Assembly: GCF_000003815.2 (NCBI RefSeq)
Contig: NC_049985.1
Location: 356,327-420,326 of the forward strand
Origin: Branchiostoma floridae
Taxonomy: Eukaryota; Chordata; Leptocardii; Amphioxiformes; Branchiostomatidae
Direction of reading: 5' to 3'
Length of the DNA: 64,000 bases
The notes beneath the pieces are model-generated. The model was given only the letters and a program-made list of their open reading frames with translations, was not told where the DNA came from and ran no database searches. A program made the position numbers and the translations under genes. Below are positions 1-64,000 of the stretch, in pieces; position 1 is the first letter of the stretch; the number at the start of each line of letters is the position of its first letter.

Positions 1-591
1 AGAGCAGACGCTCTGGTCAAGTCTCTAGTGTCCAGAGTTTCTGTTCCTCTTTTCAGGTACACGTCACCGAGGCTTTTCATCGCTTCTGTTTCTAACATGC
101 TATTGTCCTTTACAATTCCCTCTACCAACAACTGTGCGTATCCAACCAGCACAGAGTCTGTGTTACCACCGGCAGCCCATTTCTTGTCCAGGTCTTGAAA
201 CTTTGCTGCCACCTTTGCAGGTGTAGTCGTCTCATTGTCTTTTGTTGGCTGTTCTTTACCCTGTGACCCCTTTGACAACACCCTTTGTAAAAGTTTCTCC
301 GCGTATTCGTATCGGTGTTCTATACCTTCTCCCTGATCCCGATGGTCACACCGGACCACAGCAGCTATGTAAAGCGCCAAAGCCCTGTTGAACTTCCCTA
401 CGTCCTTCCCGAGTCTTCCCTTCTCCAAGTTCACGTCGCCCAGACTTTTGAGCAGCTCCACTTCCGCCAGCCTGTCCATGTCAGCCATGGCGTCCACCAG
501 GGCACGGAGGTAGCCTGTCTCCGCACGGGCTAGTCCGTACCTCCTGCCCTTCGCGTCCGCCTCACGGAGTTTCTCACAGACCCTCAACATG
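1..591 (-). CDS. Partial TPR-like protein, 5' part, frameshifted
   Basis: An open frame on the minus strand runs from about 549 to the left edge of the window and continues outside it. It reads as helical repeat protein with two matching motifs, SLGDVNLEKGRL and SLGDVYLKRGT, plus ALALYIAAVVRC, in the style of tetratricopeptide/Sel1-type repeats. A Met at 591-589 opens a second frame (MLRVCEKLREADAKGRR) that looks like the same protein but is shifted by one base. The switch falls at about 539-549, in a run reading ccctcctgccc. This is either a one-base indel in the gene or an assembly error. Upstream of the Met the frame reaches a stop about 18 codons away, so the start could be this Met or a splice acceptor. 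No catalytic domain is visible in the part present. Family assignment is by motif only. Confidence 0.55.
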
Positions 592-825
592 GCGAACCGC
601 TGAGAGAACACTTGTAAAACTGGCAATCTGTACTGGTCTCCTTGTTAGCTTTGTGCTCGTGGCATAAACAAACACAGGTCTGGACAAACATCTCACTGGC
701 ACTGCTGGTTTCAACATTACATCATCCGTCCGTCGATAACAAGGTTCAAAAGTTTAGCATGGCATACCTTTGGACTTCGTGATAGACAGGCCTAGCTAAT
801 ACTCATAACCACGACAGGTAGTGTA

Positions 826-1403
826 CGAGGGGCGTGCAATAAGTAATGGTCCTGACCCACTTCCAGTTGTCTGATCTAAATGAAATTTTGTATGTGTAAT
901 AATTCATATCTCTATGGGTTATGTTGCAAAAGACAGCTCTGAACTAATTGTGGTTTCTGATCTACTGGTGTTTGAACTTAGTCAGGTGCGAAATGGACCA
1001 GGTGTGAAATGGAACCAGTTGAGTGTCGCGCAGTGATCCGGTTTTTGTATTTGAAAGGACGCACACCAAAGAAGACTTTTGATGAAATAAATGAAACTTA
1101 TGGTGATGATGCCCCATAATATGACCTTGTAAAACGCTGGCATCCTGAATTCAAACGTGGCTGGAAGTCTGTGGAAACAGCTCCCAGACCTGGTCGTCCC
1201 TCTTGTGCCATTGATGAGGCATCAGTTGGAGGACCAACCTGGGGTGTCCTACAAAATCGGTGTCCAGAGGTGCATCAAACGATGAGAGAAATGCATAACT
1301 CTGGGTGATTCCTATGAAGAGAAAGACTAATAACTGTGCCAAGTTTCATTAATCTCCTGCTATGGGAAATGGGTCAGGACCATTACTAATTGCACGCCCC
1401 TCG
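826..1403 (+). mobile_element. Internally deleted mariner element
   Basis: The ends form a terminal inverted repeat of about 37 bp with about two mismatches (CGAGGGGCGTGCAATAAGTA at the left; its inverse at 1367-1403). A TA dinucleotide lies directly outside each end (824-825 and 1404-1405), the target-site duplication expected of Tc1/mariner elements. At 578 bp it is less than half the length of an autonomous mariner. It keeps the start of the transposase and lacks the DDD catalytic region. It is non-autonomous. Confidence 0.93.
1009..1230 (+). pseudogene. Mariner transposase N-terminal remnant
   Basis: From ATG 1009 the frame gives MEPVECRAVIRFLYLKGRTP, a helix-turn-helix DNA-binding start typical of mariner transposases. 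A TAA stop at 1117-1119 sits where the family has a tyrosine- or serine-containing stretch. After the stop the same frame continues with YDLVKRWHPEFKRGWKSVET and PRPGRPS, matching the family pattern (VKRW..EFKRG, RSGRP). Everything after about 1230 is lost. It cannot make an active enzyme. Confidence 0.9.
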
Positions 1404-1409
1404 TACATC

Positions 1410-2366
1410 TATTTTTCATGTCAGGTCTCAAATTTAAGGGCTTCTCATAGTCGTTATAAGTCGATACAACGAGTCTACGACAGCAGACTGGGGGCATTCT
1501 TGCGGACAATCGTACAAAACTCAGCTGTCTTGTGACAGAAGTAGCCTGTCGCAGATCCCTGTCGACGGTGCAGTTTTCCGTTTCATAAACGGTCCTTTCC
1601 ATATAACTAACCAGTTTCACCGGTATCGTAGCGTTTCATGACTTTTTGCAACAAGAAGAAAATAAAAGTCTGAATATGGACCAACTTTTTAATCACAAAT
1701 ATACGGCAGTATTGTGTGGATGGTTAAAAAAAGTATTGAAAAGGGAAGTACATCACTTTGGGTTAAAACTTCAAAATCAAAGAGCTCGAGTCTAAACCCA
1801 AATCTTTAATCGAGTACAATTTGGATTACATAGAATTGCTAATTGCTACAATTGCTAGATATACTTATTGGAACGGAGCGGTCATTATTTTAACATACCA
1901 GCAGTAATGATAATATATGCCAATGAACCATAGATGAATTAAGCATAGCTAGAAAGGCGTTAGTTGCAAGTAATACGGGATGTTTACCGTCACATGGTCT
2001 AGCCAAACACACCACCGCTCTGTTTATTCTAACACAAACACAGGCACATACATTGTGACCAGCATCTCCAGCTCTGTCCTACAACTTGCTACATTATGTG
2101 ATCCCACCACCACGGGGTGTATGGGTTTGTATCTAGATATAGTCAACACTAGTATTCCAGTTGTCCCTTTGTATAACAATATTTATCACAGTTCATTATT
2201 GATGATATTCATCACAGTTCATTGTTACATTCATATTCCCTATCTTGTTTGTACCAAGTACTGGCAATTAGCCTACGGGCATGAACTTGCAAATAAAACT
2301 TTCCTTGTATTCACAACTTCTACAATCTTATCCAGGAGATTACATCTGATGAACACTGAAAGAAGC
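1410..2366. other. Non-coding stretch, nothing recognised
   Basis: AT-rich sequence between the mariner remnant and the NHL locus. It probably holds 3' UTR or spacer of the NHL locus. I see no coding frame with protein-like composition, no RNA gene and no clear repeat. Confidence 0.5.
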
Positions 2367-3390
2367 TCATTTCATAATCAAAACCTTCAAATGGCTGTTG
2401 GAAAAAGAAAATTCAGAAACGACCAAATGCTCGTCGAGAGTCAGCGCCAGTCCCGTTGGACTGAACAGTCCGTGATCTTCGTGTGTCAGCACGTGCCTGA
2501 TAAACATGCCGTCCCGACTGAACACGGAAACGCGATCGTTCCAATAGTCAGCCACGATGATGTTGTCTTCGCCGTCCGTGATGACGGAACAGGGGTAATG
2601 CAGCTGACCAGGTCCGTAGCCACGTGACCCGCACGTGAACAGATGACGGCCGGCCATGTCAAATATCTTCACGTTGTGGTTGTCAAAGTCACTGACGATG
2701 ATTTGGTCGCTGCTGTTCACGGTCACACGGAGGAAGGAACCAAACTTTTGCTAACCTTGACCTTTGTCCCCGAACTTCATAATGACGTCACCACTGGAAC
2801 TGAGTACGCAAACTTGGTGCCCAATAGTGACGATGATGCGTCCCAAACCGTCAACAGCGACGCCTTTCGTAGTTTTACGTTTCTTTGCAGCCCCTGTCAC
2901 CTGGATGACACGTAACTCCTTCCCTTCTTTGTCCAGTACGTGAATCCTGTGTTCGTCTCCTGTCACCAACAGCTCACCGTTTGTCAGTGCCGCCACACAT
3001 TTTGGCTTGAACTCCAGATCGACTTTCCCCTTGAAAGACCCATCTTTGTCCAGAAATTGCAGACGTCACGGTCAGCAACAACAATGTCTCCCTCCGCGGT
3101 GACGGCAAGCGAAGTCGGAACCTTGAACTGTCCATCTCCACTGCCCCACTTCCCGACCGTTTTGACCAGTTTGAAACTGCCATCGCCATTCCCGATCACC
3201 GCGTTCGGTCGCACCTGCGTGGAAGCTCGGTTGAATTGCAGGTCTTGAATTTTGTGGGGCTTGGTCGCTTTCAACCGACGGTGGATGTAATAACATGCCT
3301 GACAGAGACATTCGGTGCAGTCCTCACAGTAAAACTCGGCCAAGTTCATATCCTTACAAACCGTACAAGGGACTCCATCCTTTACTTGGA
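2367..3390 (-). pseudogene. Second B-box/NHL copy, broken
   Basis: A tandem duplicate of the neighbouring RING/B-box/NHL gene. It starts at the B-box (DGVPCTVC, then FYCEDCTECLCQAC) with no RING ahead of it, and continues into NHL beta-propeller repeats (GSGDGQFKVPTSLAV, GYGPGQLHYPCSVI, NIIVADYWNDRVSVF). At least two lesions are visible. Near 3061-3066 about seven bases present in the other copy are missing, shifting the frame inside an NHL repeat. At 2751-2753 a CAG of the other copy is TAG, a stop. After each lesion the homologous reading continues in a new or later frame, ending at about 2367. The pieces are clear, so the family call is firm. Function is probably lost unless the breaks are assembly faults. 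Confidence 0.82.
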
Positions 3391-4792
3391 AATACTTCAA
3401 CTGGCCAGTATAAAAAGAAGATTCAGAAACGACCAGGTATAAAAAGAAGATTCAGAAACGACCAGACGCCCGTCGTGAGTCATCGCCAGTCCTTGTGGAC
3501 GGTTCAGTCCGTGTTCCTCCCGTGTCAGCGCGTGCCCAATAAACGTGCCGTCCTTATTAAACACGGAAACACGATCGTTCCAACTGTCAGCCACGATGAT
3601 GTTGTCCTCGCTGTCCGTGATGACGGAACAGGGGTAGTGCAGCTGGCCAGGTCCCGAGCCATGTGACCCGAGCGTGTAGAGACGACGACCGATGACGTCA
3701 AATATCTCAATCTTGTGATTTCCCCAATCAAGGACGATGATTTCCTTGCTGCTGTTGACGGTCACGTAGAGAAAGGGACCCAGCTGTTGCTGACCTTGAC
3801 CTTTGTCCCCGAACTTCAGAAAGACGTCACCACTGGGACTGAGTACGAAAACCTGGTGCCCGATTGTGACAATGATACCCCCCCAAACCATCAGCAGCGA
3901 CTCCCTTAGTAGTTTCACTTGTCTCTGCAGCCCCTGTCACCTGGATGATACGTGACTCCCTCCCCTGTTTGTCTAGTACGTGAATCCTGTGTCTGTCTCC
4001 TGTCACCAACGGCTCACCGTTTGTCAGTGCCGCCACGCACCACGGCCTGAACCCCAGATCGACCTTCTTCTTGAAGGAGCCATCTTTGTCCAGAAATTGC
4101 AGGCTATTGCTGTCATGGTCAGTCACTATGATTTCTCCCTCCGCGGTGACAGCCAGCAAGGCTGGAGCATTGAATGTTCCGTAGACGTCTCCATCGCCCC
4201 CTTCCCCAACGGCTTTGACGGGTATTAGACTTGCTCCACCAAGCAGTACTTCCGGTCGTACCTGCGTGATTTGAGGTGAGCGCAAATATGTTCTCACCTG
4301 GCCGTCGTCCGTAGCAACTTGTCTGGATTGCAGGTCTTGAATTGATACAACTTTGTGTGCCGTAGTTGCTTTGAATTGACAGTGAACATCGTTACACGTC
4401 TGACACATGTATTCGGTACATTCCGTACAGTAAAACTGAGCCAAGTTGCCGAATCCACAAACCGTACAGGGAACTCCGTCCTCTCTTGCATCAGCATTTT
4501 GCCCTTGCAGCTGTTGTTGTGGCTGTTGTTCCAGAATGTTGCCTCTTTCCCCAACGATAAAGTTGGACTCCAGCCCATCAACGCCATTTTCTGGGAGGGG
4601 CACGTCATGTCGGCATGTTGGACAGTCCAGTTTCCCTGCCGGCTCTGTGGCCAGGAGCTTCTCCAGACACGGCTGGCAGAAGGTGTGAAGACACGGCAGC
4701 ATTTTAGGCTGTTTGAAGTCCTCCAAACACACCTGGCAGACGTGAGATTTGTCGGTTACCTGGCTAACTGCGTTGGACGCCATTTTTACCAA
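3391..4792 (-). CDS. RING / B-box / NHL-repeat protein (TRIM-like), frameshifted
   Basis: The start is ATG at 4792-4790. Residues 19-60 form a C3HC4 RING: C19, C22, C34, H36, C39, C42, C57 and C60, the signature of an E3 ubiquitin ligase. A B-box follows at about residues 103-145 (VPCTVC...FYCTEC...CQTC...H). NHL repeats then fill the rest (NAPALLAVTAEGEIIVTDHD, GPGQLHYPCSVI, NIIVADSWNDRVSVF). I see no long coiled coil between B-box and NHL, unlike classic TRIM-NHL proteins. Two problems are visible. A run of seven C at 3878-3884 (G on this strand) shifts the frame inside an NHL repeat; six would restore the homology to the other copy. A 29-bp unit around 3411-3468 is present twice and changes the C-terminal frame, which stops at 3397. 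The same DNA then runs straight into the B-box of the second copy. The target is unknown. Confidence 0.78.
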
Positions 4793-4868
4793 GTACTAAA
4801 TGAGGACTTTGACACTTCCTCTGACACTTCGGGGGCGGTAACAGTGAAAAGCTTTGATTGCTTTTTTA

Positions 4869-5389
4869 TTACTATCAATTTTCTTTGAACAATGACTGTT
4901 TATTAAAGGTAGAGAACGTACCTCCAAATTTTCGAAGTCTGTCAGTACATCTTGGACGCGGAGAATGGTCTAGTCTCAATCTCGTGAGAGAATACGAGAC
5001 TAGACCAGGCTTGATTAGATCATCTGCCCCCTCCCCCCGCCTCCTTGCGGAGAAGAGGTAGGTAGGACTTGGGAAGCTCCCAACCCTCGTTGCGGTTAAG
5101 TTTTGCTCCCTCCAGCTGGATGTGGATAGCCTCCTTGATCTTTCTGTGGGCCTTGCGTGCCTCAAGGTCAATGATTTCAATATTGTCCGAGATTGGCTTG
5201 GTAGTAACTAAGTGACGTGACTGCAGGTGGTGTTGGCTTAACGCGGATTTACTATCCAGACAGTCTAAGGACTTTTGGTGTTCCATGTTCCGTTCCCCCA
5301 AAGACCTTTCCGTTTCACCTACATACACCTCACCACACTCCTCACACGCATTGTCAAAACAGTCATTGTTCGAAGAAAATTGATAGTAA
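4869..5389 (-). mobile_element. Penelope-like retroelement 3' fragment (GIY-YIG endonuclease)
   Basis: A minus-strand frame (about 5360 down to 5020) reads ACEECGEVYVGETERSLGER, then SALSQHHLQSRH, RKIKEAIHI and LNRNEGWELP. This is the GIY-YIG endonuclease region and the following conserved tail found at the C-terminus of Penelope-like elements. No reverse transcriptase is present, so the copy is 5'-truncated. The fragment is bracketed by an inverted repeat of about 32 bp with one mismatch (4869-4900 and 5358-5389), consistent with the partial inverted copies these elements often leave. It is dead as a mobile element. Confidence 0.85.
4967..5006. repeat. Perfect 11-bp inverted repeat (hairpin)
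   Basis: GGTCTAGTCTC at 4967-4977 is exactly complementary to GAGACTAGACC at 4996-5006, with an 18-base loop. It lies in the non-coding tail of the Penelope-like fragment. Confidence 0.8.
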
Positions 5390-6250
5390 CTTAAACATAC
5401 GTGACTGATGAACCTCTTCAACGCTTTTTTATTAATATTTACCATGTCACGTTTACAACAGCCGACTCTGTAGGACTGATATCAATTAGGTTTTTGTCAT
5501 GGTCAGTACTAGTATTGACCGAAGGAGGCCGTATACACGAGGTCGATCCATTTTGGGTATTCGGAGGGGTGCAGACCTATTGTTGATAGGATGTGAAGGG
5601 GTAGGACACAATGATATGACGACTTTGAAATTCGACGAGCATCTGGCGATCAAGAAATTCAGGCGAACGCACAACCAAACTCTCCCATCGGTACAGGGGA
5701 GATTCTACGGGCAACTGTTGGCACCGCAGCCGCCTAGATATTCGGCATACCCCGCTGATTACCCTGCATAGGACTAGCTCGAACTGTTGCCCAAGTTTAG
5801 TTATTTTTAGTTTACTGATCATATTTACCTTCACAGAAAGTAAACTTACAACTGTTTTCTCCGTTCCGTCTTTTGGTTCTTCTTCCTCTTTTCCCCTTTT
5901 TTGTTTTGTTCTTCTTTCTCCTTTTCTTTTTGTTCTTAGCTTCTTCCTCTTTTTTTCTTTCCCTTTGTTCCTCTTCCTCTTTTTCCCTTACCGAGACCAG
6001 ACGGCTGCTGTCACCATGGTTACTGGAGGTGTAACAGACACGCTGTGGTGACCTATCAAGTAGGAAGTGGCAGGACAGAGCTGGTCAGCTCTTGCGTTAT
6101 TGTGCTGTTTCTTGTTGGAAAGGCAAGGCCAGCTGCGTTCGAAAGCAACCACTCCTGTCACACCACTCCCACTCACAAAGGGCAAATTCGCAGTCCTCTT
6201 TAGAAACAAAACAAACACACGAGGCTTTTAAAGAGACGAGGAGGCTATAC
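5390..6250. other. Spacer with a pyrimidine-rich tract
   Basis: No recognised gene. From about 5850 to 5990 the plus strand is almost pure C/T (many ttcttcctcttttc units), so it reads as a purine-rich strand on the minus side. The rest is unremarkable. An open frame at 5499-5771 has no recognisable motif and I do not call it. Confidence 0.5.
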
Positions 6251-6256
6251 TTTATT
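6251..6256 (-). terminator. Candidate poly(A) signal of the speriolin-like gene
   Basis: The minus strand reads AATAAA here, about 220 bases after the stop codon at 6475. Position and orientation fit a 3' end. No transcript evidence is available. Confidence 0.5.
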
Positions 6257-6339
6257 TTGCATACTTTCGATTTTAAGGTCGACTCATAAGAGCATGACCA
6301 CAGAATGCTTGAGGAAACATGGTTGCTGTTGGTTTCTGT

Positions 6340-6480
6340 CTACTACAGCGGCTATTGTAATTGCTGCTGTTGTTGTCACCAGGGGAATATAGAGCAGCCG
6401 TCCTCTCGCGCCATGGCCAATTGCTGTTGCTGTTGTTGTTATTGTTGTTATGTTTGTTATTGCTGTTGTTGTTATCACCA
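6340..6480 (-). repeat. Duplicated end of the last exon, with (CAA)n tracts
   Basis: The final codons of the speriolin-like gene, ending in AREDGCSIFLW and a TGA stop at 6477-6475, recur at about 6376-6418 as AREDGCSIFPW plus TGA. Each copy is followed by a run of CAA/CAG triplets. The two copies are about 100 bases apart. The second lies in the 3' UTR. Confidence 0.85.
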
Positions 6481-9400
6481 GAGGAAAATGGAGCAGCCGT
6501 CCTCCCGCGCCATTGCCAGCAGACAGTCCAGCACCACCAGCATGTCGTACCGGAAGGGCTCGGGCACCAGACGGCCCACCGCCTCCCGGAGCAGCTCCGG
6601 GTCATGGTAACCTGGGGACAGAACACGGGTTACTATGGTAACCTGGGGGCAGAACACGGGTAACTATGGTAACCTGGGGGCAGAACACGGGTAACTATGG
6701 TAACGGGAACCAGACGGCCCACCGTCTCACGAAGCAGCTCTGGGTCATGGTAACCTGGGGACAGAACATTGGTAACTATGGTAACCTGGGGACAGAACAT
6801 TGGTAACTATGGTAACGGGCACCAGACGGCGGGTAACTATCATGGTAACCTGTGAGCAGAACACGGTTTACTATGGTAACCTGGGGACAGAACACTTGTA
6901 ACTATGGTAACGGGAACCAGACGCCCCACGGTCTCACGTAGTAGCTCCGGGTCATGGTAACCTAAGGACAAAGCACGGGTTACTTTTTTTTTTTTTACTC
7001 AATGGTCAGCACGTAACAAGACCTGAAGGCCACTCAAATTACTATGGTAACTTGGGGACAGAACACGGGTAACTATGGTAACGGGAAACAAACGGGCCAC
7101 CGTGTCACGGAGCAGCTCCGGGTCATGGTAACCTGGGGACAGAACACGGGTAACTATGGTAACCTGGGGGCAGAACACGGGTAACCATGGTAACCTGGGG
7201 ACAGAACACGGGTTACTATGGTGGCCTGGGGACAGAACACGGGTAGCTATGGCAACCTGGGGATAGAACACGGGTTTCTATGGTCACCTGGGGACAGAAC
7301 ACGGGTAACCATGGTACGTTAGGGACATAACACGGGTAACTATGGTAACCTGGGAGACATACGACAAACAGTTATGGTAGCTTAGCAACATTGGTAACAA
7401 CGGAACACAACAGCTGTAGTAACCTAGGAGACGGAATACAAGTAACTATGTTAACCTGGGCGACAGAACACGGGTACTTTGGTAACCTTGGAGATAGAAC
7501 GCATGGGGCCCTGGTAACCTTGTAGACAGAACACAACAGCTGTATCTTGTAACATTGGAGATGAAACACATGTTACTATGGCAACCTGGGGCCACTGTGG
7601 CCGCCGTTTGCTGATTCCTTAGATCACAGTCGCATCGAACCAATATATTGGTAATATGTTATTTGCAATGCGAACGGTGACCTATGTTATGCTTTCTGTC
7701 TTGCCCATTGAGCGCGTACCGTACACAGTCACGGCTATAAGTACCTTTCTGATGTACGAAGTTGTACTTGTCCCAGTCGGTGGGGAACTTGCCGAAGCGC
7801 AGCATGACGTCAGTCATGAAGAACGGGTGTCTCTGGAAGTCGAACCCGTACAGCCGCAAGGTGGCCGTGACGCGCCCCAGCTTCCGGGTCAGGAACTCTT
7901 TCTCATCCGGGTCACGCTCCAGACGCACCAGGTCGCCGATGGTGCGCAGGCTGAAGCTTTGGGCGGGAAAAGGAACGAGTGAATAAGTAAATGGGTGAAC
8001 GAATGAATGATGACGGCTACGTTACATTGGAAAGAAAGAATTTCGATTATAATGTATGTAACATGAAATCTAACCAATGTTGATAACATGGAGAACTTTT
8101 AAAGTGTGTTCCAACAAGAAAGATGCTGCATCGAATTTGTGACTGCCCGTGTGCAATCTTCATCAGGAGCGACTGACCAGTTCCTTAGGTCACGTGACCT
8201 TGCGGGGCCTCAGTGGATTACAGGTTACCAGTGTTGATTGATTTATCATGATGACCTAAAATGATTGATTGATTGTTTGTTACCTGGAAGGATCGATCTT
8301 TTGTCTCGGAAAGACGGACACCAACACGCGCTGTTCCAACTGGTGGCACACCTCCCCCAGTAGCCGGGCTTCTCTGACGTCATGGGTTTCGGACGTCCTT
8401 CGTGCTTTGCTATCCATCTTCTGTTCTCCCCCTGGAAAAGTTGCCCTCTCAGAAAAGCTCCCTCCAAGACCAGAGTCGTTGGGTTGAGCTGCCTCCTTTT
8501 TCTCAAACTGGACAGCAGTACCAGGGTGTTCCGCATGGGGGCGCGAGGTGTACAGTGCTGAAACGCCTTCCCCTAAGCCGGCAGCACCTTGTTGCTCCGC
8601 ATGGGGGCGTGGGATGTACAGTCTGGGTGCTGAAACGCCTTCATTTGAGCCGGGTGCGGGAAGAGCCAGCGTTCCTTGCCTTCTCACGTCGCGCCACAGA
8701 CACTGGTGGTCGCGAACCGTCGAGTCCAGGTCGATCAGAGTTCGCTCCAGGTGGTGCAGAACCCGCTTGATCTCGCGCACCGAGCTCTCCAACCAGACGG
8801 GGTCGGGGCCTGATGCGTCCTGGGCCCGACGACGTGTCAACGAGTCTCTCGATAACCGTACCGAGATGTCTTCCAAGACGGGATCGGGGAGTGTCTCCTT
8901 CCGTTCCCGACGGCGCGTGCCGGCTTCTCTCGCTGATCGGACCGAGCTCTCCAACGAGACGGCATCGGGGTCTGAAGCCTCCCGTGCCCGACGGTGTGTC
9001 TCTGCGTCTCTCGGTGATCGTTCCGAGCTCTCCTGCGAGACGGACTCGGGACCTGACGCCTCCCGCTCACGACGGCGCGTTGCTGCGTCCCGCGGTGGAC
9101 GGAGGGAGGCAAGTTCCTGCAGGCACCTGCTCAGTCTCCGTCCCGACACCACCGAGGCGCCGCCGCTGCCGTCCTCGGAAGAGAGCTGCGACAGCTCCGA
9201 GAGGGACTCGCACTCGTCCGCGGAGATAAGGCCCTGGTGCCAGGCGATCACAAGGCTGATGAGGGATATCTGTAATAGAAAACAGGCTTTCTCAGTCACT
9301 GCTGGAAGACAGTGACTAATACCTGAAAAATCTACCCACTTGCTTAAGCTTCATTCGAAATATAACGCTGATATCACCTTTATTCGCGGGTTATTCTATA

Positions 9401-11443
9401 TCCGGTGTTCTTCAAAACTGGGAATTTAGGGACGGACGGTGGTATGTTTTGAAAATGATTGCAATATTTTAAAAATTAAACCCCGTCCATTGATTTGATA
9501 TCTCTAAATACCCTGTGTTCAGAAACAACGGAAATAGGTTCCCCCAGCTTTTACTGAAATTTTCCCTGAAGCAGTGTATATGAAGTACCAACACAACTCA
9601 GACTTAACAAAAAGTCTACAAGATGGTATTTCAGATAAAGATTTCAGAAATTTCAATGCAGGGACTACAAAGAAAATGGTCGAAGACAAAGATGACAACT
9701 ATGCAGAAGATATGTGCCAAATTTGGTGATTTCAGACAAATCTATCTAATTTTCCAGCTATGCCGCTTGGATTATAACAAAATAAATAGAAAAATAAAAT
9801 AAACCAAGTCTGACCTGTTTGAGCTCAGCGTTGCGCCTGAACAGTTTCAGCTGTTTCCGGAGAAGATCGTTCTCGTTGCACATCCGTTCGTTCATGTTCG
9901 TCAGCCTTCGGAGGATTTCGGAGTCGTCCGGCAATCCCGACGACGACTCGGCTCCGCTCGGGCCTGACCCTTGCGTCATCGCGGTTGCCTTGTGCCTGAC
10001 CCCACCTAGCAACGATGACGATTCCCGTGTTGAAGTCTTCGACGTTGATCTTGGAGATCCCAAGGCTTCTGCTGAGCTTTCGTGACTCCTTCTGGGGCTC
10101 AAGACTGGGGTAGTTCCGACACTTGGTTCCTGAACTGTCTGCAGACTCGAAGTAGTGCTTTCTTGCGACGGCGCCGAAAACAACTTAGTTGTGGACCCAA
10201 ACGACGTTTTGTTGCTAAGAGACGTGTCCATATCACTAGATTTTTCCTGAGAGGTCAACTCGGATGGCCCTGAAGAAACCCTTGCTAGAGGAGTATTAGC
10301 ATCGTGCGATTGGTGAGAAGACTGGGACTGTAACGACGGCATCGAAGGGAAATCTCTCGCGAAGGTGTCTCGGCTACGCTCGGCCGAGCCTGCGAACATT
10401 CTGGAAGACGCCGGAGTGGATTCCCTTGTCAAGACGTCGCCCTTTTCTTGAGATTTCTGTGGAGACAGTAGACCGGAGGACGAGGATGTGAGGTAGCCTC
10501 TTGGTAGGGAGTCCCAGGCTTCAAGGTCGTTGGTACAGAGAGTGGAGGGGTAGCGGTCGGACAGCGTGCTGCTGTCACGACGTAGCTGGTCACTTTGAGT
10601 CGACATGGTTCTGCTGTCCCGCCGTAGCTGAGCCAGCATACTGCTATCCCGACGGAGCTGTCCAGACAGCACACTGCTATCCCTGTGGACCTGGTCGGAC
10701 AGCAAGCTGCTGTCCCGGCGGAGCTGACCCCGGTCGGACTGCATGCTGTCATTCCGGTGGAGCTGATCGGACAGCACACTGCTATCCCTCCGGGGCTGAT
10801 CGTTGTCGGACAGCACACTGCTGTCCCGGCGGGGCTGATCGCTTTGGGCTGACATGATACTGCTGTCGCGATGGGGCTGGTCGGACAGCACGTTGCTGTC
10901 TCGGCGTAGCTGTCCGTTTTCGTTCGACAAGGCACTGCTATCTGCGCGGTTTGATAGCACACTGCTGTCCCGTCGGAGCTGATCGCGGTCGGACAGCACA
11001 CTACTATTACGGCGTAGCTGATCACTTTGAGTCGACAGGTTACTGCTATCCCGACGAAGCTGACCGGATAGTACACTGCTGTCCCGCCGTACCTGATCAC
11101 TTTGGGTCGACAAATTACTGCTATCCCGACGGTCGGACAGCACACCGCTGTCCCGGTGGAGCTGTTCACGGTCGGATATGGTGCTGTTATTTCGGCGGAG
11201 CTGGTCGATGTCGGACAGCATACTGCCACTACTGTCCCGGCGAAGCTGTTCGCTGCTTGCTCCCCGCGACCTCTCGCTCTTCGGCGTGGACGTGAACATG
11301 ACCTTGGAAGGTCTCCGACTGGCGGAGTCTTCCCCGCTTTCTGTTAAACGCGAGGACTGTCGGCTGACCGAGGGCGTCACCTGGGGCGTGCCCGAGGGCG
11401 AGATGGTAGACAGGGAGGACCCGGGCTCGAGAGGGCTCGCCAT
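6475..11443 (-). CDS. SPATC1: Speriolin-family protein (SPATC1/SPATC1L relative)
   Basis: Four exons: 11443-9815, 9269-8284, 7956-7745 and 6611-6475. All joins have GT/AG and matching phase, giving 987 residues. The C-terminal third matches the speriolin family: EARLLGEVCHQLEQRVLVSV, then DEKEFLTRKLGRVTATLRLY, HPFFMTDVML, and an end at EDGCSIFLW just before the stop, where SPATC1L proteins end in LFAW. A leucine-rich coiled coil (ILRRLTNMNERMCNENDLLR) closes exon 1, like the N-terminal zipper of mammalian speriolin. Mammalian speriolin is a sperm centrosome protein that binds CDC20; the role here is inferred. The protein is much longer than the mammalian ones because exon 1 holds about 19 serine-rich repeats and exon 2 four 31-residue repeats. 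A minisatellite sits before the start codon and another in the last intron. A noncoding first exon may end at about 11703 (CAG/gtgagc). Confidence 0.86.
6600..7600. repeat. Intronic minisatellite carrying copies of the exon 4 acceptor
   Basis: About 30 imperfect units of 28-32 bp (ggtaacctggggacagaaca type) fill the last intron of the speriolin-like gene. The minus strand of the unit is itself the splice acceptor, ctgtccccag/GTTACC. At about 6760, 6960 and 7135 the unit runs on into degraded copies of the first 40-50 coding bases of exon 4 (GYHDPELLRDTVARL and similar). The array thus begins at the real exon edge at 6611. Confidence 0.88.
8755..9130 (-). repeat. Four coding repeats of about 31 residues
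   Basis: Within exon 2 of the speriolin-like gene, four units follow the pattern R-D-A-x-T-R-R-R-x-R-E-A-S-x-P-x-x-V-x-x-E-S-S. Charged and serine-rich, probably disordered. The DNA period is about 93 bp, a multiple of three, so copy number can change without breaking the frame. Confidence 0.85.
10530..11260 (-). repeat. About 19 coding repeats with RRDSS motif
   Basis: Exon 1 of the speriolin-like gene encodes about 19 tandem units of 11-16 residues such as QLRRDSSVLSD and QPRRDSSVLSDN. RRDSS occurs intact ten times; other units have HRDSS, RRNSS or RRDSN. R-R-x-S is the consensus of basophilic kinases such as PKA. The frame is open throughout. Confidence 0.9.
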
Positions 11444-11445
11444 GG

Positions 11446-11700
11446 TTACAACACTTCCAGTGAAGCTTGGGTTACAACGCCTTTCGTGAACGGTGTGCTA
11501 CAACGCTTTCCGTGAAGTCGCGTCACACCACCCTCCGCGAAGCCTGTTACAACACTTTTCCTGAAGCCAGTAGTGTGCTGAAAGACTTTTCGTGAAATAT
11601 TTTACAACAATTTTCGTCAGGCCTGCTTTACAACACTCACCATGAAGGCTGTTTAACAACTTTTGTGAAGCCTGTGTAACAACAGCTTTCGTGAAGCGCT
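11446..11700 (-). repeat. Degenerate minisatellite next to the start codon
   Basis: Seven to eight loose copies of a unit of about 33 bp (ttacaacacttttcgtgaag) lie directly upstream of the start codon of the speriolin-like gene, in its presumed 5' UTR. The unit nearest the gene abuts the ATG. Confidence 0.7.
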
Positions 11701-11709
11701 CACCTGCGT

Positions 11710-14700
11710 CTTGTTAGGTAGACGTTAGAAGATTTGTTGTGCGCGTTGCTATCTGATATTGTTACGTCACAATAGCTGTTCTCGAACACAACGAAATTAT
11801 TGATACGAGACTTGCTCTTAAAGCTTCCGTCATTCTCTCGTATCTTATAAAAATTGTTGGAAAGGATAGCGTTTGCGCGTTACGGTCACAAGGTAAGCTT
11901 TTTGTTAAACCGAAATCCGAAGCCCTGCATTGAAATCTACGTTTGAAATGACGTAAAGAAAACGCGTCATTGTGGATCGTCACCTACCAACTGTGCTTTT
12001 ACGTTCTGGAACGTCTATCAAATATCACTTGCAGTGCTTGCGGATGGAACATAGTGCACTGCATTTCAAGACAGATATGAGTCGCCATAATCTGTGAAAA
12101 CATATTGCTTTCGCTGGTGTGTTCATATTTCTGTCAACAGCCAATTATCAAAGCTTAGAACTGCGTTAGGATATTAACTGTATGTTATAAATATGAGCAT
12201 TTTTCCCTCGAACTCAATACTATAGGGCGAGCCTGACGTTATAGTATATAGAAGGGAGCATTTCTATCTGACTAGCCTAGCTTGTCGTAATCATCAGGGA
12301 ACACACAGCAAATCTGACTACATAACACGACGAGGGTGATTATCAAGTATGCAGAATGTATCAAGAATTGAACAATTTAAACAAAACCTCCAAGAACTAT
12401 GTTTTTTGTCAATGTCCAAACAACCACAAGAAAAAGAGGAAGTACAAAACGTCTTCAGAAAAGTATGTACATCTTTTATTCTTTACATACTGTCCCAACT
12501 TTCTATCACTATTAACCTTATCTATCACGATATATTTTTTACATTTTTCACTCCATTTTTCTTCTGGATGAAAACCTCCCAAGTCCATATAACATTTCGC
12601 TATGGAAGAAGAACCAATAGACTTTTGAGACAAAGATTGGGATTTTGGGACACAGAAAATTTTACATATAGTGAGGGTCAGTTTCCCGTGCTAGCTCGCA
12701 CAGATGTTGTGTCAACAAACGGTTGGTGAAAGAGATCATTTACTTGATCAGCGACCAGGATTACTTTAAGCATAATATAGCAAGGTCCTAGTGTAATCTT
12801 GGGGTATCCCAACTGCAAGAAATTTATATACTAGTAGTGTTTGGGGTAACCTACTAAGCTCCATAAATCCACCAAAGTTGGAGGTGGTAGAGAAGTTTTA
12901 TGGTGAAGGGTCATGGCATGTTTTAGAACAAAGTCCCTCTCAGGACTTGCGATTGCATGGATTGGATGGTAGATTGGATGGTAAGAGGAGGGGGAGGGGT
13001 GTTGGTGGGTGGATTTTCCAAAAAGTGGGAAAGACTTACACAGGATGCTAAAGAATCAACAACAGAAAATGAAGGAGTGACAGTAGGAAATAAGGCCGAG
13101 AAATCCTTCAAACTTTTTCCTGGAGCACTCTAGACCGATATCTGATGTATGTAATATAATGTATGAAAATATACTGTATGTTTGACCAGTGAAAAATTCA
13201 CCCCCGACATTTGTCTAATATGTACATGGGTCATGATGGGATGTGATGGAAAAGTTGACCATGGAATAAATTTATCTTTCCACAAATGCATGCTGAAAAT
13301 TTTGTTGTTATCAGCAAGAAGAAACCTCAACAACAGGTTCTGACATTTGCACAACTTCTGATATACATTCTTTAGATACAGTATAGATACAGTTGGGGGC
13401 ATTTGATGTCGTTATATTTAAAGGGAAGCAAAATTGAAAAGCCTACGGTTCTGTGTTATTATAATATACTCCAAAGCAAAGTTCTTTTTGTTTTACTCCC
13501 ACAATACTGACGGTTACTCCACAGACGGATTGAATATGACTGTAACTTGAAAACGCCTGCTAACTATCTGATTTCCCTCTAATTTGCCAGAAAATTCCTC
13601 AAAGGCCATTTTCCCAAATTCCATAACTGATTGGACGTGAGAGTCAAATAGTGAGAGTCCTAAACTATAATCTGTAAAACGAGTGAGAACTTGACTTTGG
13701 CGTACATTTAGCATATTTTGTAGTACAGAAGGCTTCTCAATTTCAAGCTTTGTTGTCCTCTAAGCATCTGTAGAATGCACCCGAGGTACAGGAACATTGG
13801 AACAGGAGCTGCTTCAAAACTGGCCTACAATCGGCAAAGAACAATCTCCCCACAGGTGGTTGGACTGGGTTTCCAACAAGAAGAAATCCCTAATTTGACA
13901 TGTTTTGGCAAAATTCTTCCAGTCAACTGGTTTAGGATTTACGGGTAAAACTGGGGGCTGTACATATTCCGAGGAAAACATGTCTTCATGCCATGATTCA
14001 TAAGAACACTATTATATGCCAAAAAGCAGTTACTCAAGCAACTGGATATGATTTTAGAAACAGACATTTCAACTAGCATCCATCAGTTTTCGTCAGTGAC
14101 ACTTAAGTTTTCGTCAGTGACATTGTGTCTGACCGTTTAAAAAATCACATCCAGTTGCCAGAGCAACTGCTTTAGGGCATATCTTATTACCTGGATGTCT
14201 AACCTTCATCAACGAACACTATCATACTTGTAACCTAGCATCTTTTATGTCAAAACCCCAAAACCCATACAGTCTAGTATTTGGCAACCTTAGGGTCAAA
14301 CACATCTGTTGTTGACAGACAAAATGTTATACAATTTCTTACAACAACGTTTATATATATATATATATAATATATCTATTTCTTCTTCTTCAAAAAAGTT
14401 CACTTTGTATTTCATGGCAGAATAGGAAAATTGTTGATTTTTGCATAGAAAATCTACTATTTCATTTCATAACAGACTCAGTTGAGAAAGATCAGTTGGG
14501 TACAAAAGTCTATTTCCTAACTATATGTTCATACAGGTAACTATTGGCCTAACATCTTACATTAGGACTGTCCAGTTTCTTCAAAGCATGCAAGAAGTCT
14601 TCAATGAGAGTTTCCCTCCATAGTTTCACAGTCAGGACTTTCTTTGTTACAAAGATACCAAATGTACAGTTCATACTTCTATGGACAACCCCGATGCAAA

Positions 14701-15080
14701 TAGCCATCTTTGTAAACTCTATAAGTCTTACAAGATTTGGACCTGAAGTCTTCTGGCAACGCAAGAGTTACATGAGCTTAAAACAGCTCATGATGTAACA
14801 GATTCAACAGTACGTTGTTTTCAAAGACTGCATTGGCATTACAGTATCTTATACTATAGAAATTTATACAACAGTTCTATAGGTTGAGCACCGAATGGGC
14901 ATGATGCCTGCAGTACCGCACCTTACCACTAGGGGTCATCGCAGTATACATCTAGTGATTAGGTCATTGTCTGACACAGCCAAAGGGCAGAGATATACAT
15001 CCACAAGGCCGGTAATACTAAGCAGGTGTCCTGAGATTGGCAGAAATGATTTGTTGTCTCCAGGGAAGTTCATGTAAACT
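11710..15080. other. Intergenic, nothing recognised
   Basis: AT-rich sequence between the speriolin-like gene and the repeats at 15.1 kb. Around 14025-14165 lies a copy of a dispersed repeat (AGCAACTGGATATGATTTT with TTTTCGTCAGTGAC) that recurs near 18.66, 37.6 and 55.2 kb. Frames at 12349-12729 and elsewhere have low-complexity composition and I do not call them. Confidence 0.5.
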
Positions 15081-15089
15081 GGCTTGTCA

Positions 15090-15370
15090 CCACATCAGCG
15101 CTGGCCAGCCAATCACAATCTCCCTCCTACTGTTGGAGGGAAAGGTACCAGCCAATCAGGTCGCGGCCTACAGTCAAGAGGCAGCGTGATTGGCTGGTGG
15201 AAATCCTGGTGTCTTTTCCATCCAGCAACAACTGAGTAACTGATTGGCAAGCAAAGGCACCAGCCAATGGCGTTGCAGCCTACAGCCAAGAGGCAAGGTG
15301 ATTGGCTGGTAGCTTTGGCTCCAGCGACAACAGAGTATCTGATTGGCTGACAAAAGCAAGCACTGATGCA
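15090..15370. repeat. Tandem unit with inverted CCAAT boxes
   Basis: Two copies of a unit of about 115 bp, at roughly 15150-15250 and 15270-15365, plus a partial one before them. Each carries CCAGCCAAT and, 40-45 bases on, GATTGGCTGG. That gives at least seven CCAAT/ATTGG pentamers in 270 bases. CCAAT is the NF-Y site, but I see no promoter next to it. Confidence 0.7.
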
Positions 15371-16845
15371 GTGAGAAGGACAAATTGTGGGCCTGGGTTG
15401 TTGACTGACATGTACATGTACAAGTGCCGGGCCTATCCTACGGGATGTTTGTGACTGTCAGTTTGAAGAGTTGAGTGTTGGTGTGCCTCCGTGCTTTGGT
15501 TTGCTGCTGTCCTGTGGTACTACTGGATCTGCCTGTGTGGGGAGGTGGAGTTGTTGCTGCTGTGACTCTGGTTCTTCGCTTCTGAAACAAGAGTCGGAAC
15601 AGGAAACATTTAACAATCATCACGCAACACTGTCCCCTTGGGATGTCTTCCATTGCTGTTGTTCTCCAGTATTAGTTCTTGACTTGACTTTATTCAGATC
15701 CACTTTTAGCTATTACAACAATGTCAAACATTAGTTCTCACTCCAGCTTTACAAGCTTTCTTTCCCACTCATTGTTCGCAAGCCCATGTTGTTAAATTTT
15801 TGTCGATAAATCTCATTCTAAGCATAGGAAAATCACACTCGTGTCATGAAGTTCATATTGTTTGGAAAGAAAGATGTGAAGTTTTTTCCAATCCTGTTTT
15901 TTTTTTTTTCATTTCCGTCCCACTCACTTTTTGGAAGGCCATGTGTTGATTTTCACGATAGCTAAATCTTGTTTTAAGCAATGTGAAATTATGTTCGGAT
16001 TGTTTGGAAAGAAACAATTTTTCCCCCCGGGTAAACAAATTTCCGTCCTGAAATGAAGAGATGGGTAGTAAAGCCAGCGCCAAGCTTGGGGTCCATCCAA
16101 TTCTAGCTTCTGCTTTTTTGATAGTTTCAATGTAGAATAGTCTTGCACCACATTGTAATAGAGAAACATTTGACATTTGACGGGGGTACGAGGTTGACAG
16201 AAACATGGCTAGAAAGCAGCGTGGTTGTAAGGGTTTGCAAGAAACAACATTGTACACACCCTCTGGAACAACTTCAACACAGGAGAGCCTTTAAAAAAAG
16301 CCTTCCATCATAAATGTTGCATACAGCAATGGCATAAGCACGTCATCCTACTACAACAGAAACTACAACATCTTTGCTGACATCATCATAGAATGCTACC
16401 AAAGTTGGCAACCCTTCACAAGGGCTGCACCTGTGCGGTCTATACTAATAAAAAGTTGTCTTGATTTCACAAGACATTCTGTGAGAACTTGGCAGAAGAA
16501 ATAAGACATCTGCAAGTGCAAGTGAACAGAGTGCATGGCAGTGACTTGGTAGTACTGTACTCAGGCAAAGGCATGCATACAAGGAGTCACAGGCGAACAT
16601 GCAATAAGTACAGCACAAAAGCTGCTCAATTTCTTAGAATTTTCTTCAAAACCACAGCAAGTAAATCTTATGGATGCCAGACTTCAAATCGAATGGGAGA
16701 GCGCAAAGAAAGTATGACAGGCAAAATTTCAAAATAGATTTAAATTTTGTTTAAAAAATTGGATCAAAACTTTCAAAATTGATTCAGACTTGAGATTTAA
16801 AGTTTCAAAATAGTCAATAAAAAGGGTATTACAGCTGAAGAGTCT
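15371..16845. other. Intergenic or extended 3' UTR, nothing recognised
   Basis: No coding frame with convincing composition. It may include 3' flank of the ubinuclein gene. Confidence 0.4.
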
Positions 16846-16851
16846 TTTATT
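16846..16851 (-). terminator. Candidate poly(A) signal of ubinuclein
   Basis: AATAAA on the minus strand, 43 bases after the proposed stop codon at 16896-16894. Confidence 0.5.
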
Positions 16852-16893
16852 CTTATATCCAAGAAGTGCAGAAAGTGACTCAAGTGTGGCAGC

Positions 16894-19800
16894 CTAGACT
16901 ATAACTTCAATGAAGGCTATCAAACTAATATGACTTCTACAACTGCACTTCCAGAAGGGAACAGAAATTCCATGTTTGGTTTTTGTTTTTAGGCAAATAT
17001 TGATGCACGAGCTGAAGTCATCCACAAAATGTACTTGCTGCGGCCTCAAAAGTTCGCCAAGCATCCCCAGTGTAGCAAGAGGGGGCTGCGTGAGTAGTAG
17101 AGGAGGTGCAGTGCAGTGCAGTGATAGGAGGAGGAGGAGAGATGAGCCACCTTTGGGCAGACCGCCACCCGAGCCGGGCCGACTCAGACATGCCATGATA
17201 TCTGCGGAGCACAAACACCAGTGAAAACAAGGGAGGACATGAGGGTGCTCTGAAGGCCACTCCTAGTCTATATTATGTTGGTTCTCGGATTTGAATAAAG
17301 AACAACAATGCTCAGGGTTTTCACCAGCAGGGCTCAAAATACTTTTTTCTGCATACCTGCACTGGTGCAAGTAACATTGAAAATTACCTGCACCAGACAA
17401 ATTTTACCTGCACCAGCCTGAATCTAGGAAGCACGAATCATACTAAAATTGTTCAAGAACCATTGCTATTTTTGTACCTTTTGTACACACACTTTCAATA
17501 TAAATTTCAATGCATTCATTTACTTTTGCTTGGAAGTTAGAATCTGTGGTAGAATTTGGAAAAGGGGTTTCTACTGTGTTTTAAGTTCGCAACTGAAACA
17601 ATTCTGTGGTAGACATTGGAAATGCATGGTCAGAATATCATGTGACAGTGACGAGATTACCACAAAAACAATACCAGTAACCACTGTGAATGTTTCAATA
17701 TTTCCAATTGTCAGATTCCAGTTTTCCTCACAGCTCTTTGCTTTCATCTTGACTTTCTGATGAGTTTTTCTTAATACATTTATGCAGTGTACAAAATACT
17801 TTTCTGAGCCAGGTTGCACAGTGTGCAACCTGGGGCAAAAATAAGGTTGCACAACTAAATTTCAAGTTGCACCACCTACAATTCACTAATTTCTGGAAAA
17901 AGAAAAAGGTACAATACAAACATGATTGGCTGATAAGAAACGGAGCTGCCTCGGCCCATTTATTTCTTCCAAGTAAATTAAGAACAAAATCAAGTTCTGA
18001 GGCTCAAAATCTAAGTTGCACCCTGAGTTTAGAAGTAAGTTGCACAAAAGCAAAAAGTGGTTGCAATGTGCAAGTGTGCAAGTGGTATTTTGCACGCTGA
18101 TTTATGTAAACTAACCGAGAACCAATGAACTTAAAGAGAGTGGCCCGAGCACCGTGCATGTCTGGTGTACTCTGTAGCAAGCATGCACCGAGAACACAGT
18201 CTGGAAAAGTTAAGAAGTGATTATGGAACAACAGAAAACTTTCACACTGCAGAAACTGACATGAGCAAAATAAAAGGACTCTAATACAGTAATGGATACT
18301 GCGATTTCACAGAAACATCAAATAGCTAGTTTACTACTGACATTAAGTCTCAAACTTAAAATGAAAACAGCAGTGGTTTCTATTAGCAAAGCATGCAGTA
18401 TATCCACACCATACATTATACTGTGAACAATTGACTTACACAAAATGAGACAAACTTTTCTATTTCATTTTGGTAAACTATTCCAAGTTTAGCTATATTT
18501 GTTAATGCTTAAAATGTGTGTCTGAAGCATTATAACGGTATGGCAAAGCTTTCAACAAAACAAGTACAACACAGACCAAGACATTTCTGCAAAATTCTAG
18601 TGCTCAAGGTTTTACATGTAAGATCAAAGTTCAGGTTGGTAGGTACATTACTCATTGACTATATGATTGGTAGACAGTCAGACATTTCAGACTGCATCCG
18701 CTATTTTTTGTCAGTGACAAAACCAGAATCTGGCATTCAACAAGTATTTTAAGCCACTGGACATAGAAGTCCCATTTGTAGAAGTTCTAGAACACGAACA
18801 CGAACATGGCTTCAGCTTCAGCAAGGAACAACATTGCATCATGCAGTTTTAGGGGGAATGAAGACAATAAGGAACAAAGCAAAGGTGGAAAAATGCAAGC
18901 GCATGCAGCAAGCAATAATTAGGCCTTGGAAATTAATGTTGTATTTCTGATTAGACTGCCCTAAAAATAATCAGGGTCGTTACTCGTAAGCAAGGATGCT
19001 CTCTTTTTAAATGTCAGCTCAAGTCATCCGAAAGATACATTTACATGCATGTACACTGTACTTGACTTTGGTGGGCTGGTTTATATATAACTTTATCTTT
19101 TGCAACAGAAATACGGAAAACATTTTGGAAAATAAATCCTAAACAAAATTTCATCACTCAGATCGAAATCTAATGTTCCTTGTCAGCAAAAGGCTATATA
19201 TTATGGAAGGTTTGTGTACAAACCCCATAATCGAAAACATTTTCATCACTCTGATGTCAGATCAAAATTTTTTATGTCCCTCGTCAGCAGTCAACCCTCA
19301 CAAGGCTAGGGATGCCAGATTTTTGTAGAATAGTCCAAAATATTTTCATCACACAGAGCAAAATTCTATGTTCAAAACCAGCAGTCTAACTCCCCACCCC
19401 CAAAGGCTATGGTCAGAAGGATTCTTCAGAATATTCCAAAACATTTTAATCAGTTACACTCAGATTGAAAATTTTATGTCCCTTGAGAGCAGTCAACCCC
19501 CACAAAAAGGCTAGGGGGAAGGTTTTTGCTAGCCTTGGTCGTGTAAGTTACCAGAAACACAACTTTTTCCCCTAAGCAAGCAAGCAAGCAAGCAGGCAGG
19601 CAGGGCGGCAGGCAGGGCAGCAAAGTCAACAGGAAAAAAAGTCTAACCGTGGTGCCTCCCACTACCAAGGCTTTCAGGGACTGAAACATCAAATTTAATG
19701 CATGAATGACAAACACATAAACATCAATGTAAAAACACTCATCACACGGCAAAAACGTTCGTAATAAAAATCACTAACACATATTCCTGCCATACAGCAT

Positions 19801-22800
19801 TAAAACATTGCAATGGGTGCAAAAAGTAGCTGTTAGTTTTGCTCTATTATCAGCTTAACACTGCAAAAAGTATCTAGTTAAAGTACAGTCAAACCTGCCT
19901 AAAAAGATCACTCAGGGGACTGATAAAATCTGGTTAGGATACTTATGCTTGTGCTATTATGGAAAATTCATGTAACGGACCACCAAATGGCGGTCACCAT
20001 TGGCCTTGTGGTCCTTATGTTAAGGTACATTGCACATGGCAATATCAATCATTTTCGGTAGATTTGACTTTGGCAATGTTACTTGGTGAGAAAGGTTAGC
20101 AGGTGCTGAAAACATGTGTAATAACTTATTGCTCGTGGTCAACTGATCAACCTTTTCTCTATAGAGGCCACCTGTACAGAGTGGCCACATTTCTCCAGTC
20201 CCTTCAGTGACCGCTATAGACAGGTTTGACTGTAGTTGAGAATGTAAACGTTGGCCACTCTGAGTCTGAGAGGTAAAACAGACGAAGAAGAGATGGCGCT
20301 TACCGGAGAAAGCTTGTGAGAACTGGTTGCCTGGATACTGTTGCCGGGTGGGGCTGCTACGGAGGGTTCCGAATGGGGGCAGAGAGCCGCCTGCTGAGGG
20401 AACTGGGGGAAAATTAAGCATTTTCTGATGACTGTGAAAATGTTGTCGCTCGATTGTTGTTTATTTGAATTAAGACCCATGACATCCAGTTAGGGCCCGG
20501 TCATGTGTTGTACAGCCACAAACTGAGGGCACTCTATTCTCTAGCCATGCATTTGTTCATAAAATCTAGCTGTTTTCTTGAAAATTCTGCAGTATCAAAG
20601 TCACACAATAACCTACGATGAATGTGACTGTGCCATAAGGTAAAATAAAGAGCACACTTTTAGCTTCAGTTGTAACATGAGGGTGCCCTAGCCTGGGTAG
20701 CATCCGGATAGTAGTTTGCTCCGACTTTTATCATTATCACTATAAACATGTACAATCCCTTCTCGCTCCGACTTTTATCATACACCATATACAGTCGTTT
20801 CTGTGCAAATCCATCTAGGAAACTTGACATCTCTAATCGTCCAAATTTTGGCCGAGCGCACTGTTTGGTCCCTACACATGAGCAAATTAAGGAATGGGTT
20901 CAAGCACCCGTTCGATCAGGCGTTCCAACACCCGAAACACCCTCCGTTCACTTGTGGGAGGACCTGTTGTTATCGAAAGCGCACTCTAGAACCTATTCCT
21001 TAATTCGCTCAATAACTGATGCTACCACTAAGACTAAGGTCTGAATGTGCAGGTCTCCAGACAAGTAACAGAAGCGAACATAGGAGCAAACTATAGTATT
21101 ACCCGGATGGTACCCAGGCTAATAGTGCCTTGAGCATGATATAGACATAATCAATAACAATAAGCAAGCAGCACATGCAGGTTTGCTTCTATTGGTGATA
21201 ATGAATACACAGCAAGGTGTCATATTTCACCTTGGAAGGTCACTGTAGGTGGTTGACCTTTAACCTTGGAACTTGGACCCCTTCCTGCATCAGCAGGGTG
21301 GGTGGAACAGGGGTCATACAAGGTCAAGGTCAGATAAGATATCTACAACATACAGCACTACTAGATGCACACATTCAGCTTTTTTTTTCAAGACCTTTTT
21401 AAGAATTTTCAAGACCTTTTTAAGAATTTTTATGTCAAAAACTTCAGGCACTTTTGCATCATTCATGCATGGTCACAAAATCTTCATTTTACTTGCTGGG
21501 GTGGAAAAAAATTCACCACTATGTCTATTAAATAAACAGCTGAAACTTGATGTCTGAGTACATTGACAGATCTAACAATGAAAATTAACATGGGGATTGA
21601 AGGACGAAAAAATTGAGACAGGAGACAACCTCTAATGACTTTTACCAACACAGATAAACTTTAAGTTAAGCCCCATACCTGGTCCGAAGGCCTGCACATG
21701 GTTGAAGGTACCGGGTGCCGGGCCTGTGATGATCGCGTCAGACATCGCCACTCTCTGTCCGCCCGCCGGCGACGACTGGTCTCTTCTGGGGTCCGCCAGT
21801 CCCATCTGGTACACGGGCAGGGCCTGGGTCGTGGGGTGGGTCAGCTGGGCCTGGGACAGGCTGGGTCGGCCCGACCCGCGCTGGGGCTGGGGTAAGGAGG
21901 TCAGCCCGGGCAGCTGGAAGCTGCTGAGGTCGGGGGCGATGCCGCCCATGGAAGCCAGACTGGAGGTGAACTTGGGGCTGCTTGTGCTGTAACCCGTGGG
22001 TTTCTGGTGGGACAGGGGCGACGTGGGTGTGTAGCCCGCGGGTTTCTGGTGGGAGAGGGGTGATGTGGGTGTGTAGCCCGCTGGTTTCTGGTGGGATAGT
22101 GGGGACGTGGGGTTGTAACCCTGTCCGTGGGGGCTCAGGTTGGGTGAGCTATGCGACAGTCCACTCTGTCGGGCCTGGTTGCCATGGGTTAGGCTGACCT
22201 GGTTGCCATGGGACTGGTTACCGTGGGATAGACTGCTCTGGTTGCCATGGGGTAGACTTGACTGGCTACCATGGGTTAGACTAGCCTGGTTACTGTGGGT
22301 TAGGATTGACTGGTTACCATGGGTTAGGCTGGACTGGTTGCCATGGGTTAGGCTAGACTGGTTACCGTGGGTGAGGCTAGACTGGCTACCATGGGTTAGA
22401 CTAGCCTGGTTACTGTGGGTTAGGCTAGACTGACTGCCATGGGTTAGGCTGACCTGTTTGCCATGGGTTAGGCTAGACTGGTTGACGTGGGCTAGGTTAG
22501 ACTGGTTACCGTGGGTCAGGCTGGACTGGTTGCCATGGGTTAGGCTCATGCCAGTCTTGGGGCTTCCTTGCGTTGTTCGCTCAAACGGTGAGGTCTGGCC
22601 CTGAGAGGGGAACGGCTGCCCTTTGCTGGAGAACATGGGTGCCTGAGCAGCAGTCTGGGGCTGGCCTTTGCTGGAGTAAAGGGGTGCCTGAGGCGAAGTC
22701 TGAGACTGCCCTTTGCTGGAGTACAAAGATGCCTGAGGAGAGGTTTGAGGCTGGCTTTTGCTGGAGAACAAGGGTGCCTGAGGAGATGTCTGTGGGGGTT

Positions 22801-25800
22801 GGCTTTTGCTAGAGAACATGGGTGCCTGAGACAAAGTCTGGGGCTGGCTTTTGCTAGAGTACATGGATGCCTGAGTAGAGGTCTGAAACTGTGGTTTGGT
22901 GTAGGACTGAGGTTTGGCTTTGGGCTGCGAGCTCTGGATCTGAGTCTGGAACTGGGCATACGGAGAGGTAGTGGTCGGCAGGTTCTGTGGGCCAGAGGCC
23001 GAGGGTTGTTGCCGTGCGGGCTGGGAGCTTGCCCCCTCACCCTGCTTGGGTAGAGAGAAGGCCTGCTGGATGGACTGTTCAAACAGTGCCTGGAACGACT
23101 TCCCAAACTGAGACCTGTAGAAAAAAAAAGAGATTTCAAAAAATCAATAAGCGACCAATTAAGGCCATCAACAGAGAAGGCACATGCTGGATCAAGAAGG
23201 CTGTCTGGATCAGTTAATGTACACGAATCATGAAGAGACAGACACTTTTTACCTTTGTTACGAAACAATCGGAAAGTCCCCTTCGCTCGTTGAAACACAG
23301 CGTAAAGGCCCTTATCACAAAGTAGGGGATTCAAATCACAGTGTAGGGGCCCCTTATGCTCAAAAGGCCAGACGAGAACACTAAAACTGTAAATGTGGTT
23401 TTGTGTTGAACTTCGCAGTTTTCGCAGTGAACTTAGAACCACCACGAACAATTTTCCATGGCAGTAAGAGACTACAGTGCATGGCGCTACTACAAACTTA
23501 AAACCGCTGCAAACAGTCCTTTTTCTTGCTACCTGCTTCTTGAACTTAAATTCCCGCAAAATTAAATGCGTTTACGGTATTAGATTAAAATCTGATTTTC
23601 GAAGTACCTGGTGTCCGATGGTGGTCTCTGCTGTTGCGGCTGTGACGATACACTGGGAGGACTCTTCATAGTTGGCCGAACAACGTCACTTGCGGGTTTC
23701 TTTGCGGCGATTTGCGGAGGGCTCGCTTTAACCACAGCCGTTAAGTCCTGTGCGGGCTGCGAGTGCGACCGCGCCTGTCTCACCACCGCGTCGATCGCGT
23801 TCCCGATGGAGTTATCCGTGGGCGAGTCTTTAAGGTGCGAGGAGGAAGAAGGGGGTGAGAACTCCTTGGGTTTCGTCTTGGATCCGTCCAGGTCTGCATA
23901 GTCCAGTAGGGTGGGGATGAAAGAGGCGATGGAGGACGTCAGGGCGGGGGCGTTGGGGAGAGACGTCGACGATGTGGCGATGTGCTGCTTTTCCGCGGTC
24001 ACGCACGACGCGAAGAGCGACATCGACTGGAGAGCGGACGGCGATGACGACGCTGGCGTCGACGTTGTCATGGCAACGGGTTTGGGGAACGTCTGGCTCG
24101 GCGGGGTGGAGTTGTTGGCGCCGACGATTCCGGAAGGGATCCCCCCTGGCGATGGTGCCTTGCGCTCCTGCTGTAAGGGGAGTGAACACAAACGTAAGCG
24201 CCACCTAGCGATTAACACGCATACTGCACAAGGTTCATGCGCTCTGCTGTAAGGGGAGTGAACACAAACACGTAAGCGCCACCTAGTGATTCATAGGAGT
24301 ACTGCACAAGGTTCATGCGCTCCTGCTGTAAGGGGAGTGAACACAAACGTAAGCGCCACCTAGCGATTCACAGGAGTACTGCACAAGGTTCATGCTGTAA
24401 GGGGAGTGAACACAAACGTAAGCGCCATCTAGCGATTCACAACAGTACTGCACAAGGTTCATGCGCTCCTGCTGTGAGGGGAGTGAACACAAACGTAAGC
24501 GCCACCTAGCGATTAACACGCATACTGCACAAGGTTCATGCGCTCCTGCTGTAAGGGGAGTGAACACAAATGTAAGCGCCACCTAGTGATTCACAGGAGT
24601 ACTGTACAAGGTTCATGCTCTCAAGCTGTATGGGGAGCAACGACAGGCATAAGCGCCATCTAGTGACTTACAGCAGTACTGCACAAGGTACATGCACCAA
24701 ACGAGGTCCAACCAGTGAGGTATACAATCTGCTCATTTTGCTTTAAAACATCTGAGAAATCGAACTATCTTTTCTGAAATATGGGTTAAATAAGACAGAG
24801 CCTGTGTTCTCATAGCTTTCCAAGTTGAAAGCTGTTCATAAATGTTTGCTGCAAACTTAAAAGTTGCCGGGGAAATTAAGTTTGTCGAGTTTGTACGGAA
24901 AACTCTGACTACATTGTATGCTCTGTGACTGGACCTCCAGCATGCAATCAAATAAGAATTTTTTTTTCAATTTCACAGAAGAGATACGGACTGATGCATC
25001 GCAACAACTACATGTTGGGCAACCTGCAGTGAACTGGAAGATAGGTCAAGAAAAATTCCGAATTCATAAAAAAAGTAAAACTTGCTGAAACTAAAATGTT
25101 AGCCATTTGGAGACCAACAGACCAGCACACTTCAGTTGGATGTGGGGATGTGTACATGTACCAAGTATTGTTTAGGTACAGGTCCAAAATACCAAAATAT
25201 CAAGATACCGTACAATGTACAATGTACACATCCCTATTGTAAAGCCTCTGAAAATGAAAGCATATCCAACACATTTTTTCCAAATTCCTAGAATCATGAC
25301 AAGGTAAGATCCTAACAGCAAGGGCTCACACCAACCCTTGAGACTGCAGGATCCCAGGGTTCCGTTTGGCCTACCTGCTGGCTCCACCCCCACACATGGG
25401 GTGGATGGTCCAGCCCAAACTGGAAAATACAATGGAAAACACCCACAGTGAGGGAGAACCCATTACGTTTCTGGGGGTGACGCTCTAAAATATGATTAAA
25501 AATACCCCACACAAAAACACAATCATTGCCTAAAAAAAAATTGGACTGCTGCAACCCTGGAAAAAATACATTCTCATGTACAATGTATAATGAATGGGAT
25601 ATTCTGACGGCACTTAAGTTCACATGTACGTATGACATGCGCCAAGCAAGTTTAAAAAATGTACTCCATAAAAATATATTTATTTCTTTTTTCTGTAGAG
25701 ACAAAGTGAATAGCACATACATGTAGATATCTGTCAAGTATAGCCGGACAAGTGAATGCTCCGACGTACATATTTCAAGACTTTTAATTAATTTCATTCA

Positions 25801-28800
25801 GACTTAAGCTAAGAAAACATTAGCTAAACACAAACCTTGACAATTGCTGCTTTCTTTGGCGCAGGATTCACTTGTACTGTGGAGAAATGATCAAGACGTT
25901 TTGTAGATGAAATAAAATAAGACAGTAAAAATTTTCTGTGTGAACAACAGTTGCACAAATGACGGATGAAAACAGTGGATAAATAAAGAATAGTTCAACT
26001 TACTCTTTTTCTGCTTTGGCCTGAAAGATACAGAGAAAACAGAATTTTATTATGATACTGATAGGTCAGAGATATTTAAGGAAGAAAATCAAGATGGCAA
26101 TAGTAGTCTACATGTGGCCAGATATTGGATAACAGTTTGATTAAAAGTTCCAGATGGAAATTTTGCAGTTTTGGCTATCCTACTAAAGGGTTACTGGTGT
26201 CCAAGATGTTGGTTAGCAAGTCCGCTTTCATTTTCATGAATTCAAAAACTGACAAATGAAATTGGTGTGGCATAAACTGAAGACCAACTCACGGCTGTGC
26301 AGTTATACAGTTGTGGATACATCTACTCTCCTTAAACAGCATCCTGCAATACAGTAGAAGACATAATTCACACTGTGAAACATACAATTTACAATCATAT
26401 TGGCTACACAGATACAGATACTGAAGCTGGTGTTATGCCTAAGGACAGTTACATCGGCTGTACTGATATAGATATATGTATACAGATCAGGGTTGTAGCC
26501 AGCCAGAAATCATTTTCTGTCCCCTCGATTTTGAATGGCTTTGGCGCAGCGTTCCTAGGGGGTCCGGGGGCATGCTCCCAAGGAAAATTTTGAAATCTAG
26601 ACCCTCTGAAACGCTATTTTCTGCATTTTGAGGGTTAAATTTTGCTCAAAGAGGACAGAATGGGCAAATTTTTTTTCCGTCCCCAGCTGCAAAATTCCGT
26701 TAAAGGACGGAAGGACGGGTGCTGGCTACAACCCTGATACAGATGATGGTGTTTTCCACCGAAGGGTGGTTAACATGCTCGCTAAACATATACTGTCAAT
26801 TGAGGGATATAAAAGGAAAAGTTGCACTATCTAACCCCCCACCTGGCCTGCATCCAGCCCTTGGGCCAGCAGTTCTTGACCTCCTGCTCCAGGTAAGTCT
26901 TAAGGTACTCCTCGGCAGACTGGGAGCGAGACTTGTCGTAGTGCTGCACCTTGATCCGCACTACCTCGTACAGAAGTTTCCTGCGATCAAAACATTGGAA
27001 CAACAAAGCTGTTTCCTACATCTTAGTATCATTTGAGATTGGATCGGAGTTTCTCCTAGGAAAAATCCTGATCGCCATCTGTACTAGTAGAAACGGCGAT
27101 TGTACTAGTACAGATTGCGATCGAGATTTCTCCTAGGAGAAACTCCGATCGTGACCTCTCCTAGGAGAATTGGCGATTCTACTGGATCGTGATCTCTACT
27201 GTGACATATACATTGTATATAGCAGGCCTTTTCCTTGTTCTCTACAAGAACTGGGACAGAGACTTGTCGTAGTGCTGCACCTTAATCCGCACTACCTCGT
27301 ACAGCAGTTTCCTGGGATCAAAACATTGGAAAAACAAAGCTTTTTGAAACGTTATTCCCAGTGTACCTTGATCCGCACTACTTCGTACAGAAGTTTCCTG
27401 GGACAGGGACGTAGGAAAGGTTTTGAGCAACAACTTTCTCTCTGTAAAATTGCTTTTGCAAATTTGTTCCTTGTTTCACAGCATTTTAGTTACATTCACT
27501 ATTCCAAGATTTTGACTGCAATCTATAACCACGTACAGCAGTTTCCTGCAGGGACCAGGGTGTAGAAAAGGGTTTGACGAACAAGTTTCTCTCTGTAAAA
27601 TTGCTTTTGTCACTTGATTCACAGCATATTAGTTTTTTTTCACTATTCCAAGATCTTGTCTGTAAAGTAAAATCACGTGGGAATAGGAAATGTGACTGTA
27701 GCATTGAAGTCTTGTTTTCCATCAGCTACACAGACAGGACATACATTATGCCCCCATTTTACCCTCTGAACCTTTCCTCATCGTTTAACACTGGTGACTA
27801 CCTGTGTGTAGGTTTTGTCTGTCAAAACGTATACAAGAAGAGAAAGTAACAACTCGATAAGCTGTGAACTGACCAGATGTCAGAGCTCCACTCAAACTAA
27901 TGAACTTGAAACCAGAAATTTTAGATTCGAAAACCCCAACCAAAAGACTATTTGTGTTGGTGTTTTTTTTTTTGGTTTCTCCTGTCGATTGGACAGATGA
28001 GGAGGCAGACAGGCTATTTGCCTGTTTGCCTGACCTGCACATGACTTTTTATGGTGAAGGAGGGGTGTGCAATTCTTTCTCCACCCTCTCGTCTACTGGA
28101 GCACTAAGTTTCACAGGGGCAACTGTATGCAACGTGTGAGGCGGCTCCAGCAGATGCAGCTTTGTTGTTCGGAGTATCCGTCTCCTAGGATGACTTCCAA
28201 CCAAGGATGTAGGGGGTTCCTCCTACCCCCGACTCGTGTGCCATGGCGGGTGCCGCTTATGCCCGAACATGCCCCTTAAAGGCCTGTCTCGGCCACATAG
28301 CCCCACCAAGCCTCAGATACTCATTTACACCTGAGTTAAGTGTCTGAGGAAAGTCGTGTAAAGTGAGACAGCCTTTCCCAAGGGCACAAGATCGGTGACA
28401 CAGCAGCTGGATTCGAACCCGCAACCTCTCGGTCTCGAGCCGAACATGCTGCCACTGTGCCACGCGGTCCCACCGTTAGCACAGTAAAACCAGCTAAACC
28501 ATCAATAACAGAGTCTGACCTGATCTCGTCTGTCCACTCAAACTTCCTCCGGGGCATGCTGGACCGTTTGATCTTGATGTTGTCCAGACTGTTCTTGGTT
28601 CCTTCTTCATCCTCATCTGAGGTGGACCCTGCTGGGTTCTCCTGTTCCCCGTCCTTGTGCAGGCTCTGTTGACTCTCCTGTATCCTAGAGACAGACAAAC
28701 AAACAAACAAATAAACAACCAAACAACAAGCACCAAAGGTTGATTTTTGCATCTGTAAGCTAGAGAGTCTGAGGTGGACCCTGGGTTCTCCTGTTCCCCG

Positions 28801-30950
28801 TCTTTGTGCAGGCTCTGTTGACTCTCCTGTATCCTAGAGACAGACAAACAAACAAACAAATAAACAACCAAACAACAAGCACCAAAGGTTGATTTTTGCA
28901 TCTGTAAGCTAGAGAGTCTGAGGTGGACCCTGGGTTCTCCTGTTCCCCGTCCTTGTGCAGGCTCTGCTGGCTCTCCTGTATCCTAGAGACAGACAAACAA
29001 ACAAACAAATAAACAACCAAACAGTAAGCACCAAAGTTTGATTTTTGCATCTGTAAGTTAGAGAGTCTGAGGTGGACCCTGGGTTCTCCTGTTCCCCGTC
29101 CTTGTGCAGGCTCTGTTGACTCTCCTGTATCCTAGAGACAAACAAACAAACAAACAAACAAATAAACAACCAAAACAACCAAACAGCAAGCACCAAAGGT
29201 TGATTTTTGCATCTGTAAGTTAGAGAGTCTGAGGTGGACCCTGCTGGGTTCTCCTGTTCCCCATCCTTGTGCAGGCTATGTTGGCTCTCTTGCATCCTGG
29301 AAACAAACAAACAAACAAACAAACAAACAGTAAGCACCGCTAGTTAACTCCTGTAACTGTAAGCTAGAGAGTCAGACATGGACCCTGGTTTCTCCTGCTC
29401 CCGTCCTGGCCATGGGAACCTGTTGTTATCAAATACAGTACATGAACGTAACTCTTTTAATTCAGATAACTTAAAACAGTAGTCAGAGTTACACAATATA
29501 AATATGAATGGTTTAGGTGTGACTGGTCATTCTGTATGTAACATAGCTAGCTGCAACCAGTTGTAATGAAGTCTTGTCGTTAGCTTGTCTTGTTACAGAA
29601 AATGCTGTGACAGTCTTAGATCCTTAGCTACTAACAGTTGCAAACTGCTAGAAAATCCTACGAGTATGGTACAAAACTGATGACCTCTGACGAGTACAAT
29701 AAGAATAGTATACAAATGTGGGAAACTGACTGTTCTATCTTGTGTAAGAAGACTAAGATAAGAGACTGACTGTTCAATCTTTTGTAAGAAGACTAAGATA
29801 AGAGACTGACTATTCTATCTTGTGTAAGAAGACTAAGATAAGAGACATACTGTTCTATCTTGGCCTGTGTGGCGATCTTGCACTCCTCCTGGTGGCGCCG
29901 GATCTGTTCTGGCATCACCTTTCCGATCGCCTCCCGTAACCGGAACAGCGGCTCGCGCAGCTGGCTGTCCTGGGGACGTAGGAAGTCGAGAGAAGATTCA
30001 GATTTCTCGCATAAAAAACGCTTTCCAATCAGATGATTTCTTCTCGAGATATTCTTCCTTGTTTGCATTCGTGGCCTAACCGCTAGCCTTAACTGTAGGG
30101 TGATTCCGTCATGTTGCGTGGAAACACTAGTACGTCTAGTAGAGCAGGAAATGAGTTGGAAAGGTGAAAGTTACACTTAGTAGTTCATTTTTTCAAATGT
30201 CCTTTTTTTCTGGACTTTTTGAGACATCTCTAACTTAAGATTGTCCTCTTAATTTTGCATCATGTCTTTGCAGTGTCTTTTTTAAGGAGGACTTGCCATT
30301 TGTCTAGCTTTAGAAATATAGAAATATAAAATGCTGTGAGTGTGAATACAAATGCTCATACATGTACATTAAAACAATAGAGAACTGGTTACTTACAAGT
30401 TCACTATGTCTGAGTTTCTTGGCCCTCTTGAGGAGCGTGTCCTTTGTGCAGGGGAGGTGGGCAGCCAGATGGGCAAACACTCCCTGTCAATACAACATCA
30501 ACATGAGACATGGGCTGAGCACACACACACTCACACACATACAAACGCGAACACACGCACGCACGCACGCACACACACACACAAACACACACACACACAA
30601 ACACACACACTCCCTGTCAATACAACATCAACATGAGACGTGGGCAGCACGCACGCACAAACACACACACACACACGCACACACTCCCTGTAAATACAAC
30701 ATCATGGTGAGACATGGGCTGAGCACACTCACACTCACACACATACAAACGTGCACACACGCACACACACACGCACACACACTCACACACACACTCACAC
30801 ACGCATGCACACACACACACACACGCACAAACACACACACACACAGGGGAGGTGGACAGCTAGGTGGGCAAACACTCCCTGTAAACACAACATCAACATG
30901 AGACATGGGCAGCATACACACACTCACACACATACAAACGCGCACAAACG

Positions 30951-30990
<40 letters not shown>

Positions 30991-33900
30991 CACAAACGCA
31001 CTAACACACACGCGCACACACACACACACCAAACACACACACACACACAGAAACGCACTAACACACACGCGCAGCCACACACAACAAAAGGGGGAGGTGG
31101 GCCGCCCAAGTAAACAAACCCTCCCTGTCCTAAACAACATCAAGGGGAGACACCTCCCCTGCCCCTCAAAGGATGTAGACCTCCCCACTCGGTGGCTAAC
31201 GCCCTCCGCAAAAAGGAACAGAAACCTGCCGTCCAGCCCACATTGTTTTCTCACATGCCNNNNNNNNNNNNNNNNNNNNNNNNNNNNNNNNNNNNNNNNN
31301 NNNNNNNNNNNNNNNNNNNNNNNNNNNNNNNNNNNNNNNNNNNNNNNNNNNNNNNNNNNNNNNNNNNNNNNNNNNNNNNNNNNNNNNNNNNNNNNNNNNN
31401 NNNNNNNNNNNNNNNNNNNNNNNNNNNNNNNNNNNNNNNNNNNNNNNNNNNNNNNNNNNNNNNNNNNNNNNNNNNNNNNNNNNNNNNNNNNNNNNNNNNN
31501 NNNNNNNNNNNNNNNNNNNNNNNNNNNNNNNNNNNNNNNNNNNNNNNNNNNNNNNNNNNNNNNNNNNNNNNNNNNNNNNNNNNNNNNNNNNNNNAGCAAA
31601 TTGATGTACTCAACAATATATGCAAAGAGTCATCACCAACACTGCACCATTGTAGAGCCTTATTTTACAATATTATTTCTTTTACCAAGTTTTCATTTAG
31701 CTTGAGATCTGCAGCTGGAGAAAACACTGTTGCATCAAACATTGAGTCTAAAACTTATCAAACATGATAGAAAACCAGCCCAACTCACTCCAACAGCATG
31801 CTGTTGACCGAGGGGGTGAAGAACTTGCACTTTCCGTCTGAAGACATCTCGGCAGCCTGGGAAGGAAAGGAGGTCAAGGTCAAGGTCAAGAAAAAGGTAG
31901 AATGTTTAGATCGTTGTTGTTTCCAAATACAACATACATGTTGACAAGTTGGACACAAACATAATTTATTTATGTTTCATTGTACTTATAGTGAATACAG
32001 ATGGAGATTTTGTCTGGACCCATCCCTGCCATACAATATTGCAGATGTGACACAAATTCAGATGTGAACTTGTGTTAGCCTGGTATCCAACCGCATTATA
32101 GCGTCAGAGTCTCTTCTGTCCCCTCTGCAGACAGAAGAGAGTTGGGAGCTCTAATACCAGGATACCAGGCTAAACCTGTGTAGTGAAAATGCTGATCCCA
32201 GAGAAGGAAGACGAAAAAACACACAAGACAGGATCTATTCACACAGAGTGATTAGTTTCAGGAAAAGTTCAAGAACCCCTCAAAAATGACTGTAATTGCC
32301 TTAAGCAGACAGTATTGTGCATGTTAACAGTTTGCAAGACTTGTTACAAGGGTTGGTTTTCGATTCCTGAGTTAAAAATAGCGCACTCCTATCCACTTCT
32401 CACTGGTCATGTAACCGTTACTGGTGATTAAGAGTGTCCAATTATAATCTTTAAATAGCTCCAACATACAATGTAGCTGCCCCTTACCTATGTGTGTAGA
32501 TACAGAAGGCAATTATGAAGACTTCCTGTTGGATCATCATCAAAACAGAGTTCGATCTATATACATTAAAGTTTGTAAGGCTGTTGTTCAGCATACAATA
32601 CGAAATAGTTTCAATTCGCAGCCTGAAATATTGGTGATAAGTGAATTGGCTATTTGTGGCTCCATCTTGCCACAGTTTTATGAATCTGTTCTTGGTGACA
32701 TCTTTTATGGTTTTAGGATCTTAGTATCTGCATTTAGCCTTGTACAGTTATCTCCTGTAAGACATTTCCTCTAGTGATTTTAACAACATACCTGTCTAGC
32801 AGTCTTTCTCTAGAATTCTTGAATGAGGTTCAATTTTTCCAGTACTACAGAAATAACAGTGCTAGAGAACTATTTCATTTCTGAGCCAAGTTTTAACCTC
32901 CTGATACAATCGACCAATCCTTGACATCGTCAAGGTCATGTGACCTATTAGGTTACATCCTAAAGGTCATGTGACTTATTAGGCAACTGGTCATTCTAAC
33001 ATGATGAAGGCTGCAGCACATACAGCCTTAAGTTAAACTCATGAGACATTTTGGAGTTGTAACACAGTTGATCTAAGTTTATTTCATCACAAAAACACAA
33101 TGCAGCTCTCATGAGTCGACACGTCACAACTAACGAGATTTGACCGTAACCAAGACGACGCCACTGACCTTGAGCGGCTGGGCGGAGGCGGACAGTGGGG
33201 GAAAACGTCCCAACTGTCCCACAGACAGCACGTTCTATAGCAAGGTAATTTGGCAGGACATGAGCAAAACAAGGGTCTGGGGGAGAACCAGGGCTCTAGC
33301 CAGCGTCCGTTTTTCCGTCAATTGACGGAAATTTGCTGCTTGTGACGGAAAAATTTTAAAACCAAGGTTGACGGACAAAAATCCTTGGTGGAAGCTACAG
33401 GCGGCTTGGGGATGCCGTCCACGGCCGTAAAAGCCACACACTGTTTTTTTTGCTATTGTAATTATTGTTGACGATGTGTGTCGGCGCCCTTTTCGCATAC
33501 CATAATCTCATTAAAAAACAGTTTTTCAAGGTCTCGGTTCAGTCTTTCTAACTCCTGGAATAGTGTTTTCTCGGTTTTCGCGACAATGGGAATTGGCTGA
33601 CGGAAAAAAAATTCGAGCTGGCTAGAGCCCTTGGTAGAACCATGGGAGTACACATTCTACAGCACAGTGCAGAACAACAAAAACTTCAACCATTTCTAAA
33701 AATCTTCCTGCTTTTGAAGTTTGGAAGGTAAATAAGGAATAGGGAATTCTAATTATCAATTTATCGTATGATACAGTGAGGAATACTACTTGGTTTTGCA
33801 TTGTGCTGTTAATGAAGAATAGCATTGAAAGTTAGAACAGCCGAAAGGTATTAATGTTTGGGTAATTTGATGCAGACATGACAAAGAACTTTATAATGAG

Positions 33901-36900
33901 TCTATAACGTTTAAAGAGTGTCGTCTTCACCACTTTACAGAGACGTTATGAGAAACAACCACAACATGGAACGCTCTGGGTAGTCTCACATGTTCACATG
34001 TTGTTTGTAAGAACCTAGTTGTTCTAAGAACTAAGGATAGTAAGGGTAGCAAGAAGAATTTAAGTGGTCCTTTAAAAAGAAATACTTTAAAGTGTGAAAC
34101 ACCACACATAGTACTAACAGTATTCCCATAGTGATCTGTGTTCATAATGTATGAAGATACAAATTGTGGCAAAACCCACTCTGCTTGTAACTCAGAACTA
34201 AGATTAAGTCCAAGATCCGACAAAATTTGAGTGTGACAAAAGTTGTCTTAATTTAAGACTCCAAACCTATGACAGACAGCCAATACCAAACACGGATCTT
34301 GGGGACTTAGATCTGATAAGTTCAAGGAATTAATCTTTTGTCCCTTTAACTTTAGTTTAAGCAATTCTTGACTCCAGTATCTGGTATTATGTGTGAAGGT
34401 TCACAGTTCGGTAACGAAAAGAGGAAATAACATCAGAATCATTGTTTTTGCTTGTCATATCTAAACCCATTGTGAACTTGTGAGACCATCCTGTAGAAAG
34501 TGTGTACCACGGACACCAGACGATGGGTCACGGGATGGGGAACCTCACCATGTTTCACTCACCAAGACATATTGCCTAGCAACTAGCCACAGATTGTAAC
34601 TAGCAATACATAATTTGTAGCAAGTAACACCTAACATAGTAACAACTAGCAACACCTAGCTAGTAATGCCTAGCAAACAGTGACTAGCAAAGCCTAATAA
34701 CTAGCCATACATAGCAACTAGAAACACCAAACTAGCCACAACAAGCTATGATTAACATCCTATCACTATTGAATAACTAACCATAGCTTAGCAGCTAGCA
34801 TTGCATAGCAACATTTAGCACAAACTATCCTTAATGTGGAAGATGGAAAAAAATGGGAGAAATATTCTGCATGTCCTCACCTCTTTCAGCTTGACGATGG
34901 TAGTCTGCAGGTCAGAGGGCAGCCCGGTGGGAAGGTTGGGGGGTTTCTCGGGGTTGATGCCGTCTCCCGCGCCCTGGCTAACATCGGTGAGACCGGACAG
35001 GATGCTGCTGGTCAGGAGGGAGGAGCCAGCGTCGCCACCTGCTGACAACGGGGAGAAGTGCATCCGCGAATGGTTTCATCAGGTTGGTACATCACTGAAT
35101 GAAGAGACTCTTTTTAGACAACCAATGCTTTATTCTCACCGACGTTTCTGTCACCTCCTTCAGGGCAATTCTGATTGGTTGTGTAAAAAGCATTGATCGT
35201 GTAAAAAGAGTTTCTTTATTCAGAGGGTAGTGCAGGTGTCAGGCTTACTAGAGATGAACGCTTTACTACGTAGCATGTACAAGTATTGGTGCAATGGCGG
35301 AGTGGGTAGAGTGTTCGCCATGAAGTTGCATTCCACAGGTCGTGAGTTCGATCCCCGGCAGAGTCATACCAAAGACTCTAAAAATGGTACATGCTGCTTT
35401 CTCTGCTTAGGACTCAGCACTAAAACTAGTAAAAGGGAAGAGTATGGGAGTTAAACAGGTATGTTATATTTTATCTAACCCGTATACCTTCCTCATGACG
35501 TCAATGAAAGCAGCCTGCCGATTCTCACGAATAACTAAAGGCTCAAACGAACAAACACACCCTACCTAATGTCCCGAACCCAGCGGAAGCGAGCAGGTTT
35601 GATGGCGACATGTTGCTGTTGTGTATCGGGAGGCCTGCTGAGGGTGGGGAGGTGCTGTTGGAGGTAGTTCGGTACAAACAAACAAACAAACAAACAAACA
35701 CACCCTACCTAGTGTCCCGAAGCCGGCAGAAGCGAGCAGGTTTGATGGCGACATGTTGCTGTTGTGTATCGGGAGGCCTGCTGAGGGTGGGGAGGTGCTG
35801 TTGGAGGTAGTTAGGGGGTTCTGGCCGGGCTGGTGTAACTGTTGCTGTCTCTGTAGCAGCTCCGCCACAGTAGGGGTGCTCTTCTTACGGGGCTTGGTCG
35901 TGCTGCAGGTGAGGAAGATGAAAAATGGCAACAAATTTCCTTGCTTTGTTTTTTTTTTGTGCAAATTTGATCAGGCCACATGGACCACTTCTGGGCACTG
36001 AACTAACACACTTTCTGTAGCACTGACCACACAGCATCTCTCCATAAAAGAGAATGATGGAGTAACTTTTATTCAAAAACCATCAATCTTTTTCCAAATT
36101 ATGATTTTTCCAAAATTTAATTATGATATTTTAGATTATTTTTAATGTTCGTTTCAGCTTTCTTAGGCTATTCATTGTTTTATGTTTTGCCTACATACTT
36201 ATGGGTGGTAGAACAGTAAAATCTGCCTACAACCTACTTTTTTAAAATACATATGTACATGTATTAGTGTATTAGTAATTGTAATAAATCAAATCAATTA
36301 AATCGTTGCATCTTTGGGAATTCTAAAGTAAGGAATTAAGAAAGAGTCAGACTTTATTTCTCATTTCAAATTATGTTTTTTTAGACAAAAATAAACCATA
36401 TATTATTAAGATGCAGGGCTTGAAATACTTTTTTCTGCATACCTGCGCTGGTGCAGGTAACATTGAAGATTACCTGCACCGGACAAATTTTACCTGCACC
36501 ACTCTGAATTTAGGAAGAATACTAAAATTGTTTAGGAAACATTGCTATTTTTTGTTTCATACTTAATAGGTGGTAACAGTCGATGCAGCTAATAACAATC
36601 CACATACACCTACATCATTGGACATTTATGTATAAAACCCAGTACATGGACCAGTGCAGGTTAGGTGCAGGTAGACACCAGAAATACCAGCACAGCACCA
36701 ATTTTACCTGCACTAACCTGCATATGCAGGTGGCATTTCGAGCCCTGAGATGCAATCTTGAGTGTACATTGCCTTAAGGATACTCTGAACAATCCCTACC
36801 CGTCTCCTTTCTCCCGAGGTTTCCGTGGCTTCTTGGGTTTGTTGGGGTCCAGCGGGTCCTTTAATCTCTTCCGTTTTCTCACCCCGTCCTTCTCTACACC

Positions 36901-39900
36901 GTCTTTGGAAGGTTTTCTCATTTTCTGAAGTAACAAGAAAAACAGACATATTTTATAGGAATCTAACTTTCAGCATACAGCAGGGCTCGAAATTCATTTT
37001 TGGGATTAGGTGCACTGGTGCACCCAGCTTAAAAAATTGGGTGCACCAAAACATTTTTGGGTGCACTACTTAAATTTAAGTAGAATGTCAGAAAAACCTA
37101 ATTTCAAAACTTAGTTACATGTTATCAAATTCTTAAACAAGTTCCATGATAGACATTTTTATTATCTCTCTAACACTTGGATGTCAAGTATGTGTATGCA
37201 CCCAGTATTTCGAGCCCTGGCATAGAACAATGTAGGGTCTAATCATTCATGCAATATTAATGCACTTGTAATCAAATAGTTATTTAATATATTGAGACAA
37301 AGCTTTAGTCTTGTTGGTCAAGACTGTTAAAATTAGATGTAAAGAAATGAATATTATCTGTGTTTTACAGCAATAAGAAATAAACAAGTCAATCAGAGCT
37401 AGTCAGAAAAAACACAGAGAATCCCAAACCAATACATCACTCCCTTGGGGAGAAGTAATAATAAATGAAATTAGGGCTCAAAGTTAAGTCTTAGGTGGTC
37501 AAGATTTCCATGCAGCCCAGGAACTCAAGGGGTATGTGATACACATACATAAAGGTTACATATCCAGGCAATTACAATACACACATTGCTCAATACATAC
37601 AACTAGATACATTTGTGAATCGTGAAAATGGTCAGATGTTTCAGATAGCACCCTCTTATGTTTCGTCCATGATGATAATCATAGCCACTAACCTTGGGAG
37701 TGGATACGGTAATACTTGCTCATGGTAAGCTTTGATCTATTTTCCACTAAGCTCTAATATTACATGACTCTAAAAACCACAGTTTTCCCTGTTTTGTTGC
37801 CTGCCCCTTTGCTGTAAACTATCTGAAACATCTAACCATGTACAATCCATCATCAATCCAATTGCTTGAGCAACCCTTGTTCTGTGCTTTTCCAAACATT
37901 TCAGAAGTTGTAGTTCCAGATGTCAACATTCAACTAAGTCAAGCCAGGAACTTCCTTTGTGTAGGTATGTAAATGTTAAACTGCATCAAACATGTAAACA
38001 AAAAAAATGAAGAAATAGAAGCAGCAGGAATCCTGCACCAGTTTCCTTACTCTCTTTTTCTTGGTGGCGTCCTTGAAGTCCCCTCCGGAATCCTCAGAGT
38101 CAGACAAAATCTGAGAAGGGGGTCCGAGTTAGACTTACAACAATATGCAAAAAAACACATGGAGTTGTGCAAAAATCTTTTCTAGTACTTTGACACTTTT
38201 CAGGCAAAAAAGTGTTAGGTCTAACTTCTTTGCCCACTTAATCCCATAGCAGAGAAAAATTCCTATTATCAGTGTACTGAACAACAGTTGAATGTTTTTT
38301 CAAACAGTTATTTACTAAATGGTCTACTAAGTAGTTACTAAGCTATTCCTATCAGTTATTGTACAGTATCATACTGTGACTGTGTAAATTTAGTAAATTT
38401 GTTTTCAATTCTAGAGTTTTTTAGTTTCAACATCTGCAAACTGGTGAATTCTCTTCCTTCCAAGTATTATCTATGTAACATGCATCATCTATTTCTACTA
38501 ATAACACTACTGAAGTGACCAAGTACATGCACATGTGCACCAGTGGTACATGTAGTTACAATCAGAACATAAAAAATTTTGAGAACCTTAAAGGATTCCT
38601 TCATGCTTTCCCTTCTGCCAAGACATTTGCTCACCTTTGGAGTTTTCCTTTTCACACCTGGTGCCTTGAAGTTCCCCTCGGAATCTGAGTCGGAGACATC
38701 TCGGAACTCTAGCACGCCGGAGTTGATGTAGAAGCCCCCAAGTTTGGTGGTGATGTCGGCAGGCACTAACTCATCATACTGGAAATGAAATGTTGTTGTT
38801 TCAAACGTTTATAAAATCTAAGACAGCCAGTACCTACTGTACTTGGTGATAACAAGTTCCACTATAGTAACTCAAAATGAGCACAAACAACTGTCACAAA
38901 CAACTGATAACAATGATTTGCAAGTCTGAGTTCTACTGCAAGTCTGATGACTTTTACTAAACTTGTGGCATGTAGTTTATCATTCCAAGCTTTGTACCTC
39001 ACCTGTAATTAATCTCCAAGCAGATCTTGCGGTGGTTTNNNNNNNNNNNNNNNNNNNNNNNNNNNNNNNNNNNNNNNNNNNNNNNNNNNNNNNNNNNNNN
39101 NNNNNNNNNNNNNNNNNNNNNNNNNNNNNNNNNNNNNNCAGGTCCTGCAATGGTCACAAGGAAATCAATCACTGTCATAAGCGCCCTCTGGCATAACATA
39201 CAGATACTGCATTGCAGATCATCATCAGATAAACATGCACTAAAACAGACAAGCCTAAAACAATTCTCTTGAGGTCTCATTCCTGTATTACTCCGAGTGC
39301 AGAGTCACAAAGAGTCCGTGCCCAAAACATGATTGGGTGTCAAAAGCTTGTGTGTAGGTGGATGATAAATTCCCTTTCATCGCCCCCACTTGATATCAGA
39401 AGGATTTTAGATAAAAGCTTGTATATTTCTGCTATCATCGTGCCGGAAAGTTTCATAATCCCATTGATTTGCGGACGTGTACGTTCCTTTGTTTTGAGTG
39501 CTGCGGCCAGGCCTTTCTCTGCTCAAAAGGCCCTCGGGCGGCTATCGGGTACTCGCAGTTTGAAATCCGATAACTCTAGTTGAGTGGGCTAGATTTGGGT
39601 GTCATTTTTTTATTGCCTAACGAACTAGTGCACTTGCAATAGAAAGCAAAACATCTCCAGAAATACTGGTTTTTAATTGGATTTGCGGGCATAGAAGTTG
39701 TGTGATTTAAGCTGTATTCCTATGGGACGGCGAAATTGTGGAATGAGACCTTGACTCTGGAAAGGGTCATTGCAATATCACACACACAGATACAAGCTCT
39801 GTCTTCCGACACAGTGCCATAGACAAACTGGACAACAATTCACAGCCTCTATGTCCTCAAAGAAAGGTCACAACATTGTGACCTTGACCTTTATACACAC

Positions 39901-42900
39901 CACAGGTGTTTACTGACCTGTATTCTGTCCCTTCTTTTGCCCTTGGCTGACTTGCTGACTGTAGACGGACCCTGAGAAAACAAGGTCAACATGTTATTTA
40001 CATAATTATCTATTGCAAATATTGTTGTTAATGATGTGATGTTATATACTCCATTATAGTTGACATGTATGTCATCCTACACCATGTATATATAAATGTT
40101 CTCTTTTTGTTTTCATTCCTATCATTTATGAACTTAGAAAATTGTTATTGATAAGTATCCTGTCCAAATCCATATGTATCTTCTCTGTGTTTGTCAGCAG
40201 GGCTAGCCCTTTGCAATAGCCATAGGCTAGTTGGGCAGCCCTAGCTGTGTGTTCTGAACAGCCAAACCAATAAATAAATAAATAAATAATTATTTACATA
40301 AATTTTGACATGTATGATGTAAGTACAGTTACTAACTAGGACTAAGAACTCAGAAGTCAACATTTGTATGAAAATATTTTTTAAGAATTTGTTAATGAAG
40401 ATTAGACATCCAGGTAATCCGATACACCATTTACTCCACTATGTTACTTGTAACATCTGACTGTATACAGAATTTGGGGTAACGCTAGTTCACTTTTATC
40501 CGTGGGGCGACCTTTATCCGTTGTCTTTAAAAACAGCACATTTGGCAGTATCAAGTCTGTGGACTGTGCTTTCAAATTTACAATATTTTTTAAATGTTCC
40601 TATTTGAAACCACCGTCCATCTACTTCATATACGTTTTTTTTTTACATACAACGGATATAGGATACCCTCGGTTAAAGGTGAACCAGCGTTAAGTTCCAA
40701 TCATCTTTAGTGTTGGTTAGGTAACTTAGACTTAGACTTACTATTTAGGTAAAGTTAAGTTTTCCATAGAATACAAAATCTATTCAATTGTAACTTTTGT
40801 GTGATGTAACATTAGTTTGTTACAAAAAATGTCGATGAGGCTCACGTATTTCTCTTCGAAGTGCCTGGCGATCCTCTCCACATCCGCTATCTCTTTAGCA
40901 TCTGCTGCAGCGAAGGGGTCATCGGAGTCAATGACCTCGGCGTCCTTATTTGGAGTTGGCCTACTGTCCTTGTCTTTACACTGTAGAAAAGGGAGGGACA
41001 GAACATGTGAACAATGATTCAACGAGGTTTGTGATTAATTCATGGTTCAAACTATTTTACAGTATGATTTCCAGTACTTTGGCATACTGTGAATGCATTT
41101 CAGTTGGCAGGTATTTAATTTTGCGGTAGCTCAAAAAAGGTCTTTTGGCGGTGGTTTTAAGTGCGGTCAAGTGGTCACCGCAAAAACCGCGAACATTAAT
41201 CCACCGCAAACATTTCTGTATTTACAGTATTGTGACTTCTATTCTAAGGCACTGGGAAATATTTCAGTTTTAAATACCAAAACAAGGCATTCACTGATTC
41301 ATAGATATGCCAGGTAGCAGACTTCACTTCTTTCACATACATGTAGGTCTCAAAGTAAGAAGATGCAAGGTCACTTGGCAGCTGTGAACGATTGATAAAT
41401 TAGTCACTGAACTGGAGTAAAATGTGTCCAAATGAAATGGTGAGTTTCATTTCATAGCAAATTTTACTTGAAGTATTTCCCTTTGTGGCTTTTGTTTTAC
41501 TAACAGATTATAAAAATGAACCAAACAATGAAACACAGACTTATCACTATTAGTATTAACAGCCATAAGTTGTTCTCAACTGTGACACACATCATCATCC
41601 CGGGCTGCTTGCCCGGACAAGTCCACCTTCTCCTTCCAGACGCCTCTGTCCCCCATAGCGTTCTTTAGGTCTTCGACCCGAAGCCCCACATCACGGGCAA
41701 GCTGGTCTATGTAGGTTACACACAAATGTTCCTCAAATGCTGTGGTATGTCACTTAAAAAACTCTGTAAATATCATGTCTACACGTGTTTCAAGAGAAGA
41801 GGGAAGAAACTGTGTACTTAGTATGTAGATATAGATAGAAAAAAGCATAACCTCGACATTTTATTTCATCTATTCAACTCAATGCATTTACCCCATGTTG
41901 GGCATGGATACGCAATAAAAACCATTGTCATCAGGGCTTGAAATACTGGGTGCATGTCCACCTTGGTGCATCCGGGTTTTTTCTGTGGGTGCACCAGTGC
42001 ACACAAATATTTTGTAGGGTTATGTATATAAAGATATCAAAGTATATTGGTATACACCATTGTCTTGACATCTTAGTGTTAGACAGAGAATAGAATGTCT
42101 GTCATAGTACTTGTACTTGTTTAAGAATTTGATTTTGAAGTTGAAGAAGTTGATGAAGAAGTTGAAGTAAATTGAAATTAGTCTTTTTTCTGACGTTCTA
42201 CTTTATCTTATGTGGTGCATCAGTGCACCAACTCCAAAAAATGAATTTCAAGCCCTGGTCATTAAATTTACTGTATTTTACACAAGTGTGACCTGACGTC
42301 AATATCACAGCTATAGTTACATGTGATGTTAACAGAGTGCCAACTTTTAATTCTACATTTTCGAAATGACCCCCTTCCACACCAATCTCCTTGTCACAAA
42401 CTTTTAGAGTAGGGGGCTAATATATGAAAGTAGCAGGCAAGGCACGTAGCGGCTTGCGGCGAGCCACGAAGTGGCGAGCGGGGGGTAGGTACGGGAGGGG
42501 GGTGTCCCCCCGTCCCGTAGGGGGGGTCTGGGGGGCCTCCCCCTGGGAAAATTTTTAAATGTAGACCCCTAGATATTGTTTGGGGGTGTATTTTTGGTAA
42601 CTTTTATTGTTATCTTTAAACTTTGAATTGACAAATAAATCCTGAATTTCAAAAAAATTCGGCATAGGTTCCCCGCTATGACCCCTAACCGGGGGCCAAC
42701 TATCAGAAAACTGCCAGAGCTTTATCAAAACAAATTGCTGGGGGATTTTGTAACAGGGAGCACTGGACTTTTTTTAAACTTTTATTTTTCGAAATTCTAC
42801 CCCAAAGTAGCCGGCTGGAAAAATGTAAGTAGGCGGCTAAAATCGCCGCCTGCCGCCTTGTTTTGACAAGGCTGTCCTGATTGGTCGCTTCACTTCAATG

Positions 42901-45900
42901 CCATTCCCACTACGCTAAAATAAAATCCTGGCTAGAACCCTGTACTACCAGTACATCTGTCCAATATTGCAGTGCAGCTTTTACTATCAGTTTATGTGTG
43001 CTGGGCAATGGTAGGAACGTCATAGGCTGGCACATGAATATCATGGTGCTGGTCAACTGCAATTTCAACAGACGTGTACCTGTAAGATTTCTTTAGTTTA
43101 AATTTAACAGGTTTGTTCAAAGCATGACCATTTAACCACTTCTAGGCAATGAACTAAGTTATTGGATGGTAAAAATCATTATGCATTGAGAGTTTGAGAC
43201 AGTAGTGAACACAGGTTTTGGAGGCTTGAAGATAAAGACTTAGAATTTTACAGTTGTACAAACTGGATGGTAGCTTAATGTTTGTTACTCAAATAGTCGA
43301 CAAATTTTACATGCGCTATTTTTCCAAATCATTTATACTATTTCAAATTATTAAGTTAGAATGTGTATAGTGGTGTTATTGAAACTAACAACTTCAAAAT
43401 GAACACATTCTTCAGATGAATTTCAAAGATAATACAGGAATAATACACAATTGTAATAAGCTGAATGTACATTCTTAATGCTCACAAAAGTTAATGTACT
43501 TATTCAATAACATTTACATTATTGCAAGCAGCAGAGTCACATTTATTTTAATGCATGCCATTTATATCATATGATAACATACTAGTTAAGTTATTATGTA
43601 CATACATGTATATCAGGGGCATCTGTACGCATGTACATGAATGTGTAACAAGACACCATTCACACCTGTCTTCTAAATTTCCATATAGCCCGAGGAAATG
43701 ACATATACTGTCAGTCAGTACATAATATCTAGATAGAAGAGCTGATACAAAAAGATAGTAGACATGGGCAATCTTTACACTATTCAGGGCTCGAAATACC
43801 ACCTGCATATGCACGGTAAAATTGGAGCTGTGCAGGTATTTCTGGTGTCTACCTGCACCTAACCTGCATTGGTCCATGTAAAGTTTATACATAAATGTCC
43901 TATAATGGTATGGTATATACAAATGTAGATTGTCATTAGCTGCATTGACTGTTACTACCTATAAAGTATAAAAGAAAAAATAGCAATGGTTCCTGAACTA
44001 TTTTAGTATGATCTAAAATTCCTAAATTAGGATTGGTGCAGGTTAAATTTGTCTGGTGCAGGTAATTTTCAATGTTACCTGCACCAGTGCAGGTATGTAG
44101 AAAAAAGTATTTCGAGCCCTGCTATTAGTATTGCAGTACAAGCAGACGTATCAATTATCAATTATAATGTATGCCATTCATAATCAGAATAGCACTAGTC
44201 TACATTCATGTAATAAATGTATGATTGTACATAAACATATATGAATTAGTAACAAGATCCAAATTACATGCATCTTCTAAATTTCCATACGCCATGACAA
44301 TATTATGAGTAAAGCTACCAAAATTACAAATGTATCCGCATGTACCAAACCATCCAACGTTGAAATGATTTTTTACTTCAACAAACTGCACTATTTCCTA
44401 CATTGTAAATATTGCATAGCCAGCTCGGCACTGCGATACATAAATGTGCAGCACATAATGTAGACAGATGGCTGTGACCACACACATCACATTACACCGC
44501 AGGGAACTGTAGATCGCCTCTCAACTCCTGTCTTTTGACCAGGTTAGCTATTTTTTGGCCCATTTTCATCTCCAATTCCAGCACAAATCCAACAAAAAAA
44601 TCACTGTTGTTTCCCATAAATTGTAATTTCAGAGCTAGAGATCTGCAGGAATGGTCTGCAGTCAAGGTAGGTGGTGAATATATAAGTAATACATTGTTAC
44701 AGTTGGTCCTGAAAGATTCCCAGTGGCCTTATTTTTGTACTGTGACCTCCCCATTGCAAATTCAATGGCCCCATGCAATGTATCTGCCTTGTAATTTTGT
44801 ATGACAACGGAATTACAAAATTGTTTAAACACAAACCTAAAATGCCGCAAAAACCTTCCTTTCCCTCTAATAGCACACACACAAAAAAAAAACACACACG
44901 AAAGGACATGACAGCACTCAGTCTCTACTTCCTTTAAGCAACATTATAATATGTGTATTCGATCAGAATTAATAGATTTACAGCACATGTCAATATGGGC
45001 TGCAATTTGCCTCATATATCAGTAGACTGAGTAGTGAAACATGTGTACTAGTAGTATGTTTTACCTGTCTAGAATATGACGTTCCTGAATGTACATACAG
45101 TTGACTTGTGCAAACGCAAAGACGACTTATGAACAGTCAGCAGGGCTCGAAATACTGGGTGCATGTGCACCCAGGTGCACCCAAAATTGGAGCTGTGCAT
45201 CCAATTACTTTCTGTGGGTGCACAGGGTGCACCCAATATTTTCATAGGCTTATGTATGTAAAGATATCAAAGTATAGTAGTATAGAAATATAACAAAAAT
45301 GCCTGTCATGGTACTTGATGAAAACATAACTAAGTTTTGTTATCAGGTTTTTCTGACATTCTACTTAAATTTAAGTGGTGCACCCAAAAATGTTTTGGTG
45401 CACCCAATTTTTTAAGCTGGGTGCACCAGTGCACCTAATCCCAAAAATGAATTTCGAGCCCTGGTCAGTCACTCAGTGGGCAAGATTGTTAACGAGTATG
45501 CAACACTTTGTGCTGCCACTTTAGCTGTCTTATTCTTAACTTTTATTGTTGAATGCCCAATATCAATCAAGGCAAAATGACTGTACTAGTGTACAAGAAT
45601 TTGGAACAAGTTGGACAGTAGTACAATGGATTTCATGACAAAAATAAATGTTTTCTGCAGGGAGTGTAAAGTTGATATTTCAATTACCAATTTTGTGGCT
45701 ATTCCAAGGAGGTTTTAAAAACCTCATTGGTAATACATTATACAGAATCAGCAAAATCTGAACAAAACCATGACAATTATGCACCTTTCCAACAGCTCAT
45801 CAATATGCAAATATGTAAATTACAGCCCCATTAATTAGCTTTACTTTCCAATCATAACAAATGAACATGATCTGCTAAAAAAATTCTGCACACAAAAAAA

Positions 45901-47812
45901 TCACGCCCAGTACGTGATACAGCAAATGGCATTGAATCGGCCCTAATTAGTATGCATGTATGTAAATTGACCCAATTAATCTGCTTGTCACAGGTGTGTA
46001 AAATCACACGATCTACTTCAAATCAAAGTCCTCAATGTGACAACCGCAATTCTAATGTCACCACATCCGCATGTCCGGTGCTACCTCCGAAGCGCTAATT
46101 AATATGCACGTATGTAAATGAGGCAATCAGCGAACGCTACTCATTACCAATAAAACATTTACCGACGCGCCCTAAATACTCGACGGCGCTTCAGGTATGT
46201 TTCCCTCTGCCAAAACTCCTGCAAACATGCACACTCGAACAGCGAACTTGCGCCCTCATTTAATATCCACAGTGCTTCCGTCTCATTTGCATTTTTCACA
46301 AAACAGATTTCCCCAGAATAGGCGAATGCCGTGGAAACCACCCAAAACGTCGCCGCACTTGCCCGCGAGGTTTCCCCACGAGCGCCGCACGTGCGGCCCC
46401 GGGCCTCCCTCCCCCTCCCTCCCGCCGCTGCCCCGGTTCGCACCCGCTCACGGCCTGATCACTTTCATCAACCTGCCATTAATCGCCTCATTATGCATTC
46501 AACCCCCCAAGACGCCCGAGAAAAATAAAAGAAACCACAAAATATAATATTTTCTGCTCGGTTTAAAGACTTGAAGTTGATCAGACCGCGTTCGCGGGGA
46601 ATTTTACCACGCGATCCGCTCACAAAGGCGACGTGCGCCGAGAAGCATTCCACGCTTCCATGCCCTGATGCAAAGGTTATTTTCATGACCCCAAACAAGA
46701 GCAAAATCTGTCAAACCATCCAAAAATCCTGCCAGCAAAATTCTTCCCAAAACATTCTGGAAAAAAAACCTACACTATAACACTTTCCCCTTTTCCCTAC
46801 AACACGAGTAGTGCAAAAGTGTCCGATGTTTGTAACAACTTCAGTCTCCCTTCACGGCGACAAGAACGCCGAGCACATATTTTGCCTGAAAGTCCAACAT
46901 GGCTGCCGAACTGTTTCCCCCACCCTTCGTCAAGAAAAGCTGGACAGATTTTGTAAATGACAGACTTGTAGGCTGCCAGTGGTGTGGGTTTGAAGCCTGG
47001 CAGGCGTTTTTACAGTTCCAGATTCTCGGACTGCAAAATCAGGCAGCGAGCTTCGTAGCAAGTCGCTACAACACAAACGGGACGAAACGTACTCGGGTCA
47101 ACATGATGGCGCTGGGAAAGGAAGGCAGTTCGCCTTCTCCCCTGCTCTGTGGCGTGTTTTTCGATCGGGTTTGGGCTGTGTAATTTGTCACGTCGGGAAC
47201 AGACATGTCGGCCTTTGTCTGGACCAGGATTTCGGCCGTTTTTACCCTCTCGATTCCCGGCAAAACGCCGTCAAACCCGCACCATGCGCGAACCATCCCC
47301 ACCGCAAAAATGTCCAGGGAAACATGTAGGATTTGAGTCGCTCATTTTCAAGCTTCTCGTCGCCCCAAAACGAACGACATGAACACAAGAAGGAAGGGAA
47401 GACTGTTGTTGGGTGATAAATAACCCCAGCATTTTCAGCTCGTTAAAAATTCGAGCTCAAAAGTCGAACATTTCCAGGTTGTTTTGTAAGGTACACAGGC
47501 CCCTCCTGTTCCGGGCTACCCCCCGTACTACGCCCGAGTTCTCGCCCTAGCAAACCCCGACAGCTGTCAGGTTTTCAGCCAAGGGAGAGGAGACAGTAAT
47601 GGCGAAGAATAAAATAGAAAAAGGCTCACCATGGCATTTTTAACGAGGTCGACATAGGAGATCTCGGGACAGGTTTTATCCGTGCTCGGTGTGAGGTTGA
47701 GGGCGAACCGAAGGGTCGGAGCACGAGGAGGCGTCGATTTCTCCTTCTTCTCCTTGTTCAACGGCTTCATTCCCTTCAGAGGAATCGGCACAATCCGCTT
47801 GGCTTCCGCCAT
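16894..47812 (-). CDS. UBN1: Ubinuclein (HIRA histone-chaperone complex subunit)
   Basis: Visible exons, high to low: 47812-47630, 40980-40846, 39971-39918, 38778-38635, 38110-38051, 36924-36800, 35902-35709, 35041-34881, 33234-33169, 31856-31789, 30483-30397, 29969-29851, 28684-28520, 26980-26843, 26019-26003, 25876-25836, 24170-23608, 23114-21679, 20402-20304, 17201-16894. That is about 1,387 codons with consistent phases. Order: HIRA-binding N-terminus ([14 protein letters not shown]), HUN domain ([20 protein letters not shown]), ubinuclein middle domain ([18 protein letters not shown]), then a long repeat-rich tail. Ubinuclein carries H3.3-H4 with HIRA and CABIN1 for replication-independent nucleosome assembly in the nucleus. 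Vertebrates have UBN1 and UBN2; this looks like the single pre-duplication gene, so the symbol is provisional. Two conserved segments are missing beside the N runs. The last exon is less certain. Intron 1 is 6.6 kb. Confidence 0.93.
17328..17480 (+). mobile_element. Truncated MITE, CAGGGCTCGAAAT family
   Basis: Begins CAGGGCTCAAAATACTTTTT and follows the copies at 36.4 and 43.8 kb (paired acctgcacc stretches) for about 150 bases. The other end is missing. It lies in the last intron of ubinuclein. Confidence 0.75.
19110..19530. repeat. Four-copy minisatellite
   Basis: About four imperfect units of 85-110 bp (aacattttcatcactc..gatc..aaaattt.tatgt.cc..gtcagcagtcaac..cacaaggcta). Lies in the last ubinuclein intron. 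Confidence 0.7.
19575..19622. repeat. AAGC/AGGC microsatellite
   Basis: A run of aagc then aggc tetranucleotides with minor interruptions. Confidence 0.85.
19886..20232. mobile_element. MITE with CAGTCAAACCTG ends and TA duplication
   Basis: Starts CAGTCAAACCTGCC and ends in the inverse, CAGGTTTGACTG, with TA directly outside both ends (19884-19885 and 20233-20234). The TA duplication points to the Tc1/mariner group. Length 347 bp, no coding capacity. A second copy lies at 56519-57003. Confidence 0.85.
20689..21121. mobile_element. MITE with TAGCCTGGGTA ends
   Basis: TAGCCTGGGTAGCATCCGG at the left is answered by CCGGATGGTACCCAGGCTA at the right, an imperfect 19-bp inverted repeat. Length 433 bp. 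Shares its ends with the shorter elements at 32075, 52914 and 54342. No clear target duplication. Confidence 0.75.
21679..23114 (-). CDS. UBN1: Ubinuclein exon 18, repeat-rich tail
   Basis: A 1,436-bp exon opening with [20 protein letters not shown], the best conserved part. It then holds three repeat blocks: about seven units like [15 protein letters not shown], about sixteen 8-residue units like SSLTHGNQ, and four 14-residue units [14 protein letters not shown]. All are low complexity and probably disordered. Acceptor ctacag/G at 23115 and donor CAG/gtatgg at 21678 fit the neighbouring phases. The YTPTSPL part resembles the RNA polymerase II tail heptad. Confidence 0.9.
22170..22550 (-). 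repeat. UBN1: 24-bp coding minisatellite (SSLTHGNQ)
   Basis: About sixteen near-perfect copies of a 24-bp unit inside ubinuclein exon 18. The period keeps the frame, so length variation between alleles would be tolerated. The opposite strand also has an open frame (WLPWVRLD repeats), which is only a shadow. Confidence 0.9.
23397..23577. mobile_element. MITE with CTGTAAATG ends
   Basis: Begins CTGTAAATGTGG and ends GCGTTTACGG followed by TA. It shares its body (cgcggtggttttaagttcgcag, atgcactgtagtctcttac) with copies at 41087 and 63449. Ends partly eroded here. Confidence 0.7.
24171..24700. repeat. Minisatellite carrying copies of the exon 17 acceptor
   Basis: Seven copies of a unit of about 70-76 bp lie in the intron just ahead of ubinuclein exon 17. 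The minus strand of each unit contains ccttacag/CAGGAGCGCA or a variant, that is the acceptor plus the first ten coding bases of the real exon at 24170. It then continues with conserved ctaggtggcgcttacg. Confidence 0.9.
26488..26736. mobile_element. hAT-type MITE, 8-bp target duplication
   Basis: Ends CAGGGTTGTAGCCAGC and GCTGGCTACAACCCTG are exact inverses. ATACAGAT flanks both sides (26480-26487 and 26737-26744), a perfect 8-bp duplication, the hAT hallmark. Length 249 bp, no coding capacity. Confidence 0.95.
26843..30483 (-). CDS. UBN1: Ubinuclein exons 11-14, middle (AB) domain
   Basis: Exon 11 (30483-30397) gives [20 protein letters not shown]. Exon 12 (29969-29851) gives [20 protein letters not shown]. 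Exon 13 (28684-28520) ends [11 protein letters not shown]. Exon 14 (26980-26843) gives [17 protein letters not shown] and WPKGWMQAR. This is the conserved helical middle region of ubinucleins, reported to help bind H3-H4 and dimerise. Splice phases run 0, 2, 2, 2 and agree at each join. Every one of the four exons has a tandem repeat that copies one of its edges. Confidence 0.92.
26977..27560. repeat. Scattered copies of the exon 14 acceptor edge
   Basis: The start of ubinuclein exon 14 with its acceptor (minus strand gatc.cag/GAAACTTCTGTACGAGGT) recurs at about 27264-27317 and 27363-27403, and in short form at 27532-27555, all in the intron upstream of the exon. Between them lie runs built from ctcctaggagaa and gatcg palindromes (27050-27190). 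Confidence 0.8.
28250..28471 (-). mobile_element. tRNA-derived SINE
   Basis: Read on the minus strand from 28471, the 5' part has a polymerase III A box (TGGCACAGTGG) and a perfect B box (GGTTCGAATCC), about 33 bases apart as in a tRNA. It then runs into a core (CCCTTGGGAAAGGC...AGGTGTAAATGAGTA) that recurs in the copy at 59.9 kb. The 3' end is uncertain. The tRNA part is too diverged to fold as a working tRNA. Confidence 0.82.
28685..29335. repeat. Minisatellite carrying copies of the exon 13 acceptor and start
   Basis: Four further copies, period about 148 bp, of the first 55-60 coding bases of ubinuclein exon 13 with its acceptor (minus strand tgtctctag/GATACAGGAGAGTCAACAG), at about 28775-28830, 28920-28985, 29070-29135 and 29230-29300. 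Each is followed by a (caaa)n tract. Some copies lack six bases (GCAG GT region) that the real exon has, and one retains them. Confidence 0.92.
29715..29870. repeat. Copies of the exon 12 donor edge
   Basis: Three degraded copies, period about 46 bp, of the end of ubinuclein exon 12 and its donor (minus strand CAAGATAGAACA/gtatgtctct) follow the real donor at 29850 into the intron. Confidence 0.85.
30484..31140. repeat. (AC)n array with copies of the exon 11 acceptor edge
   Basis: Long AC-rich microsatellite tracts alternate with about five copies of the ubinuclein exon 11 acceptor edge (plus strand cactccctgtcaatacaaca), at about 30477, 30608, 30683, 30870 and 31110. The last two also keep some coding bases of the exon. 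Frames through the AC tracts (poly HTHT or VCVC) are not genes. Confidence 0.88.
31260..31594. other. Assembly gap (335 N)
   Basis: Unknown bases. Ubinuclein exon 10 ends in phase 2 and exon 11 begins in phase 0, so at least one exon linking NSMLL to GVFAHL must lie between 30484 and 31788. I see none outside the gap. Confidence 0.95.
32075..32173. mobile_element. Short MITE with TTAGCCTGGTATCC ends
   Basis: TTAGCCTGGTATCC at the left and GGATACCAGGCTAA at the right are exact inverses. Flanks ACTTGTG and ACCTGTG suggest a 7-bp duplication with one change. Length 99 bp. Confidence 0.82.
33289..33632. mobile_element. hAT-type MITE, CAGGGCTCTAGCCAGC ends
   Basis: Inverted ends CAGGGCTCTAGCCAGC and GCTGGCTAGAGCCC. 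Flanking 8-mers GGGAGAAC and GGTAGAAC differ at one base. A copy in the opposite orientation lies at 54539-54881. It is inserted 54 bases upstream of ubinuclein exon 9. Confidence 0.9.
34570..34830. repeat. Degenerate CTAGCAAC minisatellite
   Basis: Many loose repeats of ctagcaacacctag in the intron next to the donor of ubinuclein exon 8. No clean period. Confidence 0.65.
35285..35455 (+). mobile_element. tRNA-derived SINE, second type
   Basis: Plus strand, A box in TGGCGGAGTGGGTAG and B box in GAGTTCGATCCCC, then an unrelated tail. It differs from the SINE at 28.3 kb in the tRNA part and body. Confidence 0.8.
35565..35700. repeat. Second copy of the exon 7 end and donor
   Basis: The last about 95 coding bases of ubinuclein exon 7 and its donor (CTAG/gtaggg at 35708) recur at 35571-35665 with donor ATTAG/gtaggg. 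A (caaa)n tract separates the two copies. Confidence 0.9.
36414..36747. mobile_element. MITE, CAGGGCTCGAAAT family, copy A
   Basis: Ends CAGGGCTTGAAATAC and its inverse (GCATTTCGAGCCCTG). AGATG flanks both sides, a 5-bp duplication. The body has repeated acctgcacc/ggtgcaggt motifs. 334 bp. Confidence 0.93.
36978..37219. mobile_element. MITE, CAGGGCTCGAAAT family, copy B
   Basis: Ends CAGGGCTCGAAATTC and GTATTTCGAGCCCTG. GCATA flanks both sides if an extra CAG at the left end is counted as element. Body of the gggtgcacc subtype. About 242 bp. Confidence 0.88.
38635..38778 (-). CDS. UBN1: Ubinuclein exon 4, HUN domain end
   Basis: Encodes [20 protein letters not shown] followed by [15 protein letters not shown] and a basic tail. 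This is the most recognisable signature of the HUN (HPC2/ubinuclein) domain that contacts H3.3-H4. Acceptor tttccag/TATGAT, donor CCAAAG/gtgagc, both phase 0. The preceding segment of the domain (in vertebrates a DLxDMGxGYDExDxFIDNSEA type stretch) is not seen and should lie in or near the gap at 39039. Confidence 0.95.
39039..39138. other. Assembly gap (100 N)
   Basis: Exactly 100 N, the usual placeholder for unknown length. It lies between ubinuclein exons 39971-39918 and 38778-38635, where the rest of the HUN domain exon is expected. Confidence 0.95.
41087..41227. mobile_element. MITE with CTGTAAATGCA-type ends
   Basis: CTGTGAATGCATTTCAG at the left, CTGTATTTACAG at the right, TA outside both ends. 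Body ggcggtggttttaag...ccgcaaaaaccgcgaacatt shared with 63449 and 23397. 141 bp. Confidence 0.85.
41932..42257. mobile_element. MITE, CAGGGCTCGAAAT family, copy C
   Basis: Ends CAGGGCTTGAAATAC and ATTTCAAGCCCTG. GTCAT flanks both sides, a 5-bp duplication. Body of the gggtgcacc subtype. 326 bp. Confidence 0.93.
42410..42932. mobile_element. Degraded hAT-like element with GC-rich hairpin
   Basis: The right end CTGGCTAGAACCCTG matches the ends of the hAT-type MITEs in this window, and the body (gggaaaatttttaaatgtagaccc) resembles the copy at 26488. The left end is not recognisable. A very GC-rich palindrome at 42490-42519 lies inside. Confidence 0.55.
43795..44121. mobile_element. MITE, CAGGGCTCGAAAT family, copy D
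   Basis: Ends CAGGGCTCGAAATAC and GTATTTCGAGCCCTG are exact inverses over 15 bp. CTATT flanks both sides. It is the same subtype as copy A in the opposite orientation. 327 bp. Confidence 0.95.
45141..45463. mobile_element. MITE, CAGGGCTCGAAAT family, copy E
   Basis: Ends CAGGGCTCGAAATAC and ATTTCGAGCCCTG. GTCAG flanks both sides, a 5-bp duplication. Body of the gggtgcacc subtype. 323 bp. Confidence 0.94.
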
Positions 47813-47999
47813 GGTTCATCCGAGGGTCGAACGCAGCTCCGAAACACAGCAGAAATACAGATTTGTGAAGAAGTCAACAACTTGAACTTCCAAGTTTAGC
47901 CGCCATTGCCGCCATTTTGCTTTCTGTCACTCGAAGCTCAGTCCGCATGCGCAGAACGGGATTGTGGGATAGCTGTAGGGGCGTGGCCTGAAGTGTCGT

Positions 48000-48960
48000 C
48001 TGCTAGAGTCGGTCACATGTTGTAAACAATCAACCAGGAAATACTTTCATAGAAAGTTATCGCTCTCTTTTCTATCTCTGTTGGTCACACAAAGCAATAA
48101 CGCTATAAAACTGATACACAAACGGTCACTTCTCGACGTTCTTATAAACAATCAACTAAAAAATACTTCAACAAAGATCTCTCTCTCTCCCTTTCTTCTA
48201 ATAGTTCTATCTCAGTTGGTATCAAAAACTACACAAATGGTCATACTAGTATCTTGTAAACAATCAACTGGAAAATTTACTTTTATAAAGTTCTCCGTCT
48301 ACTAGTATCTCTTTTCTCCTTGCTGTTCAATTAGAGTAATCTAAAAAAAATTACCACTATTTGTAATTTAAAAAATAGGAAATACTTTCATAAAGTTCCC
48401 TCTCTCTCTCCCTCTCTCTCTCTTCTCTGTTGTTCACCAAAACTACGAAAACGGCAACATGTTATAAACAATTACAAATAGAAGATACTTTCTCTCAGCA
48501 ATCCAAACCCACACGAACGGAGACAAGTTGTTAACAATCAATTAAGAAGTTACATTCACTCAGGAATATAAAGATACACAAACGGTAACATGCTGTAAAC
48601 AATCACAAACTAGTAGGAATACATTGCACTTGCACTCAGCAATCCAAAACTACACAAATGGTCACATATGCATGTTGTAAAATATCAATAGAGAGATACG
48701 AAATCATGATCAAACTAGGCAAAAAGCCAAATGTTGTTTTCAAAAATCAACTTTGTTATACTTTTACCCAAGATTAGTAAAATGTGAAACTACACGAACG
48801 TTGACATGTTGTAAACAATCAACTGCGGAATACTTTCACGGCGAAATGTAAAACTAACGTTACAAAAACCGCGACAGTGCTGTAAATAATCAACTAAGAA
48901 ATGCTTTCCTGTTGTTCACTCAGCAATCTAAAACTACACCAAAGAAGACAAGTATATTGT
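48000..48960. repeat. Degenerate minisatellite upstream of ubinuclein
   Basis: About nine loose units of 90-120 bp built on acatgttgtaaacaatcaact and aaatactttcataaag, with ctctctc runs. It begins about 190 bases upstream of the ubinuclein start codon, so it could overlap the promoter region. Confidence 0.75.
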
Positions 48961-49640
48961 CGATACAATAAAGTCGGGGTGAGTGGTTTTTATAATGCAA
49001 CTTCAGTTTCAATTATGAATGAAGAAAGTTCTAGTCGGATTCTGATTGATATTTAAATAAGATGCTGTTTTTAATGATGGTTTTCTACATGAAATATCAT
49101 TACTTTATGATTGTGACTTTTTTTGCGAATTCATTGTTCTAGCAATAACAATAGCATACATGTAGTTCAAGCTAAACGAAGTTCGTGAACGTCGATGGAG
49201 GCTATATTAGTATATAGAAGATCGCGTAAGAGTTGCTTTGGTCATGGCGGGATTTTCATTTCCGTTTTGAATAACTGGAGAATCTGTCCTATTGATCATG
49301 GGGAATATGACTAAGCAGTGTTTTTTTTTTTTTATTATCTTTGATAAGCTCAGACTGTTATGATTTGTAACTGTTACATAACATTACACTGTTACATAAC
49401 ATTACATTACATGTTGAAGCTAAGTAGGAAGGTGTATGTCGCATTCGATCCTATTAAAGCCACCACCACCACATACCGATCCCACTACCCGATGATTTCA
49501 ATTTTGTTCTGAAGAAGCCAAGAAAATGTTCCGATTCTGAGCTTGTTTTCTGCACACTTAAAGAAACCGCAGAAAGAGAGGAGGTCATGGTTATGGACGC
49601 TTTCATCTACATCTCTAGTATTCTCTACCAACATAGTCCC
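48961..49640. other. Intergenic, nothing recognised
   Basis: Spacer between the minisatellite and the CA microsatellite. A few short repeats (gttacataacattacact), no gene seen. Confidence 0.5.
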
Positions 49641-49654
49641 TTGACACCCAAACA

Positions 49655-49691
49655 GACACACAGACACACACACACGCAGACACACACACAG

Positions 49692-49722
<31 letters not shown>

Positions 49723-49738
49723 TACACACACACACACA

Positions 49739-49779
<41 letters not shown>

Positions 49780-49812
49780 ACACACACGCAGACACACACA
49801 CAGACACACAGA

Positions 49813-49845
<33 letters not shown>

Positions 49846-49925
49846 ACACATACTCTCTTTCTCTTCCTCTCTCCCCCCTCACTCTCTCTCTCCCTCTTTC
49901 TGTCTCAGTTTTTCTCTCTCTGTAG
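49655..49925. repeat. (CA)n microsatellite then CT-rich tract
   Basis: About 190 bases of cacacagacacaca type followed by about 70 bases of ctctctcc. Frames through it are artefacts. Confidence 0.95.
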
Positions 49926-50831
49926 CCTTTCGAGCCGTTACTTTTATCCACAGTGAAGTATTGAATCAAATTTATACATTTGCATCATTTGAGTTCGTGG
50001 ATCATAGAATAACCCGCATAGACAAGTGGTAGGTGGCTGTCATTGATTGAGTAAAGTTTCGGATAGATGGTTTCGCTCGTTTGTTTCATTATTTCTTGTT
50101 ATCTTTCCGGGGAATACAAAGGGAGGGAGGGTGATATTTGGCCAAGAATACAAAAGGGAGGGAGGGCGATATTTTGACAAGTTTAACAAAATTTTGGTGA
50201 GGCGGGCCGAGGGCTAGCAAAGGTGTCACCGTACCTGTTCCCTCGCCCCTTTCACTTGAAGTGTGGCATTCTGATATACAAACATCGATGATTTCCGTTT
50301 TGAAACCATCCAGAGAAGAAGAGTTGCATTATCTGCTTACTTTAGTTTGACTAAATCCGGATTTATTTCTAACATTTCTCTGTTGACTTTGTCTACACAT
50401 TCGTCTTGAAGCACCAACAATTTTGAAGCAATTGAGGTCTTAAAATCCTCCTTGATTTAAATAATAACCTGATATTTCCCAAACGGTTGTTTGACACATG
50501 CGTCGTCTGCAACGATTGTACCCAGAAGCCTATTCGCGTGAATCTGGACTAAACTATTTTGAAAATGCACATGCCGTACGACAAATAATCAAATAGTCAT
50601 TTTAGCTGCATAAGAATTAAAAAAAAACATAATCAAATTAAACATTTGGATAATTTTTCTGATAACTGGCGTGTTTTTGTTTAGTTTTGTTGTTTTCTTG
50701 ATGTACAGAACATTTTAGATCCTCCATGAAAAGTGGTCTCTTCCATTGTCCTCACTGACCTCTTGTCCATCTTGGAAGGTATCGCTGGCTCCAAGTTGAC
50801 GTCGCTGGAAGACGGGATCTCTCCCTCAAAC
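49926..50831. other. 5' flank of TIMM8, no gene seen
   Basis: Contains a duplicated stretch (caaagggagggagggtgatattt and a near copy, 50117-50180) with G-run clusters. The frame is open upstream of the TIMM8 Met from 50733, but that part has no family similarity, so I treat it as 5' UTR. Confidence 0.5.
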
Positions 50832-51110
50832 ATGTCTAATTTTGGCGGCAACGACGAGAAAGTAGACCCAGTCCTGCGGCAGATGATTCAAGAGGAACAG
50901 GTAAAGGCGCAGTTCCAGGCTCAGGTCCACAACTTTACCGACAAGTGCTGGGACACGTGCGTGGCGGACTCTCGCCTGGGGAACAAGCTGGACTACAGGA
51001 CAGAGGCGTGCCTGCAGAATTGTGTGGAGAGGTTCCTGGACACAACAATCTCTGTAACCAACAGGTTCACTCAGCTGCTGCAGAGGGGCGCTACAGGCGG
51101 CATGCACTGA
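50832..51110 (+). CDS. TIMM8: TIMM8, small Tim chaperone
   Basis: 92 residues in one exon. Twin CX3C motifs: C39-x3-C43 and C60-x3-C64, 16 residues apart, as in small Tim proteins of the mitochondrial intermembrane space. CWDTC, the LDYRTEACLQNCVERFLDTT stretch and the spacing match TIMM8 rather than TIMM9, 10 or 13. TIMM8 pairs with TIMM13 in a hexamer that escorts hydrophobic precursors, such as TIM23, across the intermembrane space. Import of the protein itself uses MIA40, so no cleaved presequence is expected and none is seen. I chose Met 50832 because family similarity begins soon after it. MTG1 follows 750 bases downstream on the same strand. Confidence 0.94.
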   Translation: MSNFGGNDEKVDPVLRQMIQEEQVKAQFQAQVHNFTDKCWDTCVADSRLGNKLDYRTEACLQNCVERFLDTTISVTNRFTQLLQRGATGGMH

Positions 51111-51577
51111 GGAAGGGAAGGAGATACAGACACAGATACAGAAGACCGCCCCCTCCCCAACTCTACATACTCAGCATCATATTCCCTTGCCTTGTGTATA
51201 ACAACTTTGTTTACTGAAAAAGTACCACATACCGGGGATACTGCTCAGTAGAACAAAACATGTTTTTCTTCTTCTGCAGTGTACGTTTTTGACATGATTT
51301 TGTTTGAGGACAGCATACACTGAGCTGAGAGACAGAGAGATCGCCCCCCTCCCCACCTCTCTCTCTATCATATATATTAAGCGTTATAAATCCATTGTGA
51401 CTCGTTGAATAACTTCGTATACGTAGGGAAGATCCTCGTACTGTTCGGGTTCGTACAGATAGTGAGGAGTGACGGGGATGGGCTGAGAAAACAGAAAGGT
51501 GGCCCCCCCTCCCCACCTTTGAGTACTGAACAATATAACTCTTGCAACTCTTTGGATAACCTGGTAAACCAAGGTAG
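51111..51577. repeat. TIMM8-MTG1 spacer with loose repeats
   Basis: Three loose copies of a unit with agatcgcccccctccccacct at about 51145, 51340 and 51505. No gene seen. On the minus strand an open frame through it is a repeat artefact. Confidence 0.6.
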
Positions 51578-51861
51578 AACTCTATATACTGTTTAGTAAT
51601 AGTAGAAAGATTTTGTTTCGTTTTTGCACCATTTGAACAATTGGTTAAACTGAAAAAGCTAAGCAAGATGGCGAGTTCCAGGGCTGCGAACAAGTTTCGC
51701 ACAGCGTTCAAGTAAACTGCTCAGTCTTTGGATCCACCTGGTACACCATATACTGGTCCATGTACTGTTCAGTACTAATAGAAAGATTCTGTTTCATTTT
51801 TGTACAGTGTTGAGGCTCTGAACATTTGGTCGAGGAACTGTGAAAAAGATTTTAAAACAAG
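51578..51861 (+). repeat. Duplicated 5' end of MTG1
   Basis: A stretch of about 140 bp (51578-51715) with agaaagattttgtttcgttttt, aagatggcgagttccagggc and so on is repeated at 51774-51905. The upstream copy carries its own ATG (51668) and the same first 14 codons as MTG1, then diverges to a TAA at 51713-51715. It would act as a short upstream open frame if transcription begins before it. Confidence 0.92.
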
Positions 51862-52812
51862 ATGGCGAGTTCCAGGGCTGCGAACAAGTTTCGCACAGCG
51901 TTTAACTACAAAGGGTACGAGGTAGCGCGATGGTTCCCCGGTCACATGGCCAAAGGCTTGGGCAAGATGCGGAGGCAGCTGAAGGGCGTTGACTGCGTCA
52001 TCGAAGTTCACGACGCCAGAATTCCGATCTCCGGTCGGACGCCTCGCTTCCAGGAAACGCTGTCCATACGACCTCACCTGCTGATGCTGAACAAGATTGA
52101 CCTCGCCGACCTTTCCAGGAAAAGGGAAATCGAGGAGAAGCTACGACAGCAGAATGTCGAACACCTGACCTTCGCGAGCTGCACCACCTTCAAGGACAAA
52201 GATGTGAAGCAGATCATGCCCAAGGTCATGGACATCTTGGCCTCTTCTCCGGAATTCTACAAGGGAGAGGACGATGACATCACTCTGATGGTGATCGGGA
52301 TCCCGAACGTTGGGAAATCATCGCTCATCAACGCCTTCCGGAGAATGTACCTGAAGAAGGGGAGAGCCACACCTGTGGGGAAGGACCCGGGGATCACGCG
52401 AAGCGTCCTTACAAAAATCCGCGTCTCGGACAGGCCGTCCGTCTTTCTACTCGACACTCCAGGCGTGCTCTCTCCGAACATTCCCGACGTAGAGACGGGC
52501 TTCAAGCTGGCGCTCGTCGGTGCCATCAAGGATCACCTGGTCGGGGAAGACTTCTTGGCGGACTACTTGCTCTTCCGGCTGAACCGCCAGGAGAACTTTC
52601 GCTACGTGGAGCACTACAAGATGCAGGAGCCGTGCGACCACGTCTTGAAGATGCTGGGACACATCGCCGTGCAGATGGGGAAGTCTCGCAAGATCAAGAT
52701 GGACTCTGGCACGGGCTCCATGATCATTCACCAGCCCAACTTCCAGGCCGCAGCACTGCAGTTCCTTAGGGACTTCCGGCAGGGGGCGCTAGGGCCTGCC
52801 ATGCTGGACTAA
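51862..52812 (+). CDS. MTG1: MTG1, mitochondrial ribosome-associated GTPase 1
   Basis: 316 residues in one uninterrupted exon. GTPase motifs come in the circularly permuted order of the YlqF/RbgA family: G4 NKID at 77-80, G5-like SC at about 106-107, G1 GIPNVGKSS at 146-154, G2 threonine T179 in DPGITRS, G3 DTPG at 198-201. The N-terminal RWFPGHMAKGLGKMRRQLK is a family signature. MTG1 acts at the inner mitochondrial membrane in late assembly of the large mitoribosomal subunit. Human MTG1 has several introns and a similar length (about 334 residues), so the lack of introns is unusual here. The CDS is intact and GC-rich compared with its surroundings. Both its start and its stop regions are tandemly duplicated in the flanks. 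Confidence 0.97.
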   Translation: MASSRAANKFRTAFNYKGYEVARWFPGHMAKGLGKMRRQLKGVDCVIEVHDARIPISGRTPRFQETLSIRPHLLMLNKIDLADLSRKREIEEKLRQQNVEHLTFASCTTFKDKDVKQIMPKVMDILASSPEFYKGEDDDITLMVIGIPNVGKSSLINAFRRMYLKKGRATPVGKDPGITRSVLTKIRVSDRPSVFLLDTPGVLSPNIPDVETGFKLALVGAIKDHLVGEDFLADYLLFRLNRQENFRYVEHYKMQEPCDHVLKMLGHIAVQMGKSRKIKMDSGTGSMIIHQPNFQAAALQFLRDFRQGALGPAMLD

Positions 52813-52890
52813 ATAGACAGGGGGCGCTAGGGCCTGCAATGCTGGACTAAATAGACAGGGGGCGCTAAGGGGCGCTAGGGGCCTGCAAGG
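52770..52890 (+). repeat. Tandem copies of the MTG1 stop region
   Basis: The last coding bases and stop (cagggggcgctagggcctgc, atgctggactaaatagacag) recur at about 52817-52858 and in reduced form at 52857-52890. The period is about 41 bp. Confidence 0.92.
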
Positions 52891-52913
52891 TTTGATTGAA
52901 CTAGCAGTAGGAG

Positions 52914-53079
52914 TAGCCTGAGTACCATCCTCCATAGTGCCTGCTGGCTTAATCTTTTTGCTTGCTTAAACCACTAAATTCCAACCGTCGGGGATATACA
53001 TTTAGGTTCAGACTCTGTCTGTGGTTAGCAAGCAAAAGGATTGAGCCAGCGGTCACTACTGAGGAAGGTACTCAGGCTA
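52914..53079. mobile_element. MITE with TAGCCTGAGTACC ends
   Basis: TAGCCTGAGTACCATCCTC at the left and GGAAGGTACTCAGGCTA at the right. CAGTAGG lies close to or at both ends, suggesting a 7-bp duplication. 166 bp, same end type as 20689 and 54342. Confidence 0.82.
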
Positions 53080-54340
53080 CAGTAGGTGATGATAGTTTAG
53101 ACTTTGAGTTGGGCTTTAAAGTTTAATAGTTTTATATCATTATTACATATATTAATGTGCTTATTTCTGATGGCATGCTGTTCTATTTGTACATGTACTT
53201 GTTTTAAGAAGACTGGGCATGAGAAACAATGGACATTTGAGGCAGATATGACATTATGAGGCCCAAAATAGGCATCAAACCAGCTTGCTGATAAATCATG
53301 CCTAAGATGATCACACTGATCAGAACCTTTCCAGCCATTCCTGGATAATTGGTGTTTGTTCTACAATAAATCAGAAGCAAGCAGGACTCTTCTTATCTGG
53401 TGCAATGTTGAACTGTCATTTCCAACACCAGAAATTGAACTAACCCACATTTTCTACTGTCCAACTCGAGTCTTCGTTAAGGAATGAACAATCCAATGCT
53501 TCTATGATAGGGAATCAGTGTTGGAAGCTGAGAATGTCTTTTACCAACACGGGAATTTTCAAGTTAGGACTTGTTCTTAAGATACGCTGTGAATGTAACT
53601 GATGGTTTCTAAATCTAATGATGAGAAAGAAGTGTATTGTGTTGACTTCATTGTTATGATGATTTGCAGGCTTAACATTACAAGTATTGTTAAGCAAGGA
53701 TATACCTGAATCTAGGATATTTCACCACGCCATAACCTTGGTATCAGGACTTTCAAACTTGAAAAAAGAATAAAAAATCATCCAAGGTTTGATAATCAAT
53801 CTACTCAGTGGTGTATGATTATGCATTGATTATACCACCAGTCAGTCATTGTAATGCAATGTAAGGTTTCCCCAATTCAAGTGTGTATTCCATTGTTCTA
53901 ATTGTAGCTGCTCTAAGTATAATTGGTATATGCTGGTGTCTACAGTGGCTAATGTAGTAGACATTTGAAATTTGAAATACAAGACTGATTATCTGAATTG
54001 GTGTTTGTGTATTTGGTTTGTTTTATTGCTTGAACGATTCTCGAAAAATGGGTCATAGATATGCCTGGGTGATGTACCACTAGGGTTTTACAGAGTTACA
54101 TTGAATTAATGTAAGGTTTAAGGATTTTCAGGTAGAGGCATTGGGTGATAGCCTAATACGATAGGTCAAGAGCAAGACAAAGTTTTATCTAGACTCCAAA
54201 CGAAAACAATTTTTTGACACCATTTATTATCAAATTAGACCAAGTCTTGGCCTTGTTTATGTTATCCTTAAATTGGAAAAAGGATGTATATCAGAATAAT
54301 AGATAATACATCAACATGATTAGGTTGTAACTATATCCTC
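53080..54340. other. Intergenic / MTG1 3' flank, nothing recognised
   Basis: AT-rich. AATAAA occurs near 53362 and 53768 on the plus strand and could serve MTG1, though both are far from its stop. No gene seen. Confidence 0.5.
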
Positions 54341-54341
54341 C

Positions 54342-54456
54342 TAGCCTGGGTGTCATCTTCCATAACAACCACTGGCTAAATCTTTTTGGTTGCAAATAAA
54401 ATCCATGGTTACATTGAGCCAGTGGTTACAACAGAGGATGACAACAGGCTATGGCA
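54342..54456. mobile_element. MITE with TAGCCTGGGT ends
   Basis: TAGCCTGGGTGTCATCTTCC at the left, GAGGATGACAACAGGCTA at the right. The middle is itself a palindrome-like pair (accactggctaaatctttttg / ttgagccagtggtta). About 115 bp. Confidence 0.75.
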
Positions 54457-54538
54457 TTGGTGCAGAACTCAAACATACACTTCCCACTGTATGGTATACT
54501 GTCTATTTTCCTCTGTCTTTGGAGGATTAGATGTGCTT

Positions 54539-54881
54539 CAGGGCTCTAGCCAGCTCAAATTTTTTTTCCGTCAGCCAATTCCCATTGTCAAGAAAATCGC
54601 GAAAACACTCTTCCATGAGTTAGAAAGACTGACCTTGAAAAACGGGTTTTAATGAGATCATCGTATGCTAAAGGACGCCGACACACTTCGTCGACAATAA
54701 TAACAATAGCAAAACAAACTGTGTGTGGCTTTTACGGCTGTTGACGGCGTCCCCAAGCCGCCTGTAGCTTCCACCAAGGATTTTTGTCCGTCAAGGTTGA
54801 CGGATTGGTTTTAAATTTTTTCCGTCACACGCAGCAAATTTCCGTCAATTGACGGAAAAACGGACGCTGGCTAGAGCCCTG
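54539..54881. mobile_element. hAT-type MITE, perfect 8-bp duplication
   Basis: Ends CAGGGCTCTAGCCAGC and GCTGGCTAGAGCCCTG are exact inverses. ATGTGCTT flanks both sides (54531-54538 and 54882-54889). It is the inverted counterpart of 33289-33632 and nearly the same length (343 bp). Confidence 0.96.
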
Positions 54882-54899
54882 ATGTGCTTGCACCTAAGA

Positions 54900-55540
54900 T
54901 GTCAAAATGATGCTGGCATTATTGATCAACACATTTTTATCAACATTGAGACTGCATGATTATGATCATAGTGAGTCTACTGTTAAGCTATATAAACTGT
55001 CCCTAACATTCATAATAAAAGTCCATTTGTTAGGGTATGAACTGTTTTTACTTAATACTAGTCTAGTACTTTTCAAAAAGGGCTGGGAGAATTTCCCCAT
55101 ACATATCTTTTGTCTTTCCTTTGTGAGCTGATCAGGTGTCACACAACCATACAGACAATATTTGTTTGTCATATACTTAATTGTACACTGGATAAGTATT
55201 ACTCAAGCAACTGGAAAATAAATTTGGGAACAGTCAAATGTTTTAGACAGCACCCGCTGTCTTTTGTTAGTCGCTGGACACAGTAAGTGTAACAATCTAT
55301 CCCCAGAACTGTCAAAATTAGGTTGCTTATCGAATACTTAATGCAAGATACCAGTTCCATCTCTGGTCCTGCTCCGAACACAGAGCAACACAACATCAGT
55401 CCGTCTTAACACTTCTGGAATAAATCAGTATAAAGGCATCTTCTTGCATCCATCTCCAGCTCTCCACAAGAGTTAGACCATCACAAGTACCAGCTAATGT
55501 TCATACAGTAATGTTAATCATGTGGCAACAAAGTTCAGCT
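54900..55540. other. Intergenic with one dispersed repeat
   Basis: At about 55198-55290 lies a copy of the AGCAACTGG...CAGTCAAATGTTTTAGACAG repeat also present near 14.03, 18.66 and 37.6 kb. Nothing else recognised. Confidence 0.5.
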
Positions 55541-55544
55541 ATTT

Positions 55545-55750
55545 ATCAATATCTTGACTTGATGTTGTCCACTATGCTGCACTTGAGTCTGTTTTTCCTG
55601 TAGTTCAGCTTTTTGTCAAGATTTGAAGTTGTCCACTATGTTGTTCATAATGATTTGATGTTGTCCACTATGCTGTGTTCATCATGACTTGATGTTGTCC
55701 ACTATGCTGTTTATCATGACTTGATGTTGTCCACTATGCTGCACATGAGT
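55545..55750 (-). repeat. Tandem copies of the MED7 stop region
   Basis: Four partial copies of the last codons and stop of MED7 (plus strand gacttgatgttgtccactatgctg) follow the real stop at 55716-55714 into the 3' UTR, at spacings of about 35-60 bases. Confidence 0.88.
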
Positions 55751-58700
55751 CTGTCTTTCCCGTAGTCCTCGTCGCGTTTGCTCTGCGAGATTCCCGCCCG
55801 TCGGTTCAGCTCCTCCAGGTTCGGCTTGACGTCCTCGCTGTCAGAAGCGCCCCCTATGTCCTCGGGCATGGACTGCACGCACTGCTTCAGCATGTCGATG
55901 ACTCGGTCCAGGTGCTGCTGGAACCTGAAAAAGAAAAGAATCATTGTGTCATGCTGTAGACTGCAGTTATTATCAAATCTGCTAGGTGGCACTACTGTGT
56001 GGTCAGAATGCAGGTGGTGGTGCAGGGATTGTTGCTTCATTTGCAATTTTGCCTTCTTTCTGTACTTGCTGCCATAAACCAGGTGAAACCAATACAAACT
56101 TGGTGCCAAAAGACAACCTTAGCTGACAGACAGTCAAGGACCGATTTTAAGCTACTCTGTACTGTCTATTCAGTGATATATGCTCATCATCTTGCATATT
56201 GACGGCAAACCCCACCCCCACAAAAAATCAGAACAGCTAGTAACAAAAAAATGGACTTGAGAAGAGAAGGACCAGATGACTGGTGAAAATATTGTTGGTA
56301 AGCTCTGTACTTCAGGTGCGGAAAGACAATTTTTTAAACATATCTTGTGTTAATTTCTTGATATACTTTCTTAAAACTTTAATTTTTTGTTTCCACAAAA
56401 GGTTTTTAAATGTGACCCTAGCGCTTCTTACTCTCACCTGTCTGCGGTCTCCAGCCTTTGTCGTTTCTGCACCTGGTGTGTTACACCATGAAGTGGTTTA
56501 TCGGATATGCAGCTTGTACAGTCAAACCTGCCAGAGCGACCACCTCTTCTCAGCGACCACCTGGCCATTTCGACCGCTTTTTCTCGGTCCCGATTTATTT
56601 TCCCATTGACGTAAGCATTAAGCGACCTTTTCTCAACGACCACCTGGCCAACGCGACCGCGACCGGCCCATATTGGGACCCATAACGACCGCATCATTTT
56701 CAAAATTGAGGTTTTCATCGATTTTTTATGATAAATAGCGCGATTTTGTGCCGAAATCGGCCAGTTTGCGTCAGATTTTGGGGTTAAATTTACAGTTTAC
56801 AGTGTGCGTGTTGTATTTGACATTAAAGACCTCACTTCTTTGCGTGCGTGCAGTGTGCTTGCTATTTGCCATTAAACACAGCGGAAACCATTTATACTTT
56901 GCATCGGGCATGTTTTGAGTCGATACTCTTCTCAGAGACCACCTGTCCAAATCGACCGTTTTTTCCCGGTCCCCCGGGTGGTCGCCTTGGGCAGGTTTGA
57001 CTGTAGTTGTACTGTTCAGTACAAACCTGGTGTGTTACTGTTACATCATGAGGCTAGTTCACCTGAACGTATATACAGTACAAATGACACCTGTCCTCAC
57101 CTGTCTGCGGTCTCGAGCCTCTGTCGTTTCTGCACCTGGTGGTTTATCGGATATACAGCTTGTACTCTTCATTACTGTGTTACTGTTACATCATGAGGCT
57201 AGTTCACCTGAACGTATACACAGTACAAACGACACCTGTCCTCACCTGTCTGCGGTCTCCAGCCTCTGTCGTTTCTGCACCTCCATCATGACGCGCAGAG
57301 TCTCCCGCGCCTGGTGCGGCCGGTACTCGTTAATCAGGTGGTGCATGTGGATGAACAGCAGGTTCAGGTCGTCAATCTTCTCCTCCCTGTTGTCATGGTA
57401 ACACAACAAAAAACATGTTTGACAAAATCACCATGAGGTGGTATATCGGATATGCAGCTTGTACTGTTCAGTACATGTGCATGTGGATAAACAGCAGGTT
57501 CCATCTTCTCCGCAACAAAAATATACATGAAAAATGTTTGACAAAAATGCCCCTGCAATGCCACTACTAGAGGCTAGGGGTACTCGTTAATCAGGTGGTG
57601 TATGTGGATGAACAGCAGGTTCAGGTCATCAATCTTCTCTTCCCTTTTATGTGAAAAAACAACAAAAAATACATGTAAATGAGAACAAAAACTTTACAAC
57701 TACGCCTGGTATCCAAACCTATTAAAATTACCAAGTCTCTTCAAAGATCCTCTCGGATTTGTGGTAAAAGGGAAAGGCAAAGATAATGATAGGTAAAGGT
57801 AGTCCCATAGCCTTTTTGAGGTTGTAGGGGCCGTGGGTTGTTATCCACTGTGTGTAGGGCACAGCATTGGGAGGAGGAGCCCAACCCTTTCCTTTCACCC
57901 AGGCTTTTAGCTAGGATTTTATAATAGGGAGTCCAAAGTTATTGGTGAGTCACGGTAAGTGACTATTGCCACCTTCCATGGTTTTTGATGATTTTAAGTT
58001 TAAAAAGTGCATTCTTAGGTTTCCCAAGAGGCAAAAATACTGTTCCAGAGGTCATAGTAGAAGACTGTGACCACAGATGACCTGTTAGCATCCCTGGTCA
58101 ATCAGAATTTCATGCTTGTCTGACGATTTTCTCTGTAGTGAAAGGGCGTCCAGGGGCATCAAATTTCTTGTTATTCTAAGAAAAGTGCGTCCAGATGACG
58201 CGTTGACGCATGCCTGGCTAAAAGCCTGCTTTCACCGCCCCATTAGAAGTCAGGTACATGTTTTTGCTAAGGGTTTGACATTGGTGACTTGATAAGGGAT
58301 TGGAGCTCTTCCCAGCTCTTCTGGGTTCTAATCCCTTAAAGGGACATAATGTAAAATTAAAGTCACTGTTTTCGGTCATTTCTCTACATAATGAGTTGAG
58401 TTTACCTTATTACACTGCACAGCAATATTTACAACGTATGGATACGACTTTGTTGAGCCGTGAGAATGTCTTGAAATATGCGCACTTCCCTCCGCCGCTT
58501 GAGTTGTCCGCCATTTTATTCAACTCGCCGGCGAGCCAAAGTGCGCTTTAGAACGCGTTCGGTGGTTCGCTCGAATCATTACTGAAGTTTGTTGAAAGTC
58601 CCGCTACGCTCCGAAGATCTGCGACAGCAACGGTCGATTCGGAAATCTACGGTCGGCTTACTTCCGGTAGGCTACCCGGAAGTAAGTGAATTTGGTCCCG

Positions 58701-61016
58701 GCTTACTTTGACGTTGTTAATTAGCACTAGAAATGTGATAAAATGACACAGATAAGTTAGAAATAAGTTGCAAATGTCAATCTGAATGGAGATTTTCAAG
58801 TTCAGAACATTTGAAATTTTGGCGCCATATTTCTACATTATGTCCCTTTAACAAATCACCAATGTTAAAGCTTCAGCTTCTCTGGGTTCTGGTACAAACA
58901 CCCTAGTGATCGCAATAAAAAATTTTCCCAGCAACTGTATTGAATTTGGAAAAGGTCAAGACAGTTTTGGTTTGTTCGATCCCAAGAAGAAAATTTCCAT
59001 CTCAGAGCGAGGGTCCTGGAGACAGATACAGAAAACAGTGGTAAGTGTAAGTGTAAGTTAGATTAACTGTCCAGCTTACCTGCATGGGGTGTTGGGAGAC
59101 TTGATGAGAATGTCATCAGGCTTACCTGCGAGGAGTGTTGGGGGACTTGATGAGAATGTCATCAGGCTTACCTGCGAGGAGTGTTGGGAGACTTGATGAG
59201 AATGTCATCAGGCTTACCTGTGTGGGGTGTTGGGGGACTTGATGAGAATGTCATCAGGCTTACCTGCGTGGGGTGTTGGGGGACTTGATGAGGATGTCAT
59301 CAGGCTTACCTGCGAGGAGTGTTGGGGGACTTGATGAGAATGTCATCAGGCTTACCTGCGAGGAGTGTTGGGGGACTTGATGAGAATGTCATCAGGCTTA
59401 CCTGCGAGGAGTGTTTGGAGACTTGATGAGGATGTCATCAGGCTTACCTGCGAGGGGTGTTGGGGGACTTGATGAGAATGTCATCAGGCTTACCTGCGAG
59501 GGGTGTTGGGAGACTTGATGAGGATGTCATCAGGCTTACCTGCGAGGAGTGTTGGGGGACTTGATGAGAATGTCATCAGGCTTACCTGCGAGGGGTGTTG
59601 GGAGACTTGATGAGGATGTCATCAGGCTTACCTGCGAGGAGTGTTGGGGGACTTGATGAGGATGTCCAGCAGGTCCAGGAAGTTGACCAGGATTGAGTGG
59701 TTCAGCTTCTTCAGCTCCAGCTTGTGGTCAAACTTGTCTGGATGGAGGCGACGGATTCCCTGCACAACACACAAAGGCAAGGTTAAAGTTAATTTTGAGC
59801 TGTACTTATTGCACAGAGTCAAATTCTGTACGTTTGAGGAATTACAAACCAAAATGTTGTTTTTTCTCATCAGTCATATTTTGAGTGTGGTGGGTTCTTT
59901 AATGTGCTTGAGGTGTGGCATTCTGCAGCAAGGTACTTATTTACACCTGAGTGAAGTGGGGAAAGTCATGAAGAGTGCCTTTCCCAAGGGCACAAGGGCG
60001 GCGGCATATCTACGGATTTAAACCCCAACCTCTGGGTTACGGTCCCAAAACCCTGCCATTAAGCCCCACTTGATTTCTTTATTTATCCTTGGTAATCCTA
60101 TACAGTTATCAATATCTATACAGCCTATGCTCTTGAGTGCAAACCTGGTGTATATATATAGTATGCCTTAAGGCAACAAGCAAATAAAGAGTAGAGTAGA
60201 GTAGATTCTTCGGTTAGGTAGGAGACTCGCTCCAGTTTAAACCGCTCCTCTTTCTCATCGGTCAGCATACCGTCATTATTGGTTTGTGTGGTTTGTCCAA
60301 GGCTTTATAGTTGAACATGATGGGATGGTCTTCCATGGCCCTATCTAGCCTTGATTTAAAACTGTTGACCGTTGGTGCTGTCACCACTTCTTCTGGCAGT
60401 GCGTTCCACCACGGCACTACTCTGTTGCTGAAAAAGTCATGTCTCTTGTTGGTTTTTGATATTGGCCTTGTTAAGCGTTGGCTGTGACCTCTTATTCTCC
60501 CTTCCCTCTTAACTTCCGGTGTACATGGCTCCGTGTCGTATAGCCCGTGTGTGTATTTGTATGTGATCACCTCTCAGTCTCCTGTAAAGAAGGGTGGGGA
60601 GTTTCAGGGTTCTAAGCCTTTGTTCGTATGAGAGCTCGCTCAAGCCTGGGATTCTTTTTGTTGCACGTCTTTGTATGTTTTCTATGATGTCTACTGACTT
60701 CCAGCTCCCAGGGGACCATATGGGGGCACCATACTCGATGAGAGGACACACTAGGGATTTGAAAAGGATGGTGAAGACCTCAAAAACAAACAAACAAAGC
60801 GAGATCTTTTCTGCCACTGACCTGAGACTCCAGCGGCCGGATGATCTGGTCGTCCACCTGGTAGTCGCTGCCAAACATGGAGTACTGGTCTGTGATTGGT
60901 GGAGGCGGAGGGGGCGCCAGGCCGCGGGAAACATTCTCCGTCGTGTACTGGCTGACAAACTGCATGGGGGGGAGGGGCATGGCACTCACCCCTGCCTCGC
61001 CCTCACCTTCCGCCAT
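55714..61016 (-). CDS. MED7: Mediator complex subunit 7
   Basis: Four exons: 61016-60822, 59759-59632, 57386-57246 and 55924-55714; all GT/AG, phases agree, 224 residues (human 233). The N-terminus has the proline-rich [18 protein letters not shown] region and [18 protein letters not shown]. The middle has [16 protein letters not shown], then [20 protein letters not shown] and [20 protein letters not shown], which form the long coiled coil that binds MED21. MED7 sits in the Mediator middle module that links activators to RNA polymerase II in the nucleus. The acidic C-terminus is less conserved. Three further copies of the start region lie upstream; only the Met at 61016 leads into the full protein. 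Intron 1 carries a LINE, intron 2 a 13-copy donor array, intron 3 several MITEs. Every exon has at least one edge copied in tandem. Confidence 0.97.
56420..57300. repeat. Copies of the MED7 exon 3 end and donor
   Basis: The exon 3 end and donor (plus strand ctcacctgtctgcggtctcc, then agcctctgtcgtttctgcacc) occur at 57242-57282 (real), 57093-57138 and 56435-56478. The unit of about 145 bp also holds ggtgtgttactgttacatcatgagg. A MITE (56519-57003) has landed inside the copy farthest from the exon. Confidence 0.9.
56519..57003. mobile_element. MITE with CAGTCAAACCTG ends, second copy
   Basis: CAGTCAAACCTGCC at the left and GGCAGGTTTGACTG at the right, TA outside both ends. The body includes repeated gcgaccacctgg/tcgaccg motifs. 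485 bp, related by its ends to 19886-20232. Confidence 0.9.
57420..57650. repeat. Copies of the MED7 exon 3 start edge
   Basis: The first about 65 bases of exon 3 and the acceptor side (plus strand gtactcgttaatcaggtggt ... caatcttctc.tccc) recur at 57576-57645, and a shorter version (tgtgcatgtggataaacagc) at 57472-57510, both in intron 2. Confidence 0.85.
57765..57891. mobile_element. Probable dispersed repeat (SINE-like)
   Basis: A compact stretch (taggtaaaggtagtcccatag, gggccgtgggttgttatccactg, gggcacagcattgggaggag) that does not look like intron background. I recall similar stretches as common repeats in amphioxus but cannot confirm. No pol III boxes. Confidence 0.35.
57900..58228. mobile_element. 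hAT-type MITE, perfect 8-bp duplication
   Basis: Ends CAGGCTTTTAGCTAGG and CCTGGCTAAAAGCCTG. CTTTCACC flanks both sides (57892-57899 and 58229-58236). 329 bp, in intron 2 of MED7. Confidence 0.94.
58340..58847. mobile_element. MITE with TTAA target duplication
   Basis: AGGGACATAATGTA at the left and TACATTATGTCCCT at the right are exact inverses. TTAA lies outside both ends (58336-58339 and 58848-58851). TTAA targets are used by piggyBac and Kolobok elements. 508 bp. It contains a palindrome around 58655-58687 (CTTACTTCCGG...CCGGAAGTAAG). Confidence 0.92.
59077..59660. repeat. 13-copy array of the MED7 exon 2 donor (46-bp unit)
   Basis: Thirteen units with a period of 46 bp, the last being the real exon 2 end. 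On the minus strand each unit holds about 27 bases of exon end and the donor (AACACTCCTCGCAG/gtaagc), then ctgatgacat. Twelve intact-looking extra donors therefore lie in intron 2. Confidence 0.96.
59880..60070 (-). mobile_element. tRNA-derived SINE, degraded
   Basis: On the minus strand from about 60066: a tRNA-like head with a weakened B box (GGGTTTAAATCC), then the core CCCTTGGGAAAGGCACTCTT and AGGTGTAAATAAGTACCTTG, shared with 28250-28471. Confidence 0.78.
60185..60790 (-). mobile_element. LINE 3' fragment (CR1/L2-like reverse transcriptase tail)
   Basis: Two overlapping minus-strand frames read [55 protein letters not shown], then [20 protein letters not shown] and [10 protein letters not shown]. 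This is the end of the reverse transcriptase and the C-terminal region of CR1/L2/Jockey-group non-LTR elements. A one-base shift at about 60560 splits it. The 3' end near 60190 has an (ACTCT)n tail. It is 5'-truncated and fills most of MED7 intron 1. Confidence 0.88.
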
Positions 61017-61880
61017 CTTCTGTAGTACGAAACATTAAAGACGTAAGTAAGTGTACTGGACACTAAAGACGTATAACTAAGTAAGTGTACTGGCTCACGA
61101 ACTGCATGGGGGGCAGGGGCATGGCACTCACCCCCGCCTCACCCTCACCTTCTGCCATCTTCTGTAGTTTTTTAAGAAACATAAAAGACGTAAGTAAGTG
61201 TACTGGACACTAAAGACGTAAGTAAGTGTACTGGCTAAGAAACTGAATCGGGGGGGAAGTGGCATGGCACTCACCCCAGCCTCACCATCACCTTCCGCCA
61301 TCTTCTGTAGTTCTTTAAGAAACATTAAAGACGTAAGTAAGTGTACTGGACACTAAAGACGTAAGTAAGTGTACTGGACACTAAAGACGTAAGTAAGTGT
61401 ACTGGACACTAAAGACGTAAGTAAGTGTACTGGACACTAAAGACGTAAGTAAGTGTACTGGACACTAAAGACGTAAGTAAGTGTACTGGACACTAAAGAC
61501 GTAAGTAAGTGTACTGGACACTAAAGACGTAAGTAAGTGTACTGGACACTAAAGACGTAAGTAAGTGTACTGGACACTAAAGACGTAAGTAAGTGTACTG
61601 GACACTAAAGACGTAAGTAAGTGTACTGGACACTAAAGACGTAAGTAAGTGTACTGGACACTAAAGACGTAAGTAAGTGTACTGGACACTAAAGACGTAA
61701 GTAAGTGTACTGGACACTGAAGACGTAAGTAAGTGTACTGGACACTAAAGACGTAAGTAAGTGTACTGGACACTAAAGACGTAAGTAAGTGTACTGGCTA
61801 AGGAACTGAATCGGGGGAGGGGCATGGCGCTCACCCCCGCCTCACCCTCACCTTCTGCCATCTTCTGTTCTAACAAACAT
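61017..61880. repeat. Copies of the MED7 start region plus a 28-bp array
   Basis: Three further copies of the start codon region (minus strand ATGGCAGAAGGTGAGGGTGA or close) lie at 61158-61156, 61301-61299 and 61861-61859, each preceded by cagaag. Between 61324 and 61795 about seventeen near-identical 28-bp units (actaaagacgtaagtaagtg + tactggac) fill the space. In the extra copies the frame diverges after about 17-22 codons. Confidence 0.95.
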
Positions 61881-62067
61881 TACAAACAGTAAATCAGACA
61901 TTCTCAAATAAGGCTTTGAAGTTTATCAAGTTGCAAGTGGTAGGGCAGAAGGTACCTTCCAGATAGTAGTTTGCTCCATCGTTTATTATTTGTATACACT
62001 ATATACAGTAGCTTCTCACTGTGGCATTTATCATACTCACACACATATGCACACACACATACTAGTA

Positions 62068-62225
<158 letters not shown>

Positions 62226-63448
62226 ACAAAGCAAGTTTGCACACACGTCTATATAAATTGCGATCTACTTAGAGCAGTTCAGGAGGAATAGGGCTTACAT
62301 AACGTACCTTAATTTCTATAAGTCACAAGAATGTTGACAATTCTTCTTCAGTATCGATAGAATCAAGGAAATCGCCTTTAGATGAGTAGTTTTCGGCGTT
62401 TGGGTGATTTTTTTTCAAGTGTCCGCCATGACAGTGTCGGGCTAGTCTATTCTATTTACAGGGGTGCTCTTTACTTTTATGTAAAGGCATATATTACGCA
62501 CATATGTATTAAAATGAAAATGCAAAATATGGTCTTCAAAATTTGTTGGTATCTTACATTACCTATTACTTCCCTAAAAGCTGTTTGACAAACCAGTACC
62601 TAAAATAAGTCCCCATGTAAAAAAATAATGACCCTATCCAAAAATTGACCAATCAGCTGCCGGCCTGAGAAAGGGGTGTCCATTCCCCAGGCCACACATT
62701 TAGACTGTAACTTGTAGTTGTAGCAGATCGTGTTTGTGTTTTCCTGATCTCATTTCTGGCCTTTTTGTGGCCACCTGGGCTTCTACTGATCCGTCTTAGA
62801 TCCAGATCACAGGTAAGACGTTGCATTTACTTCTTAAGCCGTCCAAGAAGCTAACATAAAATTCCTTCCAAGTAGTTTAATTCCCGCCAAACTACCCGGA
62901 AGTAAAAGTATGCAGGCGTTGTCGAAAGATCAAAGATCAGGTATTATTAATTAGTGGCTAATCATTGATATTCATTAAATATCTAAGACTTTTATGAATA
63001 AAATAGATCAATTACTACTGGTTTAGTAGCAAAATCTAAGCGCCAATACCAGGCTAACTTGTTAAACTTTGATAAAAAGCCAAGTTTAACTTAAGCAAAT
63101 ACTCATTTTGCAAACTTTGCAAAGACTTCTTTAATAGATCTAGACTGGTTTGACACAATTTGCAAATACCTTTAGATTTGGGTTCGACAACAAAACAGCA
63201 CCAGGAAAAATTGTCAATCTCCAAAGGGTTCACGTCTTGTGAACCCTTTGATGATGATGATGACTCATAGTCTGTCCTTAAAACTTTCTTTCCTGGAATT
63301 TTAAGACAGCTGCACTTCCTTGAGGGGTTTCCTGCAGGACTTTGTCATGTCTCAAGTTTGGGGGTTTGCATGCTCGTTTCGGTAATAAATGCCCAGGCAG
63401 GCCTTTTCATTTCCCGTCAGTTCTAGAGAAATCCATCATATTTACTTA

Positions 63449-63639
63449 CTCTAAATGCATTTAAGTTTGCAGGGATTTAATTTCACGGTAACGGGAAAAA
63501 GGACTTTTCGCGGTGGTTTTAAGTTCGCAGTAGCACCATGCACTGTAGTCTCTTACTGCCATGGAAAAATGTTCGCGGTGAAGCAGCCACCGCAAAAACC
63601 GCAAACATTAAACCACCACGAAAGTTTCTGCATTTACAG
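63449..63639. mobile_element. MITE with CTGTAAATGCA-type ends
   Basis: CTCTAAATGCATT at the left, CTGCATTTACAG at the right, TA outside both ends. Body shared with 23397 and 41087. 191 bp. Confidence 0.88.
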
Positions 63640-64000
63640 TAATTCGTATCGAGGTGACCAAATTTGGTGTAAATTTTGATATCTTCTGAATTCAATGTAA
63701 ACATTTCTCCGGAACCCCCATGCAGATTCTCAAGTTTCTGTCTGCCAGTCATGATGATTCATTGAAGCGTATGATTTCTCAGCTCACTTAAGTTGGATCA
63801 TAACAAGTGCAGTAGAAGCCTTTTTCGAATTTGCCAGTGAATTTCGTGCAGTTACCAGGCTGGTGCAATAATGCGAAGTTATCCAGCTGGACTGCACCGG
63901 TTAAGCCCCGTTTACAAATCAAGATTTTAGCTCGGCCGAGTTGTCAGCTGAGCTCTAAATTACGAGGAGGTATGACCCTGATGCCGACGAAGAAACTCTG

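Follow-up and report, generated by a model that had tools for sequence, protein, structure and literature searches.

Tandem copies of gene edges in a 64-kb window of lancelet DNA

Genes of the window and their coding edges

Five genes were modelled in the window, that is, the whole stretch of 64 kb that was analysed, by reading the raw sequence and keeping GT/AG sites and open frames consistent with each other. The speriolin-like gene was identified by its C-terminus, which matches Pfam Speriolin_C (8.8e-13), ubinuclein by Pfam UBN_AB (6.3e-50; HUN lies slightly under its curated cut-off), and MED7 by Pfam Med7 (2.6e-50). MTG1 was recognised by a sequence match, over residues 6-316 of its 316, to mitochondrial ribosome-associated GTPase 1 (PDB chain 7o9m_C). 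A match to the zf-Tim10_DDP domain marks the fifth product as a small Tim-type protein, which we take to be TIMM8. The TIMM8-like gene and MTG1 (50832-52812) lie head to tail, and both have a single-exon coding sequence.

The modelled exons total 8,607 bp (13% of the window) and provide 57 coding-sequence edges for scoring, namely 5 starts, 4 stops, 24 acceptors and 24 donors. The ubinuclein model leaves out the E4 donor, an exon expected between E10 and E12 that probably falls into one of the two N gaps of the window (31260-31594 and 39039-39138), and the last exon or exons, so that ubinuclein contributes no stop to the counted edges. Exons E16 to E18 of this gene are based on splice signals and frame alone. 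The ubinuclein exons called 7, 11, 12, 13, 14 and 17 in the first-pass annotation are E8, E12, E13, E14, E15 and E19 here.

Two further elements were observed in the window. A tRNA-Ser-like sequence (28397-28469) is located within a ubinuclein intron, and a similar sequence downstream, near 59990, suggests by eye a tRNA-derived short repeat family. A TRIM-like stretch at 2392-4487 contains tandem copies in which the frame seems broken and, at 3408-3465, a duplication of 29 bp without mismatch; its RING finger scores above the Pfam cut-off, and B-box and NHL score below theirs.

Edges with local copies

To score each edge, a 70-bp probe was compared with 1.2 kb on its non-coding side and with 100 local shuffles. 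Local copies were found at 15 of the 57 edges with scores of 41 to 135, while no shuffle of any edge scored above 33 (Table 1). Direct edge-crossing alignments were obtained for 14 of the 15. The MTG1 stop appeared one-sided in this test because the probe omits the abutting copy; the crossing was seen in a separate copy alignment, and the copy is identical at 29/30 positions across the stop codon. Among the remaining 42 edges, 39 did not exceed their own shuffle maximum, and three (the ubinuclein E6 acceptor, the ubinuclein E14 donor and the speriolin start) had one-sided scores barely over it and were not counted. The first-pass annotation had reported at least twelve gene boundaries copied in tandem; all 15 that it named carry copies, and they are exactly the set recovered from the 57 edges.

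Copies were found at 6/24 acceptors, 4/24 donors, 2/5 starts and 3/4 stops. By gene, they occur at 6/37 edges of ubinuclein, 2/8 of the speriolin-like gene, 5/8 of MED7, 2/2 of MTG1 and 0/2 of TIMM8. The copies are contiguous, with flank and exon sequence together, and lie on the non-coding side of the edge. As the first-pass annotation had stated, a piece of exon is always included, which amounts to about 12 to about 107 bp as judged from family footprints and, for the MED7 exon 3 donor, by eye (about 36 bp, the footprint there being merged with other repeats). Its range of repeat periods, 28 to 150 bp, describes most arrays and fails for the MTG1 start (offset 194) and for the irregularly spaced E15 copies. 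The array units are mutually unrelated except for a simple repeat common to E14 and E8 (a GTTT run, by eye) and one 12-bp match; a single shared spreading element, which had already been discounted from the sequence, is thus ruled out.

Table 1. Arrays at gene edges, coding-only repeat families and the MTG1 coding sequence (positions are those of the window)
Feature	Position	Strand	Description	Basis or remark
Speriolin-like stop codon	6355..6522	-	copied into 3' flank, offset 99	family and edge alignment
Speriolin-like exon 4 acceptor	6554..7594	-	array, 31-bp unit nested in longer unit	
Speriolin-like exon 2, coding-only	8513..9075	-	two families, 66/72 and 81/162/243 bp	
Speriolin-like exon 1, coding-only	10555..11255	-	one family, offsets all multiples of 3	
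Ubinuclein E20, coding-only	21982..22891	-	three families, smallest offsets 42, 24 and 45 bp	
Ubinuclein E19 acceptor	24155..24701	-	array, 77-bp unit	
Ubinuclein E15 acceptor	26919..27672	-	three degenerate upstream copies, ~27545, 27397, 27311	
Ubinuclein E14 acceptor	28616..29407	-	array, 149-bp unit including ~70 bp of exon	
Ubinuclein E13 donor	29715..29862	-	array, 40-bp unit	
Ubinuclein E12 acceptor	30449..30952	-	copies within GT/CA microsatellite, 74-bp unit	
Ubinuclein E8 donor	35544..35815	-	real donor and one copy, 143-bp unit, (GTTT)n at junction	
MTG1 start region	51655..51913	+	one upstream copy (offset 194), 5' flank and ~50 bp coding	
MTG1 coding sequence	51862..52812	+		single uninterrupted exon
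MTG1 stop codon	52778..52879	+	array, 38-bp unit	
MED7 stop codon	55543..55768	-	array, 32 to 34-bp unit	
MED7 exon 3 donor	56427..57284	-	two downstream copies (57100, 56437)	upper limit by eye
MED7 exon 3 acceptor	57313..57650	-	upstream copies	
MED7 exon 2 donor	59070..59674	-	array, 46-bp unit	
MED7 start codon	60943..61887	-	three upstream ATG copies and nested 28-bp minisatellite	

At MED7 exon 2, the real donor and 12 copies all read AG/GTAAGC (59074-59666). At the MED7 exon 3 donor, the copy at 56437 lies beyond a repeat-rich stretch, and the called family footprint extends over 56427-57474. The region of the ubinuclein E15 acceptor was called as two families, one containing the edge (26919-27403) and one without it (27411-27672). 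The MED7 start array may be the array of a 5'UTR acceptor rather than of a start codon, since an acceptor-like CTACAG precedes the ATG by 3 bp in the real copy and in 2/3 upstream copies. At the ubinuclein E12 acceptor, the copies are interleaved by eye with long GT/CA runs over 30449-31083, and the microsatellite looks as if it had grown from the copied exon edge.

Two candidate edges were rejected. The TIMM8 stop had looked duplicated by eye, but in the alignment the copied part of the 3' flank begins 24 bp beyond the stop codon, and its downstream duplicate (51134-51360, score 37 against a shuffle maximum of 26) leaves the codon out. At the speriolin start, the 5' flank has a 26-bp array (11444-11517) that stops at the last base before the ATG and contains no coding sequence.

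The boundary signals are retained in 54/56 copies: AG in 29/30 and GT in 17/17, hence splice dinucleotides in 46/47, and ATG in 4/4 and the stop codon in 4/5, hence start or stop codons in 8/9. Such retention would be expected if selection kept those repeats that carry a spare boundary. However, the columns flanking the boundary are nearly as conserved in the copies, and detection is itself centred on the boundary, so that a central peak of conservation is inseparable from selection on AG or GT. Moreover, the copies within one array are not independent of each other, and use of a copy is hypothetical. We therefore regard selection for spare boundaries as quite improbable.

Placement of repeat families at edges and inside exons

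To compare the placement of repeats with chance, we defined families of local repeats by a single threshold, 24 of 30 matches at distances up to 1.5 kb, and obtained 45 families. The edge test excluded six families in the TRIM-like stretch and six coding-only ones. Among the 33 that remain, 15 contain an edge, whereas 5.0 were expected under free placement, and 0/3000 shuffles reached this number. The expectation is 3.9 when an exon overlap of up to 130 bp is allowed and 3.0 when about one unit of exon is permitted, which corresponds to a 3- to 5-fold enrichment of edge families over randomly placed footprints. Matching for GC content gave expectations from 3.7 (unit-limited) to 6.5 (free), and 0/1000 placements were as high as the 15/33 observed. 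Within gene spans, 15/24 families contain an edge, compared with 3.6 to 3.9 expected.

Similar results were obtained with Tandem Repeats Finder (TRF), for which rows with a period <18 and rows mostly inside short-period repeats were removed before merging, leaving 22 arrays. After omission of one array in the TRIM-like stretch and three coding-only ones, 9/18 arrays lie at edges (2.0 to 3.2 expected), and at a score of at least 150 the proportion is 9/11 (1.8 to 2.8 expected). The E12 array was scored as a miss in this analysis because its TRF call ends short of the real acceptor.

Families were taken as units because edge arrays, through their copies in introns, raise the base rate per position. 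Tests per position accordingly gave a weak enrichment of about 1.5- to 1.8-fold with P values of 0.05 to 0.14 (14/57 edges against 9.4 expected, P 0.096; 13 against 7.4, P 0.05; 8 against 4.9, P 0.14). The excess therefore lies in the placement of arrays and not in a big rise of repeat coverage at edges. With this qualification, the tandem copying of gene edges is confirmed and statistically supported in this one window with its five genes.

An apparent excess at edges could also arise if duplications occurred everywhere and coding constraint, by fixing one of the copies, kept some of them recognisable for longer. Consistent with this, 17/18 families without modelled exon sequence have a mean identity of only ~0.80 to 0.85. 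However, the excess is strongest among families of high identity, 9/10 of those with a mean identity of at least 0.86 being edge families against 1.15 to 2.27 expected, albeit with a cut-off chosen after the list had been seen, and it is likewise strong among the high-scoring TRF arrays. Such an ascertainment effect thus appears improbable as the main cause.

Of the 39 families outside the TRIM-like stretch, 21 reach into modelled exons, which make up 13% of the window; 15 do so at edges, and six lie inside coding sequence only. The offsets of the coding-only families are divisible by three in 6/6 cases, compared with 3/15 edge families by smallest offset (Fisher P 0.0015) or 2/15 by hand-picked main period (P 0.0005). 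The divisibility of the coding-only offsets is in part a consequence of defining exons by open frames. These families are confined to two genes, where they lie in repetitive protein segments, and may represent ordinary coding repeat expansion. With 22 of 30 matches required, repeats away from edges cover 0.28 of exon, 0.14 of intron and 0.13 of intergenic sequence. With 27 of 30 required, coverage of exon interiors (0.077) is no higher than that of introns (0.091), a figure that includes the copies of edge arrays lying in introns. A preference for exons therefore holds for older repeats and for families, but not for recent coverage.

These data bear on the proposal of the first-pass annotation that functional boundaries are preferred starting points for duplication. 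The over-representation of arrays at edges was borne out; the role of boundaries as starting points was not. The coding-only families fit a duplication process that favours exons and is filtered by frame and splicing. If boundaries themselves started duplication, a step in composition, polypyrimidine or GT-rich runs, R-loops or nucleosome edges might cause breaks or slippage. In line with such an origin, there are 15 edge families but 6 coding-only ones, repeats of high identity are not enriched in the interior of exons, simple repeats occur at the E8, E12 and E14 junctions, and exon-side GC is somewhat higher at duplicated edges (0.595, n = 15) than at the others (0.536, n = 41; P 0.04). However, 42/57 edges have no edge-spanning copy above shuffles, and composition alone is not sufficient because the excess survives GC matching. 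To our knowledge, start and stop codons moreover have no sequence signal in common with splice sites. We thus consider duplication started by boundary-specific breaks unlikely and give it lower odds than exon-favoured duplication.

Proposed origin and comparison with known lancelet repeats

The intronic minisatellites of amphioxus that the first-pass annotation had mentioned are indeed on record, and their splice-site form has been named "mirages" (PMC3087553). These are minisatellite-like tandem duplications of exon-intron boundaries, described for Adh3 and the globins BflGb6 and BflGb9, with units of 10 to 160 bp at the acceptor or the donor side and the copies in the intron; splice signals are present in many but not all copies, length is unstable between haplotypes and in soma, and splicing is apparently normal (PMC3087553). 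In the window, units span the exon-intron boundary at 10/48 splice boundaries (6 acceptors, 4 donors), and AG or GT is kept in the great majority of their copies. The other five arrays, at the speriolin stop, the MED7 stop, the MTG1 start and stop, and the MED7 start with its possible acceptor, span no established exon-intron boundary; they probably work like mirages without being counted as members.

On balance, we lean towards the view that the ten splice-site arrays are lancelet-type mirages, that the five start and stop arrays are probably alike, and that both result from exon-favoured duplication sorted by selection. The arrays would have arisen by tandem duplication, at the DNA level, of a short stretch straddling an exon-intron boundary, and some would later have expanded through slippage or unequal exchange. 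Duplication, we infer, prefers exonic DNA, and its products would then be sorted: inside coding exons only copies in multiples of three would survive and frame-breaking ones would be removed, while across an edge any length could be tolerated because the intact edge beside the exon body still works. Such tolerance would leave the copies outside each edge, which agrees with the arrangement observed. The edge would hence be the place where exon-born duplications are tolerated and not necessarily their origin. In each series, the spliceosome would have to pick the exon-proximal site for the transcript to be normal, a choice predicted by pairing across the exon.

Since the MTG1 coding sequence has no intron, splicing cannot be what attracts repeats to this gene. 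The copies at both of its ends, together with those at three of four stops, therefore indicate that splicing is not required and is not the whole cause. We tentatively raise the further possibility, which we hold with clearly less confidence, that in this lineage duplication acts on coding exons as such, mirages being the part of it that frame and splicing tolerate. If so, coding repeats in threes would be expected inside exons, and frame-free arrays at all coding edges including starts and stops. A high rate of exon-directed duplication would then be recorded continuously at the edges, which would steadily provide material for new introns, alternative splice sites and extended ends.

Repeats that bear splice sites are also known from lancelet PGBD5, where tandem repeats of 60 and 108 bp overlap exons 3 and 4 with their splice sites (PMC3902484). 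This gene is informative with regard to an assembly artefact in a polymorphic draft genome, as two versions of the locus had unequal numbers of repeats (PMC3902484); one mirage in the lancelet draft likewise looked aberrantly assembled (PMC3087553), and the window itself has its two N gaps. However, the original PGBD5 repeat sequence was confirmed by new sequencing data (PMC3902484), the array units in the window differ by scattered substitutions, and the same structure recurs in separate genes. An artefact of assembly is accordingly very improbable.

The literature searched, from which subscription papers were mostly out of scope, contained neither a report of mirages at start or stop codons nor a test for anchoring at edges across a whole genome. 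Should such anchoring prove general in the genome, lancelets would provide many natural tests of the origin of introns and splice sites by tandem duplication, and of the choice of the spliceosome among identical neighbours, as at MED7 exon 2 with 13 donors in a row. The stop-codon arrays and the intronless gene separate splicing-linked from exon-linked causes.

The mirages of Adh3 and the globins have the same anatomy as the ten splice-site arrays of the window (PMC3087553). However, as far as the available part of that source extends, published mirages concern exon-intron boundaries only (PMC3087553), whereas here 15 edges are copied within 64 kb, among them stops and both the start and the stop of an intronless gene. 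In PGBD5 the repeats carry splice sites as they do here, but in the part of the source available they are limited to one gene and to splice sites (PMC3902484). In lancelet VCBP3, whole exons or parts of exons lie within introns near the coding exons that they resemble, and some of them have canonical splice sites (PMC2632668). These are intronic exon copies as found here, but tandem arrays and unit lengths do not figure in the available part of the description (PMC2632668). Intron gain by tandem duplication involves the same boundary-crossing duplication; there the new intron is spliced, while the copies described here are known at the level of DNA. The window is thus a dense instance of a described lancelet phenomenon, extended to stop codons and to an intronless gene.
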